This document shows, one piece after another, positions 1 through 64,000 of a stretch of 64,000 nucleotides of DNA (position 1 is its first letter; each line of letters begins with the position of its first letter). Made by a program: the position numbers and the translations under genes. Source of the stretch: Paenibacillus borealis (lineage in GTDB: Bacteria; Bacillota; Bacilli; Paenibacillales; Paenibacillaceae); the NCBI RefSeq assembly GCF_000758665.1, contig NZ_CP009285.1:1860001-1924000 (forward strand), written 5' to 3'. The notes below the pieces were generated by a model. It was not told the DNA's origin. It was given only the letters and a program-made list of their open reading frames with translations, and searched no databases.

Positions 1-48
1 CCTCCTGTTCATTTCGTTTGCAGCTTGTAATAAAGTCCTTCCTGATAT

Positions 49-1521
49 CTACTCCATTACAATCACAGGGGTTTTGTTTGCTTCACCAGGCGTAAGGCCT
101 GCATCCTTAGGAGCGGGACGCTTTAAGGTGAGTGCCAGCAATAACCCGGCCACTGCAATAATGGCGAGTAGTTGGTAGGTGTTGTGAAATGCATGCGTCA
201 TTGCATTAGGCACTGGTGCCTCACCATTGCTCGCATAATGATCGGTACGGCTGACAAGGAACGTTGTCAATCCTGCGATAGCTAAGGATGAAACTACTTG
301 CTGGGCGGCACTTGTCAGTGAAGTGACTCTTCCGACCAGCTCCTTAGGCGCCGCTTGGATCAAGTGGGTATTCAATGCGATGAAAGACATGCCGGAACCG
401 AGTCCGAGCAGTATGCGTGGAAGCAGGAATGCCCACGAGCTGTCGCTTGGATCGATCATGGAGAACATATAGGCGCCAGCCGTTATGAGAATCAAGCCGC
501 CGACCACCAGGGGACGTGCGCCGACCCGGTCGAACAAACGTCCGCTGAACGGCATCATGATACCGGAAGCGATGGCCTGGGGCAATGACCAGAAGCCAGC
601 TTCAAAAGCACTCATTCCCATAAGCCGCTGCATGAAATACGGAACAGCGAAAATCATGCCGAACAAAGCGAGCTGTAAAACCCATTGTACCAGAATCCCT
701 AGGGTAAATTGCATAGAACGAAAAACCCTCAGCTCCAGCAATGGCTCCTTCTTGTTCCGGAGTTCAACGATGACAAACAGAATCAAAGCGACTGCACCTA
801 CGGTAAGACCAGTGATCGTTTTCACCGTAGTCCACCCTTCTCCGCCTTCGCTTAACCCATATGAAAGGCCGCCGAATGCTAACGGAGCGAGCATAAATCC
901 TAAGGAATCCAGCGGAGCAAAAGCCTTCTTCGGCAGATTCGGCAGTAATAGGATACTTAAGACAACCCCAACGATGCCGACCGGAATATTGATTAGAAAC
1001 AGCCACCGCCAGCTGACGTAGTCGACCAAATACCCGGATACGATTGGACCAAGTGCAGGTGCAAGCAGAACTGGCACTCCCATGATACCCATGATTCTGC
1101 CTACCGATTCGGCGGGACTGATCCGGTAGATCATCGCGAAGGCGATCGGAGTAACCATACCGCCACCCAGGCCTTGCAAGATGCGGAAGAATATCAACAT
1201 TTCGGCCGAGCCCGCGAATGAGCATAAGATTGAACTGCCGACGAACAAGATGATGGAAATAATGAAAATTTGCTTGGCACCGAACCGGTCGGACATCCAC
1301 CCAGCTAACGGAATAACGGAAGCCTGGGCTAGCGCATAACCAGTAATGGTCCATTGAATAAGGGTCAACGAACTTTGAAAGTCTTCAGAAATAACCGGAA
1401 TGGCGACGTTAACCGCCGTGCTGTCCAGAATAACCATGAACAACCCTACGATAATCGCGATCAACGGAGCAATGAGTGAACGGAGTGATGCGGACTCACT
1501 TACTGTGGAATCTGCGGGCAT
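49..1521 (-). CDS. MFS drug:H+ antiporter, DHA2 (EmrB/QacA) family
   Basis: A 490-residue, very hydrophobic protein of the length usual for 14-helix DHA2 exporters. It shows the family's early motif LDSTAVNVAIPVI (about residues 33-45) and a motif-A-like GWMSDRFGAK after the second helix. It should sit in the cytoplasmic membrane and export drugs or other hydrophobic compounds using the proton gradient. The minus-strand ATG is preceded by TAGGAGAGAG at good spacing. It is transcribed divergently from a TetR-type gene 161 bp away, which suggests local control by that repressor. The substrate is unknown. It could export the product of the PKS cluster further right, but 7 kb of accessory DNA lies between, so this link is weak. 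Confidence 0.93.
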   Translation of the reverse strand: MPADSTVSESASLRSLIAPLIAIIVGLFMVILDSTAVNVAIPVISEDFQSSLTLIQWTITGYALAQASVIPLAGWMSDRFGAKQIFIISIILFVGSSILCSFAGSAEMLIFFRILQGLGGGMVTPIAFAMIYRISPAESVGRIMGIMGVPVLLAPALGPIVSGYLVDYVSWRWLFLINIPVGIVGVVLSILLLPNLPKKAFAPLDSLGFMLAPLAFGGLSYGLSEGGEGWTTVKTITGLTVGAVALILFVIVELRNKKEPLLELRVFRSMQFTLGILVQWVLQLALFGMIFAVPYFMQRLMGMSAFEAGFWSLPQAIASGIMMPFSGRLFDRVGARPLVVGGLILITAGAYMFSMIDPSDSSWAFLLPRILLGLGSGMSFIALNTHLIQAAPKELVGRVTSLTSAAQQVVSSLAIAGLTTFLVSRTDHYASNGEAPVPNAMTHAFHNTYQLLAIIAVAGLLLALTLKRPAPKDAGLTPGEANKTPVIVME

Positions 1522-1559
1522 ATAACTCTCTCCTAACTATTCGTAATTTGGCTACCATT

Positions 1560-1588
1560 AAAATAGCATAGTTTATAAACGAAGTAAA
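1560..1588 (-). promoter_or_regulatory. Promoter of the MFS gene with a palindromic operator candidate
   Basis: On the minus strand, TTTACT (1588-1583) and TATTTT (1565-1560) are separated by 17 bp. The spacer contains the perfect 10-bp palindrome GTTTATAAAC (1571-1580). A palindrome between -35 and -10 is a typical TetR-family operator position. The promoter and the operator role are inferred from sequence only. Confidence 0.5.
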
Positions 1589-1624
1589 CGATTTATACTA
1601 AAAAAGTTCAAATAGTAAAGGGTG

Positions 1625-1653
1625 TTTAAAATATTGACGAATTGCTTTATAAT
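1625..1653 (+). promoter_or_regulatory. Sigma-A-type promoter of the tetR-like gene
   Basis: TTTAAA (1625-1630), a 17-bp spacer and a consensus TATAAT (1648-1653) lie upstream of the TetR-type gene. Its ribosome binding site AGGAGGTG is at about 1669-1676. Confidence 0.6.
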
Positions 1654-1682
1654 GATATTGGCAACACAGGAGGTGTTGGAAC

Positions 1683-2390
1683 ATGTCGGAGGCAGATTGC
1701 GATCCGTTGTCCTCGAAACGAGAAAAGCTTCTCGTACGTTTAATCCCCTATATCCAAAAACAGGGCATCAGCCAGATGAAGATGGAAGATGCGGCCAAAT
1801 GTATGGATATCAGCAAGGCAACTATGTATAAATATTTTGACTCCAAAGATGAGATTGTGGGACGTCTGCTTGATCAATATGTCCGATTTCTTTCCAATCT
1901 GATCCTGCTGGAAGCTCCCTCAAAGCTGTCGCCTGAGAAGATATCGCGGCCGTCCGAAGAAGAGCTGAAGGTTTACAACGAATCTTTCGCCAAGGCATTT
2001 AGGCTTATGATTAAGCAGACGTTCTTCCTGACGGATATTCTGCTTCAGGATTTAAACGGGTCATATCCACAATTGTCCGTCAAACTTGCCCAAGCTCTGG
2101 ACCAATTTCAGAAAAAGCTCGTTGCCTACTTCGACAGCGGCATTGAGTTTGGCATATTTTATCCCATCGCGAGCACTCAAATCTATCTGGTGCAAATGGA
2201 TCTAATGATAAGAAAACTGCTGGATCCTAAGTGGCTGATGATGCAAAATATGACGCTCAAGCAAGTGCTCATGGATTTCTATAAAGCGATGAAGCACCAG
2301 ATTTTTTACGAAAAGTGGATTCGTGAAGATGATTCCGGCTTTGAAGCCTACTTGGACAAGTTAATCATGGAGAAGCTCTCCTACGAATAA
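1683..2390 (+). CDS. TetR/AcrR family transcriptional regulator
   Basis: A 235-residue protein with an N-terminal helix-turn-helix of TetR type (about residues 17-60), including the segment ISKATMYKYFDSKDEIV. The C-terminal ligand-binding half is helical and not diagnostic. The ATG is preceded by AGGAGGTG at ideal spacing. Because it is divergent from the DHA2 exporter and shares a short intergenic region with it, the usual role would be repression of that exporter, relieved by an exported compound. That is inference from gene order plus the palindrome in the exporter promoter. Confidence 0.9.
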   Translation: MSEADCDPLSSKREKLLVRLIPYIQKQGISQMKMEDAAKCMDISKATMYKYFDSKDEIVGRLLDQYVRFLSNLILLEAPSKLSPEKISRPSEEELKVYNESFAKAFRLMIKQTFFLTDILLQDLNGSYPQLSVKLAQALDQFQKKLVAYFDSGIEFGIFYPIASTQIYLVQMDLMIRKLLDPKWLMMQNMTLKQVLMDFYKAMKHQIFYEKWIREDDSGFEAYLDKLIMEKLSYE

Positions 2391-2422
2391 CGAGACAAGC
2401 TTGGATAAGCGAGATGATAACG

Positions 2423-2463
2423 AAAAACGACAGCCGGTCCTAAGCCAGCTGCCGTTTTTTATT
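2423..2463 (+). terminator. Rho-independent terminator after tetR-like gene
   Basis: Imperfect inverted arms of the form AACG-CAGC-GG / CC-GCTG-CGTT are followed directly by six T residues. It lies about 30 bp after the TetR-type stop codon. Confidence 0.75.
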
Positions 2464-2521
2464 ATGATCACTACATTTGCAATGTACCAGCAACCGGTTG
2501 AGGCGGGTATAGCACTTCCAG

Positions 2522-2769
2522 GGAGGACTTCACCTCCATCGGCACCATCCGGTTGCCAAGGCTATCGGGAGCTATCGGCCTAATAAGGGGACAAGGTTCG
2601 CGATCTATGCCGCCCGTTGTATTGGAGAAATGTGTCCCTCAGATCCCATTGGGACAGACAAGGAAGGCAACGAGATTACTCTCATTGATGTTCTGGGAGG
2701 CAGACGAGCGAATAGAAAGCGACTTGTCTACAATGAGTTGCTTTTTGACTTTTTAGGTGAGCAGATGAT
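2522..2769 (+). pseudogene. Degraded sigK fragment A
   Basis: A remnant of a sporulation sigma-K gene. In shifting frames it retains the [12 protein letters not shown] stretch, then [13 protein letters not shown], then [18 protein letters not shown], and a decayed end resembling [12 protein letters not shown]. It lacks the HLRSLKK segment and most of the C-terminal half, and has several frameshifts. This is the most decayed of four such fragments in the window. The following stretch to 2953 holds no gene I can support, only the leader of the next gene with AAGGAG at about 2940. Confidence 0.75.
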
Positions 2770-2953
2770 CTAAAGTTCAGACAAACGAAGTGGGAAAGAA
2801 CATCGAAGACATTGGGGGCAGAGATGTTTTCTTGCCAAACTTATGAGACAGGAGAATTATCTGATGGTTCCTACTGACTATATTATGGATTGTGATACAA
2901 TATTTGAAATGGGATTCTTGCTTGTTAATTATGATATTCAAAGGAGAATTATA

Positions 2954-3597
2954 ATGAAGCGCCTTCGCTGGAGCATTTTTATTTATTCCGTGCTGTTCGT
3001 GGTTGTCTTATTGCTGGCACTCAATGACTATTCACCAATCCTGATAGTAGGGGTAACTGTGGTGGCCGGCTTTATTGCTTTTATAACCCAATTCTATTAT
3101 CCTGCAGCTTTGGAAAAACGTGTGGACCGCGTAGAGTCCTTTTTACGCAGCCAGAAAAACAAGCCTGCCGTTTATATTCATTATATTCTTGCGAACCGAC
3201 TTGAGGATGAATCAAGAACGATTATGGAGCAGCTGATGAGCAAATATAAGCGGGTACGGTACAGGCAACGTACAAGGCAGCTTATGGACTGTACCGCAAA
3301 GATATGGATGCCGTTCAGGAGGCAGTGCCGTATATCCGCTATTCTGATTACCGGGCATACTACGAAACGGTTCTGCTGCTCCAGGACGGGAAAAGTGTTC
3401 TGGCTCGGGAACATCTTGAGTCAATCAGGAAGCAATGGATGAGATCAGCGCTGCTCGCAGAAATTGAACTCAAAGCAGGCATCAGTGAAACCGCTATCAA
3501 GTATGCCAGGGAAGCAGTAGACGCTTCGAGAGGCGTCCAACGTTATGTGTTACATAAAGAATACGAAAGAACGTTACCGCAAGCTGTTGAAGCTTGA
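2954..3597 (+). pseudogene. Frameshifted membrane-anchored helical-repeat protein
   Basis: The reading frame starts at an ATG after AAAGGAGA and encodes two hydrophobic helices (about residues 6-45), then a charged helical region. The frame breaks near 3250-3270. The natural continuation lies one frame away and runs to the stop at 3597 (for example AAYGLYRKDMDAVQEAV and later ALLAEIELKAG). The downstream half looks like TPR-type helical hairpins. One missing base would explain the break. I do not recognise the family. It lies between sigK fragments A and B and is probably inactive, unless the break is a sequencing error or a programmed shift. Confidence 0.6.
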
Positions 3598-3681
3598 GTT
3601 TTAAATGCATACATTTATTGAGATCTAACCCAACTGGAAGTTACTATACAGCATCAAATAGATCATAACTGGGAAACAGAA

Positions 3682-3771
3682 CTTGGCTACTTTTGCGGCC
3701 CGATGTATTGAAAACGAAATCCTGATGCATCTCATTAAGCTGTATCATGAGTTTTATAAGGCGAAGCAGTG
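3682..3771 (+). pseudogene. Degraded sigK fragment B
   Basis: A short remnant encoding [17 protein letters not shown] fused directly to [11 protein letters not shown] and a stop. A large internal deletion joins sigma region 2 to the extreme C-terminus. The join lies where HLR and ALMK would have been. It has the same orientation as the other three fragments. The interval 3598-3919 holds only this fragment, a hairpin and the promoter of the next operon. Confidence 0.8.
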
Positions 3772-3773
3772 AG

Positions 3774-3834
3774 GTAGGTAATTTGCCTGCAGGAAAGAGA
3801 CATGAAAGGTCTCGACCATGCAGGTTACCTATGC
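3774..3834 (+). terminator. Long stem-loop after sigK fragment B
   Basis: Outer arms GTAGGTAA / TTACCTAT, middle arms CCTGCA / TGCAGG and an inner GAGAC / GTCTC form a three-part hairpin just after the fragment's stop codon. The T-run is weak, so a terminator role is only probable. Confidence 0.4.
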
Positions 3835-3877
3835 GTTTATGCATAGAGCTTAGGGTGATATAAATTACATTGTACTG

Positions 3878-3886
3878 TGGTATACT
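3878..3886 (+). promoter_or_regulatory. Extended -10 promoter of the zeta-like operon
   Basis: TGGTATACT is an extended -10 element located 34 bp before the start codon of the small partner ORF. No good -35 is seen. Confidence 0.4.
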
Positions 3887-3919
3887 CGAACTATAAGTGA
3901 AAAATGAGGTGTTTGTATA

Positions 3920-4099
3920 ATGACGAATCTTACGAAGGACCTTGCTAAATTGATCCGGTTAACGGGTGACCGGGCGAAGTTGGATGCTAAAGCAAATGGA
4001 ACATATATAGTATATAAGACAAATGAGGGGCAAATTGTTAGAGAATATAGTACGGGTGAAATTGAGAAAATGAATGAACAGGATTTCATCCATGAATGA
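3920..4099 (+). CDS. Small protein upstream of the zeta-like kinase, possible antitoxin
   Basis: A 59-residue, charged, mostly helical ORF (MTNLTKDLAKLIRLTG...). Its ATG is preceded by GAGGTG, 8 bp upstream. Its stop overlaps the start of the kinase gene by 8 bases, so the two are translationally coupled. Zeta-type toxins are usually encoded with a small antitoxin directly upstream, which fits in size and position. I recognise no antitoxin family in it, so the antitoxin role is inferred from context only. Confidence 0.6.
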   Translation: MTNLTKDLAKLIRLTGDRAKLDAKANGTYIVYKTNEGQIVREYSTGEIEKMNEQDFIHE

Positions 4100-4691
4100 G
4101 ACAAAGGCAACGATGTTTGTGTTTGCCGGTAATAATGGAAGTGGCAAGAGCACAATCCGCAACTTGATTGTTGACCGGCTTGGAGTAAGTGTGAATATTG
4201 ATCCGGATGCACTAGCACGTAAGATCAATAGCGGGCATCCTGAAAAGAGTAAAGTATCTGCCGGGAAAGAAGCTATAAGGATAGCTAGGGAATGTATTCG
4301 AAAAAAGTGGGATTTCACTGTGGAAACTACTTTAGCTGGTGGTAACGTTATAAGGCAGATGAGAGATGCAAAGGAACAAGGCTTTGAAATTATTATGTTT
4401 TATGTGGGACTAGGGGATGTACGGCTAAATATTGAACGTGTTGCTTTGCGAGTGAAGAACGGTGGTCATCATATTGAAACCGAGGATATTATTAGACGCA
4501 ATATAACCAGTATGAATAATCTGTTATCTCACTTAGATCTGATTGATCAATTAATTGTTGTTGATAATAGTAAAGCTGATGGCGAGTTTATTCTTGAAGC
4601 AGATAAAAGCGGGATAAAATATCATTTAATTGAATTACCTGAATGGGTCAAAATAATCGATAAACAATTAGAGATTAAATTCAAAACGTAA
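4092..4691 (+). CDS. Zeta-toxin-like P-loop kinase (COG4185-type)
   Basis: A 199-residue P-loop protein. Walker A is GNNGSGKST at residues 13-21. It is followed by NIDPDALAR and the characteristic FTVETTLAG segment, then an arginine-rich helix (RRNITSM) near the C-terminus. This pattern matches the zeta toxin / predicted ATPase family, in which zeta phosphorylates UDP-N-acetylglucosamine or related nucleotide sugars. I chose the ATG at 4092 because it overlaps the upstream small ORF; an ATG at 4074 in the same frame is also possible. It lies between sigK fragments B and C. It is probably the toxin or kinase of a toxin-antitoxin or phage-defence pair. Confidence 0.8.
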   Translation: MNETKATMFVFAGNNGSGKSTIRNLIVDRLGVSVNIDPDALARKINSGHPEKSKVSAGKEAIRIARECIRKKWDFTVETTLAGGNVIRQMRDAKEQGFEIIMFYVGLGDVRLNIERVALRVKNGGHHIETEDIIRRNITSMNNLLSHLDLIDQLIVVDNSKADGEFILEADKSGIKYHLIELPEWVKIIDKQLEIKFKT

Positions 4692-4695
4692 AAAT

Positions 4696-4738
4696 AACCA
4701 ATTTGAATCGGAAATGATTTTGATTGGTTTATTTTTTT
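4696..4738 (+). terminator. Terminator of the zeta-like operon
   Basis: AACCAATTTGAATC pairs with GATTTTGATTGGTT and is followed by a run of seven T residues. The T-run abuts the first base of sigK fragment C's conserved leader. Confidence 0.85.
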
Positions 4739-5112
4739 GACATCGCATCGTGTCCACAACCTCGAGAAATTCGGGCGACACCGGCGAAGACATGGAGGAC
4801 CTGATCTCCATCGGCACCATCGGGCTGATCAAGGCCATCGAGAGCTACCGCCCGAACAAGGGCACGAAGCTGGCTACTTTTGCCGCCCGTTGTATCGAGA
4901 ATGAGATCCTGATGCACTTACGCTCGCTGAAAAAAAACCGCAAGGACGTATCCCTCCACGATCCGATCGGAACCGATAAGGAAGGCAACGAGATCACCCT
5001 GATCGATATCCTAGGCTCGGAAGCGGATGATGTGATCAAGGAAGTGGATCTGAAGATTGAGAAGAGGGCACTCATGAAGCTGTATCATGAGTTTTATAAG
5101 GTGAAGCGGTGA
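4739..5112 (+). pseudogene. sigK fragment C with internal deletion
   Basis: The best-preserved sigma-K remnant: an open frame of about 120 codons from [15 protein letters not shown] through [16 protein letters not shown] to [15 protein letters not shown]. It then jumps to [15 protein letters not shown] and a stop. In full-length SigK about 45 residues (region 4, with the helix-turn-helix) lie between the two IEK motifs, so a deletion between ATTGAGAAG repeats removed it in frame. The N-terminal part of SigK is also absent. The product would lack -35 recognition and should not be a working sigma factor. Confidence 0.85.
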
Positions 5113-5121
5113 ATGTATTGG

Positions 5122-5147
5122 GTCTGTCTTTTGACAGGCTCTTTTTT
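5122..5147 (+). terminator. Terminator of sigK fragment C
   Basis: GTCTGTC, TTTT loop, GACAGGC, then TCTTTTTT, ten bases after the fragment's stop codon. Confidence 0.8.
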
Positions 5148-5210
5148 GTCGAAATTTAGACCTGTTGTTCAAAAAAATTATGTAAAAAGTATAAAATATT
5201 TGAATATTGA

Positions 5211-5219
5211 TGTTATAAT
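5211..5219 (+). promoter_or_regulatory. Extended -10 promoter upstream of the DUF262 gene
   Basis: TGTTATAAT is a consensus extended -10 about 100 bp before the TTG start of the restriction-type gene. It lies in a very AT-rich stretch and no good -35 was found. Confidence 0.4.
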
Positions 5220-5317
5220 TTGGATAAATGTCTAGGTTGTATTCACGGAGTAATGCCTCTGAACTAAATTGCGCTGGATGAATTTTGAAAACTATTTCAT
5301 ATATGGAGGTATCACAT

Positions 5318-7168
5318 TTGCAGCATTTACAGTCGATACAGGATATTTTTCAGCATAAGCTGTTTCGAATCCCGGATTACCAGCGAGGCTATGCTTGGGA
5401 GGAGAATCAGTGGCTCGACTTACTGGAAGACCTTGAGTTGCTGGAGGACGACCAGGAACATTATACAGGAACATTGGTCATTCATGAGGCAGAGAATGAA
5501 GAGGATATCAACGACGACGAAGGTAACACCTTAAGAGTATATGATGTTGTTGACGGATAGCAAAGACTTACAACATTATCGATCCTGCTTCATGAAATTG
5601 CTTCTCAATTTAGAGGGCTTGATGGAAGTAGAATCTTTGCTGACGGCATTCTCAAAAAGTACATTGCCACAACCAAAAATGACGATAAGTTACCTAAGTT
5701 GTCACTCAATCGGGACACGAACTTATTTTATAAAAAATATATAATTACTGAAAGTGAAGCCGTAATGTCTGCCAAAATTACTTCGGAGCAGAGATTGCTT
5801 GATGCCAAGCGCTATTTTGCACAGTACTTAGCTCGGAGATCAGAAGAGCTAAGTGAGGATTACTTAACATGGCTCAATAAGATGTACAACAAGATCAGTA
5901 ATAAGATGAAACTGACCGTTTATTTGGTTCCAAAGGCTACGGATGTGGGCGTCATCTTTGAGGTCATGAACAATCGCGGCAAAAAGCTGACTGAGATGGA
6001 AAAGACCAAAAATTATTTATTATACCTATCCTCTAAGTTAACATGCGACGGTGGCAAGGAGTTGGGGGAAGACATTAATCGGACGTGGAAATACATATAC
6101 GAAAGCTTGATGTCATCGAAGGCTTCGGATTCTGACGAGAACCAGTTGCTCCGGAGTTTCTGGCTTATGTATCATAACTACAACTCCAAGCAATGGGATG
6201 GCAGCAATTCGTTCAAGACGGTATATAATCTGAAAAATTACAAGGATCAGCATACTCAGCTTCGTAATGATTTACGGGCTTGCGTGAATACACTCAAAGA
6301 ATGTTGCACGGTATATTGCGATATCATTCACGCCAAACGGTCAGGCTCTTTCTTTGGAACGAAAGAAGTAACAAGGAAGGCATTAGAAGATTATACAGCT
6401 AAACTGCATCGCATCGGTGTCATCGCCTCCTTTATTCCGCTTCTTATGGCCAGCCGGCTAAAATATAGCGATAATCTGGAGATGTATTTGGATCTTCTAA
6501 AGCTATGTGAAAAGTTTGCATTCCGTGTATACCGTTATGCGGGTAAAAGATCAAATGCAGGGCAATCGAATCTGTTAAAGCTTGCATACGACTTGTATCA
6601 TGGGATAGTCACATATCAGGATGCTTTCATCTGTGTTCATCAATTATTGCTGTATTATTCCCCTAATAAGAAATTCAATGAAGAGACAAATGCCAGAGCA
6701 GACTGGTACGGATGGTATGGTCTTAAATATTTGTTGTATGAGTATGAGTTACATCTGGCATCCGGCAAACCGGTTCTTATGGACTGGGTTTACCTGCAAA
6801 AGAAGGACAAGCAAGACTCGATTGAACATATTTTGCCGCAGACTCCAACTAAGTCATACTGGCAGTCCAGGTGGACGGGAGAAGAAATTGAAGAAGCGAC
6901 GCATGATATAGGAAATCTGGTAATGACCTTTGATAATAGTATTTACAGCAACAATGGCTTTGACAAGAAGAGAGGTTCAGCTGGAGAGAATGGATGTTAT
7001 GCCGGATCTAGCCTGTTTTCTGAACGTGAGCTGGCCACTTACGGTGAGTGGACTTATTCGGAGTTTGAAAACCGGAGGCAGAAGATTTCCACTTGGATTG
7101 TAAGCCGGTGGCATGTGGATGACATCGACGCTGCATTAACGGTTGTAGATGATGAGACTGAAGATTAA
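5318..7168 (+). pseudogene. DUF262-DUF1524 (GmrSD-like) gene interrupted by one amber codon
   Basis: One continuous frame of 616 codons, broken only by TAG at 5558-5560 (codon 81). The N-terminal part is a DUF262 domain (FRIPDYQRGYAWEENQW). The stop replaces the first glutamine of its conserved DGQQR motif, since the frame reads D-G-stop-Q-R-L-T-T and then continues without a break. The C-terminus has DUF1524 / HNH-type signatures: IEHILPQ (about residue 510) and IGNLVMTF. In GmrSD and BrxU-type systems DUF262 binds or hydrolyses NTP and DUF1524 cuts DNA. The start is TTG after GGAGGT. It may be a very recent pseudogene, a sequencing error or a read-through gene. It is followed 30 bp later by a gene of unknown function. 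Confidence 0.85.
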
Positions 7169-7198
7169 GAGATTTAGTGGAATGGAGGGAAATAAACG

Positions 7199-7855
7199 AT
7201 GGAGCCTTATGATTGTATTGTAGAATTAGCTTTTCAGAAAATGAAGCAGCGGAATCAGTTAAACGACGATGAGGCAAACGAGACGCTCCAGCAATTATAT
7301 AAACATATAGAGGATTGGGATGGGGCAACTGGAAGACTGTCATTTGTCGGTGATTATCTGGTCGGAATCCATATGAATAAAATAATTGCTAGGGGAAGTG
7401 CTACCGGCAGCACAGAGGAATTTATCCGATTAATGACAATGGAACCATCTGTTCAGAAGAAAATAGTTGAGCTGATGTTGCTTCGTAAAACTGGTCCACT
7501 GGATGAAAGGTTAACAAACCGGATTAAGGATGTGGAGATTGAACACGCCATAAATTCACATCCGAGTCTTCTTGGCAATGCGCCAAATCAGTATATTAAC
7601 CGGTTTATATGCTGCATGTTTATGGAGATTATGACACCGGTCGCGAATAATAATGATCTGAAAAAAATCGCAAAGATTCTTGACATACGTGATATAAATG
7701 TATCATTCATCAATCTACAGGTTAGAGTCCGGGGACAGGTTGAGAGTGCATTACAGAGACTGAAATTGGACCAAGAAGTGAGCAAACTGGATGTATTCCG
7801 GAGAGCGCTAATTGCTTATCACATTCCTCAAACGTATAAAGAATTGAATGGGTAG
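7199..7855 (+). CDS. Unknown protein downstream of the DUF262-DUF1524 gene
   Basis: A 218-residue, soluble, mostly helical protein I do not recognise. The ATG follows GGAGGG at good spacing, 30 bp after the interrupted restriction-type gene, so the two are probably co-transcribed. No catalytic motif, membrane segment or signal peptide is visible. The operon position suggests an accessory or specificity partner of the DUF262 protein, but that is inference only. It is followed 62 bp later by sigK fragment D. Confidence 0.7.
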   Translation: MEPYDCIVELAFQKMKQRNQLNDDEANETLQQLYKHIEDWDGATGRLSFVGDYLVGIHMNKIIARGSATGSTEEFIRLMTMEPSVQKKIVELMLLRKTGPLDERLTNRIKDVEIEHAINSHPSLLGNAPNQYINRFICCMFMEIMTPVANNNDLKKIAKILDIRDINVSFINLQVRVRGQVESALQRLKLDQEVSKLDVFRRALIAYHIPQTYKELNG

Positions 7856-7917
7856 GTAACAATTAAATATTGCTTTTAGTTGAGTTGTCTGTATTTCTTC
7901 CTTATATAATATAAAAA

Positions 7918-8357
7918 TGACATCGCATTGTGTCCACAACCTCAAAAAATTCGACAAAACCGGCGAAGACATGGAGGATCTCATCTCCATCGGCACCATC
8001 GGACTGATCAAAGGGATCGAGAGCTACCGGCCTAATAAGGGCACGAAGCTCGCGACTTTTGCCGCCCGCTGTATTGAAAACGAAATCATAATGCACCTTC
8101 GCTTGCTGAAAAAGATGCGGAAAGACGTGTCCCAGCACGAAGTTGACCTTAAAAATCGAGAAGAGCAAGATATATCGCAATCTGGATGACCGGGAGAAGG
8201 AAGTCGTGGTCGGGCGCTTTGGCCTGGACACCGGCAGGGAAGAGCGGACGCAGCGGGAGATGCGAAGGAGCTGGGGATCTCGCGGAGCTATGTGCCGCGG
8301 ATTGAGAAGAGGGCGCTCATGAAGCTTTATCATGAGTTTTATAAGGTGAAGCGATAG
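7918..8357 (+). pseudogene. sigK fragment D with several deletions and frameshifts
   Basis: It starts with the same leader as fragment C (TGACATCGCAT then GTGTCCACAACCTC) and then encodes [21 protein letters not shown] through [16 protein letters not shown] deletion then removes the DPIGTDKEG to VIKE segment, an extra A shifts the frame, and a further single-base loss occurs in the EIAKEL segment. Unlike fragment C it keeps decayed region 4 ([18 protein letters not shown]) and ends with [13 protein letters not shown]. It is not translatable as a whole. Confidence 0.85.
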
Positions 8358-8652
8358 CTCAGATAAAGAATATGGAAGCTTTTATTATAACATATAACAT
8401 TCAGAAGGCAGCCAATCTAATATGCTCCCCATATACTAAGTTTGTGAAATTGCTATATGGGGGGGCATTTTATGGATCAAAGATATTACACTAAACGAAG
8501 AATTGAATATGAAAATAAAAGCATATTTTTAATAAAAAAGATGTGAAGGGCTTTATTGTAAAATGTTACTAAATAGTGTAAAATCGCCATTAGGTTTATA
8601 TAGGGAATTTTGAAATATATATTAGTGTAATTCACGTGAAAGAGGGTTATAA
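8358..8652. other. Gene-free spacer upstream of the biosynthetic operon
   Basis: About 295 bp with no supportable gene. It contains a stem-loop (8422-8468: ATGCTCCCCATATA pairing with TATATGGGGGGGCAT) followed by a short TTTA, perhaps a weak terminator, and the operon promoter near 8556-8584. Composition is strongly AT-rich. Confidence 0.6.
8556..8584 (+). promoter_or_regulatory. Candidate promoter of the PKS operon
   Basis: TTGTAA (8556-8561), exactly 17 bp, then TAAAAT (8579-8584), about 70 bp before the first gene. This is the only good sigma-A-type promoter I see ahead of the roughly 43-kb run of plus-strand genes. Confidence 0.55.
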
Positions 8653-9705
8653 ATGTTATTAGAAATCGCCCCCGTTTCGGATAAGAACCACACCTGTCTG
8701 GAGAGTGTATACGCTACATTTCTGTTGTGGAACCAAAAGAGATATGAATTGCTTTTTGCTGGCTCCTGGAGCTTCTATCTGGAAGAGACCGATAGTATTT
8801 TTGGAACAAGACTTTCTAACGATAGAGGGGGAGCTTGGAGAAATACTTTGCAGGACCAGTATATGGAGCAATATTACGGTATAAAAGTGGTTTGGCACGA
8901 AACGGAAAATTTTGAAGAGTTAACACGAATTGTCGATGAGAATTTGAACAAATGTCTTCCAACCTGCATTTGTCTGGACTCCTATTGGTGTCCATGGGTC
9001 CCGTCATATCAAATCTATGATACGCCCCATTATTTTCTTATTGTCGGTAAAGATGATATCAGTGGAAACTACTTCTGTACAGATCCTCAATATCCGGCAC
9101 AGATTCATGAATTGACTCTTTATAATTTCGAGAAGGGTTTTTACGAAGAGGAACGGTTAAATCAGGAGTATGGTAAAGCGATTGTAGATGGATTCGGGGG
9201 ATGTGCCTCCTTTTTCATTGGTGGATGTGAAAAGGAAATCAACTATATAAGTATCTTGGAAGAAGCTTTGGCTGCAGTGTTCAAGGGGAGTGGAGGGAAA
9301 TCAGACTTTCATTATATGAGAGCGTTTGCAGATGAACTTGGGCAGATGGAGAATATTCTGCCGGAACTTCCCAAATTATCAGAAGTGGACCCGCATCATT
9401 CGTGGATATTTAGACGATTGGAGCATATTGCCTGGGGAAGGTTGAATTTTGCTAGGTTATTGAGAAGTTTCTATTCACAACACCCCCATGTTGAATTACT
9501 AGAGCTTGAGAATCAATTTGAGACGGGGGCGAAAAAATGGGAGAATATCAACTTCATGCTGCTGAAGGCATGCTATTTATTGGAACATGCAGGGCCGCTG
9601 CTTAAAAAAATTTCCGGTAACTTATACAGTCTTGCAAAATACGAGGAAGAAATTGCTGAAGGAATTAAATCAGTTTTACAAAGAACGAAAGGAGCAGCAA
9701 ATTAA
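8653..9705 (+). CDS. BtrH N-terminal-domain-like protein (acyltransferase/peptidase fold)
   Basis: A 350-residue protein resembling the BtrH_N family. It shows NHTCLES (Cys15), TPHYFLIVGKDD (His126) and NYFCTDPQY (Asp144), a Cys-His-Asp set with papain/C39-like order. The last 150 residues are helical, as in the other copies here. In butirosin biosynthesis BtrH moves an acyl chain from a carrier protein to an amine of the aminoglycoside. By analogy this protein should take an acyl chain from one of the cluster's carrier proteins. It is the first gene of the operon and its stop overlaps the NRPS start by one base. Its acceptor is unknown. A peptidase role is the alternative. Confidence 0.75.
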   Translation: MLLEIAPVSDKNHTCLESVYATFLLWNQKRYELLFAGSWSFYLEETDSIFGTRLSNDRGGAWRNTLQDQYMEQYYGIKVVWHETENFEELTRIVDENLNKCLPTCICLDSYWCPWVPSYQIYDTPHYFLIVGKDDISGNYFCTDPQYPAQIHELTLYNFEKGFYEEERLNQEYGKAIVDGFGGCASFFIGGCEKEINYISILEEALAAVFKGSGGKSDFHYMRAFADELGQMENILPELPKLSEVDPHHSWIFRRLEHIAWGRLNFARLLRSFYSQHPHVELLELENQFETGAKKWENINFMLLKACYLLEHAGPLLKKISGNLYSLAKYEEEIAEGIKSVLQRTKGAAN

Positions 9706-12101
9706 TGGCGTTGCAGAATGATTACCAAGGAACACTCGTTAATCCGAATGATACATACCGCATATATCCGCTTGAGAAAACAATACATATGCTGTTTGAA
9801 GAACAAGTGACAAGAACGCCTGACAAAACTGCGCTTGGGTTTAAAGGAAAGCGCTTAACTTATGAGGAACTGAATAAGCAAGCCAATAGACTGGCCCGTC
9901 TCTTAAGATCAAAAGGGGTCAAAACGGATAGTATTGTGTCGGTAATGGTTGAGAGATCTATGGATATGCTGATAGCTGTAATTGCTATTCTAAAGGCCGG
10001 TGGAGCTTTCTTGCCCATCGATCCCCACTTTCCAGCGTCACGGATCGAATACATGCTTTTGGACAGCACAACTAAACTCCTGATTACACAGGATAGTCTC
10101 AGTGATAATATCTGTGCTTCATATGATGGTGAGATTCTCTCTTTGGATCAAAATACTTGGTCTCATGAAGATGACTCCAATCTAACGCATACCGGAAGCG
10201 GAAACGATCTGGCGTATGTGATTTATACCTCCGGTTCTACGGGAAAGCCAAAAGGAGTTATGATTGAACATCAATCCGTGCACAATTTCATTATAGGTAT
10301 GACAGAAGCAATTGATTTAGACCCTGTATACACTATCGTTTCAGTAACAACGATGTCTTTCGATATATTTATCTTCGAAACCCTGCTGCCCTTAACTCGT
10401 GGTCTAAAAATTGTTCTTGCGGATCCAAAAGAATTGTACAGCAGTATCGGTATCAGCGAGATCAACATAATTCAGACTACACCCTCTACAATGCTTCTTT
10501 TACTAAATGATCCTGCGAATGAAGACATTATCATGAATCTTCGAGTAATTATGCTTGGGGGTGAACCGTTTCCCGCTGTTTTGCTTGATAAGCTAAAAGT
10601 AAAAACTTCTGCAAAGATATATAACATGTATGGTCCTACCGAAACAACGATTTGGTCCTCTGTCAAAGACTTGACTCATACGAATGATATAACATTAGGA
10701 AATCCTATAGCCAACACAAAACTTCATGTGCTGAACGAATCTCTTATTCCAGTACGCGATGGAGAGATTGGTGAATTGTTTATTTCCGGCGATGGCTTGG
10801 CCAGGGAATATTTGAATAAGCCTGAGCTGACGGACGAAAGATTCATAAGGAATTCGTCTGAGGTCCCAGGGGCAAGGATGTATCGCACCGGTGATTTAGT
10901 CAGGCGGAACGGTAACGGTGAATTAACCTTTCACGGAAGAGTAGATAATCAGGTAAAAATCAGAGGCTTCCGAATTGAGCTGGGAGATATTGAAGAGCAT
11001 CTCAGCAAATTCGATGGATTGAAGGAATGTGCTGTTACAGCAAAGGTGAACAAGTCGGGAGACTTCTACTTGGTTGCTTACTATGTCGCAGAAAAGCAGT
11101 ATGAAGCGTCCCATTTCATTAGGTATCTGTCTGACTTCATTCCGGAATACATGATTCCCGGTTTTTATTTACATATTGATTCTATCCCACGAACACCAAA
11201 CGGTAAATTGGACAGACGGTCGTTACCGGAACCGGATAACAGCCGCCCAATGCTTGAGACTAACTATGTTACACCTATTACTCTAGTTGAAAAGAAAATT
11301 GTTGAAATATGGATGAAGATCCTAGGGATGGATTTAGTAGGTATACATGATAACTTTTTTGAATTGGGCGGTAATTCTATTCTTCTGTCAGTGGCACATG
11401 CCGAGATTAAAAGAAATATACACCACGAGCTTGCTCTACCGGATTTATTCTCTAATCCAACGGTCTCCACATTGGCCGGATATATTTCTAAGGCCGTTAA
11501 TTCCGTTACCTCCAAACCGATTGAAGGGCTGCAATTTCCAACTGACTTCTTAACGTGCACACGTTTTCCGGGAGATACGGTGGGTTTAACCCATACGTTT
11601 AATCAGGATATTTGTCACACATTAACACAAATATGTGGAGAAGGAATCGATCTGGAGGATATCTTCGCCGGTGCATTCGCTTATGTTCTTTCAGAAACAT
11701 GCAGCAGTAGTGATATTATCCTGAATATTCCCCAAAATGATGGTGTTAATTTTATTTCAATTGAAACCAACCTCGATAAATTCGATGCCTTCGAAGAGAT
11801 ATTTAAGCACCTGCACTACAGTCAACGGGGGGCTAACCCGAGGAATCAATTTTCGATTGAGGAACTAAGCAACGCTGCCTGGCAGGGCGGAGTTGTACAT
11901 CCGGTTTTTGGCAAGTTTAGTCTAATGCAACAGCAATTTACGGAGTTGTTTGGCTTAGTTGGTTGCATCAAAGAAGCAAATGGACAAATTGAATTGATTT
12001 TTAGGCATGATGGCAGGATGCAGGCCCCTAAGATGAAGGAAGTCTTTAAGAACTATATTAAAGCAATTAAAGCTATAGCAAATTTAAATGAGAATAGGTG
12101 A
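9705..12101 (+). CDS. NRPS adenylation-carrier protein with truncated condensation-like tail
   Basis: A 798-residue protein. The A domain (about residues 25-500) shows YTSGSTGKPKG (A3), YNMYGPTETT (A5), YRTGDLVRR (A7) and NGKLDRRSL (A10). Reading the binding-pocket positions against GrsA by eye gives D-I-F-Q-M-G-M-I-W, closest to known glycine codes. A PCP follows, with the phosphopantetheine serine at 558 (LGGNS). The final 180 residues resemble only the C-terminal half of a condensation domain and lack HHxxxDG, so they probably serve as an interface and not as a catalyst. As the only A domain of the PKS part, it likely loads the starter amino acid for the first KS. Confidence 0.88.
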   Translation: MALQNDYQGTLVNPNDTYRIYPLEKTIHMLFEEQVTRTPDKTALGFKGKRLTYEELNKQANRLARLLRSKGVKTDSIVSVMVERSMDMLIAVIAILKAGGAFLPIDPHFPASRIEYMLLDSTTKLLITQDSLSDNICASYDGEILSLDQNTWSHEDDSNLTHTGSGNDLAYVIYTSGSTGKPKGVMIEHQSVHNFIIGMTEAIDLDPVYTIVSVTTMSFDIFIFETLLPLTRGLKIVLADPKELYSSIGISEINIIQTTPSTMLLLLNDPANEDIIMNLRVIMLGGEPFPAVLLDKLKVKTSAKIYNMYGPTETTIWSSVKDLTHTNDITLGNPIANTKLHVLNESLIPVRDGEIGELFISGDGLAREYLNKPELTDERFIRNSSEVPGARMYRTGDLVRRNGNGELTFHGRVDNQVKIRGFRIELGDIEEHLSKFDGLKECAVTAKVNKSGDFYLVAYYVAEKQYEASHFIRYLSDFIPEYMIPGFYLHIDSIPRTPNGKLDRRSLPEPDNSRPMLETNYVTPITLVEKKIVEIWMKILGMDLVGIHDNFFELGGNSILLSVAHAEIKRNIHHELALPDLFSNPTVSTLAGYISKAVNSVTSKPIEGLQFPTDFLTCTRFPGDTVGLTHTFNQDICHTLTQICGEGIDLEDIFAGAFAYVLSETCSSSDIILNIPQNDGVNFISIETNLDKFDAFEEIFKHLHYSQRGANPRNQFSIEELSNAAWQGGVVHPVFGKFSLMQQQFTELFGLVGCIKEANGQIELIFRHDGRMQAPKMKEVFKNYIKAIKAIANLNENR

Positions 12102-12105
12102 GCAT

Positions 12106-13374
12106 ATGAAAAAAATAGCCTTTCTGTTTCCAGGACAAGGTTCCCAATACCCGGGTATGGGAAAAGGTTTTTATGAAAGTAACCAATCTGTAAAACGAGT
12201 ATTTGAGGAAGTCAGTGATTCTTTGGGCATAGATATGGCCAAGCTTTGTTTTGAAAGTACCCCTGCAGAATTAGTGAAGACCGAGAATACTCAGCCTGCA
12301 ATCCTTACTGTAAGTGTAGCCATGTTTCAAATCTTTATGGATAGGGTTGGCGCAGAGCCTGATTACCTTGCCGGCCACAGCTTGGGAGAGTTCTCTGCTC
12401 TAGTCTGTGCGGGAGGAATCGGGTTAGGTGATGCTGCGAGAATTGTAAGACAACGGGGAAGATTCATGCAGGAAGCAGTGTCACTTGGAGCAGGGGCTAT
12501 GGCTGCGATAAGTGGGATTGACCTGGACAGCATAAAGAAACAATGTTTGCTATTACAGCATGAAGGGAAAGCGGTTGTAATATCCAATTACAACTCTCCC
12601 GACCAGACTGTCATTTCAGGAACTGCGGCAGGGGTCGAAGAAGCGAGTAGAGAGTTAACTAAACATGGAGCGACAGCCATCCCATTGCATGTTAGCGCGC
12701 CATTTCACAGTCAATTGATGACTGCAGCAGCGGATAAACTCGGAGATGAATTGGAAAAGTACACCTATCATCCTTTAAAGTGGCCCGTAATTTCTAATGT
12801 AACCGCTCTACCTTATCAGAATGAGCATATAATTAAAAACCTTCTCGCTGAACAAATGTCCAAGCCGGTACAGTGGGTTTACACAATGAATTATTTAGCA
12901 TCGGAGGGAGTGCAAGCATTCATTGAGCTTGGACCTAAGGATGTATTAAAAAAATTAGCGATGGTAAATACACCTAAACTGGAAGCTTATTCTTTTGATA
13001 AACCGGAGGATATGGATCAAATCAGCAGTTTGAGCGATGATGAGCCTCAAACGAAGAATTTCAGCAAAATTAAGCTCTTAACCAGGTCCCTGGCTATAGC
13101 TATATGTACACCGAATAAGAATTGGGATGATATGGAATATCGTCAAGGTGTTATTGAGCCGTATAAACGGATTGAAAGAATGGTAGAGGACTTAGAGCAG
13201 AACATGTTAGAACCTACAACAGAACAAATGAGTGAGGCGCTGGAGATGTTGCTCTCAGTCTTTCGTACAAAACGTACACCTATCGAAGAGCAAAAACAGA
13301 GATTCAATCAATTAATTAGTGAGCTTGGTATGGAAGAGTTTATTACCGGTGTGATTACAGTCTCTATGGGATAA
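12106..13374 (+). CDS. Discrete (trans-acting) malonyl-CoA:ACP acyltransferase
   Basis: A 422-residue protein of FabD fold with FLFPGQGSQYPGMG at the N-terminus and the nucleophile motif GHSLGEFSAL (Ser92). A helical tail of about 110 residues beyond the AT domain has no clear match. None of the seven PKS proteins contains an AT domain, so this enzyme should supply malonyl units to all of them, the defining feature of trans-AT PKS. The gene overlaps the NRPS end slightly. The ATG at 12106 begins the typical KKIAFLFPGQG segment, and an upstream ATG at 12088 is less likely. Confidence 0.92.
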   Translation: MKKIAFLFPGQGSQYPGMGKGFYESNQSVKRVFEEVSDSLGIDMAKLCFESTPAELVKTENTQPAILTVSVAMFQIFMDRVGAEPDYLAGHSLGEFSALVCAGGIGLGDAARIVRQRGRFMQEAVSLGAGAMAAISGIDLDSIKKQCLLLQHEGKAVVISNYNSPDQTVISGTAAGVEEASRELTKHGATAIPLHVSAPFHSQLMTAAADKLGDELEKYTYHPLKWPVISNVTALPYQNEHIIKNLLAEQMSKPVQWVYTMNYLASEGVQAFIELGPKDVLKKLAMVNTPKLEAYSFDKPEDMDQISSLSDDEPQTKNFSKIKLLTRSLAIAICTPNKNWDDMEYRQGVIEPYKRIERMVEDLEQNMLEPTTEQMSEALEMLLSVFRTKRTPIEEQKQRFNQLISELGMEEFITGVITVSMG

Positions 13375-13386
13375 GGAGCAGGAATT

Positions 13387-13995
13387 ATGAAGTTTATCGA
13401 ATTTCTGAAAAATAGATATATATTAGTCCTAATTTCAGCATTAGTGCTAGTGTTCATTATCGTTTTGATTAATGTAATGAATGCCAGAGATACTAAAAAG
13501 CCGGATGTGGAGATTGGATATGTAACAGGTGGCCAACTTATTCCTCATGAGGTGGAGCAAAGACTGAAGGAAGTTATTCTTCCTTTAATAGATGACGTTA
13601 CAGGGGATGGTAAGAAGAAAATAAGATTTATCCCTCTTACTGGCCTCAGGATTGATCTTGAATTCACATCTGAAGGTACGCAAATCATGTTGATGAACCT
13701 AGGAACATTCGATAAATTTGCTGGTCTTGGAGCCTTCGATAGTTTGGATAGTTACACTCTTGACTACAAGCTGGACACGAAGTTATTTCCCGAGGTTAGG
13801 GTCAAAGCTGAAGATACTAATGAGGCCCATGTGTATGCCATACCAGTGAGTGAAATTGCTCTATTGAGTAAAAACGGCTTTCCTGTGGAGGATTACTATC
13901 TGGCTATCCGGAAGCCGAGATCCGATCAGAAATTGTCAATGGATAAAAATGAAAATGCACATATTATTCTCAAAGAAATACTGGCTCTTCAATAA
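13387..13995 (+). CDS. Membrane-anchored protein of unknown function
   Basis: A 202-residue protein with a single N-terminal membrane helix (about residues 10-30, ILVLISALVLVFIIVLI) preceded by KNR, so the remaining 165 residues are probably outside the membrane. The rest is mixed alpha/beta with no motif I recognise. It follows the acyltransferase gene by 12 bp and precedes the first PKS gene by about 60 bp, so it is part of the operon. A single-pass extracytoplasmic protein in this position is unusual. It might serve product export, immunity or membrane anchoring of the megasynthase. Confidence 0.7.
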   Translation: MKFIEFLKNRYILVLISALVLVFIIVLINVMNARDTKKPDVEIGYVTGGQLIPHEVEQRLKEVILPLIDDVTGDGKKKIRFIPLTGLRIDLEFTSEGTQIMLMNLGTFDKFAGLGAFDSLDSYTLDYKLDTKLFPEVRVKAEDTNEAHVYAIPVSEIALLSKNGFPVEDYYLAIRKPRSDQKLSMDKNENAHIILKEILALQ

Positions 13996-14056
13996 AACCA
14001 AGTGACTGATATCCATAATTAAAAGAGAAATATTACTTTCTATGCGAGGAATGTCT

Positions 14057-17000
14057 ATGGATAAGATTAAGAAATACATATATAGGCAGGTTGCGGCTCA
14101 AAAGCTGACGAAGGAAGCAGCAAAAGAGATGCTGATGGAGCTTCAGGTGCACCCGGAAAAAACGGTAATTAAGGACCAGGTAGCCATCATCGGAATCGGG
14201 CTGCGTTTCCCCGATTCCGATTCTCCAGAGGAATACTGGTCGAATCTTTGTAAAGGCAACATTAGCATTAAGGATTTCCCGGAGGAGCGGCTAATGGATA
14301 TACCCGAAGGCCGGAGGAGGACGGGGAACATCAGGGTAAAGAGGGGCGGGTACTTATCCAATATCGACGCCTTCGATGCCGGGTACTACAACATCGCGCC
14401 GAGCGAAGCGAAATATATGAATCCGTTGCAGCGGGTATTTCTAGAATCGGCAACGGAAGCGGTTCAGGATGCGGGCTATGAAGGGAAACGGATCAGAAAG
14501 ACGAGAACCGGTGTCTACGTCGGAGTCGACCACACCTCGAAGCCGGAATATCCATTCGGGGAAGACAAGAACAATCCCTTGGCGATCACGGGAGCGTGGA
14601 CGGGAATATTGGCCAGCCGGGTATCCTATGTGTTTAACCTCCGGGGGCCGAGCATCGTGATTGATACGGCCTGCTCATCGGGGTTGGTCGCTGTACACAC
14701 AGCATGCAAAGCGATACAGGACCACGAATGTGACATGGCTATTGCAGGCGGTATAAGCATGGAGCTGGAACCGGCGTTCGAAGAGGATGCACTAAGCATG
14801 GTGGCATCCAAGGATGACAAAGTTAGGACGTTTGATAATAATGCCAACGGAACTGTATGGGGCGAAGGAGTGGGAGTGGTGGTCCTGAAGCCGCTGAGGA
14901 AAGCGGTGGAGGACAAGGACCACATTTATGCGGTAATCAAGGGGAGTGCAGTCAACAATGATGGGACGAGCAACGGGATTACAGCGCCGGATGCAGAAGC
15001 CCAGGAAGAAGTGTTGATGGGCGCCTGGGAGGATGCGGGGATCCATCCGGAAAGTCTATCCTACATAGAGGCGCATGGAACGGGAACGGTGTTAGGTGAT
15101 CCGATTGAAGTAAAGGGCCTGACCAGCGCATTTTCCCGGTACACGGACAAGAAGCAATTTTGCGGAATCGGGTCGGTCAAGACGAACATTGGTCATACGG
15201 TGGCAGCGTCGGGAATGGCTTCGTTGCTGAAGGTGGTGCTGTCGCTTCAAAAGAGAATGATACCTGGAACCCGGCATTTTGAAGCTCCCAACCGGTACAT
15301 TAATTTTCCGGGCAGTCCACTGTATATGGTGGACAAGACAAGAGAGTGGACAGAAGAGAAGGGGCCAAGACGGGCGGGGGTCAGTGCGTTTGGCTTTAGC
15401 GGGACCAACTGCCATATGGTACTGGAAGAAGCAAGTGGGCCGGAGACAGGATCAGAAGCGGGCGGGCTGGAAGGACTGATGCTGTCAGCCAAAACAACGA
15501 AAGCATTGCTTAAGCTGCTGGAAGCATATAAAGGGTATTTAGAGCGCAATCAAGGGGTCAGCAAAGAAGCGCTGAGCTACACAGCGAACACGGGCAGGGA
15601 GCATCATGCCTATAGAATTGCGATTACTTATGAAGAAACAAAGGAATTGAAGGAGAAAGTAACCGGGTTGGTGCAGCAGGGTCTGAGGGGAAACGTGGAA
15701 GAAGGCATTTTCTATGAAGCAGCGGGAGATGCGGCAAAAGAAGAAAAGAAGCGGCTCACGGAACTGGCGAAACAGCTAGTGGAGGAAATGAAACATGGAG
15801 ACCGCAGTCCCAAGAAGCTGAAGGAAATGTGCACCTGTTATGTAAAGGGCGCCGAAGTAGATTGGGAAGGTTATTACGAGGGGCAGGGCAGGCGCAAAAT
15901 TAGCTTACCTGTATATCCCTTTGAGAAAAAACGGTTCTGGCTTGATCTTGTAGATAATGGTTTATATCACCAGTCATCATGGGGCAGACGAAATTTAAGG
16001 GAATCGGATAGGATAGCATCCAGTGCAATCACACTAGTGCTTCAAGGTAACTCCAACATGTCTGATTTCATATTAAGAGAGGTTATTTCCAAGCGCAAAC
16101 GAGTTATTACAGTATGTTTAGGTACCCGGTATAGCTGTTCAAGCACGACTAGCTTTATTGTAAATGGATCTGAGGAAGATTACACCAGACTTTTCAAAGA
16201 GATAGGTGAAATCGATATTCAGCAGATTCTCCATCTCCAGACCTTGACTCCCGGAGCTGGAGAAGTTGAGAGTCTTACCGAGTTGCAAGAATACAACGCT
16301 AGAGGGTTACATAGTCTATTTAATCTTACAAGAGCTCTTCTCAAATCGCATAATACGGGGAAAATATTACTCAATGTAATCACCCCGTATGCTAACCCCG
16401 TTACAGAAGCACAGAAGTATATTAATCCCCATGGGGGAGCACTGTCTGCAATGGGAAAGGTGATCCGGTTGGAGCATCCTCAAATTCAGTGCAGAATAAT
16501 TGATATTGACGGGATTACGGATGTACAGGAAATATGGAAGGATATAGACCGGGAGCACGGGGAATATGCGGTTGCTTACCGGGACGGCCACCGATATGTT
16601 GAACATTTCAGAAGTTTGCATATGGTCGGTGAAAGTGACCAGCAAATCGAGATCAAAAATGACGGGGTATATGTAATAACCGGAGGAACTGGCGGAATTG
16701 GGCTAGAGCTTGCGTATTATTTATCCAAGAAGAATAGGGTTAGGATTGTACTGATTAATCGTTCTTCCTTTCCTGAACCTTCTGAATGGGACAGTGTTCT
16801 AGGGTTAAACAGAGACGAGCAGATTTGTAGTAAAATCAAAAAAATGAAACAAATTACAAATTCCGGCTCGCGACTAGAATTACATTGTGCAGATGTAAGC
16901 GATCTGGAGGAAATGAGTAAGGCATTACATAAGATACGAAATAAACATGGAAGAATCCATGGGGTGATTCATGGAGCAGGGATTGCCGGCACAGATGAAT

Positions 17001-18865
17001 TCATCATTAAAAAAGCTGCTGCATCATTTGAAAAAGAAATGGTTGCCAAAATTCAGGGGACTTGGATCATTGATAAATTGACTGAAAACGATTGTCTTGA
17101 TTTTATTATCTTTATTTCGTCTGTTGCTTCCATAGCCGGTGATGCAGGGCAGAGCGCTTATTCCTCAGCCAACCGATATATGGATACGTTTGCGGCTTAT
17201 AGGAACAAGAAAGGCAAGCGCACGCTGTCGATTAATTGGCCGGCTTGGAGAGAAGTAGGAATGACGGTACAACATGGTACCGAATTGCAGACAGGTGTTT
17301 TTGAAGCCATAAGCATTGATGAGGCCATTACGGCATTTGATGTATTGTTACATCAATCTCTTTCAAATGTAGTCGTAGGAAGGGTAGATCGGTCTAAAAA
17401 GGGCTGGACGGATAGGCTTGGGGTTGGGAATGAATCTGACCATGGGAGTCACGGAAGTGAGGTTATAGTTCAATCTGTACCACCGAAGGAATGTAACGGA
17501 ACTGAAGCTAAAATATGGAAAATATGGTCAGAAGTATTGGAATCGGACCTGATCGGATTGGATGATGATTTCATCGAAGTAGGAGGCAACTCCATACTTT
17601 CCATGAATATCGAGGTCAAAATGCAGCAACATTCAGGTGTGAAAATCAAGGAACTGGATTTGGAGATTTATAATACGATAAGAAAATTGGCAGCTTATAT
17701 CGACGGAAACGAATTCATCGCCACACCTGAAAAAGGGACGCTTGTACAAAGGGAGGTATTACTTCATCAATGGTTCCCATTTAACAATGTGTTTTATAAG
17801 TATTGCTTTTACAATTCTCTGTTTTCAATAGTATTTCACGCGCGAGGTAATATATTTCCTTATTTGGCAAATGATTTTATGCTTTATACTTACGGAAAAA
17901 CGGAAAGCCTGGCTGACTTTTTCGTAAGCTACCATTCCAGTCATTCCGTGCGGCAGCTTGCTGCCCTGATGGAAATTGACGTATATGCAGAAAGCCATTT
18001 TTCAAATAAACAGGCTGAATTCAATATCTCTGAGTCCGATATTGTTATGTTAAATAATTATTATGAAGACATCGGGACGGGAATATCTAATATGCGTCCG
18101 GTCTCTAAGTTGTTGGGAGCCTTGGAAGATGCAATGCGAAATAAGCGTCCTGTTATCATATGGATCGATTGTTTTTATGATTCAAACCGAAAGGATACTT
18201 ACAAAAAGCATCATTGGCCGCATGCATTGTTAATATTGGAAAATGATTCTGAAAACCGCCGGTTTTTAATCATTGATCATGACAAAAGAGGAAGCCTCAA
18301 TTATAAAAAACGTTACACCCGATACGAAGATGTTTTTCAAGCCTATGAGGGTTTTTTGGCGAATTATAAGATTCATACGAAGCTTCCGACATATTTTGAG
18401 TTTCATTACGAGCTTAAAGAGCTGGGAGATTATGAAAGTGAATTGAACCTAAGTCAGGTGACGTATGCGAAGAATATATTAAAGGTTAGTGAGAAGATAT
18501 ATACGGGATTAAGTGACTTAAATAGGTTTCTCATCAAAATTGAAGAAATCGTATCTATAGAAAGTCAATTCAGAATTCATGCGCAGGAATTAATCGAGAA
18601 GCTGAACGGAGTGTCAGACGGGAAAAGCATGGAAGCCTTTCGCTCCCGTATATTATGGGGGGCCTCGAGTCCGCTAACGGTCCAGGCAGATCATATATTA
18701 GCTAAGTGGGGACAAATGAAATCGATTATTACAAAATATTATTTCTCAGGAAAATATGATCCGGAAAAAATTGAGAATGTAAAATATCTCCTTCGTGATA
18801 TACAAAAGCGGGAAGAGGAATATTACATCTTAGTTTTATCGGAGATGGAAGACATTCTCAAGTGA
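14057..18865 (+). CDS. Trans-AT PKS module KS-KR-ACP with C-terminal BtrH-like domain (copy 1)
   Basis: A 1602-residue protein. An N-terminal helical docking-type segment (1-35) is followed by a KS with Cys206, His340 and His380 (DTACSS, EAHGTGT, NIGH), then the KS linker ending YPFEKKRFW near 627. Next come a KR (GGTGGIG about 875, Ser1022, Tyr1035) and an ACP (Ser1179 in VGGNSIL). The C-terminal domain, about 1217-1602, is BtrH-like with Cys1250, His1389 and Asp1407. There is no AT or DH. The predicted step is one extension giving a beta-hydroxyl. The BtrH-like domain occupies the place of the C-terminal docking segment found in neighbouring PKS proteins. I chose the ATG at 14057, with AGGA six bases upstream. 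The KS part is visibly GC-richer than the rest. Confidence 0.9.
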   Translation: MDKIKKYIYRQVAAQKLTKEAAKEMLMELQVHPEKTVIKDQVAIIGIGLRFPDSDSPEEYWSNLCKGNISIKDFPEERLMDIPEGRRRTGNIRVKRGGYLSNIDAFDAGYYNIAPSEAKYMNPLQRVFLESATEAVQDAGYEGKRIRKTRTGVYVGVDHTSKPEYPFGEDKNNPLAITGAWTGILASRVSYVFNLRGPSIVIDTACSSGLVAVHTACKAIQDHECDMAIAGGISMELEPAFEEDALSMVASKDDKVRTFDNNANGTVWGEGVGVVVLKPLRKAVEDKDHIYAVIKGSAVNNDGTSNGITAPDAEAQEEVLMGAWEDAGIHPESLSYIEAHGTGTVLGDPIEVKGLTSAFSRYTDKKQFCGIGSVKTNIGHTVAASGMASLLKVVLSLQKRMIPGTRHFEAPNRYINFPGSPLYMVDKTREWTEEKGPRRAGVSAFGFSGTNCHMVLEEASGPETGSEAGGLEGLMLSAKTTKALLKLLEAYKGYLERNQGVSKEALSYTANTGREHHAYRIAITYEETKELKEKVTGLVQQGLRGNVEEGIFYEAAGDAAKEEKKRLTELAKQLVEEMKHGDRSPKKLKEMCTCYVKGAEVDWEGYYEGQGRRKISLPVYPFEKKRFWLDLVDNGLYHQSSWGRRNLRESDRIASSAITLVLQGNSNMSDFILREVISKRKRVITVCLGTRYSCSSTTSFIVNGSEEDYTRLFKEIGEIDIQQILHLQTLTPGAGEVESLTELQEYNARGLHSLFNLTRALLKSHNTGKILLNVITPYANPVTEAQKYINPHGGALSAMGKVIRLEHPQIQCRIIDIDGITDVQEIWKDIDREHGEYAVAYRDGHRYVEHFRSLHMVGESDQQIEIKNDGVYVITGGTGGIGLELAYYLSKKNRVRIVLINRSSFPEPSEWDSVLGLNRDEQICSKIKKMKQITNSGSRLELHCADVSDLEEMSKALHKIRNKHGRIHGVIHGAGIAGTDEFIIKKAAASFEKEMVAKIQGTWIIDKLTENDCLDFIIFISSVASIAGDAGQSAYSSANRYMDTFAAYRNKKGKRTLSINWPAWREVGMTVQHGTELQTGVFEAISIDEAITAFDVLLHQSLSNVVVGRVDRSKKGWTDRLGVGNESDHGSHGSEVIVQSVPPKECNGTEAKIWKIWSEVLESDLIGLDDDFIEVGGNSILSMNIEVKMQQHSGVKIKELDLEIYNTIRKLAAYIDGNEFIATPEKGTLVQREVLLHQWFPFNNVFYKYCFYNSLFSIVFHARGNIFPYLANDFMLYTYGKTESLADFFVSYHSSHSVRQLAALMEIDVYAESHFSNKQAEFNISESDIVMLNNYYEDIGTGISNMRPVSKLLGALEDAMRNKRPVIIWIDCFYDSNRKDTYKKHHWPHALLILENDSENRRFLIIDHDKRGSLNYKKRYTRYEDVFQAYEGFLANYKIHTKLPTYFEFHYELKELGDYESELNLSQVTYAKNILKVSEKIYTGLSDLNRFLIKIEEIVSIESQFRIHAQELIEKLNGVSDGKSMEAFRSRILWGASSPLTVQADHILAKWGQMKSIITKYYFSGKYDPEKIENVKYLLRDIQKREEEYYILVLSEMEDILK

Positions 18866-18903
18866 ACTCCGGGGAAACATAACTATAAATTGGAGGAGAT
18901 TCC

Positions 18904-19164
18904 ATGACTAGAAGTGAGATTGAAGCGAAATTAAAGCAGATTATTATTGATACTCTCAAGGACGAAATCGCTCTGGAGCATCTTAATCTGGAGGACAAGT
19001 TCGAAGAGCTGGGAATCAATTCAGTGATTTTTATCAAAACAGTTGTGATGATTGAACTGGATTTCAATATTGAATTTGATGATAGCGATTTGAACGTTGC
19101 TAATTTTACGGATTTGAAAAGCTTGACAGACCATGTTGAACGTAAGGTTAATTCCGCTTTATAA
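18904..19164 (+). CDS. Free-standing acyl carrier protein (copy 1)
   Basis: An 86-residue acidic four-helix carrier protein with the phosphopantetheine motif LGINSVIF (Ser near residue 39). The ATG follows TGGAGGAG. It sits between the BtrH-tailed PKS and the next PKS, neither of which has a matching docking pair at this junction. It may therefore carry the growing chain or a side-chain acyl group from or to the BtrH-like domain. That role is inferred from position. Confidence 0.88.
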   Translation: MTRSEIEAKLKQIIIDTLKDEIALEHLNLEDKFEELGINSVIFIKTVVMIELDFNIEFDDSDLNVANFTDLKSLTDHVERKVNSAL

Positions 19165-19199
19165 AAAAATGGAAACCACTTGTATAAAGGGGGATGACA

Positions 19200-22100
19200 G
19201 TGAACGGGGTAAAAGATCTGATGAGAGAATTTATGTCCGATGAAATTAAGGATGAAGTCATCGGAGTAGAAAATCTGACTAGCAGAGACACTGCGATTAT
19301 TGGTATATCCTGCAGGATTGCTAAGGCGAACAATACAAATGAGTACTGGGAGATGTTGTGTAAGGGCGAAGATAGTATCAGGCCGCTTCCGGAAGCCAGA
19401 GTTTCTCAGAATGAAAGTTATATGGACCGTAAAGGGATACAGTTAGATGAAAGAGCCTATTATAAAGGCGGATTCTTAGATCAGATTGATAAGTTCGATT
19501 ACGAACTCTTTTCCATTTCTCCCAGAGAGGCCAGCCTAATGAGTCCAAGCCAGCGCCTCTTTCTCGAAGCGGTATGGAATACGTTAGAGGATGCGGGGTA
19601 TGCGGGGAAGCAAATAAGAGGCTCCAAGACCGGGGTTTATTTAGGCCATAGCACGGATTTTGGAGAGAGTTATAAGGCTGTAATTGAAGTGATTGACCCT
19701 TCCATGGGTAGTCTTGCCATTCCCGGTAATATCAATTCGATTATTGCGAGCCGTATTTCCTATCTTCTAAATCTAAAGGGACCCAGCGTTGTGGTGGACA
19801 CAGCTTGTTCATCTTCCTTATCCGCAGTTCACCTCGCATGCCAAGCCTTGAGAAACCGGGAATGCGAAATGGCAATTGCCGGTTCCGTCAAGGTTGATCT
19901 TCTTCCACTGCTCAGTATAAGGAATAAGGAAGACGAGCTGGGCATTACTTCATCTGACGGGAGAACAAGAGCATTCGATGATTATTCTGAAGGAACGGGA
20001 CTTGGAGAAGGGGTAGTTGCTCTCTTGTTGAAACCGGTAGACCAAGCCGAAGCTGATCGGGATTTCATTTATGCCGTAATTAAGGGTAGCTCCATGAATC
20101 AGGACGGTAGCTCGGTTGGGTTAACAGCGCCGAACTCTGCAGCTCAGGAGGAGGTTATTGTCAGCTCATGGAAAGATGCTGGAATCGATCCTGAAACCAT
20201 CTCTTACATAGAGGCCCATGGAACAGGCACTAAATTAGGAGATCCGATTGAAATAAATGGAATAGAGAGAGCTTTCAAAAGATATACAAATAAACAACAG
20301 TTTTGCGGAATTGGGTCTGTGAAGAGCAATATTGGACATTTGGATCATACGGCGGGATTAGCTGGTCTAGTTAAGGCTGTCCTTTGTTTGAAAAATAAGA
20401 AGCTTCCCCCTTCCATTCATTTTAATAAGCCGAATAAAAAAATAAATTTCGTGGATTCCCCCGTTTTTTTAAACGATACCCTGAGAACGTGGGAAACAAA
20501 AGGGGGGCCACGAAGATGCGGGGTCAGCGCCTTTGGACTAAGTGGGACAAATTGCCATGTTGTTCTTGAGGAAGCGCCTCTTCCTAAAGTGGAGTTGTCC
20601 AAAGAACGGAAGGCAACAACCTCTTTATTCATTTTGTCGGCCAAAAATGAAAAGGTGTTAAGAGACACAGCCAGGCAGTATGTGCTCTTCCTGAACAAAA
20701 ATATGGAGAATATGTGCTTACAGGACTTATGTTACACCGTTAACACGGGCAGAGAACATTTTCCATACAGATTGGCCATACTTTGTGATACTTTCGTTGA
20801 GCTGAGTGAGGAGCTCTGTCGGTTCTCTATTGATGATAAGAATAGCCTCTATGAGGGCAGGATATTTCACGGTGTCCATAGGCTGGTTCCAGAAGGGAAA
20901 GCAGTGAAGGTAGACGGTGAAAAAACACAGGAACAGATTAGAAAATTGACAGACGAATCAAACAGAATCATTGGTGAGTTTCAGAATCTCCAATATGACC
21001 ATTTGTTGCCTTTGCTTGCCCACCTGTATGTTGAAGGGGCTGATGTGGACTGGGCGAACATATATACGAAAGCAAACCATAGAAGGCTTAGTCTCCCCGG
21101 ATATGCGTTTAACTCCATCTCATGTTGGATTACAAGACAAGACCACTCCAATGTAATGAGAAGTGGTATGATGCATCCTCTATTAGATAAGCGCTTAGTT
21201 AGCTCAATGGACAGAATTATCTATGAAAGCACGTTTACTGTAGCAGACCACTGGATTTTACATGACCATGTCGTAAATGGTTTATATGTTGTGCCTGGTA
21301 CGGCATACCTGGAATTGATTGCTGAAGCAGTAAAACAAAATTTCCCGGGGAAGCTGCTTCAATTGAAACATATATTTTTCCTGTCTCCGCTAATCGCAGG
21401 CCCGGATGAGAATAAAATTGTTCACACGATTATTAGACGAGACGGAGAAGGGCTTGAATTCGTTATTGCCAGTAGAAGTAATGAGGACACCGTCTGGACC
21501 ACACATGCAGAAGGCGTGATTCAGATTGAGCGAGTAACGGAACCTTCAAAGCGGAAGCTGGATGAGCTTAAACTGCAATGTTCGGGGGGGAGTATTCCTA
21601 CTTATTCCTATCAAACCGGGAAAGGCATTAAAACAGGTGATAGATGGAATTGTGTGAAGAATATTTACTATGGAACCGACGAGCTGTTGGCTTTTATCAG
21701 TATGAAGGAAGAATATGCCGGTGAGGTTGACCTGTACACTCTTCATCCGGCGCTTTTAGATGAGGCAGTTAACTTGGCTTTGAGAAGCATCGGAGAAGAT
21801 TTGTACCTTCCTTTTTCTTACGGTGCCATGAGTATTATGGGGAAACTTCCCAAATCCTTTTATGCCTACACTAAGAAAAAAGCTTCAGATCTTGTGCAGC
21901 GGGAAATAGCAGTATTTGATGTTTTGCTGTTGGATGTGAATGGTCAGGTATTGGTGGAAATCCATGATTATTCCATTAAGAAGGTTACAGATAAGGCCTT
22001 GATTCAAGGATCACGACAAGAAGCATATCAGTTGGAATGGGTTAAAGCAGAGGATATAATCCCGGTGGAAGATTCTTATTCCGGAGCAGTTTTGGTTTTC

Positions 22101-23915
22101 AAAGGAACGACAGCAGCATCGGAAATGATCATTGATTCATTGAAAGTTAAGGGACTAGAAGTAATTGAGGTTAGCTTAGGCGATTCTTATGTTAATGAAA
22201 ACGATAAACGATACATTATACAAGGCTGCGAAGAACACTACGTCAAGCTTTTTAATAGTGTAAAGAATAAGAGGATTGAGCAAATCGTCCATCTCCTGTC
22301 CCTCGTGGAGAAGAAAGAACCAGAGAACCTCTCCGATCTTGAAGACCATTTATTGAGAGGAGTTCATAGCCTGTTTTTCATGGCAAGGGCTATCTTGAAA
22401 GCAAAATGGATGGACAAGCTGCAATTGGTGGTTGCCGCGGACTTAGCAAATGAAGTGACGGGGAATGAACCAACTATTCTCCCGCATCATGCCGCGCTGT
22501 TCGGGATTTGTCAGGTTATTCCTTTGGAATATCCCAAACTTAATTGTAGATGCATAGATATTGATCCGTTTACAACCACTGAGCAATTGTTGGCTGAGAT
22601 TATGGGGAGCAACGATAAATTGATTGCCCTTAGGGATGGAAGCAGGTATAGAAATATATTACAGCCTGTGGAGTTGAAGGATAAGCCTGAACTTCAGCTT
22701 AGAATTTCAGAAGACGGGGTCTATGTCATCACGGGCGGTCTTGGAGGGCTGGGTCTTCAATTTGCGAAATATTTAACTTCAAAAAATAAAGTCAACGTTG
22801 TGCTCCTGAACCGGACGAAAATGCCTGACTCATCTGAATGGGATGCGATTGTGTCTGAAGGTACGGATAAAAGGCTAATTCAAAAAATAGAAATGATCCG
22901 CGAAATGAAAAAAAACGGTTCAACAGTACGCTGTTATAGCACAGATATATCGAATATTAATGAGACAAAGGCAGTATTTGATTTGATAAAAGCGCAGTAC
23001 GGAAATATCCGTGGTGTGATTCATGGGGCTGGTCTGGCTGGCGATGGGTTCATGATTACCAGAAATCATCAGGATTTTTGTAATGTGTTGGCTCCGAAAA
23101 TCCAAGGAACATGGGTTTTGGATAAACTAACAGAGGATGAAAAGATGGATTTTTTCATCTTATTTTCTTCCATTTCAGCTATTTGTCCAGAGGTTGGACA
23201 AGGCGATTATACGTCAGCTAACAGCTACCTGGATTCATATTCAAGTTATAGGTCAAAGAAAGGAAAACGGGTGTTGTCTATTAATTGGCCGGCATGGAAC
23301 GAAGTTGGCATGGCGGTGGACCATGGAGTTGATATGGAAAGCGAAATTTTCAAATCGGTTAGTACGGAAGATGCTTTGCGTGTATTTGAAAAAGCTATTC
23401 AAAGTGAAGTGGAGCGGGTCATCCTGGGTCAACTTAATTTGGAGCAGCTGGCCCGACAAGAAGACCATCTGCCGTTTGAGATCAAGGGAGCCGTAAAGCA
23501 GCAAGCTGATAATATCAAGGAAAACATAGACTCACCCGTAAAAACCAATCTACTCTTAACAGAAAGCAGGCTTCCAACTGACACGGAGAATGTGGTCCAT
23601 TCCATTTGGCGCCGTGTACTGGGGTTGAAACAAGTCGACCTCTCTGAAAGCTTTTATGATCAAGGCGGGAATTCCATATTGGCTACCCATTTGTGGAAGG
23701 AGTTGAATAAGGAATTTCCGGATGTGATTGATATTTCGGATATCTTTACACACTCCTCGATCGAGGATATGGTGCAGTATATTACAAGTAAATTGGAGCC
23801 CGCTGTTTATAAGCCGTCTCCTGAGCTGCTCAAAGACGAGTATGATATGGATAAATTGCTGGAAAAATTGGCGAACGGAGAAATTACTGAAGATCAGCTT
23901 GATGAATTGATGTAA
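19200..23915 (+). CDS. Trans-AT PKS module KS-DH-KR-ACP (copy 1)
   Basis: About 1571 residues. The KS has Cys203 (DTACSSSLSAVH), the EAHGTGT and SNIGH histidines. The DH has an intact HxxxGxxxxP motif (His690, HVVNGLYVVP) and Asp854 (LHPALLDEAV). The KR has GGLGGLG (about 1180) and Tyr1337, and the ACP has Ser1492 (GGNSIL). The C-terminus carries a helical docking-type segment (LLEKLANGEITEDQLDEL) that matches the style of the next protein's N-terminus. There is no AT. Predicted outcome: extension, reduction and dehydration to a double bond. I prefer GTG 19200 over ATG 19194 because the AAAGGGGG ribosome binding site abuts the ATG. Confidence 0.92.
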   Translation: MNGVKDLMREFMSDEIKDEVIGVENLTSRDTAIIGISCRIAKANNTNEYWEMLCKGEDSIRPLPEARVSQNESYMDRKGIQLDERAYYKGGFLDQIDKFDYELFSISPREASLMSPSQRLFLEAVWNTLEDAGYAGKQIRGSKTGVYLGHSTDFGESYKAVIEVIDPSMGSLAIPGNINSIIASRISYLLNLKGPSVVVDTACSSSLSAVHLACQALRNRECEMAIAGSVKVDLLPLLSIRNKEDELGITSSDGRTRAFDDYSEGTGLGEGVVALLLKPVDQAEADRDFIYAVIKGSSMNQDGSSVGLTAPNSAAQEEVIVSSWKDAGIDPETISYIEAHGTGTKLGDPIEINGIERAFKRYTNKQQFCGIGSVKSNIGHLDHTAGLAGLVKAVLCLKNKKLPPSIHFNKPNKKINFVDSPVFLNDTLRTWETKGGPRRCGVSAFGLSGTNCHVVLEEAPLPKVELSKERKATTSLFILSAKNEKVLRDTARQYVLFLNKNMENMCLQDLCYTVNTGREHFPYRLAILCDTFVELSEELCRFSIDDKNSLYEGRIFHGVHRLVPEGKAVKVDGEKTQEQIRKLTDESNRIIGEFQNLQYDHLLPLLAHLYVEGADVDWANIYTKANHRRLSLPGYAFNSISCWITRQDHSNVMRSGMMHPLLDKRLVSSMDRIIYESTFTVADHWILHDHVVNGLYVVPGTAYLELIAEAVKQNFPGKLLQLKHIFFLSPLIAGPDENKIVHTIIRRDGEGLEFVIASRSNEDTVWTTHAEGVIQIERVTEPSKRKLDELKLQCSGGSIPTYSYQTGKGIKTGDRWNCVKNIYYGTDELLAFISMKEEYAGEVDLYTLHPALLDEAVNLALRSIGEDLYLPFSYGAMSIMGKLPKSFYAYTKKKASDLVQREIAVFDVLLLDVNGQVLVEIHDYSIKKVTDKALIQGSRQEAYQLEWVKAEDIIPVEDSYSGAVLVFKGTTAASEMIIDSLKVKGLEVIEVSLGDSYVNENDKRYIIQGCEEHYVKLFNSVKNKRIEQIVHLLSLVEKKEPENLSDLEDHLLRGVHSLFFMARAILKAKWMDKLQLVVAADLANEVTGNEPTILPHHAALFGICQVIPLEYPKLNCRCIDIDPFTTTEQLLAEIMGSNDKLIALRDGSRYRNILQPVELKDKPELQLRISEDGVYVITGGLGGLGLQFAKYLTSKNKVNVVLLNRTKMPDSSEWDAIVSEGTDKRLIQKIEMIREMKKNGSTVRCYSTDISNINETKAVFDLIKAQYGNIRGVIHGAGLAGDGFMITRNHQDFCNVLAPKIQGTWVLDKLTEDEKMDFFILFSSISAICPEVGQGDYTSANSYLDSYSSYRSKKGKRVLSINWPAWNEVGMAVDHGVDMESEIFKSVSTEDALRVFEKAIQSEVERVILGQLNLEQLARQEDHLPFEIKGAVKQQADNIKENIDSPVKTNLLLTESRLPTDTENVVHSIWRRVLGLKQVDLSESFYDQGGNSILATHLWKELNKEFPDVIDISDIFTHSSIEDMVQYITSKLEPAVYKPSPELLKDEYDMDKLLEKLANGEITEDQLDELM

Positions 23916-23929
23916 CAGAGGGCGATGGG

Positions 23930-26900
23930 ATGAATTTAATTAAGAAATACATATATAGGCAGGTTGCGGCTCAAAAGCTGACGAAGGAAGCAGCAAAAGA
24001 GATGCTGATGGAGCTTCAGGTGCACCCGGAAAAAACGGTAATTAAGGACCGGGTGGCCATCATCGGAATCGGGCTGCGTTTCCCCGATTCCGATTCTCCA
24101 GAGGAATACTGGTCGAATCTTTGTAAAGGCAACATTAGCATTAAGGATTTCCCGGAGGAGCGGCTAATGGATATACCCGAAGGCCGGAGGAGGACGGGGA
24201 ACATCAGGGTAAAGAGGGGCGGGTACTTATCCAATATCGACGCCTTCGATGCCGGGTACTACAACATCGCGCCGAGCGAAGCGAAATATATGAATCCGTT
24301 GCAGCGGGTATTTCTAGAATCGGCAACGGAAGCGGTTCAGGATGCGGGCTATGAAGGGAAACGGATCAGAAAGACGAGAACCGGTGTCTACGTCGGAGTC
24401 GACCACACCTCGAAGCCGGAATATCCATTCGGGGAAGACAAGAACAATCCCTTGGCGATCACGGGAGCGTGGACGGGAATATTGGCCAGCCGGGTATCCT
24501 ATGTGTTTAACCTCCGGGGGCCGAGCATCGTGATTGATACGGCCTGCTCATCGGGGTTGGTCGCTGTACACACAGCATGCAAAGCGATACAGGACCACGA
24601 ATGTGACATGGCTATCGCAGGCGGCATATGCCTGGAGCTGGAACCGGCGTTCGAAGAGGATGCACTAAGCATGGTGGCATCCAAGGATGACAAAGTTAGG
24701 ACGTTTGATAATAATGCCAACGGAACTGTATGGGGCGAAGGAGTGGGAGTGGTGGTCCTGAAGCCGCTGAGGAAAGCGGTGGAGGACAAGGACCACATTT
24801 ATGCGGTAATCAAGGGGAGTGCAGTCAACAATGATGGGACGAGCAACGGGATTACAGCGCCGGATGCAGAAGCCCAGGAAGAAGTGTTGATGGGCGCCTG
24901 GGAGGATGCGGGGATCCATCCGGAAAGTCTATCCTACATAGAGGCGCATGGAACGGGAACGGTGTTAGGTGATCCGATTGAAGTAAAGGGCCTGACCAGC
25001 GCATTTTCCCGGTACACGGACAAGAAGCAATTTTGCGGAATCGGGTCGGTCAAGACGAACATTGGTCATACGGTGGCAGCGTCGGGAATGGCTTCGTTGC
25101 TGAAGGTGGTGCTGTCGCTTCAAAAGAGAATGATACCTGGAACCCGGCATTTTGAAGCTCCCAACCGGTACATTAATTTTCCGGGCAGTCCACTGTATAT
25201 GGTGGACAAGACAAGAGAGTGGACAGAAGAGAAGGGGCCAAGACGGGCGGGGGTCAGTGCGTTTGGCTTTAGCGGGACCAACTGCCATATGGTACTGGAA
25301 GAAGCAAGTGGGCCGGAGACAGGATCAGAAGCGGGCGGGCTGGAAGGACTGATGCTGTCAGCCAAAACAACGAAAGCATTGCTTAAGCTGCTGGAAGCAT
25401 ATAAAGGGTATTTAGAGCGCAATCAAGGGGTCAGCAAAGAAGCGCTGAGCTACACAGCGAACACGGGCAGGGAGCATCATGCCTATAGAATTGCGATTAC
25501 TTATGAAGAAACAAAGGAATTGAAGGAGAAAGTAACCGGGTTGGTGCAGCAGGGTCTGAGGGGAAACGTGGAAGAAGGCATTTTCTATGAAGCAGCGGGA
25601 GATGCGGCAAAAGAAGAAAAGAAGCGGCTCACGGAACTGGCGAAACAGCTAGTGGAGGAAATGAAACATGGAGACCGCAGTCCCAAGAAGCTGAAGGAAA
25701 TGTGCACCTGTTATGTAAAGGGCGCCGAAGTAGATTGGGAAGGTTATTACGAGGGGCAGGGCAGGCGCAAAATTAGCTTACCTGTATATCCCTTTGAGAA
25801 AAAACGGTTCTGGCTTGATCTTGTAGATAATGGTTTATATCACCAGTCATCATGGGGCAGACGAAATTTAAGGGAATCGGATAGGATAGCATCCAGTGCA
25901 ATCACACTAGTGCTTCAAGGTAACTCCAACATGTCTGATTTCATATTAAGAGAGGTTATTTCCAAGCGCAAACGAGTTATTACAGTATGTTTAGGTACCC
26001 GGTATAGCTGTTCAAGCACGACTAGCTTTATTGTAAATGGATCTGAGGAAGATTACACCAGACTTTTCAAAGAGATAGGTGAAATCGATATTCAGCAGAT
26101 TCTCCATCTCCAGACCTTGACTCCCGGAGCTGGAGAAGTTGAGAGTCTTACCGAGTTGCAAGAATACAACGCTAGAGGGTTACATAGTCTATTTAATCTT
26201 ACAAGAGCTCTTCTCAAATCGCATAATACGGGGAAAATATTACTCAATGTAATCACCCCGTATGCTAACCCCGTTACAGAAGCACAGAAGTATATTAATC
26301 CCCATGGGGGAGCACTGTCTGCAATGGGAAAGGTGATCCGGTTGGAGCATCCTCAAATTCAGTGCAGAATAATTGATATTGACGGGATTACGGATGTACA
26401 GGAAATATGGAAGGATATAGACCGGGAGCACGGGGAATATGCGGTTGCTTACCGGGACGGCCACCGATATGTTGAACATTTCAGAAGTTTGCATATGGTC
26501 GGTGAAAGTGACCAGCAAATCGAGATCAAAAATGACGGGGTATATGTAATAACCGGAGGAACTGGCGGAATTGGGCTAGAGCTTGCGTATTATTTATCCA
26601 AGAAGAATAGGGTTAGGATTGTACTGATTAATCGTTCTTCCTTTCCTGAACCTTCTGAATGGGACAGTGTTCTAGGGTTAAACAGAGACGAGCAGATTTG
26701 TAGTAAAATCAAAAAAATGAAACAAATTACAAATTCCGGCTCGCGACTAGAATTACATTGTGCAGATGTAAGCGATCTGGAGGAAATGAGTAAGGCATTA
26801 CATAAGATACGAAATAAACATGGAAGAATCCATGGGGTGATTCATGGAGCAGGGATTGCCGGCACAGATGAATTCATCATTAAAAAAGCTGCTGCATCAT

Positions 26901-28738
26901 TTGAAAAAGAAATGGTTGCCAAAATTCAGGGGACTTGGATCATTGATAAATTGACTGAAAACGATTGTCTTGATTTTATTATCTTTATTTCGTCTGTTGC
27001 TTCCATAGCCGGTGATGCAGGGCAGAGCGCTTATTCCTCAGCCAACCGATATATGGATACGTTTGCGGCTTATAGGAACAAGAAAGGCAAGCGCACGCTG
27101 TCGATTAATTGGCCGGCTTGGAGAGAAGTAGGAATGACGGTACAACATGGTACCGAATTGCAGACAGGTGTTTTTGAAGCCATAAGCATTGATGAGGCCA
27201 TTACGGCATTTGATGTATTGTTACATCAATCTCTTTCAAATGTAGTCGTAGGAAGGGTAGATCGGTCTAAAAAGGGCTGGACGGATAGGCTTGGGGTTGG
27301 GAATGAATCTGACCATGGGAGTCACGGAAGTGAGGTTATAGTTCAATCTGTACCACCGAAGGAATGTAACGGAACTGAAGCTAAAATATGGAAAATATGG
27401 TCAGAAGTATTGGAATCGGACCTGATCGGATTGGATGATGATTTCATCGAAGTAGGAGGCAACTCCATACTTTCCATGAATATCGAGGTCAAAATGCAGC
27501 AACATTCAGGTGTGAAAATCAAGGAACTGGATTTGGAGATTTATAATACGATAAGAAAATTGGCAGCTTATATCGACGGAAACGAATTCATCGCCACACC
27601 TGAAAAAGGGACGCTTGTACAAAGGGAGGTATTACTTCATCAATGGTTCCCATTTAACAATGTGTTTTATAAGTATTGCTTTTACAATTCTCTGTTTTCA
27701 ATAGTATTTCACGCGCGAGGTAATATATTTCCTTATTTGGCAAATGATTTTATGCTTTATACTTACGGAAAAACGGAAAGCCTGGCTGACTTTTTCGTAA
27801 GCTACCATTCCAGTCATTCCGTGCGGCAGCTTGCTGCCCTGATGGAAATTGACGTATATGCAGAAAGCCATTTTTCAAATAAACAGGCTGAATTCAATAT
27901 CTCTGAGTCCGATATTGTTATGTTAAATAATTATTATGAAGACATCGGGACGGGAATATCTAATATGCGTCCGGTCTCTAAGTTGTTGGGAGCCTTGGAA
28001 GATGCAATGCGAAATAAGCGTCCTGTTATCATATGGATCGATTGTTTTTATGATTCAAACCGAAAGGATACTTACAAAAAGCATCATTGGCCGCATGCAT
28101 TGTTAATATTGGAAAATGATTCTGAAAACCGCCGGTTTTTAATCATTGATCATGACAAAAGAGGAAGCCTCAATTATAAAAAACGTTACACCCGATACGA
28201 AGATGTTTTTCAAGCCTATGAGGGTTTTTTGGCGAATTATAAGATTCATACGAAGCTTCCGACATATTTTGAGTTTCATTACGAGCTTAAAGAGCTGGGA
28301 GATTATGAAAGTGAATTGAACCTAAGTCAGGTGACGTATGCGAAGAATATATTAAAGGTTAGTGAGAAGATATATACGGGATTAAGTGACTTAAATAGGT
28401 TTCTCATCAAAATTGAAGAAATCGTATCTATAGAAAGTCAATTCAGAATTCATGCGCAGGAATTAATCGAGAAGCTGAACGGAGTGTCAGACGGGAAAAG
28501 CATGGAAGCCTTTCGCTCCCGTATATTATGGGGGGCCTCGAGTCCGCTAACGGTCCAGGCAGATCATATATTAGCTAAGTGGGGACAAATGAAATCGATT
28601 ATTACAAAATATTATTTCTCAGGAAAATATGATCCGGAAAAAATTGAGAATGTAAAATATCTCCTTCGTGATATACAAAAGCGGGAAGAGGAATATTACA
28701 TCTTAGTTTTATCGGAGATGGAAGACATTCTCAAGTGA
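23930..28738 (+). CDS. Trans-AT PKS module KS-KR-ACP-BtrH (copy 2)
   Basis: A 1602-residue duplicate of the protein at 14057. Differences seen: residues 2-3 (Asn-Leu for Asp-Lys), Gln41 to Arg, and a Ser-Met to Cys-Leu pair in the KS segment AIAGGICLE. All catalytic residues of KS, KR, ACP and the BtrH-like domain are kept. The N-terminus and the Cys-Leu pair match the third KS (33803), whereas the intervening and later stretches match copy 1, so this gene is a mosaic. It adds a second hydroxyl-forming extension and a second fused BtrH-like domain to the line. Confidence 0.9.
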   Translation: MNLIKKYIYRQVAAQKLTKEAAKEMLMELQVHPEKTVIKDRVAIIGIGLRFPDSDSPEEYWSNLCKGNISIKDFPEERLMDIPEGRRRTGNIRVKRGGYLSNIDAFDAGYYNIAPSEAKYMNPLQRVFLESATEAVQDAGYEGKRIRKTRTGVYVGVDHTSKPEYPFGEDKNNPLAITGAWTGILASRVSYVFNLRGPSIVIDTACSSGLVAVHTACKAIQDHECDMAIAGGICLELEPAFEEDALSMVASKDDKVRTFDNNANGTVWGEGVGVVVLKPLRKAVEDKDHIYAVIKGSAVNNDGTSNGITAPDAEAQEEVLMGAWEDAGIHPESLSYIEAHGTGTVLGDPIEVKGLTSAFSRYTDKKQFCGIGSVKTNIGHTVAASGMASLLKVVLSLQKRMIPGTRHFEAPNRYINFPGSPLYMVDKTREWTEEKGPRRAGVSAFGFSGTNCHMVLEEASGPETGSEAGGLEGLMLSAKTTKALLKLLEAYKGYLERNQGVSKEALSYTANTGREHHAYRIAITYEETKELKEKVTGLVQQGLRGNVEEGIFYEAAGDAAKEEKKRLTELAKQLVEEMKHGDRSPKKLKEMCTCYVKGAEVDWEGYYEGQGRRKISLPVYPFEKKRFWLDLVDNGLYHQSSWGRRNLRESDRIASSAITLVLQGNSNMSDFILREVISKRKRVITVCLGTRYSCSSTTSFIVNGSEEDYTRLFKEIGEIDIQQILHLQTLTPGAGEVESLTELQEYNARGLHSLFNLTRALLKSHNTGKILLNVITPYANPVTEAQKYINPHGGALSAMGKVIRLEHPQIQCRIIDIDGITDVQEIWKDIDREHGEYAVAYRDGHRYVEHFRSLHMVGESDQQIEIKNDGVYVITGGTGGIGLELAYYLSKKNRVRIVLINRSSFPEPSEWDSVLGLNRDEQICSKIKKMKQITNSGSRLELHCADVSDLEEMSKALHKIRNKHGRIHGVIHGAGIAGTDEFIIKKAAASFEKEMVAKIQGTWIIDKLTENDCLDFIIFISSVASIAGDAGQSAYSSANRYMDTFAAYRNKKGKRTLSINWPAWREVGMTVQHGTELQTGVFEAISIDEAITAFDVLLHQSLSNVVVGRVDRSKKGWTDRLGVGNESDHGSHGSEVIVQSVPPKECNGTEAKIWKIWSEVLESDLIGLDDDFIEVGGNSILSMNIEVKMQQHSGVKIKELDLEIYNTIRKLAAYIDGNEFIATPEKGTLVQREVLLHQWFPFNNVFYKYCFYNSLFSIVFHARGNIFPYLANDFMLYTYGKTESLADFFVSYHSSHSVRQLAALMEIDVYAESHFSNKQAEFNISESDIVMLNNYYEDIGTGISNMRPVSKLLGALEDAMRNKRPVIIWIDCFYDSNRKDTYKKHHWPHALLILENDSENRRFLIIDHDKRGSLNYKKRYTRYEDVFQAYEGFLANYKIHTKLPTYFEFHYELKELGDYESELNLSQVTYAKNILKVSEKIYTGLSDLNRFLIKIEEIVSIESQFRIHAQELIEKLNGVSDGKSMEAFRSRILWGASSPLTVQADHILAKWGQMKSIITKYYFSGKYDPEKIENVKYLLRDIQKREEEYYILVLSEMEDILK

Positions 28739-28776
28739 ACTCCGGGGAAACATAACTATAAATTGGAGGAGATTCC

Positions 28777-29037
28777 ATGACTAGAAGTGAGATTGAAGCG
28801 AAATTAAAGCAGATTATTATTGATACTCTCAAGGACGAAATCGCTCTGGAGCATCTTAATCTGGAGGACAAGTTCGAAGAGCTGGGAATCAATTCAGTGA
28901 TTTTTATCAAAACAGTTGTGATGATTGAACTGGATTTCAATATTGAATTTGATGATAGCGATTTGAACGTTGCTAATTTTACGGATTTGAAAAGCTTGAC
29001 AGACCATGTTGAACGTAAGGTTAATTCCGCTTTATAA
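28777..29037 (+). CDS. Free-standing acyl carrier protein (copy 2)
   Basis: Identical in protein sequence to the ACP at 18904 and in the same position between a BtrH-tailed module and a KS-DH-KR-ACP module. Conservation of this arrangement in both repeat copies means every BtrH-tailed module is paired with its own free ACP gene. Confidence 0.88.
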   Translation: MTRSEIEAKLKQIIIDTLKDEIALEHLNLEDKFEELGINSVIFIKTVVMIELDFNIEFDDSDLNVANFTDLKSLTDHVERKVNSAL

Positions 29038-29072
29038 AAAAATGGAAACCACTTGTATAAAGGGGGATGACA

Positions 29073-32000
29073 GTGAACGGGGTAAAAGATCTGATGAGAG
29101 AATTTATGTCCGATGAAATTAAGGATGAAGTCATCGGAGTAGAAAATCTGACTAGCAGAGACACTGCGATTATTGGTATATCCTGCAGGATTGCTAAGGC
29201 GAACAATACAAATGAGTACTGGGAGATGTTGTGTAAGGGCGAAGATAGTATCAGGCCGCTTCCGGAAGCCAGAGTTTCTCAGAATGAAAGTTATATGGAC
29301 CGTAAAGGGATACAGTTAGATGAAAGAGCCTATTATAAAGGCGGATTCTTAGATCAGATTGATAAGTTCGATTACGAACTCTTTTCCATTTCTCCCAGAG
29401 AGGCCAGCCTAATGAGTCCAAGCCAGCGCCTCTTTCTCGAAGCGGTATGGAATACGTTAGAGGATGCGGGGTATGCGGGGAAGCAAATAAGAGGCTCCAA
29501 GACCGGGGTTTATTTAGGCCATAGCACGGATTTTGGAGAGAGTTATAAGGCTGTAATTGAAGTGATTGACCCTTCCATGGGTAGTCTTGCCATTCCCGGT
29601 AATATCAATTCGATTATTGCGAGCCGTATTTCCTATCTTCTAAATCTAAAGGGACCCAGCGTTGTGGTGGACACAGCTTGTTCATCTTCCTTATCCGCAG
29701 TTCACCTCGCATGCCAAGCCTTGAGAAACCGGGAATGCGAAATGGCAATTGCCGGTTCCGTCAAGGTTGATCTTCTTCCACTGCTCAGTATAAGGAATAA
29801 GGAAGACGAGCTGGGCATTACTTCATCTGACGGGAGAACAAGAGCATTCGATGATTATTCTGAAGGAACGGGACTTGGAGAAGGGGTAGTTGCTCTCTTG
29901 TTGAAACCGGTAGACCAAGCCGAAGCTGATCGGGATTTCATTTATGCCGTAATTAAGGGTAGCTCCATGAATCAGGACGGTAGCTCGGTTGGGTTAACAG
30001 CGCCGAACTCTGCAGCTCAGGAGGAGGTTATTGTCAGCTCATGGAAAGATGCTGGAATCGATCCTGAAACCATCTCTTACATAGAGGCCCATGGAACAGG
30101 CACTAAATTAGGAGATCCGATTGAAATAAATGGAATAGAGAGAGCTTTCAAAAGATATACAAATAAACAACAGTTTTGCGGAATTGGGTCTGTGAAGAGC
30201 AATATTGGACATTTGGATCATACGGCGGGATTAGCTGGTCTAGTTAAGGCTGTCCTTTGTTTGAAAAATAAGAAGCTTCCCCCTTCCATTCATTTTAATA
30301 AGCCGAATAAAAAAATAAATTTCGTGGATTCCCCCGTTTTTTTAAACGATACCCTGAGAACGTGGGAAACAAAAGGGGGGCCACGAAGATGCGGGGTCAG
30401 CGCCTTTGGACTAAGTGGGACAAATTGCCATGTTGTTCTTGAGGAAGCGCCTCTTCCTAAAGTGGAGTTGTCCAAAGAACGGAAGGCAACAACCTCTTTA
30501 TTCATTTTGTCGGCCAAAAATGAAAAGGTGTTAAGAGACACAGCCAGGCAGTATGTGCTCTTCCTGAACAAAAATATGGAGAATATGTGCTTACAGGACT
30601 TATGTTACACCGTTAACACGGGCAGAGAACATTTTCCATACAGATTGGCCATACTTTGTGATACTTTCGTTGAGCTGAGTGAGGAGCTCTGTCGGTTCTC
30701 TATTGATGATAAGAATAGCCTCTATGAGGGCAGGATATTTCACGGTGTCCATAGGCTGGTTCCAGAAGGGAAAGCAGTGAAGGTAGACGGTGAAAAAACA
30801 CAGGAACAGATTAGAAAATTGACAGACGAATCAAACAGAATCATTGGTGAGTTTCAGAATCTCCAATATGACCATTTGTTGCCTTTGCTTGCCCACCTGT
30901 ATGTTGAAGGGGCTGATGTGGACTGGGCGAACATATATACGAAAGCAAACCATAGAAGGCTTAGTCTCCCCGGATATGCGTTTAACTCCATCTCATGTTG
31001 GATTACAAGACAAGACCACTCCAATGTAATGAGAAGTGGTATGATGCATCCTCTATTAGATAAGCGCTTAGTTAGCTCAATGGACAGAATTATCTATGAA
31101 AGCACGTTTACTGTAGCAGACCACTGGATTTTACATGACCATGTCGTAAATGGTTTATATGTTGTGCCTGGTACGGCATACCTGGAATTGATTGCTGAAG
31201 CAGTAAAACAAAATTTCCCGGGGAAGCTGCTTCAATTGAAACATATATTTTTCCTGTCTCCGCTAATCGCAGGCCCGGATGAGAATAAAATTGTTCACAC
31301 GATTATTAGACGAGACGGAGAAGGGCTTGAATTCGTTATTGCCAGTAGAAGTAATGAGGACACCGTCTGGACCACACATGCAGAAGGCGTGATTCAGATT
31401 GAGCGAGTAACGGAACCTTCAAAGCGGAAGCTGGATGAGCTTAAACTGCAATGTTCGGGGGGGAGTATTCCTACTTATTCCTATCAAACCGGGAAAGGCA
31501 TTAAAACAGGTGATAGATGGAATTGTGTGAAGAATATTTACTATGGAACCGACGAGCTGTTGGCTTTTATCAGTATGAAGGAAGAATATGCCGGTGAGGT
31601 TGACCTGTACACTCTTCATCCGGCGCTTTTAGATGAGGCAGTTAACTTGGCTTTGAGAAGCATCGGAGAAGATTTGTACCTTCCTTTTTCTTACGGTGCC
31701 ATGAGTATTATGGGGAAACTTCCCAAATCCTTTTATGCCTACACTAAGAAAAAAGCTTCAGATCTTGTGCAGCGGGAAATAGCAGTATTTGATGTTTTGC
31801 TGTTGGATGTGAATGGTCAGGTATTGGTGGAAATCCATGATTATTCCATTAAGAAGGTTACAGATAAGGCCTTGATTCAAGGATCACGACAAGAAGCATA
31901 TCAGTTGGAATGGGTTAAAGCAGAGGATATAATCCCGGTGGAAGATTCTTATTCCGGAGCAGTTTTGGTTTTCAAAGGAACGACAGCAGCATCGGAAATG

Positions 32001-33788
32001 ATCATTGATTCATTGAAAGTTAAGGGACTAGAAGTAATTGAGGTTAGCTTAGGCGATTCTTATGTTAATGAAAACGATAAACGATACATTATACAAGGCT
32101 GCGAAGAACACTACGTCAAGCTTTTTAATAGTGTAAAGAATAAGAGGATTGAGCAAATCGTCCATCTCCTGTCCCTCGTGGAGAAGAAAGAACCAGAGAA
32201 CCTCTCCGATCTTGAAGACCATTTATTGAGAGGAGTTCATAGCCTGTTTTTCATGGCAAGGGCTATCTTGAAAGCAAAATGGATGGACAAGCTGCAATTG
32301 GTGGTTGCCGCGGACTTAGCAAATGAAGTGACGGGGAATGAACCAACTATTCTCCCGCATCATGCCGCGCTGTTCGGGATTTGTCAGGTTATTCCTTTGG
32401 AATATCCCAAACTTAATTGTAGATGCATAGATATTGATCCGTTTACAACCACTGAGCAATTGTTGGCTGAGATTATGGGGAGCAACGATAAATTGATTGC
32501 CCTTAGGGATGGAAGCAGGTATAGAAATATATTACAGCCTGTGGAGTTGAAGGATAAGCCTGAACTTCAGCTTAGAATTTCAGAAGACGGGGTCTATGTC
32601 ATCACGGGCGGTCTTGGAGGGCTGGGTCTTCAATTTGCGAAATATTTAACTTCAAAAAATAAAGTCAACGTTGTGCTCCTGAACCGGACGAAAATGCCTG
32701 ACTCATCTGAATGGGATGCGATTGTGTCTGAAGGTACGGATAAAAGGCTAATTCAAAAAATAGAAATGATCCGCGAAATGAAAAAAAACGGTTCAACAGT
32801 ACGCTGTTATAGCACAGATATATCGAATATTAATGAGACAAAGGCAGTATTTGATTTGATAAAAGCGCAGTACGGAAATATCCGTGGTGTGATTCATGGG
32901 GCTGGTCTGGCTGGCGATGGGTTCATGATTACCAGAAATCATCAGGATTTTTGTAATGTGTTGGCTCCGAAAATCCAAGGAACATGGGTTTTGGATAAAC
33001 TAACAGAGGATGAAAAGATGGATTTTTTCATCTTATTTTCTTCCATTTCAGCTATTTGTCCAGAGGTTGGACAAGGCGATTATACGTCAGCTAACAGCTA
33101 CCTGGATTCATATTCAAGTTATAGGTCAAAGAAAGGAAAACGGGTGTTGTCTATTAATTGGCCGGCATGGAACGAAGTTGGCATGGCGGTGGACCATGGA
33201 GTTGATATGGAAAGCGAAATTTTCAAATCGGTTAGTACGGAAGATGCTTTGCGTGTATTTGAAAAAGCTATTCAAAGTGAAGTGGAGCGGGTCATCCTGG
33301 GTCAACTTAATTTGGAGCAGCTGGCCCGACAAGAAGACCATCTGCCGTTTGAGATCAAGGGAGCCGTAAAGCAGCAAGCTGATAATATCAAGGAAAACAT
33401 AGACTCACCCGTAAAAACCAATCTACTCTTAACAGAAAGCAGGCTTCCAACTGACACGGAGAATGTGGTCCATTCCATTTGGCGCCGTGTACTGGGGTTG
33501 AAACAAGTCGACCTCTCTGAAAGCTTTTATGATCAAGGCGGGAATTCCATATTGGCTACCCATTTGTGGAAGGAGTTGAATAAGGAATTTCCGGATGTGA
33601 TTGATATTTCGGATATCTTTACACACTCCTCGATCGAGGATATGGTGCAGTATATTACAAGTAAATTGGAGCCCGCTGTTTATAAGCCGTCTCCTGAGCT
33701 GCTCAAAGACGAGTATGATATGGATAAATTGCTGGAAAAATTGGCGAACGGAGAAATTACTGAAGATCAGCTTGATGAATTGATGTAA
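29073..33788 (+). CDS. Trans-AT PKS module KS-DH-KR-ACP (copy 2)
   Basis: Apparently identical in protein sequence to the module at 19200 (about 1571 residues), with the same GTG start choice. All KS, DH, KR and ACP catalytic residues are kept. Its C-terminal docking-type segment now faces the N-terminus of the KS-ACP protein at 33803, whose N-terminus is the same as that of copy 2 of the BtrH-tailed module. One docking code therefore serves two junctions, which could allow skipping or iteration. Confidence 0.92.
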   Translation: MNGVKDLMREFMSDEIKDEVIGVENLTSRDTAIIGISCRIAKANNTNEYWEMLCKGEDSIRPLPEARVSQNESYMDRKGIQLDERAYYKGGFLDQIDKFDYELFSISPREASLMSPSQRLFLEAVWNTLEDAGYAGKQIRGSKTGVYLGHSTDFGESYKAVIEVIDPSMGSLAIPGNINSIIASRISYLLNLKGPSVVVDTACSSSLSAVHLACQALRNRECEMAIAGSVKVDLLPLLSIRNKEDELGITSSDGRTRAFDDYSEGTGLGEGVVALLLKPVDQAEADRDFIYAVIKGSSMNQDGSSVGLTAPNSAAQEEVIVSSWKDAGIDPETISYIEAHGTGTKLGDPIEINGIERAFKRYTNKQQFCGIGSVKSNIGHLDHTAGLAGLVKAVLCLKNKKLPPSIHFNKPNKKINFVDSPVFLNDTLRTWETKGGPRRCGVSAFGLSGTNCHVVLEEAPLPKVELSKERKATTSLFILSAKNEKVLRDTARQYVLFLNKNMENMCLQDLCYTVNTGREHFPYRLAILCDTFVELSEELCRFSIDDKNSLYEGRIFHGVHRLVPEGKAVKVDGEKTQEQIRKLTDESNRIIGEFQNLQYDHLLPLLAHLYVEGADVDWANIYTKANHRRLSLPGYAFNSISCWITRQDHSNVMRSGMMHPLLDKRLVSSMDRIIYESTFTVADHWILHDHVVNGLYVVPGTAYLELIAEAVKQNFPGKLLQLKHIFFLSPLIAGPDENKIVHTIIRRDGEGLEFVIASRSNEDTVWTTHAEGVIQIERVTEPSKRKLDELKLQCSGGSIPTYSYQTGKGIKTGDRWNCVKNIYYGTDELLAFISMKEEYAGEVDLYTLHPALLDEAVNLALRSIGEDLYLPFSYGAMSIMGKLPKSFYAYTKKKASDLVQREIAVFDVLLLDVNGQVLVEIHDYSIKKVTDKALIQGSRQEAYQLEWVKAEDIIPVEDSYSGAVLVFKGTTAASEMIIDSLKVKGLEVIEVSLGDSYVNENDKRYIIQGCEEHYVKLFNSVKNKRIEQIVHLLSLVEKKEPENLSDLEDHLLRGVHSLFFMARAILKAKWMDKLQLVVAADLANEVTGNEPTILPHHAALFGICQVIPLEYPKLNCRCIDIDPFTTTEQLLAEIMGSNDKLIALRDGSRYRNILQPVELKDKPELQLRISEDGVYVITGGLGGLGLQFAKYLTSKNKVNVVLLNRTKMPDSSEWDAIVSEGTDKRLIQKIEMIREMKKNGSTVRCYSTDISNINETKAVFDLIKAQYGNIRGVIHGAGLAGDGFMITRNHQDFCNVLAPKIQGTWVLDKLTEDEKMDFFILFSSISAICPEVGQGDYTSANSYLDSYSSYRSKKGKRVLSINWPAWNEVGMAVDHGVDMESEIFKSVSTEDALRVFEKAIQSEVERVILGQLNLEQLARQEDHLPFEIKGAVKQQADNIKENIDSPVKTNLLLTESRLPTDTENVVHSIWRRVLGLKQVDLSESFYDQGGNSILATHLWKELNKEFPDVIDISDIFTHSSIEDMVQYITSKLEPAVYKPSPELLKDEYDMDKLLEKLANGEITEDQLDELM

Positions 33789-33802
33789 CAGAGGGCGATG
33801 GG

Positions 33803-36058
33803 ATGAATTTAATTAAGAAATACATATATAGGCAGGTTGCGGCTCAAAAGCTGACGAAGGAAGCAGCAAAAGAGATGCTGATGGAGCTTCAGGTGCACCC
33901 GGAAAAAACGGTAATTAAGGACCGGGTGGCCATCATCGGAATCGGGCTGCGTTTCCCCGATTCCGATTCTCCAGAAGAATACTGGTCAAATCTTTGTGAA
34001 GGCAACATTAGCATTAAGGATTTCCCGGAGGAACGGCTAATGGATATACCCGAAGGCCAGAGAAGGACGGGGAACATCAGGGTAAAGAGGGGCGGGTACT
34101 TATCCAGTATCGACGCTTTCGATGCCGGCTACTACAACATCGCGCCGAGCGAAGCGAAGTATATGAATCCGTTGCAACGGGTATTTTTAGAATCGGCAAC
34201 GGAAGCGATTCAGGATGCGGGCTATGAAGGGAAACGGATCAGAAAGACGAGAACCGGTGTCTACGTCGGAGTCGACCACACCTCGAAGCCGGAATACCCA
34301 TTCGGGGAAGACAAGAACAATCCCTTGGCGATCACGGGAGCGTGGACGGGAATATTGGCCAGCCGGGTATCCTATGTGTTTAACCTCCGGGGGCCGAGCA
34401 TCGTGATTGATACGGCCTGCTCATCGGGGTTAGTGGCTGTACACAGGGCATGCAAAGCGATACAGAGCCACGAATGCGACATGGCTATCGCAGGCGGCAT
34501 ATGCCTGGAGCTGGAACCGGCGTTCGAAGAGGATGCACTAAGCATGGTGGCATCCAAGGATGACAAAGTTAGGACGTTTGATAATAATGCCAACGGAACT
34601 GTATGGGGCGAAGGAGTGGGAGTGGTGGTCCTGAAGCCGCTGAGGAAAGCGGTGGAGGACAAGGACCACATTTATGCGGTAATCAAGGGGAGTGCAGTCA
34701 ACAATGATGGGACGAGCAACGGGATTACAGCGCCGGATGCAGAAGCCCAGGAAGAAGTGTTGATGGGCGCCTGGGAGGATGCGGGGATCCATCCGGAAAG
34801 TCTATCCTACATAGAGGCGCATGGAACGGGAACGGTGTTAGGTGATCCGATTGAAGTAAAGGGCCTGACCAGCGCATTTTCCCGGTACACGGACAAGAAG
34901 CAATTTTGCGGAATCGGGTCGGTCAAGACGAACATTGGTCATACGGTGGCAGCGTCGGGAATGGCTTCGTTGCTGAAGGTGGTGCTGTCGCTTCAAAAGA
35001 GAATGATACCTGGAACCCGGCATTTTGAAACTCCCAACCGGTACATTAATTTTCCCGGCAGTCCACTGTATATGGTGGACAAGACAAGAGAGTGGACAGA
35101 AGAGAAGGGGCCAAGACGGGCGGGGGTCAGTGCGTTTGGCTTTAGCGGGACCAACTGCCATATGGTACTGGAAGAAGCAAGTGGGCCGGAGACAGGATCA
35201 GAAGCGGGCGGGCTGGAAGGACTGATGCTGTCAGCCAAAACAACGAAAGCATTGCTTAAGCTGCTGGAAGCATATAAAGGGTATTTAGAGCGCAATCAAG
35301 GGGTCAGCAAAGAAGCGCTGAGCTACACAGCGAACACGGGCAGGGAGCATCATGCCTATAGAATTGCGATTACTTATGAAGAAACAAAGGAATTGAAGGA
35401 GAAAGTAACCGGGTTGGTGCAGCAGGGTCTGAGGGGAAACGTGGAAGAAGGCATTTTCTATGAAGCAGCGGGAGATGCGGCAAAAGAAGAAAAGAAGCGG
35501 CTCACGGAACTGGCGAAACAGCTAGTGGAGGAAATGAAACATGGAGACTGCAGTCCCAAGAAGCTGAAGGAAATGTGCACCTGTTATGTAAAGGGCGCCG
35601 AAGTAGATTGGGAAGGTTATTACGAGGGGCAGGGCAGGCGCAAAATTAGCTTACCTGTATATCCCTTTGAGAAAAAACGGTTCTGGCTTGGTCATGAGGG
35701 CGATAATGAAGCTTCCCTGGAGCCTCCTCCTGAAATGCTGAAAGAAAAATTGAGACGATTATGGATGAAGGCGCTGGGAGTTGGCGAACTGGACTCAACG
35801 GCCAATTTCTATGATATGGGTGGAAATTCATTAATGGCAATTCAGTTGACAAATGAAATAAATCAAACGTTAGCTTCACAGATAGATGTAACGGACTTGT
35901 ACACTTATCCGACCTTGGAATTGATGTCAGCTTACTTGGATAAAGATGAGGAAGATGCAGGCTTTGTTCATCAGGATGGGGAAGATGATCTGATGAATCT
36001 CATTCGCGGTGTGAAAAACGGAAAAGTAACCATAGAGGAAGGAATAAAAAGGTTATGA
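33803..36058 (+). CDS. Trans-AT PKS module KS-ACP
   Basis: A 751-residue protein. The N-terminal docking-type segment and KS (Cys206, with both histidines) are nearly the same as in the two BtrH-tailed modules. Scattered differences include Lys to Glu, Asn to Ser, Thr to Arg and Asp to Ser within the first 230 residues, and two more further on. Directly after the YPFEKKRFWL linker the sequence switches to an unrelated ACP (Ser676, MGGNSLM) and a C-terminal docking-type segment (LIRGVKNGKVTIEEGI). There is no KR or DH, so the beta-keto group should remain unless an external enzyme acts. Confidence 0.92.
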   Translation: MNLIKKYIYRQVAAQKLTKEAAKEMLMELQVHPEKTVIKDRVAIIGIGLRFPDSDSPEEYWSNLCEGNISIKDFPEERLMDIPEGQRRTGNIRVKRGGYLSSIDAFDAGYYNIAPSEAKYMNPLQRVFLESATEAIQDAGYEGKRIRKTRTGVYVGVDHTSKPEYPFGEDKNNPLAITGAWTGILASRVSYVFNLRGPSIVIDTACSSGLVAVHRACKAIQSHECDMAIAGGICLELEPAFEEDALSMVASKDDKVRTFDNNANGTVWGEGVGVVVLKPLRKAVEDKDHIYAVIKGSAVNNDGTSNGITAPDAEAQEEVLMGAWEDAGIHPESLSYIEAHGTGTVLGDPIEVKGLTSAFSRYTDKKQFCGIGSVKTNIGHTVAASGMASLLKVVLSLQKRMIPGTRHFETPNRYINFPGSPLYMVDKTREWTEEKGPRRAGVSAFGFSGTNCHMVLEEASGPETGSEAGGLEGLMLSAKTTKALLKLLEAYKGYLERNQGVSKEALSYTANTGREHHAYRIAITYEETKELKEKVTGLVQQGLRGNVEEGIFYEAAGDAAKEEKKRLTELAKQLVEEMKHGDCSPKKLKEMCTCYVKGAEVDWEGYYEGQGRRKISLPVYPFEKKRFWLGHEGDNEASLEPPPEMLKEKLRRLWMKALGVGELDSTANFYDMGGNSLMAIQLTNEINQTLASQIDVTDLYTYPTLELMSAYLDKDEEDAGFVHQDGEDDLMNLIRGVKNGKVTIEEGIKRL
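33812..35690 (+). repeat. Third, partial copy of the repeat (KS part only)
   Basis: About 1.88 kb matching the first part of the 9,873-bp unit. It diverges in the first 650 bp and is nearly identical after that. Homology stops sharply after the codons for FWL at the end of the KS linker. Confidence 0.9.
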
Positions 36059-36096
36059 TCAACTTTGTTTACTGCGGTGGAAAGGAAGTGTCGTAA

Positions 36097-39000
36097 TTGC
36101 AAAACACAAACAAACTCTTTCAATATATATTAGAGCAAACGAAGGCCTCGAATATATCAGAACAAACCGCTTACACCATTTTAAATCACTTGAAGTCGGT
36201 TCATTCGCCGGAAAGCCAGGATATAGCCGTTATAGGGTTGGCGTGTACTTTTGCCGGTGCCGATAATGCCGCGGAATATTGGGAGAATCTATTGCATGGG
36301 AAAAATTGCGTGGGTCCATTCCCTGTTCAAAGGCAGGCGCTTTTGGACAACGCGGGTACACTTTCTTCGGCATCAGGCGGGTATTTGAATCATATTGATT
36401 TATTTGACGAATCTTTTTTTAGAATATCACCCAAAGAAGCATTATTAATGGACCCTGCACAAAGGTTGGTGCTTGAAAAGGCTTATGAGGCGCTGGAGGA
36501 TGCCGGATATTCATGGGAAACATTGGATGGAAGCTGTACAGGAGTATATATCGGTATGGATTCTACCTTTTCCTCGCAGTATTATCAACATATGGATAAT
36601 AAAGACATATTGGCTTTAACCGGCGCGGTTACGGGGATCATATCAGGCCGAATTTCTTATATCTTTAACTTGAAAGGTCCTAATATGGTTATTGATACAG
36701 CATGCTCCTCGGGCTTGGTGGCCGTTCATACGGCTTGCAAGGCAATATTGAATCATGAGTGTGACATGGCTGTGGCGGGTGGGGTTCAAATTTCTTTATT
36801 GCCCGAAGGCTCCTTAGACAGAAATGACATTGAGGCTGCGGATGGGATTCTAAGAGCATTTGATAAAAAAGCTGCCGGGACCGTATGGGGTGAGGGTGCC
36901 GGAGTTGTTATTCTGAAGTTATTAGATAAGGCGCTTCAGGATAAGGATCCAATATATGCAGTTATTAAAGGAAGCGCTGTGAACAGTGACGGGGTCTCGA
37001 ACGGGCTGACCGCACCGAATGTGGAGGCCCAAACTACAGTCATTACAGCTGCATGGAATGCCGCAGGAATTGATCCGGAAACCATCGCCTATATCGAGGC
37101 ACATGGAACCGGTACGTTGTTAGGAGACCCAATTGAAATCAAGGGTATTACCAATGCGTTTAGAAAATTCACTAATAAAAGCCAGTTCTGTGGTATTGGA
37201 TCGGTTAAATCGAACATTGGCCATACAGCAGGAGCGTCGGGCATTGCCTCGCTTATTAAATCGGTGCTTTCCATGAAACACGGGATGATTCCGGCCAGTT
37301 TGCATTTTGATGAACCCAATCCCCATTTTGATTTATCCAAATCAGTTGTTTACATAAATGACAGGCCAAGAAAATGGCCAGTAGAGGACAGCCCAAGAAG
37401 ATCAGGCATCAGTTCTTTTGGATTTGGCGGTACCAATTGCCATCTTGTTCTTGAGGAAGCTCCTATTGCGCTTAAAGATCCCCCAGATACTAATAAGCTT
37501 TGGCTTTTTACGTTGTCAGCAAAAAACAAAAATTCCTTAATGAACTTGGTGGAGAAAAATCGGGATTTTGTATGCAACAAACCAGATTTGAATTTGACTG
37601 ATTTTTGTTTTACATCCAGCGTTGGCAGAGGGCATTACGAGCATAGGATAATAGTAATCTTTTATAGCTTAGAAGATTTAAAGACAAAGTTATCTCGCAT
37701 CTACTCGGCCGGTCTTACTGACCGGAGTGAAGATGTATATTATATGAATCACGAGGTGATTCAGGGTAATGATCGGGTCCAGCCATCCGGGTATATCAGT
37801 GAAGCAGAGCAAATCCGTATCAGCAGGCAGGCAAATCAAATAATTAGTGGTTTGGAGATGGAAGACGGGAATCATAAGGAGCTTATGCGGGAGCTTTGCA
37901 GTCTCTATATTCGGGGAGCAACAGTGATATGGAAGGAATTGTACAGGAAATACGATTGCCGCAAATTGAATCTTCCCACATATTCGTTTGAGCGCAAGTC
38001 ATATTGGGTCAACAGAGACAAATTGGCAGATGCTAATAGTAAAGAAGAAACCAAACCGATCCTTCACCCCCTGTTGGACGAGTGTCAGGAACTGTCGGAA
38101 AATCTCATTGTGTTTATAACCAAAGTTTCCGCTGAGAAGCATTGGATACTAGCTGATCACAAGGTTCTTGGTAAACATACTATTCCGGGAACCGCCTACC
38201 TGGAAATGATCAGTTCGATTGCCGGAATGCTATCCGGAAGTGACCGTTTTGAGCTAAAGGATGTTGTTTTTTATACCCCTTTGATGCTGGAAGAAGGGGA
38301 ATCTAAAACTATACATACAAAGATATCTAATAATGACGGTATTTACGAATTTACGATAGCGAGTAAGATACAGCCTAGCCAATATTTTGATAAGGGAAAA
38401 TGGATAACCTATGCGGCGGGGAAAATTCTGCTGGACGCCGGAGACCCAGCGCCGTCTATGGATATTCATGCAATCAGAGCCAGGTGTAAAGAAGAACGGG
38501 TGGAAAGCCAGACGGGCTCCGTTCAGGGAAATTTCAGTTTCGGGCCAAGATGGTGGAACGAAGTCCATATGAATACGGGTGATCGTGAACTATTAGCAAA
38601 CATAAAGCTGCACGATGATTTTTCAACGGATACCCTCCTCTATCGGCTGCATCCTTCTTTAATGGATATCGCCGTAAACATAATGAGTCCAAATACCGAG
38701 CATAACCTGTATTTACCTCTAAGTTATAAAAGGATTCACATTTATGGCAGGATTCCGTCGGAAATATGTTGTTACTTAAAAGAAATTGACGGTAAAAGCG
38801 AAACGAAGGAATTGGTCAGCTACAACATTACAATCACTGATCCAAGTGGAAATGTCATTGTGCGGATAGACGAATATACCGTAAAACAAATGATTCAGCT
38901 GGATGTGGGCAGAAAAGCTGCTGGCGATTTCTTCAATGAAATGAAATGGAGCCAAACAGACTCCGGCATTTACCAGACGGCTTTATCAGGGAAGCGCGTA

Positions 39001-40761
39001 CTGTTCTTCAAGGGGGAAGACCAAAGGTCTAAGGATCTTGAGCGGGTGCTGCGAAGTAAAGGTGCCGAAATCATTGAAGTAGTGATAGGACAAACCTATG
39101 TCAAATGGAGTAGCCTGAAATACACCATTTCTGCATCCCAGGAGGATTATTACCGGTTATTTGAAGATATTAAAGAATCAGAACCGGATTATATTCTCCA
39201 TACCTTAGCAGACCATACGAACGGTGAACACAAAGATTTTGAGCATCTAAGAGGCGAGCTTCAGCTAGGAATTTATAGTTTATTCCATATCGCCAAAGCA
39301 TTAAACAACAGAAAATTAAAGGACATGGTTAAAGTTGTTGTCGTTACCCACTACGCCAACTTTATCGGCAGTGTGAGCTCTCCTGTGTATCCTCAACACG
39401 CAGCGCTGTTTAACATGGGGAAGGTAGTGAGCTTGGAGAACCCAAAGATCAAGTGCATTTCCGTTGATATGGATCATGCTACACCTTCGGAATTTGTTGT
39501 ATCAGAGATGATGCATGACAAGGTGGAAGCCGTTGAGGTGGCTTACCGGAAAGGTATCAGATATGAACGAGAGATAATTAGAGCAGCAATGAACCGTAAC
39601 CAAACCGGCGGGGAAGATTCTCAGGGAAATATAAAGCAAGAGGGCGTGTACATCATTACCGGCGGTACGGGAGGTATCGGACCTCACCTTGCGAGGGAAC
39701 TCTCCATGTCTAAGCAAGTAAGGTTAATTCTTATCAGTCGTACGGGGATGGTGCATGAAGAATCAGCTCATATACTCGATACTATCAGAGCATCAGGTTC
39801 AACCGTCGAAATCTGCAAAGCGGACGTTACGGATTACGACGGAATGAAGGCTGCTATTAATCGGATCCGTCAGCAATATGGGCAAATTAATGGAGTGATT
39901 CATTCTGCCGGTGTTGCTGCTAGTGGAATAATACTCACCAAAAGGCTGGAATCCTTTGACCAAGTCATCGCCCCCAAAATATATGGAACTTGGATTCTAG
40001 ATCAGTTGACCAAGAAAGACCACTTGGACTTTTTTATAATGTGCTCTTCAGTCGCTTCGTTTTTAGCAGATGAAGGACAGGTGGATTATACTGCAGCTAA
40101 TGCCTATTTAGATATGTACGCTGTAAGCAAGAGCAGAGAAGGGAAGAATTTTATATCAATAAATTGGCCTGCATGGAATGAAGTTGGAATGGCCGTTAAC
40201 CACGGAAAGAAGACGGATAATGATTATTTTATGCCGATCGATATTAACCAGGCCTTATTCGCGTTCCGAACCATCCTTGAGTTTGGAGCGGCCCATGTGA
40301 TCGTCGGCCGAAGGAACCCGAATGACATGAAGGCTGAAATGCGGCAGGAGCTTCAAACTAAAAGTAATACGGGTGATTTTGGAGGGGGAAATACTAAAAA
40401 GATCAGTTTGACGGGGAGCGAAACCGCTCAATATACCCATTGGGAGATCGCTATAGGTGAGGTTTGGAGCGATATATTGGGTCTCGATGACATTAATATT
40501 CATCACAGCTTCTATCGCTATGGTGGTAATTCGATACAAGCTATTCAAATCCATCGGGAACTGGATCGATTATTTCCTAATATGGCTGATATCACTGATA
40601 TTTTTAATTATCAAACGATTCGCGGTATGGCTGAATGTTTACAGAGGGCATCAGAACCGGAATTGCCTGAAGAAACAGAAATAACAGAAGAAGCCGATGA
40701 GCTTGATAAACTTTTAGACAGTATTGAAAAAGGAGAGCTTACGTTAGACAGACTCAGTTGA
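36097..40761 (+). CDS. Trans-AT PKS module KS-DH-KR-ACP
   Basis: A 1554-residue protein starting at TTG after AAAGGAAGTG. The KS has Cys203 (DTACSSGLVAVH) and both histidines. The DH has HKVLGKHTIP (His688) and LHPSLMD. The KR has GGTGGIG after Gly1183 and Tyr1331. The ACP has Ser1479 (YGGNSIQ). It ends with a docking-type helix (DELDKLLDSIEKGEL). It is a distinct sequence, not part of the repeat. Predicted: extension with formation of a double bond. It follows the KS-ACP protein by 38 bp. Confidence 0.92.
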   Translation: MQNTNKLFQYILEQTKASNISEQTAYTILNHLKSVHSPESQDIAVIGLACTFAGADNAAEYWENLLHGKNCVGPFPVQRQALLDNAGTLSSASGGYLNHIDLFDESFFRISPKEALLMDPAQRLVLEKAYEALEDAGYSWETLDGSCTGVYIGMDSTFSSQYYQHMDNKDILALTGAVTGIISGRISYIFNLKGPNMVIDTACSSGLVAVHTACKAILNHECDMAVAGGVQISLLPEGSLDRNDIEAADGILRAFDKKAAGTVWGEGAGVVILKLLDKALQDKDPIYAVIKGSAVNSDGVSNGLTAPNVEAQTTVITAAWNAAGIDPETIAYIEAHGTGTLLGDPIEIKGITNAFRKFTNKSQFCGIGSVKSNIGHTAGASGIASLIKSVLSMKHGMIPASLHFDEPNPHFDLSKSVVYINDRPRKWPVEDSPRRSGISSFGFGGTNCHLVLEEAPIALKDPPDTNKLWLFTLSAKNKNSLMNLVEKNRDFVCNKPDLNLTDFCFTSSVGRGHYEHRIIVIFYSLEDLKTKLSRIYSAGLTDRSEDVYYMNHEVIQGNDRVQPSGYISEAEQIRISRQANQIISGLEMEDGNHKELMRELCSLYIRGATVIWKELYRKYDCRKLNLPTYSFERKSYWVNRDKLADANSKEETKPILHPLLDECQELSENLIVFITKVSAEKHWILADHKVLGKHTIPGTAYLEMISSIAGMLSGSDRFELKDVVFYTPLMLEEGESKTIHTKISNNDGIYEFTIASKIQPSQYFDKGKWITYAAGKILLDAGDPAPSMDIHAIRARCKEERVESQTGSVQGNFSFGPRWWNEVHMNTGDRELLANIKLHDDFSTDTLLYRLHPSLMDIAVNIMSPNTEHNLYLPLSYKRIHIYGRIPSEICCYLKEIDGKSETKELVSYNITITDPSGNVIVRIDEYTVKQMIQLDVGRKAAGDFFNEMKWSQTDSGIYQTALSGKRVLFFKGEDQRSKDLERVLRSKGAEIIEVVIGQTYVKWSSLKYTISASQEDYYRLFEDIKESEPDYILHTLADHTNGEHKDFEHLRGELQLGIYSLFHIAKALNNRKLKDMVKVVVVTHYANFIGSVSSPVYPQHAALFNMGKVVSLENPKIKCISVDMDHATPSEFVVSEMMHDKVEAVEVAYRKGIRYEREIIRAAMNRNQTGGEDSQGNIKQEGVYIITGGTGGIGPHLARELSMSKQVRLILISRTGMVHEESAHILDTIRASGSTVEICKADVTDYDGMKAAINRIRQQYGQINGVIHSAGVAASGIILTKRLESFDQVIAPKIYGTWILDQLTKKDHLDFFIMCSSVASFLADEGQVDYTAANAYLDMYAVSKSREGKNFISINWPAWNEVGMAVNHGKKTDNDYFMPIDINQALFAFRTILEFGAAHVIVGRRNPNDMKAEMRQELQTKSNTGDFGGGNTKKISLTGSETAQYTHWEIAIGEVWSDILGLDDINIHHSFYRYGGNSIQAIQIHRELDRLFPNMADITDIFNYQTIRGMAECLQRASEPELPEETEITEEADELDKLLDSIEKGELTLDRLS

Positions 40762-40773
40762 GGGGGAGAAGAC

Positions 40774-43700
40774 ATGGAGGACTTTCGAAAATACATTTTG
40801 GAGCTTTTTGCAGACAAGCTCATTGACAAAAATGTTGCAAAAAAAATGTTGCAAAAGCTGGAACGCAAACCTGTTGCTCCCGAACACGATCAGGACATAG
40901 CTATCATAGGAATATCCGGAAGGTTCCCCAATGCGGTTAACCTGAATGAATTTTGGAATCGCTTGGTTCAAGGGAGAAATTGTATTAGTCCAATCTCTAA
41001 AGAAAGATGGGACGATATCCAACACCTCGTGACAGAGGTGCCTTCAGCCAATGCTTCGAAATTGGGCGGATTTTTAAGAGAAATTGACCTATTTGCAGCA
41101 GAGTTTTTTCGTATAACAGATGAAGAAGCAATCGCAATGGATCCTTATCAGAGAATTTTTTTGGAGACAGCCTGGGGAGCCATCGAGGATGCAGGGATGT
41201 TATTTGATGACATTCAGGGAACTAAAACCGGGTTGTTTGTCGGTAGAGACCATACAAACAATTCTGTCTATGAGACCTTGTTGGGGAAAAAGTCCTTAGA
41301 AGCGGAGGCTGGCTGCTGGTCGGGTATTTTGGCAAGCCGAGTATCTTATGTTTTCAACTTAAGAGGTCCTGCATTGGTTGTGGATACGGCATGCTCGTCA
41401 GCGTTGGTCGCATTGTATATGGCCTGCAAGGAGCTTAGGGAAGGCAAAATAGAAATGGCCATTGCAGGCGGTATATCACTAGATTACTATCCCGGGAAGA
41501 GCGGCGCAGCCATCGAAAGCTTTGTGGAAAACTTGACCGGAGAAGTGAAGACGTTTGACCGAAAAGCAAATGGCACTATATGGGGAGAAGGGGTTGGTGC
41601 AGTCCTTCTAAAGCCGCTTAATAAAGCGCTGGCAGACGGGGACAATATTCAGGCCATAATTAAAGGAATAGCGATGAATAACGATGGCCAGTCTAATGGT
41701 ATCCTAGCTCCCAATTCCGATGCTCAAAGAGAAGTTATTGTTAGTGCATGGAGAGAGGCAAAAATCAATCCGGAAATGATCTCCTACATCGAAGCACACG
41801 GAACAGGCACGAAGCTGGGCGATCCAATCGAAGTGAAGGGTTTGACATCGGCGTTTGATGAGTTCACGAAGAAAAAGCAATTCTGTTCCCTTGGATCGTT
41901 AAAAGGAAACATCGGCCATGTTCAAGCGGCTTCTGGTATGGCCTCCCTGATTAAAGTTGTGTTATCCATTAAACATGGTGTTCTTCCCGCTAGCATAAAC
42001 TTCAGCGAGCCCAATAGTTATATTAAGTTTTACAACTCGCCGCTATTTGTCAATGATAGAACCAGAGAGTGGAAGGGAAATGACAATTTGTTGACAGCGG
42101 GTATCAACAGCTTTGGGTTTACCGGAACCAATTGTCATGTAGTTATTCAAGAGGCGCCCTTGCGGACAGAGGGAGAGTCGGTCAATAATCAGCCAAGCAT
42201 TCTGACCATTACGGCTGAAACGAAAGAAGGTTTAGAGATTGCATTGAATGCCTATAAAGATTATCTGTCCCAATGCAGCTTTAACCTTGATTACCATAAC
42301 ATCTGTTATACATCCAACACGGGACGTGTTCACCATGCATACCGGATTGCGGTAGTAATAAGAAGTGTGGCTGATTTTAAAGAAAAAATCAACATTGCCT
42401 GTTCCAGTCGTTTTGAGAAACTTCAGGACAAGGACATATTTTATGCTTATTCTTACCCGAAGGACAACTTGCAGAAGGAAGAGCAGAGGAAAAAGGCTTT
42501 TGAGCTTATCCGGGCCGTCCAACAGTCGGGTGACAATTCTCTATTATTAGAGGTTTGCAAGTTCTTTGTTTCCGGGGCTGAGCTTGATTGGAGTGAACTA
42601 TATCGCGGTATGAACGTTAGGAAGGTTACTATACCTGCAACTCCATTAAAAAGGAAACGTTATTGGCCCGACAATGTGAATTTAATGCAAAATAGCAAAA
42701 CCATTGGGTATCGGTTGGGCCATCCGCTGCTGGAGAGCCACTTGTTGACCACGAAGGGTCAAACTATTTATGGTGCCCGTTTTAGTGCAAAAAGTCAATG
42801 GGTGGCCGGCGAGCATAAAATTATGGGTGTGTTTGCGGTCCCGGGAGCGGCTTATGTTGAAATGGCGAGAGAAGCAGGCTGCCGGCATTTCAACTGTGAG
42901 AAGATCAAGATCGACATAGAGTTTCTTAAGCCTTTGACCTTGAATAACTCAGAGGCAGAGAGAGAAGTACATATGATCCTCAACCATTGGGATGAGCAGC
43001 TCAATTTTAGTATAGTGAGCAAATCCAGCTTGGAGACCGGAAAATGGTTAGAGCATGCAAAAGGGGAGATACACAAAGAAGACCAAACGTACGAATTTTC
43101 TAGTTTTACGGATTATAAGAATATTAGCCTGGGAGTGGGCTCTGATTTAATCAGCATTAATGATGATACTTTCGAGTATGGTCCCCGGTGGAATTGTTCG
43201 AAACAGGCGGCTCATATCGATGGCGTGTTCGTTACAGAAATCGAATTACATAACAAGTATGCTACGGATTTATTACAATATTATCTTCACCCGGCATTAG
43301 TTGACGTCGCAGTCAATTCTGCTGCGAGGCTGGCCGAAGGTGAAATCGGGATATACCTGCCTCATTCCTACCGCTCCTTAAGAATTTTTGGAAGAACACC
43401 TCAGAAAATGATCAGCCGCATATATAAATTAGAGAGGGATTCGACAGATGAGTTGATATACCGAGTTGAGATGTCAGATGTTAATGGGAAAGTTTTCGCT
43501 GTTGTCGACCAATATTGTCTTAAGAAAGTGGAATCAATAAATAATATTGCAGATATAAGGAATGCTGACAGAGAGCAAATGTATACCCGTACGGTCTGGT
43601 CAGAAGAATCCTTCCCTGCACCCAAGAATTCAGAGTATGCAGCAAACGAGGAGATTCTGCTCTTTACTGATCAATATGGAGTGGGTGAAGGCCTGAGAGA

Positions 43701-45408
43701 ATGCATGGAAGCGGATGGTCATCGGCTAACTGAGGTACGCTTGGGCGATAAATTCAAACAGCTTGATCCAAACACCTTTGAGTTAGCTTCGCATGAGCCG
43801 GACTGTTCAGAGCTGCTGGATTGTCTGAGCAATAAGAAGTTTAAAAAGCTCTACTACCTCTGGCCTTTATATCAGAGCAATGAATCATCTATGGAAACAA
43901 TCCTTGAGACGGAATTAAACAAGAATGTGTTCATTTTCCTTGACATTATGAAAGGTTTAGCAAAACGCGGCGGCCTGCGTAACCTGGAAGTTGTATTGGT
44001 TACCCATACAGTGAATGCAGTTACAGGCAAGGAAGCCGTTCTTCATCCTTTTGGTGCGTGTATCCAAGGAATAGGTAAAGTCATTTTACAGGAGAATCCT
44101 GGACTAAAGGTGCGATGCATAGATATTGATAGCTCTACCAGCAGTGAACAATTATATAGAGAACTTGAGAGTACGGAAGTCCCTTATCTTGTGGCGCTTC
44201 GTGATGACAAGCGGTACCTTCAGGAGCTTGTGGATTGTGACCTGAACAAGCTCCCAACGGATAAGCTGACACTAAAGAGCGACGGTATTTATCTGATAAC
44301 CGGCGGCATCGGTGGAGTCGGGTTGGAAGTTGCCGGATATTTGGCTTCGAAGAATAGGATTAACCTTGCACTTGTGAACCGTTCTGTATTTCCTGAACGG
44401 ACAGAATGGAAATATATCATTCAGCAGAATGAAAATAAGAAACTATGCAATCAAATAAAATTGATCCAAGCAATTGAAAAGACGGGTTCAAACGTGGTAA
44501 CGATTAGTGCGGACATTGCGAACAGGGATGAGCTGCGGCTGGTGTTAGAACAGTTGAGGAAGCGTTATGGCGCTGTACATGGGATCGTTCATAGCGCAGG
44601 AATAGCGGGTGATGGCCTTTTTTTACGGAAAAGCGTTGCGAAAATCACTAATGTTCTAATGCCCAAGATCCATGGAACTCTAGTTATAGATGAACTGACC
44701 AAGGAGGATGAGATGGACTTCTTCATCCTCTGTTCATCTGTCATAGGTACCTTTGGCATGCCTGGGTCTGCAGATTATACAGCAGCAAATGCCTTCATGG
44801 ATTCGTTCTCTGCAGACCGGAATTTGAAAGGTAAACGAACGTTATCCATCGGATGGCCTGCCTGGAACGAAGTGGGGATGGCAGTGGATTATGGAGTATC
44901 TGTACAGGACAACTGGTTGTTTGACTCTATATCTACTTCTCAAGCTATGCAGGTATTCGATGAGTTGCTGGATCACCGGATCAGCCATATTCTTGTGGGT
45001 TCAATAAATAAGCGGGAAATGAGGAACAGCCAAGACTCGTTACCCCTAAAGATTTCGGATCATTTACTTGAAGGAGCGAATGATACAAATGAATACAAGG
45101 CATTAAATAGAAGTGGGTCTCTAAGAACCTATGAAGAACCCAATGATGAGCTGGAGAAGAAAATCCATGACATTTGGGTGAAAGCACTGGGCAGTGACCT
45201 TGGGGTTGAAGTAATAGGAGTCACGGAAAGTTATTTCGATATTGGGGGGAATTCTGTACTGCTTTTGAAGCTTGAAGCTGAGATGGAGAAATATGATATT
45301 CCCGTAACCGGAACAGATATTTATAAGCATAGCACCATCAGAGAGCTGTCCACCTTTTTAAAAGGTGTTTTTGGGGCAGAAGCTGCAGGAGTGAATAACA
45401 GAAAATGA
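40774..45408 (+). CDS. Terminal trans-AT PKS module KS-DH-KR-ACP
   Basis: A 1544-residue protein. The KS has Cys207 (DTACSSALVALY), EAHGTGT and GNIGH. The DH has HKIMGVFAVP (His681) and LHPALVD. The KR has GGIGGVG and Tyr1335. The ACP has Ser1494 (GGNSVLL). It ends about 30 residues after the ACP domain with neither a C-terminal docking segment nor a thioesterase, consistent with the last module. Its stop overlaps the start of the next gene, a BtrH-like protein, by four bases. The start is ATG after GAGGGGGAG. Confidence 0.92.
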   Translation: MEDFRKYILELFADKLIDKNVAKKMLQKLERKPVAPEHDQDIAIIGISGRFPNAVNLNEFWNRLVQGRNCISPISKERWDDIQHLVTEVPSANASKLGGFLREIDLFAAEFFRITDEEAIAMDPYQRIFLETAWGAIEDAGMLFDDIQGTKTGLFVGRDHTNNSVYETLLGKKSLEAEAGCWSGILASRVSYVFNLRGPALVVDTACSSALVALYMACKELREGKIEMAIAGGISLDYYPGKSGAAIESFVENLTGEVKTFDRKANGTIWGEGVGAVLLKPLNKALADGDNIQAIIKGIAMNNDGQSNGILAPNSDAQREVIVSAWREAKINPEMISYIEAHGTGTKLGDPIEVKGLTSAFDEFTKKKQFCSLGSLKGNIGHVQAASGMASLIKVVLSIKHGVLPASINFSEPNSYIKFYNSPLFVNDRTREWKGNDNLLTAGINSFGFTGTNCHVVIQEAPLRTEGESVNNQPSILTITAETKEGLEIALNAYKDYLSQCSFNLDYHNICYTSNTGRVHHAYRIAVVIRSVADFKEKINIACSSRFEKLQDKDIFYAYSYPKDNLQKEEQRKKAFELIRAVQQSGDNSLLLEVCKFFVSGAELDWSELYRGMNVRKVTIPATPLKRKRYWPDNVNLMQNSKTIGYRLGHPLLESHLLTTKGQTIYGARFSAKSQWVAGEHKIMGVFAVPGAAYVEMAREAGCRHFNCEKIKIDIEFLKPLTLNNSEAEREVHMILNHWDEQLNFSIVSKSSLETGKWLEHAKGEIHKEDQTYEFSSFTDYKNISLGVGSDLISINDDTFEYGPRWNCSKQAAHIDGVFVTEIELHNKYATDLLQYYLHPALVDVAVNSAARLAEGEIGIYLPHSYRSLRIFGRTPQKMISRIYKLERDSTDELIYRVEMSDVNGKVFAVVDQYCLKKVESINNIADIRNADREQMYTRTVWSEESFPAPKNSEYAANEEILLFTDQYGVGEGLRECMEADGHRLTEVRLGDKFKQLDPNTFELASHEPDCSELLDCLSNKKFKKLYYLWPLYQSNESSMETILETELNKNVFIFLDIMKGLAKRGGLRNLEVVLVTHTVNAVTGKEAVLHPFGACIQGIGKVILQENPGLKVRCIDIDSSTSSEQLYRELESTEVPYLVALRDDKRYLQELVDCDLNKLPTDKLTLKSDGIYLITGGIGGVGLEVAGYLASKNRINLALVNRSVFPERTEWKYIIQQNENKKLCNQIKLIQAIEKTGSNVVTISADIANRDELRLVLEQLRKRYGAVHGIVHSAGIAGDGLFLRKSVAKITNVLMPKIHGTLVIDELTKEDEMDFFILCSSVIGTFGMPGSADYTAANAFMDSFSADRNLKGKRTLSIGWPAWNEVGMAVDYGVSVQDNWLFDSISTSQAMQVFDELLDHRISHILVGSINKREMRNSQDSLPLKISDHLLEGANDTNEYKALNRSGSLRTYEEPNDELEKKIHDIWVKALGSDLGVEVIGVTESYFDIGGNSVLLLKLEAEMEKYDIPVTGTDIYKHSTIRELSTFLKGVFGAEAAGVNNRK

Positions 45409-46526
45409 GATATGAAAACAAAATAGAGTACATTAAGCCGTTTAATGAATTGTTCTATAGATATTGTTTGAACAACTCGCTTTTTCCGATTTTAAATGAG
45501 AGGGGAGGAAGCTGTTTATCTTTTCTGGTCAACGATGTACCGTTTTACAATTTTGCCATGGATCGCGATCAGGTATTACCCAGGCTTGAGGTTCAATACA
45601 ATTCTGACTTGAGCTTAGAACGATTGCTGGAGCTGCATGGTATCGGTTTTCACCAAAAATCAGTCTGCGATGACGTTGTAGAGGCTATTGTCGAAGATAT
45701 TGATGAAGGCCGTCCTGTGATTGTATGGATCGATTGTTACTACGAGAAAATCAGGAACGACACATTTCTGAAAAAACATCTGTCTCATACATGGCTTATT
45801 CACGGATACAACAAAATTGACAGGGTAGCTCACATTATTGAGCATATTTATCGGGACAGTCTGTCCTATGAGGAAAGAACAATCAGTTTATCGGATCTTA
45901 TTAATTGTTACGATGGATATATAGTACTCAACAAACAAACATGTGGAATGCCGCGGTTTTATGAATGTCAAAATGAATGTGGATACTATAATACTGATGA
46001 TTACTTATTGAGATGCGGGTTTCCTAAGTACAATAACTTTTCCAATAAGCTAGATATTCCTTCTTATATGAGCTTCGATATAAGTAAAAAGGATAATGGT
46101 CATTTTAACGGGGAAAGGTGTTTACAAATGTACTTGACCAACATGGAGAAGAACTTTGAACTTATATCTCACGGACTACTTGATTTAAGTAAATATGTTC
46201 AATGGCTGAAACCAATTTTGTTAAGTGAATGTCTGCTACGACAATATAGTGAGCAGATCGTGATGGATATAAACGGTATTGTAAATGCAAAGCTAGCTGA
46301 CCAATATAAAAATAACCATCTATTCGGTCCACAGTCAGACCTATATTTAAAAGTCGGGCAGATTGTTAATCTGTATCAGACTGTGAGGTCGGTTATAACG
46401 AAATTCACCTTTTCACAGGTCTATGATAAACAAAAAATGGAGTCACTCCTATCGATTCTAACCGGTATATTAGAAGCGGAATGCGAATATTACTCCAAAT
46501 TCACTTCCCTCTGCAAACTCCATTGA
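45405..46526 (+). CDS. Stand-alone BtrH-like protein coupled to the last PKS module
   Basis: A 373-residue protein similar to the fused C-terminal domains of the two BtrH-tailed modules: RYCLNNSLFPIL here and KYCFYNSLFSIV there, then RPVIVWIDCYY here and RPVIIWIDCFY there. Cys21 and His128 (SHTWLIHGY) are kept. The third residue appears to be Glu, in place of the Asp of other copies. The start ATG overlaps the PKS stop (ATGA), so the two are made together. With no thioesterase domain in the last PKS, this protein is the best candidate to take the finished chain from the terminal ACP and pass it to an amine, alcohol or water. Confidence 0.75.
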   Translation: MRYENKIEYIKPFNELFYRYCLNNSLFPILNERGGSCLSFLVNDVPFYNFAMDRDQVLPRLEVQYNSDLSLERLLELHGIGFHQKSVCDDVVEAIVEDIDEGRPVIVWIDCYYEKIRNDTFLKKHLSHTWLIHGYNKIDRVAHIIEHIYRDSLSYEERTISLSDLINCYDGYIVLNKQTCGMPRFYECQNECGYYNTDDYLLRCGFPKYNNFSNKLDIPSYMSFDISKKDNGHFNGERCLQMYLTNMEKNFELISHGLLDLSKYVQWLKPILLSECLLRQYSEQIVMDINGIVNAKLADQYKNNHLFGPQSDLYLKVGQIVNLYQTVRSVITKFTFSQVYDKQKMESLLSILTGILEAECEYYSKFTSLCKLH

Positions 46527-46546
46527 GAAGGTGGTTTTCATTCCAA

Positions 46547-47269
46547 ATGGACAAAAGAATTAAACTATTTTGTCTCCCTTATGCGGGCGGCTCTGCCTCA
46601 GTATATCTGAAATGGAAGAAATATCTTGATGCTGAAATTGAACTAATTCCGGTTGAACTCGCCGGCAGAGGCAGCCGTTTCAAAGAGATGCACTACGAAA
46701 GCCTTGAACAGGCCGTCCAAGACATTACTGGATTTATGAAAGACAGATTTGATTCAAGTGAGTTTTGTATTTTTGGGCATAGCTTTGGGAGCCTTTTAGC
46801 CTATGAGGCAGCTCTTAAGCTTCTGGAAGCTGACTATAAACCAGTTCACATCTTCTTTTCAGGCATGTATCCTCCCCAATCGAACATAGAAAATGTGAGC
46901 AATTATTTGCACACGTTACCCGACGCTCTTTTTTTTGAAGAGATTTATAGGCTGGGAGGAACACCGAAAGAACTTCAGGATAATATCAATTTACAACGAT
47001 TATTCATTCCTATAATTAAATCGGACTACAAGTTATTTGAGCAATACAATTTTGGCTTCAGAAGAAGAAAGCTTGCTTCCGATCTTACCATATGTGTAGG
47101 AAAGCAGGATGAAAAAGTGAATCAGTATGATTTATCCAGTTGGAAGGAGTGTACAGACAGAAAGTGTAGCATCCATCACTTTGACGGTGGACATTTTTAC
47201 CTAAATGAGTGTACGGAGAAAATTGTTGATGTAATTAATAACGGGATTAAACCGTACATTTTTAGATGA
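46547..47269 (+). CDS. Type II thioesterase
   Basis: A 240-residue alpha/beta hydrolase with LFCLPYAGGSASVY at the N-terminus, nucleophile motif GHSFGSLLA (Ser79) and a final GGHFYLNE histidine. This is the standard editing thioesterase of NRPS and PKS clusters, which removes wrong or stalled acyl groups from carrier proteins. It may also hydrolyse the final product, because no cis thioesterase exists here. The ATG at 46547 begins the typical segment. GAGAAGGTGG lies upstream at long spacing, and a TTG at 46523 is an alternative. Confidence 0.92.
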   Translation: MDKRIKLFCLPYAGGSASVYLKWKKYLDAEIELIPVELAGRGSRFKEMHYESLEQAVQDITGFMKDRFDSSEFCIFGHSFGSLLAYEAALKLLEADYKPVHIFFSGMYPPQSNIENVSNYLHTLPDALFFEEIYRLGGTPKELQDNINLQRLFIPIIKSDYKLFEQYNFGFRRRKLASDLTICVGKQDEKVNQYDLSSWKECTDRKCSIHHFDGGHFYLNECTEKIVDVINNGIKPYIFR

Positions 47270-47298
47270 AATGAACCTTACGATTGGAGGTGCTTGTC

Positions 47299-47883
47299 TT
47301 GGAAACCATTGAAACAATTATTGCGAGAAGGAGTATACGGAAATACAAAAAGGAAGTACCGCCAAAGGAATTGATTGAACTAATTATTTCGTTGGGCTTG
47401 AATGCGCCAACCCCAAAAGCTTATAGAGAGCCTAGACGGTTCTATGTGGTGGAAGGCGAAAAAAAGAATGAGATGGTTCATTTGTTGCTGGAAGAGGTTT
47501 TGGTTATGAATAGAAGGGGGATCAACACAAGTAGTGCAGTTCTTACATGCAGACTGATGCTTAAAGCCCCTATAATCGTATTTTGTTATCGACGAAACAT
47601 TGAATCTCTGCCCACAAACGGTATATCCAAGAAAGAGCAAGAGGAGGATTTACTGCTGGTAGACATTCAGTCTATCAGTGCATCCATTCAGAATATGCTA
47701 TTGGCAGCTACAGACATGGGGTTGGGTTCTCTTTGGCTGGGGGATGTATTACTAATCGACGAAAAAATAAATGAGATTCTACAAACGGATGAAAAGCTCA
47801 TTGCAGCAGTTGCCTTTGGCTATCCCGATCATATCCCAAAACCGATTCAAAGACCGGACCACCAGCTTGTTACTTGGGTTTAA
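47299..47883 (+). CDS. Nitroreductase-family flavoprotein
   Basis: A 194-residue FMN-type nitroreductase: ARRSIRKYKKE at the N-terminus, NAPTPKAYREPRRFYVV, and the C-terminal AATDMGLGSLWLG and AAVAFGYPD segments. The TTG at 47299 is preceded by TTGGAGGTG. In biosynthetic clusters such enzymes perform flavin-dependent oxidation or reduction, for example of double bonds, rings or amines. The substrate here is unknown. It lies in the operon 30 bp after the thioesterase. Confidence 0.85.
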   Translation: METIETIIARRSIRKYKKEVPPKELIELIISLGLNAPTPKAYREPRRFYVVEGEKKNEMVHLLLEEVLVMNRRGINTSSAVLTCRLMLKAPIIVFCYRRNIESLPTNGISKKEQEEDLLLVDIQSISASIQNMLLAATDMGLGSLWLGDVLLIDEKINEILQTDEKLIAAVAFGYPDHIPKPIQRPDHQLVTWV

Positions 47884-47941
47884 CCGAGCGAAACTCACAT
47901 GAGAAGCATCGCAATACTAAAAATAGAAAAGGGTTGATTTT

Positions 47942-48982
47942 TTGCAGGATTTTGTGACGCATCAGGGAAGTGAATGCTATATAGCTTGCTTTCAAAATGT
48001 ATTGCGGAACTCGGGCATAGATATCGATGAAACTGAAATATTCTTTTTGGGGGAGGGGTTCGCAACCTGCTATGAGAAAAGGAGCAAGGGGAATGTTGTG
48101 GATATCAGCATCCGCTCATTTGTTCATGAGTCTATTGAAACTTTTTGTGAGAAAAACAACTTTAAATATGAGATATATAAAGATTTAGACTCTTCATCCG
48201 CTGAGAAGCTGATTAATACTTGTATCCATCAGGATATTCCGATCATTGTCAAGATGGATTCTGGCTGTATTGACTATAATGCGGCTTTTAAGAATGCCTT
48301 TGGGCTTGGATTGAGCCATTTTGTTGTTGTAATTGATGAGTTCAATGACCATTTTCTGGTCAGCGACGGATTTGTGCCAACGGTCCCCGCTACTATTTAT
48401 CAGGGAGCTTTCGGAAGAGAACAATTTACTAGAGGTAGGAATGCACGGGGAAATGAATGTATCGTCTTCTCAAAAGAACATATAGCGGAATTATCTAAGA
48501 GTTGGAATAAGAAGGAAGCTACTGATCAGCTGATAAACGAATTGGCCGTGAGCCTCGCTTTATTTATATCAGGAGAAGGAAATCAGAGAAGAACTACTGC
48601 TGAAAATACATTTTATGGGGTTAATGCTCTCAAAGCGTTAGTTCAGGATTTGCCTCTGTTGCCTGATTATTATGGTGAACAATTTACAGAGCACATGCTT
48701 ATGCTATATAAAAAGATTCGGATGTGGGGGGTTATGGGGAGCCGGTTCCTTCTTGAGAAAACAATTGCAAAACTATCGGAGGAGCAGCACTTGTTTGACG
48801 AGCAAGTGAATAACAATGTCCGGTTGTTGATTCGAAGCTGGAATACACTTAGCTTAATGCTAATGAAGATTGGCATGTCCAAAAGAACGGGCGATCTGAT
48901 CCCGTTGGCCCAAAAAATTAATGAATTGATTGAAACTGAAGTTGGACTTTATTCTTTGATATTAAGTCACATTAAGAATTAG
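47942..48982 (+). CDS. BtrH-like protein
   Basis: A 346-residue protein with GSECYIACFQN (Cys12), GLSHFVVVIDEFND (His126) and FLVSDGFVP (Asp142), the same order and spacing as the copy at 8653. A helical C-terminal half follows. The start is TTG after AAAAGGG. It is the fifth such domain in the window, placed after the nitroreductase and before the glycosyltransferase. This position suggests a tailoring acyl transfer, possibly to a sugar. The family call is by motif pattern only. Confidence 0.7.
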   Translation: MQDFVTHQGSECYIACFQNVLRNSGIDIDETEIFFLGEGFATCYEKRSKGNVVDISIRSFVHESIETFCEKNNFKYEIYKDLDSSSAEKLINTCIHQDIPIIVKMDSGCIDYNAAFKNAFGLGLSHFVVVIDEFNDHFLVSDGFVPTVPATIYQGAFGREQFTRGRNARGNECIVFSKEHIAELSKSWNKKEATDQLINELAVSLALFISGEGNQRRTTAENTFYGVNALKALVQDLPLLPDYYGEQFTEHMLMLYKKIRMWGVMGSRFLLEKTIAKLSEEQHLFDEQVNNNVRLLIRSWNTLSLMLMKIGMSKRTGDLIPLAQKINELIETEVGLYSLILSHIKN

Positions 48983-49051
48983 CGTTTAAGAACTAAAAAT
49001 CACGGGAGAGTTATAGAAATATCAATTATTTATTTTTGTGAGGTGTCAGAC

Positions 49052-49870
49052 TTGAGTGAGATTCATATAGTTACTGCCACAAATGATAACTATGCTAATC
49101 AATTATGTGTAATGCTAAACTCTATGTTTATCAATAAAGCATCTGACAAATATGTCCATCTTTACCTACTGTATGACAATCTCTCTATAAAAAATATGAA
49201 TAAATTGGATGAGATCGCCCAGCGGTACGGGGCAGCGATCAATTTTATATTAGTAAATCGTGATATTTTTAATGGATTCATTGAAAAACCGTATATTACC
49301 TTGGAATCTTATTATCGAATCATTGTTCCAAGCTTAATAGAACACGTGGACAAGGTAATATATCTCGACTGCGATCTGATCATTGACGGTGATATCACCG
49401 AATTGTGGAATATTGAATTAGGGGATTATTACATCGGAGCTGTTGAAGGAGCCTATAAAGACAGGATGGAGATACTTAGCATCCCTGAATTGTTTGGGTA
49501 TTTTAATGCTGGCGTATTATTAATCAATATGAGTAAGTGGAGAGAAAACAATATCTCAGAGATAGTTCTTGATTGGATTAAAAACAATTCTGAGAAAATA
49601 AGGCATATGGATCAAGACGCGCTGAATGCTGTGTTATTCAATAAACGGTATATACTTAGCCCCGTATGGAATTATACTACAGGACATTTTGAAAATTTGA
49701 AACTTTTTATTGATGCGAAAATATACCATTTCACTGGTCCCAAAAAGCCTTGGCTTACAGAGCATCCTTTCGGTGGTAAGTACTTTCAATATTCTCGGCT
49801 CCATGAAGAAACAAATTTCAGTACATTACCTGATCGGGAGGAGATACTAGGTAATGAAAGAAGTGATTAA
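49052..49870 (+). CDS. Family 8 glycosyltransferase
   Basis: A 272-residue GT8-type enzyme: IVTATNDNYANQLCVMLNS at the N-terminus, the metal-binding DxD motif YLDCDL (Asp106, Asp108), FNAGVLLINM, HMDQDALN and the late HFTGPKKPW motif. It should move a hexose from a nucleotide sugar with retention of configuration. TTG 49052 has AGGTG six bases upstream. The gene ends inside the start of the next gene (17-bp overlap), so its product probably acts together with that BtrH-like protein. Confidence 0.92.
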   Translation: MSEIHIVTATNDNYANQLCVMLNSMFINKASDKYVHLYLLYDNLSIKNMNKLDEIAQRYGAAINFILVNRDIFNGFIEKPYITLESYYRIIVPSLIEHVDKVIYLDCDLIIDGDITELWNIELGDYYIGAVEGAYKDRMEILSIPELFGYFNAGVLLINMSKWRENNISEIVLDWIKNNSEKIRHMDQDALNAVLFNKRYILSPVWNYTTGHFENLKLFIDAKIYHFTGPKKPWLTEHPFGGKYFQYSRLHEETNFSTLPDREEILGNERSD

Positions 49871-51425
49871 TCCCATTAAACTGATACATGAAAATTCAAT
49901 GACATGTATAGAAAGTTCACTTGCAACAGCTGCAAACTGGTTTTCCCGGAAGTATGAATTAATGTTTTCGGATCTTTGGGACTTTCGATATTGTAACCCT
50001 AACGACCCAATAATAGGGAAACGAATTTTCCCATTGAAAAGTGACCCTAATAACCTGGAAGCATATCATGGGGTGAGAGCGATGAAAGCTATGTTTAATA
50101 CTCCCTCAGAGCTGGTTGAGACTGTTAAATTTGAACTGTACAATGGACGCCCGGTTTCCTTAGGGTTCGATCAGTACTATCTCCCTTGGGCATCGGAATC
50201 ACGAAGAAAAGAACCCAATCGTTATCGAGGATTCGTAATGGCTACAGGCTTTGATAAGAACGGAATGTATTGTTTAGATGTACATGGCACCAGACAAACG
50301 GGGCATGTTCCGTACTACAATTTCATTCAGGGTTGCACTTTGTCAAATATGTTTCTTACATTCACCTTAGCAAGAGAGAATGAATTATTACCTTCTATGG
50401 GTGAATTTGTAAACCTTACTGAACAAAGATTGTACAAAAAGAGAGAGTATCAGGATAATGTTTTTCATGGAATAAAGTGCCTGGCATACGATATTTTAGC
50501 TTCTCTGGATTTAGATAACGAAGGTACTGCTGAAAGCATGGCTTTAGTAGATTCAATCAAAAGTATTGCTAATTCAAGAAATCTCTTTTGCCTAACCCTT
50601 AAAATGTACGCAGAAAATAGCAAAAGTAAATGTATGGATGATATTACAAAAAGATATAGAGTGCTGGGAACTAAATGGTTTACTGTTAATCACATAATAC
50701 AAAAAGCTATTTATAGCCCGCATGTTAATAAATCGGTTAACCGCAAATTGGGGGAACTAATATTAAATATATGTGCAATAGAGGAAGAATTGATTGCTGA
50801 GTTAGTACGTATAAACCAACACATAAAGCAAGATTCAATTAATGAGACCGAATCCCAAAAAAGGTCAGAGATGAATAAAAACATAACGAATTATTATTAC
50901 ATAGATATACAAGAATATACGAATGATGCAGTTTTTTTCACACCAGATGAAGTACCGCATAATTTAGAGGGAATATACGGAAGATTTATTATAGAGAACG
51001 ATGTGTTTTCTGGAAGAACTATTAAGAAAGGAAATATGAGATTTAAATTAGACTTCTCCCCAAAAAGATATGATAATATTGTGTGTTTGAATCAGACACT
51101 GTTAATTTCTGAAGATTCGTATTCTCACATTATGTTAATGGGGTATAGTGAAAACGGAGATTTTTACAATTCAATCATTCTAAATTTTGAGGATCAAACT
51201 AAAGAAGAAATATTTTTTGGATTTAGTGATTGCAGATGGCCGCGTACTTTATTTGGTGAGGAGATCATACTAAGCGGAAAAAGATATCACAGTCATGGTG
51301 TATTTAAATATTATTTGTTTGGGTTATGTCTGGGTATCAAAAATAAAGGTAAACTAAAAAGCATAACTCTCCCAAATTGCTGGAAGATTCATATATGTTC
51401 AATTACTTTAGGAATCTCAAATTAA
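49854..51425 (+). CDS. BtrH-like protein lacking the catalytic His, with an extra C-terminal domain
   Basis: A 523-residue protein. The N-terminal part resembles the other BtrH-like copies (NSMTCIESS with Cys18, and CLDVHG with the Asp), but the position of the catalytic His is Gly in YRGFVMATG. After the usual helical region, a domain unique to this copy begins near residue 350. It is predicted beta-rich and resembles domains found at the ends of some secreted glycosidases (segments such as SHIMLMGYSENGDF and FFGFSDCRW). It could be a non-catalytic, sugar- or carrier-binding member of the set. It overlaps the upstream GT8 gene. Confidence 0.6.
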   Translation: MKEVINPIKLIHENSMTCIESSLATAANWFSRKYELMFSDLWDFRYCNPNDPIIGKRIFPLKSDPNNLEAYHGVRAMKAMFNTPSELVETVKFELYNGRPVSLGFDQYYLPWASESRRKEPNRYRGFVMATGFDKNGMYCLDVHGTRQTGHVPYYNFIQGCTLSNMFLTFTLARENELLPSMGEFVNLTEQRLYKKREYQDNVFHGIKCLAYDILASLDLDNEGTAESMALVDSIKSIANSRNLFCLTLKMYAENSKSKCMDDITKRYRVLGTKWFTVNHIIQKAIYSPHVNKSVNRKLGELILNICAIEEELIAELVRINQHIKQDSINETESQKRSEMNKNITNYYYIDIQEYTNDAVFFTPDEVPHNLEGIYGRFIIENDVFSGRTIKKGNMRFKLDFSPKRYDNIVCLNQTLLISEDSYSHIMLMGYSENGDFYNSIILNFEDQTKEEIFFGFSDCRWPRTLFGEEIILSGKRYHSHGVFKYYLFGLCLGIKNKGKLKSITLPNCWKIHICSITLGISN

Positions 51426-51588
51426 ACATCACACTCCGCTTCCTTGTTAGGCAAAGAAATAGAATGTAAATAATTCCTTAAAATTACTCATGTGTGACAT
51501 ATTTCCTATTTCAAAAAAAGAAAATGGAATATTATTTATGTAATAAATGACTTTTTAAAGAAAATCAATTAAATTTAGGAGGAAAAAT

Positions 51589-52590
51589 ATGAATATTATA
51601 CCTACTATGGGAAATGTTGACACAATCGAAAGTCATAATACATTAGTGGAGAACTTGATGAATTCATCTACTCAAATAGTTCGTTGTTGTGTATCAAAGG
51701 CATCATATGATGAGCACGTTGAAGCTGTTAATTATGTACGGAATGAATTCAAAAAACATACAAATAAAGACTTACAATTAATGTTGGATATAGCATGGCC
51801 TAAGGACAAGAAAAGAATATGGATTGAAAGTGAACAACAGATCACTGGTGGAGAAACAGTTTATATATGTATAAGTGAAAATGAAATTTCCAATGACAAA
51901 AAAATTATCGTTGACTTTGATTGTTCATTATTTAATGTTGGCGAAGAGATATACCTGGGTAATGCAGAAATAATTTTAACTGTCACTCAAATTGGTGATA
52001 ATTATCTACAATGCGTTGCGAATAATGATGGATTATTAAAGTCTGGTCTAGGTATAGCTTCGAAGCAGGGCTTTATTAAACCTTCAGCTGTTGATATTAA
52101 AGAGAAGTGTGTAAAATTAATCGATGTACTTAGACCTGAATGTATAGTTCTATCTTATATAGAAACAAGTGATGATGTCATTGAGTTTAAAGAGTTGTTG
52201 TTAAAACATATAAATTACAATCCGATTATTATGTCGAAGATAGAATGTTACTCAGCGATTAAAAATATAGATGCTATCATTGATGTCAGCGATGAAATTA
52301 TGATAGCGAGGGGTTGTCTTGCTGTTAATGTTGGTCTTGAGAATCTATTGTTCGCACAGGATCTAACGCTAAGTAAATGTATTGAGAAAAATAAAAGATG
52401 TTGCATAGCATCGAATATTTTGAAATCGCTATCTTCGTCATATGCGCCTAATCGCGCTGATATATGTGATTTAGCACACATGGTTAAAGAAGGAGTAGAT
52501 AATATAGTTATTACCGATTCGATATCCAGATCTTCAAGGTATAAAAATGTTGTTGAGTTTATTCGGAAAGTTGATCGCGTTTATAATTGA
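51589..52590 (+). CDS. Degenerate pyruvate kinase homologue
   Basis: A 333-residue protein with the pyruvate kinase barrel order: IIPTMGNVDT, IVRCCVSKAS, MLDIAWP, VLSYIETSDDV, MSKIEC, IMIARGCLAVN and NRADICDLAHMV. The catalytic Lys and metal-ligand Glu of KIE are kept. However, the metal-binding Asp of ARGDLGVE is Cys, the N-S-H of the first substrate loop is altered to C-S-K, and the LDTKGPE loop is lost. It is also shorter than housekeeping pyruvate kinase (about 470-580). It is therefore unlikely to make pyruvate from PEP and may use a related enolate or phosphoryl chemistry. RBS AGGAGG; first gene of the AT-rich block. Confidence 0.75.
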   Translation: MNIIPTMGNVDTIESHNTLVENLMNSSTQIVRCCVSKASYDEHVEAVNYVRNEFKKHTNKDLQLMLDIAWPKDKKRIWIESEQQITGGETVYICISENEISNDKKIIVDFDCSLFNVGEEIYLGNAEIILTVTQIGDNYLQCVANNDGLLKSGLGIASKQGFIKPSAVDIKEKCVKLIDVLRPECIVLSYIETSDDVIEFKELLLKHINYNPIIMSKIECYSAIKNIDAIIDVSDEIMIARGCLAVNVGLENLLFAQDLTLSKCIEKNKRCCIASNILKSLSSSYAPNRADICDLAHMVKEGVDNIVITDSISRSSRYKNVVEFIRKVDRVYN

Positions 52591-52615
52591 AAATAAGAAT
52601 AAGAAAGGATTATCT

Positions 52616-53215
52616 ATGTCATCCAGAATAATAAAGGACATTTCCGATTTTATATTTGTTGAAGATGAACCTCAAATTAGCGACGTTATTTTAATACCAG
52701 GTTCATCGAAATGGGAAATATCAAAAAAAGCAGCCGATTTATATAATCAAGGCTATGCAAAATATATACTCCCAGCTGGAAAGTACACCTCCAAGTTGGG
52801 GCGTTTTCCAAATGAGAGAATAACAAATGAACTTTATGCTGGAGAGTTCAAGACAGATTTTGAATTTTGTTCTAGTGTATTAATAAAGAATGGAGTTCCA
52901 AAAGAGGCGATTCTGTGTGAAGACCAATCGACTAACACATCGGAAAATGCCCAGTATTCTAGGGATATATTGAATATTAATAATATTTTGGTTAAAAAGG
53001 CAATTCTATGTTGTCAAGCATTCCATGCCCGTAGAGCACTTATGACTTATATTCATTGGTTTCCAGATACGATTATCTATGTAGTCCCGAGTGAAACTCA
53101 AAGCATTTCAAATGAAAATTGGCATGAAAGTCATACAGGAGTCAATAGGGTACTGGGTGAGTTGGAGAAATGCGGGAAATATTTTTCGGATTTTTTAGTT
53201 TCTAAATTAGAATAA
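52616..53215 (+). CDS. YdcF/DUF218-family protein
   Basis: A 199-residue protein with the DUF218 pattern: VILIPGSSKWEISKKAADLY, a middle SVLIKNGVPKEAILCEDQSTNTSENAQYS and the late FHARRALMTY. No membrane helix is present, unlike SanA and YdcF relatives that act in the envelope. The substrate is unknown; some relatives bind S-adenosylmethionine. The ATG at 52616 has AAAGGA upstream. It is unusual in a biosynthetic operon. Confidence 0.8.
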   Translation: MSSRIIKDISDFIFVEDEPQISDVILIPGSSKWEISKKAADLYNQGYAKYILPAGKYTSKLGRFPNERITNELYAGEFKTDFEFCSSVLIKNGVPKEAILCEDQSTNTSENAQYSRDILNINNILVKKAILCCQAFHARRALMTYIHWFPDTIIYVVPSETQSISNENWHESHTGVNRVLGELEKCGKYFSDFLVSKLE

Positions 53216-53226
53216 TAGGAGTTTAT

Positions 53227-54690
53227 ATGTCATTATATTCTGAGATGTTGATTCAAAGAGTATTAAAAAATCAATTCTGCCGTATACAAGATAATAATAG
53301 AAATATAAGTTATACAGAATTATATGAAGAAATATTTCGACTTGCTGCTATTTTTAACGAAATGGGAATCACAAAAGGGACGAAGGTAGTACTGGTTTTT
53401 GATAATTGCATAGAGTTTCTTTCATCAATAATAGCATTAAATAGTATCGAGGCAGTAGCTATTCCAGTTTATTTTAATCTCGGTATATCTAAGTTGGAGG
53501 AAATTAATGATGATCTAAATATAAATTTCCTGCTTACGAATTCATCAAGGTTATGTAACGAGTTATTGAAAAATGAATTTGAATACAAGCATAGATTTTA
53601 TTGCACATCATCTGAAATTGATATTCTGGAAAAAAGAAGGGGTAGTTTCAGTGATGATGACGAAATGGAAGATGTTGCATTAATTTTACTAACATCTGGA
53701 ACAATAAGTAGACCAAAAGGCGTAATGCTTACAAATGCTAACGTAATAGCTTCGATTAATAATATTTCCGGATTTTTGAATTTGAATGAATTGGATAAGC
53801 TTTTAATTATCAAAAATCCAGTTCACATATCTACGCTTGTCGGGGAACTGTTTGTTGGTATTTATAATCAATGTAGCTTCTTTTTGTCTAATAAACTATT
53901 AACACCGCGTTATTTTTCGGAAAAAATCACTAATGAAAATATATCAGTAGTATTCGCGACTCCGACCATACTCAATGACATAATGAAAAGTAATATAGAA
54001 ATAAATGGTCATTCCTTGAGAATGATTCATTTCTCCGGTGAAATAATTAAATTTCATACCATCCTTGAAATAATGAGACATTTCTCTGGTGTTACATTAA
54101 TTCAGGGATATGGTTTGACAGAAGCAGCTCCACGAATTACACAAATTTCTACAGAAGATATGTTAAGCAAAGAGAACTCGGTAGGTAAACCTATTGGTGA
54201 CCAATTGGTAAGCATTATCGATGATAATGGCGAAAAATGCAAACCATTTACTATTGGAGAAGTACTTGTTAAGGGCTCGAATATTATGAAAGGCTATTAT
54301 AAGAATAACAAAGGGTTAATAAAGGATTGGTTACATACTGATGATTTAGGCTATGTTGATCATGAAGGTTATCTATATATTGTGGGTAGAAAAGATAATA
54401 TGATTATTATGAATGGCAGGAATATATATCCTGAAGAAATTGAAAGCGCATTATTATCATATGATGGAATAAAAGAAGCATTAGTGGAACTTATCGAGAC
54501 TGAAGATAAACGATATATCCAAGCTAGTGTAACTGTACACAAAACTATATCAGTCATAGAAATAATTAGATTCTGTACGAAACATTTAGAAGACTATAAA
54601 ATCCCACACACAATAAAAATTGTAGAAAAAATAACGAAAACCTATAGTGGAAAGTTATTGAGGAGATCTGCAGATGAGAAAAGAAGTTGA
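53227..54690 (+). CDS. AMP-dependent acyl ligase (acyl-ACP/CoA synthetase)
   Basis: A 487-residue ANL-family enzyme: LLTSGTISRPKGVML (P-loop), YGLTEAAPRI, HTDDLGYVD, GRKDNMIIMNGRNIYPEEIE and the late SGKLLRR lysine motif. It should activate a carboxylic acid as its adenylate. Its 3' end overlaps the following ACP gene by 17 bp, so the acyl group is most likely loaded onto that ACP. Together they would form a side-chain or building-block loading unit, comparable in logic to BtrJ-BtrI in butirosin biosynthesis. Confidence 0.9.
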   Translation: MSLYSEMLIQRVLKNQFCRIQDNNRNISYTELYEEIFRLAAIFNEMGITKGTKVVLVFDNCIEFLSSIIALNSIEAVAIPVYFNLGISKLEEINDDLNINFLLTNSSRLCNELLKNEFEYKHRFYCTSSEIDILEKRRGSFSDDDEMEDVALILLTSGTISRPKGVMLTNANVIASINNISGFLNLNELDKLLIIKNPVHISTLVGELFVGIYNQCSFFLSNKLLTPRYFSEKITNENISVVFATPTILNDIMKSNIEINGHSLRMIHFSGEIIKFHTILEIMRHFSGVTLIQGYGLTEAAPRITQISTEDMLSKENSVGKPIGDQLVSIIDDNGEKCKPFTIGEVLVKGSNIMKGYYKNNKGLIKDWLHTDDLGYVDHEGYLYIVGRKDNMIIMNGRNIYPEEIESALLSYDGIKEALVELIETEDKRYIQASVTVHKTISVIEIIRFCTKHLEDYKIPHTIKIVEKITKTYSGKLLRRSADEKRS

Positions 54691-54949
54691 TCAAAAAATT
54701 AGAACGATCCTTAGTGAAATGACGAATCAAGATTTAGATTTACTGGGGGAAGACTTTGTCTTAACACGGGATTTAGGTTTTGATTCAATACGTTTTATTG
54801 CGCTCATAGTGAATATAGAAAATGTGTTTTTAATTAATTTCGATGACAAATACCTTTCCATTGATAAAATCGATCAGTATTCTTTATTACTGGCCTATGT
54901 ATGTCTAATGGTCTCGGAGTTGAAAACAAATGATTCTCAATCGTCTTGA
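54674..54949 (+). CDS. Acyl carrier protein of the AT-rich block
   Basis: A 91-residue carrier protein with the attachment motif LGFDSIRFI (Ser near residue 37). It overlaps the ligase upstream and the PaaK/CapK-like gene downstream. It is different in sequence from the PKS-associated free ACP. It could deliver its acyl group to one of the BtrH-like acyltransferases, as BtrI does to BtrH. Confidence 0.88.
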   Translation: MRKEVDQKIRTILSEMTNQDLDLLGEDFVLTRDLGFDSIRFIALIVNIENVFLINFDDKYLSIDKIDQYSLLLAYVCLMVSELKTNDSQSS

Positions 54950-56090
54950 CAACCGCTTTTTAGATTTGATGCGAAGCTTGAAATCGAAGAATGAATACTA
55001 CAAAGACAAGTTATCTAGCTTAGATCTAATCAATATTAATCCTGATCAGTTATATGAAATGCTCCCGTATACAGAACGAATGGATTTGCAGGAATTAGGT
55101 GAAACCATATATACATCTACTAACGAAGAAATTATTGTTGAAATGACTACTGGGACTACAGGAGTACCCTTACGATGTCCTAAAAATACTCGTGAACGTA
55201 CAGATCTGGCTTTCGATATCTGGAAAAAAAGGCTATCAATAGACCGGGAAATAACGCCTAATAATTTCTATTTATTATATGGTTCTAATGCAAGAAAAGT
55301 ATACAACTTTTTTGATTATGATATCCAGAATCTAAACAACTGCTTTAAATATTTATCACATATTCAGCCTCGTTGGTTATGCGGTTCGGTATCTGCCTTT
55401 TATAATTATGCTCAAGAGATCGATAATGGTAAATTACATCATAATATTGACAGCTTGCGTTATATAGAGTTTCAGGGTGAATATGTTGACCAAGAGAAGA
55501 GAGAATATATTGAAGACATCTTTAAGGTCAAAAGCGTTGTACATTATGGAAATAGAGAAATGTGGACCATAGCCTATGAGTGTAAGCATCAAACGCTACA
55601 TCTCAATAGTAATGCAGTATACATAGAAATCAGGAATAATGACCCGGATAATGAATATGGAAATATTGTAACCACGAATTTACAATTGAAAACCCTTCCA
55701 ATTATTAAATATGATACAGAAGATCTTGGATGTCTGATTGAGGTTGATTGTCCGTGCGGAAATAATAGTGCATTAAAAATGATTGACGGAAGAATATCCA
55801 CACTAATTAAAGGAACCAAACTAAATGGCAATATTGTAATGAAAGGAATATACAATCGTATTGTCCGTAAAAATCAAAAGATCATGAAAAGATTTCGTGT
55901 TGTACAAATAGCTCCTAATAACTTTGATGTATTTATTATCAGGGGTGTAGAATTTTATGATGGATTACAAGTACTAATAAAGGATGAGTTCAGAAAAGTG
56001 ATGGGGGAAGAAGTAGTCATTAATATTTTTTACGAGGATAGAATTGTGAGCAATAATGGAAAAATGGCTATATTTTCAGTGAATTATTAA
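54930..56090 (+). CDS. PaaK/CapK-like adenylate-forming enzyme
   Basis: A 386-residue protein with hallmarks of the phenylacetate-CoA ligase / CapK / F390 synthetase branch: MTTGTTGVPL near residue 71, YGNREMW, KYDTEDLGCL, a CPCG pair and DGRIS(T)LIKG. It probably activates a second acid as an adenylate. The partner that receives the acyl group is unknown; the ACP gene it overlaps is one candidate. Having two ligases of different families side by side suggests two separate acids, or one acid handled in two steps. Confidence 0.85.
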   Translation: MILNRLDNRFLDLMRSLKSKNEYYKDKLSSLDLININPDQLYEMLPYTERMDLQELGETIYTSTNEEIIVEMTTGTTGVPLRCPKNTRERTDLAFDIWKKRLSIDREITPNNFYLLYGSNARKVYNFFDYDIQNLNNCFKYLSHIQPRWLCGSVSAFYNYAQEIDNGKLHHNIDSLRYIEFQGEYVDQEKREYIEDIFKVKSVVHYGNREMWTIAYECKHQTLHLNSNAVYIEIRNNDPDNEYGNIVTTNLQLKTLPIIKYDTEDLGCLIEVDCPCGNNSALKMIDGRISTLIKGTKLNGNIVMKGIYNRIVRKNQKIMKRFRVVQIAPNNFDVFIIRGVEFYDGLQVLIKDEFRKVMGEEVVINIFYEDRIVSNNGKMAIFSVNY

Positions 56091-56132
56091 TTTTCTTCAA
56101 GAATGAACACAGTAAAAAGGAGTGCTTTTGTT

Positions 56133-57728
56133 GTGAAGGTATTATTATTATCTATTCAGGGAAAAGGGAATGAAATTATCGAAGAACCAGGCCTTGGTAG
56201 CTTAGCAGCTTCAGTAGGTGCAGAGGGCCATGAAGTGAAAGTAAAAAGATTTGCATATGAACTTGATTATGAACAATACCTAAAGGAATTTAATCCGGAT
56301 ATTATTGGGATTACAACATACGATAGATATTTCCATCACCAGGTTGAATATGCAAAGAAACTGAAACAAATTTTACCTTCCGTTGTAATAAGTATGGGGG
56401 GATATACAGCCACATATCATTATATGGATATAATGAAAGAATATGAATTTGTTGATTACATTATTATTGGTGAAGGCGAAATTTCTTTCACTCAACTAAT
56501 AAAGAGTATTGAAAATAAAAGTAGCACCAAGGATATCAAGGGATTATGTTACCGATATCACAGTGAAATAATTGTTAATGAAGGTTGCTCTGTGGTTGAT
56601 AACCTCGACGAATTACCATTTACTAATAGGGACATGCTTTTAGAACAAAAAAATAATCTAGTCAATATTACTACAACAAGAGGCTGTAGCTCTACTTGTA
56701 CTTTCTGCTGTTCCAATAATTTCTGGAGAAATGGAGAACGAAGACGTTTCTTTCGTAAAATGTCAGCAACGCGTGTGGTTGACGAAATTGAATACTTGAA
56801 AGATAAATACAATAAAAATAGGTTTGTATTCAATGATAATAGTTATGAAGATTCCGGGATGAACAGACAAATTGAGGTTGCAAATGAATTAATGAAGAGG
56901 AATATTAAAATTGGATATAATGTTAATTATAGAGTTAATTTCTATAAAAAAGCATCAGAAGAGTTTATGTCACTATTAATTTCATCTGGATTATGTTCCG
57001 TATTTTTGGGTGTTGAGTCTGGAAATGATAAAGATTTAATATTGTACAACAAAAGAACAACGACGGATGATTGCTTTAATGCTGTACGATTTTTTTCTCA
57101 ATTTGAGGATTTAGCGCTCATGATTGGATTCATAAACTTCAGTCCCTATTCGAGTGTTGAAACTCTCCAAGAAAATGTGATTTTCTTAAGGGAGATTGGG
57201 TATGCATGTGATTTGTCGAATTTTAGCAGTTGTCTAATTCCATTTAAAGGAACTTCATTGTATGAAAAAATAGAATCTGATGGACTATTAATAAAAGGTC
57301 CTCATATTGGAATGAATTCATTTAAATTTGAAAATGATCAAGTGGAAAGTGTTTATAAATATCTTGATCATGTTGTGAAAACAAATAAGATCCTAAAACA
57401 ATCGAGTTATTTATGTGGGGTCTTCCCCACAATATTAGTATTTCTCATGCGTGATGCCAAGAATAATAATGATACGACAGCTATGGAAATCATTAGTAAC
57501 GCAAATGTGGAAATGGAAAAGCTAAAAAGCGAGTTGAATCTAAAAATTAGTGAGTGGATGTTGGAATTATTGGAAACTGATAAGCTGGATACGAAAGCAG
57601 ATGCTATAACGGAAAAATATCTCATACATCAAAATATCAGCAGCATTTATTCAGATTTAATGGCTGCTAGAAATAATTTATATAAAAACTTATGCCGTCA
57701 TGACCCATATTATCTAAGCAGATTTTAA
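56133..57728 (+). CDS. B12-binding radical SAM enzyme
   Basis: About 531 residues. The N-terminal cobalamin-binding-like region includes SLAASVGAEGHEV and IIIGEGEISF. The radical SAM cluster motif CX3CX2C is at Cys185, Cys189 and Cys192 (RGCSSTCTFCC), followed by a barrel with VFLGVESGNDKDL. Class B radical SAM proteins of this type usually methylate unreactive carbons or rearrange rings. I chose GTG 56133, with AAGGAG upstream, over ATG 56103. It likely tailors the building block or final product. Confidence 0.9.
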   Translation: MKVLLLSIQGKGNEIIEEPGLGSLAASVGAEGHEVKVKRFAYELDYEQYLKEFNPDIIGITTYDRYFHHQVEYAKKLKQILPSVVISMGGYTATYHYMDIMKEYEFVDYIIIGEGEISFTQLIKSIENKSSTKDIKGLCYRYHSEIIVNEGCSVVDNLDELPFTNRDMLLEQKNNLVNITTTRGCSSTCTFCCSNNFWRNGERRRFFRKMSATRVVDEIEYLKDKYNKNRFVFNDNSYEDSGMNRQIEVANELMKRNIKIGYNVNYRVNFYKKASEEFMSLLISSGLCSVFLGVESGNDKDLILYNKRTTTDDCFNAVRFFSQFEDLALMIGFINFSPYSSVETLQENVIFLREIGYACDLSNFSSCLIPFKGTSLYEKIESDGLLIKGPHIGMNSFKFENDQVESVYKYLDHVVKTNKILKQSSYLCGVFPTILVFLMRDAKNNNDTTAMEIISNANVEMEKLKSELNLKISEWMLELLETDKLDTKADAITEKYLIHQNISSIYSDLMAARNNLYKNLCRHDPYYLSRF

Positions 57729-57748
57729 TGGTGAAAGGCTAAACAACT

Positions 57749-59392
57749 ATGAGAAAATTGATTTCTATATTAAGGCTCCACATTTATGGATATAAAGCAT
57801 ATCTTATTGTAGCATTTATTCTGATATTCTTAGTTTCTTTTATAAATATGTCACATCAATATGTGTTTGGGATTTTAATTGATCAATTATATTACAGTAA
57901 AAAAATCGATGTCTTTTTATGGATCATTTTAGCATATTTGCTTGTTTTTTTGTTGGGTCAAGCCATGCATCTAGGAATTAATTATATTTGGGCTAAGTTA
58001 CAAATGGGCTTTCTGTACAACATAAGGCTAAACATGTTCAATAAAATATTAAGCAGCAAATTAGCCGAATCGGAGAGATATGATACAGGCGATCTACTGA
58101 AACGTATAAATTATGATTGTGGTGAGATTGTTTCATTGATTTATCATAATATATTTTATACGTTAGCCAATACGACCAAATTATTATTTGGTATTGGTAT
58201 GATGTGTTATTTGAATATTGAAGTTGGGATTGTTTCAATAATCATTATACCAATAATAACTATACTAACATCAAAAATTAAAAAAAATATTAAAAAAGAA
58301 CAAGCAAGCTTTCATGAAAATGAAAGTAAGTTAAACACCCAATTATTGGAGTACGCGTATTCATTAAATGAAATAATCCTCCAACAAGCTGGTGACTTTT
58401 TTCGTAAACGCATACTACAAACTAACAAAACAGTTAAACAAAATGATGGGAATTTACTGCAATTAACCAATAAGCATGATGTAATTACAGAATGTTTGCT
58501 ACAGGGTGCCAATGTTATTATTTTTTTTATGGCATCTTATTATATCATTGCGGGTACCTCTACGGTAGGTCAGTTGGTTTCATTGATTGCATACTTCAAC
58601 ACTTGTAAAAGCTTGTTCAGAGGTTTATATCAGCGAAGGAATTTAATCGCACGAAATATATTGGCCATTGAAAGAGTATTAGACATTCTTATGCTGGAAT
58701 CGGAAATTGTACATAGCTCTGAATTGCAATTAAAAAATGTGCATTCAATAAATGCAGAAAAATTAGGCTTTCATTATAAAGATAATGAAGATATTATAAA
58801 TAACTTCTCATTAACGCTGAATGAGAAAGGATGGGTGGGGCTACAAGGTGATAATGGCAAAGGGAAAACAACATTACTAAAATTGCTGATAGGCTTATAT
58901 CATCCTACAGACGGCATCCTTACAATCAATGATGTTAGTATAACTGAATTTACTCTTAAAAGTATAAGAGACAATATTGGAGTTGTTTGGCAAGAGTCTT
59001 TTGTGATCAATGACACTATAAGAGATAATATATTACTCGGAAAAGAGAATGTCAGTGATGAGGAATTAAATACGCTATTAAAGCAAGTTAAACTTGAAAA
59101 AGTAATATCCTCTTTACCTGATGGATTAAATACGAAACTGGGTACTGATGGTCAGTCTTTATCGGGGGGCCAGCTTCAAAGATTAATGATTGCAAGAGTA
59201 TTATTAAATAAACCAAGTATTTTAGTTCTCGATGAAGCTACATCCGCATTAGATATGGATACCGAAAATAGTGTATTGAATGAGTTGTTAAATATATATC
59301 AGGATAAAATGATTATTTGGATATCACACTATAATAGAAATGCACATCTATGTAATAAGATAGTTGATATTAAGGCGGTTGGTCATGAATAG
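57749..59392 (+). CDS. ABC exporter half-transporter 1
   Basis: A 547-residue fused membrane and ATPase protein: about six membrane helices in the first 290 residues, then Walker A GDNGKGKTTL, signature LSGGQLQR, Walker B ILVLDEATSALD and an H-loop SHYNR. It most likely pairs with the second half-transporter directly downstream (8-bp overlap) to form an exporter for the product or an intermediate. Confidence 0.92.
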   Translation: MRKLISILRLHIYGYKAYLIVAFILIFLVSFINMSHQYVFGILIDQLYYSKKIDVFLWIILAYLLVFLLGQAMHLGINYIWAKLQMGFLYNIRLNMFNKILSSKLAESERYDTGDLLKRINYDCGEIVSLIYHNIFYTLANTTKLLFGIGMMCYLNIEVGIVSIIIIPIITILTSKIKKNIKKEQASFHENESKLNTQLLEYAYSLNEIILQQAGDFFRKRILQTNKTVKQNDGNLLQLTNKHDVITECLLQGANVIIFFMASYYIIAGTSTVGQLVSLIAYFNTCKSLFRGLYQRRNLIARNILAIERVLDILMLESEIVHSSELQLKNVHSINAEKLGFHYKDNEDIINNFSLTLNEKGWVGLQGDNGKGKTTLLKLLIGLYHPTDGILTINDVSITEFTLKSIRDNIGVVWQESFVINDTIRDNILLGKENVSDEELNTLLKQVKLEKVISSLPDGLNTKLGTDGQSLSGGQLQRLMIARVLLNKPSILVLDEATSALDMDTENSVLNELLNIYQDKMIIWISHYNRNAHLCNKIVDIKAVGHE

Positions 59393-61109
59393 AGTATCGT
59401 ATCTGCGGGGTATCCTGCCCTATTTAAATGTTAAACGGAACATGATGAACCTTACAATGAATAAATTTATTATGTTACTTTCAGGGATTGGTATTACCTA
59501 TACTTACAAGATATTCATTGATGAGTTACTAGGTACCCCACAATTCAGCACCATAACCGTTATACTCATATTTTATTCGTCATTAGTGGCACTCTCTGCT
59601 ATTTCTCAAATGGTAAATTGTAAAAATGAAGTTTTGATTATAACAAAATATAGTAACAATATGCGTAGTAGGTTATTGAGTAAGATTTACAATAACAATA
59701 TACAAGAAAAAGATAATAAAGAAATCTTATTCGATTATGTGAAGAGTACTGAAGGGTTTATTAGTCAATCAATAGATATAATAATGCTCGTATTGTCGCT
59801 GATTGTTTATTTCTTTCTTTTAATGTTTCATAACTGGATTTTAACAATATTGATATTAATGTTCATTCCATTTTCAATCATGATATCAGCATATCTAGCT
59901 CGCAGAGTAAGAAGTCTTGATAGAGATTATAAAAAAATCTTTGCTGATTATGAAAGAGATACATCAGACATACTCGGTAATATTAAACATGTAAAATCAA
60001 ACAATGCTGAAGTATTCATGCAAACTAAATTCAAAAAAAACTGGGATATACTGAACAAGCTGTATGTAAAACAATTTTTTTATTGGTGTTTGGATATCAG
60101 TTTATTTGAAATAAAGGAAAAAATCATATCGAGAATTATGCTGTTTTGTGTCGGGGGACTACTCATTATATATGGAAAAATGGACGTAGCAACCTTAGTA
60201 GTTATACTTTCATTTAATGATAAAATAATTGAGGGTATTGTACAATTGAATGAACTCTATCTTAAGGGTGAAATTGAGAAAATAGCACTTGATAGAATAT
60301 TAGTTGTATTAAACAGGGATGAGCCGATACAAAGCATAGACCTGGAGAACTCAGAATTATCTATACTGGTCGATAACCTTAGCTATAGTTATGAATCTAA
60401 ACAAGTGCTAGAGAAGATAAATTTAGAGATGGGTAAATATGGGATATACTCCATTGTGGGAGAGAGTGGCTCTGGTAAAACTACATTAGTCAATTTATTG
60501 TTGAAGATTTTGGAACTGAAGCAAGGTAATATACGGATCGGTAATAAAGATATAAATAAAATTCCAATACATTCTTTATATAAGCATATTGGCGTGGTGA
60601 CTCAGGATGCAGTTTTATTTGATATGTCGATAAAGGAAAATATTTTAATATCAAATCCAGAAGCTGATGATGAACTTGTTTTAGAATGTTGCAAACGAGC
60701 AGATTTATTTAATTTCGTAAATGAATTGACGAACGGCTGGGATACAGAAATTGGTGAAAGAGGAGTTTTATTATCAGGAGGTCAAAGGCAAAAAATAGCT
60801 TTAGCAAGACTCTTTTTGAAGAAACCACTAATCTATGTTCTTGATGAAGCAACATCTAACATTGATTTAGAGGCGGAAATTATAATTAGACAAAGTTTAA
60901 ATTTGTTGAGAGAAACAAACCTTATAATTATTATCTCTCATAGACTAACGTTAGTTAAAGATTCCGATTCTATTTTTGTTCTGAAGGACGGCAATATATT
61001 AAATAGGGGTTCACATGCAGAGTTGTCTGCTACGTCTGAGGAATATATAAGGGTTATTGCAGGAAAAGATCTTGAAGTACGCCAAGGGGGATATTATGAA
61101 TACGTATGA
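59385..61109 (+). CDS. ABC exporter half-transporter 2
   Basis: A 574-residue protein with N-terminal membrane helices and a C-terminal ATPase: GESGSGKTTL, LSGGQRQKIALARL, VLDEATSNIDL and ISHRLTLV. The ATG at 59385 overlaps the end of half-transporter 1, and a longer start at 59364 is less likely. Neither half carries an N-terminal C39 peptidase domain, so leader-peptide cleavage is not indicated. Confidence 0.92.
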   Translation: MNRVSYLRGILPYLNVKRNMMNLTMNKFIMLLSGIGITYTYKIFIDELLGTPQFSTITVILIFYSSLVALSAISQMVNCKNEVLIITKYSNNMRSRLLSKIYNNNIQEKDNKEILFDYVKSTEGFISQSIDIIMLVLSLIVYFFLLMFHNWILTILILMFIPFSIMISAYLARRVRSLDRDYKKIFADYERDTSDILGNIKHVKSNNAEVFMQTKFKKNWDILNKLYVKQFFYWCLDISLFEIKEKIISRIMLFCVGGLLIIYGKMDVATLVVILSFNDKIIEGIVQLNELYLKGEIEKIALDRILVVLNRDEPIQSIDLENSELSILVDNLSYSYESKQVLEKINLEMGKYGIYSIVGESGSGKTTLVNLLLKILELKQGNIRIGNKDINKIPIHSLYKHIGVVTQDAVLFDMSIKENILISNPEADDELVLECCKRADLFNFVNELTNGWDTEIGERGVLLSGGQRQKIALARLFLKKPLIYVLDEATSNIDLEAEIIIRQSLNLLRETNLIIIISHRLTLVKDSDSIFVLKDGNILNRGSHAELSATSEEYIRVIAGKDLEVRQGGYYEYV

Positions 61110-62184
61110 TCAACTGAATAATCGAACCAGTAAGCGGATGAGAATTTATGCACATTTAAGTCGAATCAATAAGAAGTACAATTTAAAAAGCTTATATATC
61201 CCTCCTATATCAATGGAAATTTTTCCGACAAATATCTGTAATTCCAGTTGTAAATTCTGCGCTTTTCACGAACGGAAAGGGGAGCATTTGGATAACAATA
61301 TATTTGAATCAGTTGTGGAATCCTGCATAGAGATGGGCGTAAAATCTGTAACTATATCAGGAGGCGGAGAACCCACACTACATCAATACTTACCCATAGC
61401 AATAAATAAATTGGTTACTCATGGCATACAGGTAGGTCTTATAACAAATGGAGTGCATTTTAGTGAAGAACTAGAAAAAACAATTAATAAATGTAGTTGG
61501 GTTAGAGTTTCACTTTTGGCCGGAAATGCTGATCAATATTGCAGGTACATGAAATTCAATAGAGAACAATTTGATAAAGTTATAGGGAATTTATCCAGAT
61601 TGGCCGATAGCAAGCAAAACATGATCTTGGGTACTACGATGATGTTAAGTAGTGAATATGGGGATTATAATTCTATTATTGAATACCTTGATGTAGTTTC
61701 AAAATTGAAAGTTGACCAAGTGTTCTTCACGGAAATGTTGGACGACTTTGGAGAATTTAAAATGAACAAAGACTACTATAGAAGCATTATAGATTCAGTA
61801 ATACAACATGCAGAAAAGAGAAATATTGTTACCAATATAAGAAAATTTACTCAGGTTGAAAGCCAACCATACATTGATAAGGTACCAAATGAGAAATGTT
61901 CAATTATTGAAAAAAATCTAATTGGACTTGTTGTGCCAGATGGACGGGTTTTTTCTTGCTTGGGTCAGTATACAGCCATCGACAACGATAGAAGTTTAGG
62001 GAACGTAAACGACCAAGACTTAACGAAGATTTATAATCCGGCCAACTTAAATGAAAAAAATCAATTGATTTGCGAGAATGTATGCTCATATTGCAAGAAT
62101 GCAAGTACCAGGATGGAACTTGATCGATATTTTTGCTCGAAGAAAGTTAAAAAAGTAAATGATCCTCATCATATGTTTATCTGA
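61096..62184 (+). CDS. Radical SAM enzyme with SPASM/Twitch-like C-terminus
   Basis: A 362-residue protein with CX3CX2C at Cys48, Cys52 and Cys55 (NICNSSCKFCAF), the GGGEPTL motif and a cysteine-rich C-terminus (CSII, FSCLGQY, CENVCSYC) that should hold extra iron-sulfur clusters. Enzymes of this kind dehydrogenate sugars or aminocyclitols (BtrN of butirosin) or modify peptides. No small precursor peptide gene is visible nearby, so a sugar or small-molecule substrate is more likely. ATG 61096 has AAGGGGG upstream and overlaps the ABC gene. Confidence 0.85.
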   Translation: MNTYDQLNNRTSKRMRIYAHLSRINKKYNLKSLYIPPISMEIFPTNICNSSCKFCAFHERKGEHLDNNIFESVVESCIEMGVKSVTISGGGEPTLHQYLPIAINKLVTHGIQVGLITNGVHFSEELEKTINKCSWVRVSLLAGNADQYCRYMKFNREQFDKVIGNLSRLADSKQNMILGTTMMLSSEYGDYNSIIEYLDVVSKLKVDQVFFTEMLDDFGEFKMNKDYYRSIIDSVIQHAEKRNIVTNIRKFTQVESQPYIDKVPNEKCSIIEKNLIGLVVPDGRVFSCLGQYTAIDNDRSLGNVNDQDLTKIYNPANLNEKNQLICENVCSYCKNASTRMELDRYFCSKKVKKVNDPHHMFI

Positions 62185-62310
62185 GGTAATAACAGCCAGG
62201 CCCCCTAAACTCGGAATATCACTCACCCAAAATCATCCTCACCCATTGCGAAAAGATAGTTAAGTAACCTCATTTCATTTATATCCTGAAATAGCTGGGA
62301 GAGAGAATTG

Positions 62311-63375
62311 ATGAGTCGAAAAGTTCTGCCAATTAAGAAGCCTTTAGTAAAATGCTATCTGTATGATGCCTGTCCACTATCTATCTTGGCTAATACAGAA
62401 GATTATCTGGAATGGTTCTATAGTAACTATATTCAGTTATTCTGCAGTAAAAATATATTGGAGGATGGGTATTTATTTCTTGAGTTTTACGGGAAAAATC
62501 AGGCTTTCACCTCTCCTTGGCTTCAGAATCAACATTTGTCAGGATATGCATTAGTCAAGACACAGCAGGACATTATAAAGTTTATTATAGACAATATTGA
62601 TCTTGGCTACTATTTTTATGGCCATTTAGATGATTTTTATGTCCCCTTCAGAATGGGCTATCGAACATTTCATTATTTACATGATCTGATGATCTATGGT
62701 TACGATGAGGAAGAAAATGTTTTTTTGGTAATGGCGTATGACAAGAATGCGCTTTTTGGTCACTTCGAGATTAGTTTTGATACATTTAAACAGGGATTTT
62801 CGCTGGATTATTCTATGACTACAAATAAACCATATTGGTACGATTGGGTCTATCTTTTCAAATTCAATAACCACGGGCAGTACAACTTTGATTTGAAGCT
62901 GGTAGAAGAACTGCTCCATGATTATTTATTTGGTATAAATACTTCTGAGAAACATCGGGCCTCAAGTAATCCATGGCCAAATGAGAACAAAGCTTTCGGA
63001 ATGGAGGTGTATCAATATTTAAAAATGTATTTTATGCATCTGCTGAACCGCAAAATTGAATTTGATATAAGAATTACTAGTATTTTGGTTGAGCATAAAA
63101 GAAGTATGTTGGGAAGGATAAAGTACATACACGAAAAAGGATACCTCCAGGGTTTAGAACCTCTCTATGAGCGGTATGTTGAAGTGGAGAAGACATTCAT
63201 TACTTTTCAAGGACTTATGATTAAATATAGGGTAACGGGGAAAAGAGCATGCATAGATAAAATTATTAATTCTCTTGACGACATTGCTCAAAAAGAAAAA
63301 ATGATTTTATCCGAGCTGTTGAAGAAAATCGAACAGAATAATGCATTGAGGAAATGGAAGGAGATTGTGCAATGA
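62311..63375 (+). CDS. BtrH-like protein, seventh copy in the window
   Basis: A 354-residue protein with VKCYLYDACPLS (Cys15), YLHDLMIYGYDEEEN (His) and LVMAYDKN (Asp), then a long helical C-terminal half. It follows the radical SAM gene after a 126-bp gap with no clear terminator, and its stop overlaps the next glycosyltransferase start (ATGA). Pairing of a BtrH-like gene with a glycosyltransferase also occurs at 49052-51425, which suggests the acceptor may be sugar-linked. ATG 62311 follows GGGAGAGAG. Confidence 0.65.
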   Translation: MSRKVLPIKKPLVKCYLYDACPLSILANTEDYLEWFYSNYIQLFCSKNILEDGYLFLEFYGKNQAFTSPWLQNQHLSGYALVKTQQDIIKFIIDNIDLGYYFYGHLDDFYVPFRMGYRTFHYLHDLMIYGYDEEENVFLVMAYDKNALFGHFEISFDTFKQGFSLDYSMTTNKPYWYDWVYLFKFNNHGQYNFDLKLVEELLHDYLFGINTSEKHRASSNPWPNENKAFGMEVYQYLKMYFMHLLNRKIEFDIRITSILVEHKRSMLGRIKYIHEKGYLQGLEPLYERYVEVEKTFITFQGLMIKYRVTGKRACIDKIINSLDDIAQKEKMILSELLKKIEQNNALRKWKEIVQ

Positions 63376-64000
63376 GATTCAGCTTTATTATACCTGCTTA
63401 CCAGAATAGGAATCTCCTTCTTAATTGCCTGAAAGCGCTTAATTATCAAGAGGGATACGGGAGAGACGAGTATGAGGTTATAGTGATAGATGATGGTTCA
63501 AATTATCCGTTATATCCTTTTATAAAAAATATAAACCAAAATTATTCTTTGGATTATATATATCTTAATAGAGATGAGTTATCCAGCAGATCCAGAGCCA
63601 GAAATCACGGATTGAAGGTAGCTAAAGGAGAATATATTGTTTTTATTGATGCAGATATCATTGTTAAACCTGATTACTTGAGCGAACTTGATCGTGTATT
63701 CCGGATGGAAGAGGAAGCGATGATCATTGGGACACGACTAATGCTTAGGGATAATGTTACATACCAGGATCTATGTAATAAGAATGTTTTTGATAAATTT
63801 TCATTAACAGCGGGTAAACCGGAAATGTTTGATTTTCGTCTTCCTATCTTTGATAAACTTTCATATAACAGCTCTGCGATGAAGTTCCCATATATCTATG
63901 GTTTAACATGCAATCTGGCCGTACCTAAAAGTAAATTAGAATTGACTGGCGGATTTGACGAAGAGTTAATATTCTGGGGGATAGAGGACATTGAGTTATC
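63372..64000 (+). CDS. Family 2 glycosyltransferase, cut by window end
   Basis: The first about 209 residues of a GT-A type enzyme. It has FSFIIPAYQNRNLLLNCLKAL at the N-terminus (spanning residues 3-23), EVIVIDDGSNYP, SRARNHGLKVAKGEYIVFIDADI (with the DxD-type metal site) and the late GGFDEELIFWGIEDIELS acceptor-site segment, which resembles polypeptide GalNAc-transferase-type and chondroitin-type GT2 enzymes. The ATG overlaps the previous stop by four bases. The 3' end lies outside the window. Confidence 0.9.
   Translation, partial: MRFSFIIPAYQNRNLLLNCLKALNYQEGYGRDEYEVIVIDDGSNYPLYPFIKNINQNYSLDYIYLNRDELSSRSRARNHGLKVAKGEYIVFIDADIIVKPDYLSELDRVFRMEEEAMIIGTRLMLRDNVTYQDLCNKNVFDKFSLTAGKPEMFDFRLPIFDKLSYNSSAMKFPYIYGLTCNLAVPKSKLELTGGFDEELIFWGIEDIEL

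Follow-up and report, generated by a model that had tools for sequence, protein, structure and literature searches.

Organization of the gene cluster

The window analysed here is a 64,000-nucleotide stretch of the Paenibacillus borealis genome (NZ_CP009285.1, positions 1,860,001 to 1,924,000). According to Pfam scans and the flanking sequence, it holds most of a gene cluster, which begins at about position 8653 and ends about 3.7 kb to the right of the window. Eight proteins or domains encoded in this cluster resemble cysteine proteases in fold or sequence, and two of them form the C-terminal parts of PKS proteins. A GmrSD-type restriction protein is encoded to the left of the cluster (5699-7168).

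The first gene (8653..9705, +) encodes B1, a free-standing BtrH-like protein of 350 aa. It is followed by a 798-aa protein with an adenylation domain and a carrier protein (9705..12101, +; PF00501, PF13193 and PF00550), a free-standing trans-acyltransferase with a GHSLG motif (12088..13374, +; PF00698), and, between this acyltransferase and PKS1, a 202-aa protein without Pfam match (13387-13995). PKS1 (14042..18865, +) has the order KS-KR-ACP-BtrH-like, as read from Pfam matches and from the KS Cys and carrier Ser motifs. Its BtrH-like domain (17762..18862, +) comprises residues 1241-1607 according to the structure model, fold matches and alignment. PKS2 (19194..23915, +) shows the Pfam domains KS-DH-KR-ACP. 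PKS3 (23930..28738, +; BtrH-like domain at 27635..28735, +) and PKS4 (29067..33788, +) are tandem duplicates of PKS1 and PKS2, respectively, PKS3 being nearly identical to PKS1. PKS5 (33803..36058, +; 751 aa) is a KS-ACP protein by its Pfam matches, and PKS6 (36097..40761, +) and PKS7 (40774..45408, +) have the Pfam domains KS-DH-KR-ACP. Each of the seven PKS proteins retains TACSS and a Ser motif of the carrier type. The trans-AT setting named in the original prediction was confirmed by the separate acyltransferase gene at 12088 and by the absence of an AT match from PKS1, PKS2, PKS5, PKS6 and PKS7. A scan of the same five proteins revealed no PF00975 thioesterase at a C-terminus, and the GxSxG pattern was absent from all seven PKS proteins.

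The end of the PKS7 gene is overlapped by the start of the gene for B4 (45405..46526, +), a free-standing protein of the PKS-fused clade (E 1.8e-104 with A3, the profile of this clade). Next come a free-standing thioesterase (46481..47269, +; PF00975), a nitroreductase-family protein (47284..47883, +; PF00881), the free-standing BtrH-like protein B5 (47942..48982, +), a GT8 glycosyltransferase (49043..49870, +; PF01501), and B6 (49854..51425, +), which was recognised by PF14399 and alignments. The C-terminal extension of B6 (50892-51422, 177 residues) has no Pfam match. A free-standing pyruvate-kinase-barrel protein of 333 aa (51589-52590) is also encoded inside the cluster, and a DUF218 gene separates its gene from that of an AMP-binding ligase (53227..54690, +; PF00501). 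The ligase gene is followed by genes for a PaaK-like adenylate-forming protein (54930..56090, +; NCBIfam matches below cut-off), a B12-binding radical SAM protein (56103..57728, +; PF02310 and PF04055), two ABC transporter proteins (57749-59392 and 59364-61109, +; PF00005 and PF00664), a second radical SAM protein (61057..62184, +; PF04055), the free-standing BtrH-like protein B7 (62308..63375, +), and a GT2 glycosyltransferase cut at the window end (63354..64000, +; PF00535). B7 has homologues with 82% identity in Paenibacillus sp. FSL R7-277 and 79% in P. vini. Outside the window the cluster continues with a second GT2 gene and a gene for a protein of 350 aa that has no Pfam match, followed by the gene for B8, an eighth BtrH-like protein (L020:3611-4726). 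The B8 gene begins 2.6 kb from the window end.

Tandem duplication of PKS1 and PKS2

The segment 14057-23929 occurs again at 23930-33802 as a tandem repeat of 9,873 bp. The two copies differ by 10 mismatches, all within the first 703 bp, and their last 9,170 bp are identical (99.94% over 9,935 bp in blastn, first bases trimmed). The part without mismatch (14760 to 23929) includes the BtrH-like domain, and the domains of PKS1 and PKS3 are therefore one sequence. The PKS1 KS recurs once more in PKS5, with 98.4% identity over 1,879 bp (33803-35681). The second KS copy is a mosaic: among the positions that vary between the three copies, those in 14060-14182 and 14743-14759 match the third copy and all others the first. 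Unequal recombination between KS genes would account for such a pattern, and the duplication is, judging from the sequences, recent. We also considered that the repeat might be an assembly error; the mosaic is as expected from recombination, and a real event is likelier.

BtrH-like copies and their relationships

All seven BtrH-like ORFs of the original prediction exist, with starts at 8653, 14042/14057, 23930, 45405, 47942, 49854 and 62308/62311. In PKS1 and PKS3 the domain lies at the C-terminus, as had been proposed, where it forms the last 367 residues and is not found at the ORF starts. In the BtrH_N search all seven copies matched PF14399 at E <= 0.001, most of them scoring below the curated Pfam cut-off of 29.7 bits in hmmscan. 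The scores there were 51.0 bits for B5, 37.1 for B1, 25.3 for B4, 25.0 for PKS1, 22.8 for B7 and 19.9 for B6, so that two of the six window proteins scanned passed (B1 and B5; the PKS3 domain is identical to that of PKS1); B8 missed the cut-off with 17.2 bits. In a six-frame search four of seven passed. Two of these did so only once neighbouring pieces were counted in, and PKS1 and PKS3 reached 29.8 bits there with such pieces included. Nine PF14399 matches were found in the whole 8.16-Mb genome. Since seven of these lie inside the window, the clustering of the copies is not a matter of chance.

The number of seven had to be revised in two ways. B8 adds a copy beyond the window end, and the PKS1 and PKS3 domains are the same duplicated sequence. 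The eight copies thus represent seven distinct sequences from about five old subfamilies. A tree (quick search, LG+G4, SH-aLRT only, with many long branches), which we used for coarse clades, grouped the PKS1 domain with B4 (the fused clade) and B1 with B6, placed B5 with Lachnospiraceae proteins, and put B7 and B8 in clades of their own. Apart from the PKS1/PKS3 pair, the copies are by these groupings old paralogues with relatives elsewhere. Profile comparisons with hhalign connected A3 with A4 (E 5.5e-15), A3 with B6 (E 1.2e-6) and A4 with B8 (E 1.2e-10). A3 recovered B1 (E 0.0055) and B5 (E 0.013, helical end only) unclearly as single sequences, and these two are therefore tied to the group through PF14399.

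DarH, a named relative of BtrH (NCBIfam NF053550, "BtrH-related acyltransferase"), belongs to polyketide pigment pathways. Its profile matched B5 (26.3 bits) and B1 (15.7 bits) weakly and gave no match to the PKS1 domain, B4, B6, B7 or B8; its cut-off of 300 bits was reached by none of the copies here.

Catalytic residues

The model and alignment of the PKS1 domain place a catalytic triad at Cys1255, His1394 and Asp1412. Among 55 aligned sequences of the PKS-fused clade, Cys is present in all 55, partly by construction as it belongs to the search pattern described below, His in 54, and an acidic residue in all 55 (Glu in 51 and Asp in four, the PKS1 domain having Asp). The sequence without His is a free-standing protein of Bacillus inaquosorum, which has Asn instead (L105:9977-10948). 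By eye, the triad is also present in B1 (Cys15, His and Asp), B5 (Cys12, His and Asp) and B8 (with Glu as the acid), and B4 has Cys21, His and, again by eye, Glu. B6 retains Cys18 and has Gly at the His position in the alignments.

B7 keeps His124, has Ala at the acid position and, according to model and alignment, has Leu17 in place of the nucleophile. This feature is shared by the B7 clade (29 aligned sequences), in which the nucleophile position, set by the helix start in two models together with the alignment, is occupied by Leu (22), Pro (4), Thr (2) or His (1), and His is kept in all 29. The two residues flanking this position that are Cys in B7 are Cys in five and six of the 29 sequences.

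The Cys-His-Glu/Asp triad is thus found in the fused clade, B1, B5 and B8 and is incomplete in B6 and B7. It appears to be kept in at most six copies, five of them distinct, and B6 (Gly for His) and B7 (a Cys-less clade) look non-catalytic. The sequence features in the original prediction fared accordingly. Not every copy shows both Cys and His. The motif given as H-x6-G reads H-x5-G, and its Gly is missing by eye from the PKS copies and B5. An Asp about 17 residues past the His is present in B1, PKS1/PKS3 and B5, and the corresponding position, 16-18 residues after His by eye, holds Glu in B4 and B8 and Ala in B7.

Predicted structures and known relatives

Structures were predicted for the PKS1 domain (pLDDT 91.0) and B7 (pLDDT 89.7). 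In both, a papain-like N-terminal half and a helical C-terminal half form one fold, and Foldseek matched both models across nearly their full length to CcbD, CtaG and AziU3. For B7, CtaG lay outside the 11 matches at E <= 0.001 and was found on a second look. The proposed BtrH-like fold holds for these two modelled copies, and their solved full-length relatives include carrier-dependent amide-forming enzymes. As most copies match BtrH_N, albeit mostly below the Pfam cut-off, and the two predicted folds are related ones, the assignment was not refuted.

When solved structures were searched by sequence, neither the single proteins nor profiles A3 and A4 matched CcbD or CtaG. The link to these enzymes thus comes from the predicted structures. 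AziU3 appeared as a weak match of A3 (E 0.11-0.12). CcbD and its counterpart LmbD, the lincosamide amide synthases, are free-standing, with about 8-11% identity to the modelled copies and no sequence-level match, and differ from B7 and B6 in that B7 lacks the Cys and B6 the His. In CcbD, arginines contact the carrier protein. CtaG of closthioamide biosynthesis, also free-standing, is 11-14% identical to the modelled copies. CcbD is reported to use a Cys-His-Glu ping-pong reaction, in which a carrier-bound acyl group passes to the Cys and from there to a sugar amino group, and to take varied acyl groups (PMC12945683). BtrH is described as an acyltransferase from ACP to an aminoglycoside in butirosin biosynthesis (PMC10318531). 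Unlike the PKS-fused copies, BtrH is free-standing; the likeness is one of PF14399 family, drawn via the family profile, and most copies here lie below the Pfam cut-off. AziU3 is reported to be an aziridine synthase acting together with AziU2, which is non-acyl chemistry and not that of an acyltransferase (PMC12559475). Other reports describe BtrH-family transacylase-like enzymes in further ACP-containing neighbourhoods (PMC2922099) and a dialkylresorcinol cluster with a "BtrH-like peptidase" (PMC3949708). The examined text of the flavoaffinin paper mentions neither BtrH nor peptidases (PMC11839114).

Fused domains across Bacillota

Genome contigs were scanned with the motif PFN[DEN][LVI][FY][YF][KR]xC, which includes the Cys. 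At least 80 stretches matched, 67 of which encode a relative. Among the matches listed, all 67 loci, which include near relatives that are not independent, belong to Bacillota (Paenibacillus, Cohnella, Ruminiclostridium, Alkaliphilus, Lachnospiraceae, Bacillus inaquosorum and others). In these listed loci the domain is fused in 53, with the motif over 150 residues from the start of the frame, and free-standing in 14. L054, one of the latter, begins at the end of its locus and could be a truncated fusion. The distance from the motif to the protein end is 314-388 residues (L048 is cut by a contig end), and the domain is therefore C-terminal in all 67 listed loci. In the 53 listed fused loci, the domain directly before it is a carrier protein (45), an A domain (5) or a condensation-type stretch (2), with none in one locus. 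Within the stored flank, 45 of these 53 loci have no megasynthase gene downstream on the same strand, a count biased towards "nothing downstream" by loci with little downstream sequence (e.g. L048, L060 and L095), and eight have one.

The companions of the domain, whose family representatives were checked against Pfam, include B7-like proteins in 29, radical SAM proteins of about 380 aa in 23 and GT2 glycosyltransferases in 10 of the 67 loci listed. In 16 of the listed loci (L045, L049, L051, L052, L055, L057, L059, L062, L066-L068, L070, L078, L079, L101 and L109), the order by eye is KS-ACP-BtrH-like, a protein of 380-387 aa and a B7-like protein. This small conserved operon, which can also comprise A-ACP, AT and KS-KR in Paenibacillus, occurs in Paenibacillus and Chengkuizengella; its 380-387-aa protein is radical SAM where recognised, and a GT2 is often present. 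Two or more BtrH-like ORFs were found in 37 of the 67 loci among the matches listed (loci up to about 21 kb). The eight copies in the present cluster are the highest number seen, the maximum elsewhere being five per locus (L030 and L050); 23 multi-hit genomes were mapped with PF14399 only, by which larger sets may be missed.

In the family of the host, 86 of 394 genomes matched profile A3 at E <= 1e-12. Eight of the 86 matched more weakly than 1e-15, through partial matches to other subfamilies only, and in 12 the sole relative was free-standing, with E values of 1e-35 to 1e-38. At E <= 1e-40, 66 of 394 genomes matched, including that of P. borealis itself and some with free-standing proteins.

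Other fusions were also observed. Four loci (L038, L039, L041 and L050) encode a second, divergent C-terminal BtrH-like fusion, in three of them after KS-DH-KR-ACP, with the Cys in an SWRQFCYDRG setting and without the PFN motif. An NRPS protein at L043:3-8480 ends in a B7-like domain of the Cys-less type. At about 4.42 Mb in the P. borealis genome, a 979-aa protein has the order A-carrier-BtrH-like (L022:7089-10028), and a close relative of it occurs in P. phytohabitans (L107).

A possible role in chain release

We lean towards the view that the fused copies in PKS1 and PKS3 serve as built-in acyltransferases with the BtrH/CcbD/CtaG fold and detach the chain from the adjacent carrier protein without a thioesterase domain. 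The computed support consists of the fold, the triad, the place directly behind the ACP and the C-terminal recurrence in many PKS and NRPS proteins. The Glu usual in the fused clade and the adjoining carrier protein agree with the reaction of CcbD. By analogy with CcbD, the chain on the ACP would first be transferred to Cys1255 of the fused domain. An acceptor amine (or hydroxyl) would then attack the acyl-Cys thioester, aided by His1394 and Asp1412, and the product would be an amide or ester, with no thioesterase domain needed. An amine is more probable as the acceptor than a hydroxyl, since the product of CcbD is an amide and the substrate that BtrH acylates is an aminoglycoside. From the glycosyltransferases of the cluster and the same precedents we infer that the acceptor may be of the sugar type; the low frequency of GT2 among the listed loci weakens a sugar acceptor as the general case. 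This low frequency and the Asp of PKS1, where the clade usually has Glu, also speak against this reading.

Among the other copies, B4 probably performs the same release in trans, and B1, B5 and B8 are probably separate transferases. As each lacks one catalytic residue, B6 and B7 are probably partner or binding proteins or enzymes of other chemistry. As far as the alignments indicate, they could not follow the Cys-acyl scheme, and AziU3-type non-acyl chemistry would be one option for B7.

The alternative with the best standing is that the fused domain passes the chain to another carrier protein, or performs AziU3-like non-acyl chemistry, instead of releasing it. This is unlikely but gains some weight from the gene order, as more PKS genes come after PKS1 and PKS3 in the cluster. 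Together with the free thioesterase and the eight of 53 fused loci that have downstream megasynthase genes, this order leaves release at the end of the line unproved. AziU3 is moreover as good a fold match as CcbD, and neither CcbD nor CtaG was matched at the sequence level, which again weighs against release; for the Cys-less B7 clade other chemistry is a serious option. Retention of Cys, His and the acid in the fused clade and the 45 listed fused loci with nothing downstream argue against it for the fused domain.

It is rather improbable that the fused domain is a hydrolase, that is, a papain-fold thioesterase using water to free or proofread the chain on the ACP. The same triad, acyl-Cys chemistry and terminal position would serve such an enzyme, but the cluster already has a separate thioesterase, and CcbD and CtaG, which match the fold over its full length, are described as amide-forming or peptidyl-transferring. 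The original prediction of several acyl transfers, taken as seven separate ones, is very doubtful. The copies do belong to several old clades with relatives elsewhere, and their functions may differ, but two of them are one duplicated domain, B6 lacks the base and B7 the nucleophile. That the copies are C39-like peptidases maturing a peptide is hardly credible: although radical SAM and ABC genes are nearby and B4, alone among the six window copies scanned, exceeds the Peptidase_C39_2 cut-off (25.3 versus 24 bits), the domain is fused behind carrier proteins, and peptidase entries cover just the N-terminal half of the PKS1-domain model (to about residue 222 of 367). Of the inferred roles that had been proposed (release, side chains and shuttling), chain release has the best comparative support.

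Implications

The fold itself is not new; a known enzyme fold is found here in a new arrangement. In a literature search with little coverage of subscription journals, fusion of a BtrH-like or CcbD-like domain to a PKS or NRPS was mentioned in no title or abstract opening among those listed. The phenomenon is wider than one cluster, in that a recurrent terminal PKS/NRPS domain occurs in Bacillota, and its role is likely release. A bolder reading, which we offer tentatively, is that these domains form an unlisted class of megasynthase release, in which a C-terminal, carrier-linked Cys-His-Glu acyltransferase of the CcbD/CtaG fold would end Bacillota PKS and NRPS lines by means of an external amine or hydroxyl. 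It would often be accompanied by a Cys-less paralogue, either a retained pseudo-acyltransferase or an enzyme that catalyses something else. In P. borealis, eight active or apparently inactive units, with the fused module doubled by KS recombination, might then yield a multiply acylated, glycosylated product, in which the number of acyl groups would vary with module copy number.

The Cys-less companion clade would offer a test of a non-catalytic partner role versus non-acyl chemistry as reported for AziU3. The release mode of an assembly line sets the type of its product (acid, ring, amide or ester). Should the fused domain serve in release, a carrier protein with about 330 further residues would be a compact part for making amides, and many Bacillota clusters would be predicted to yield amides or esters of an external acceptor.
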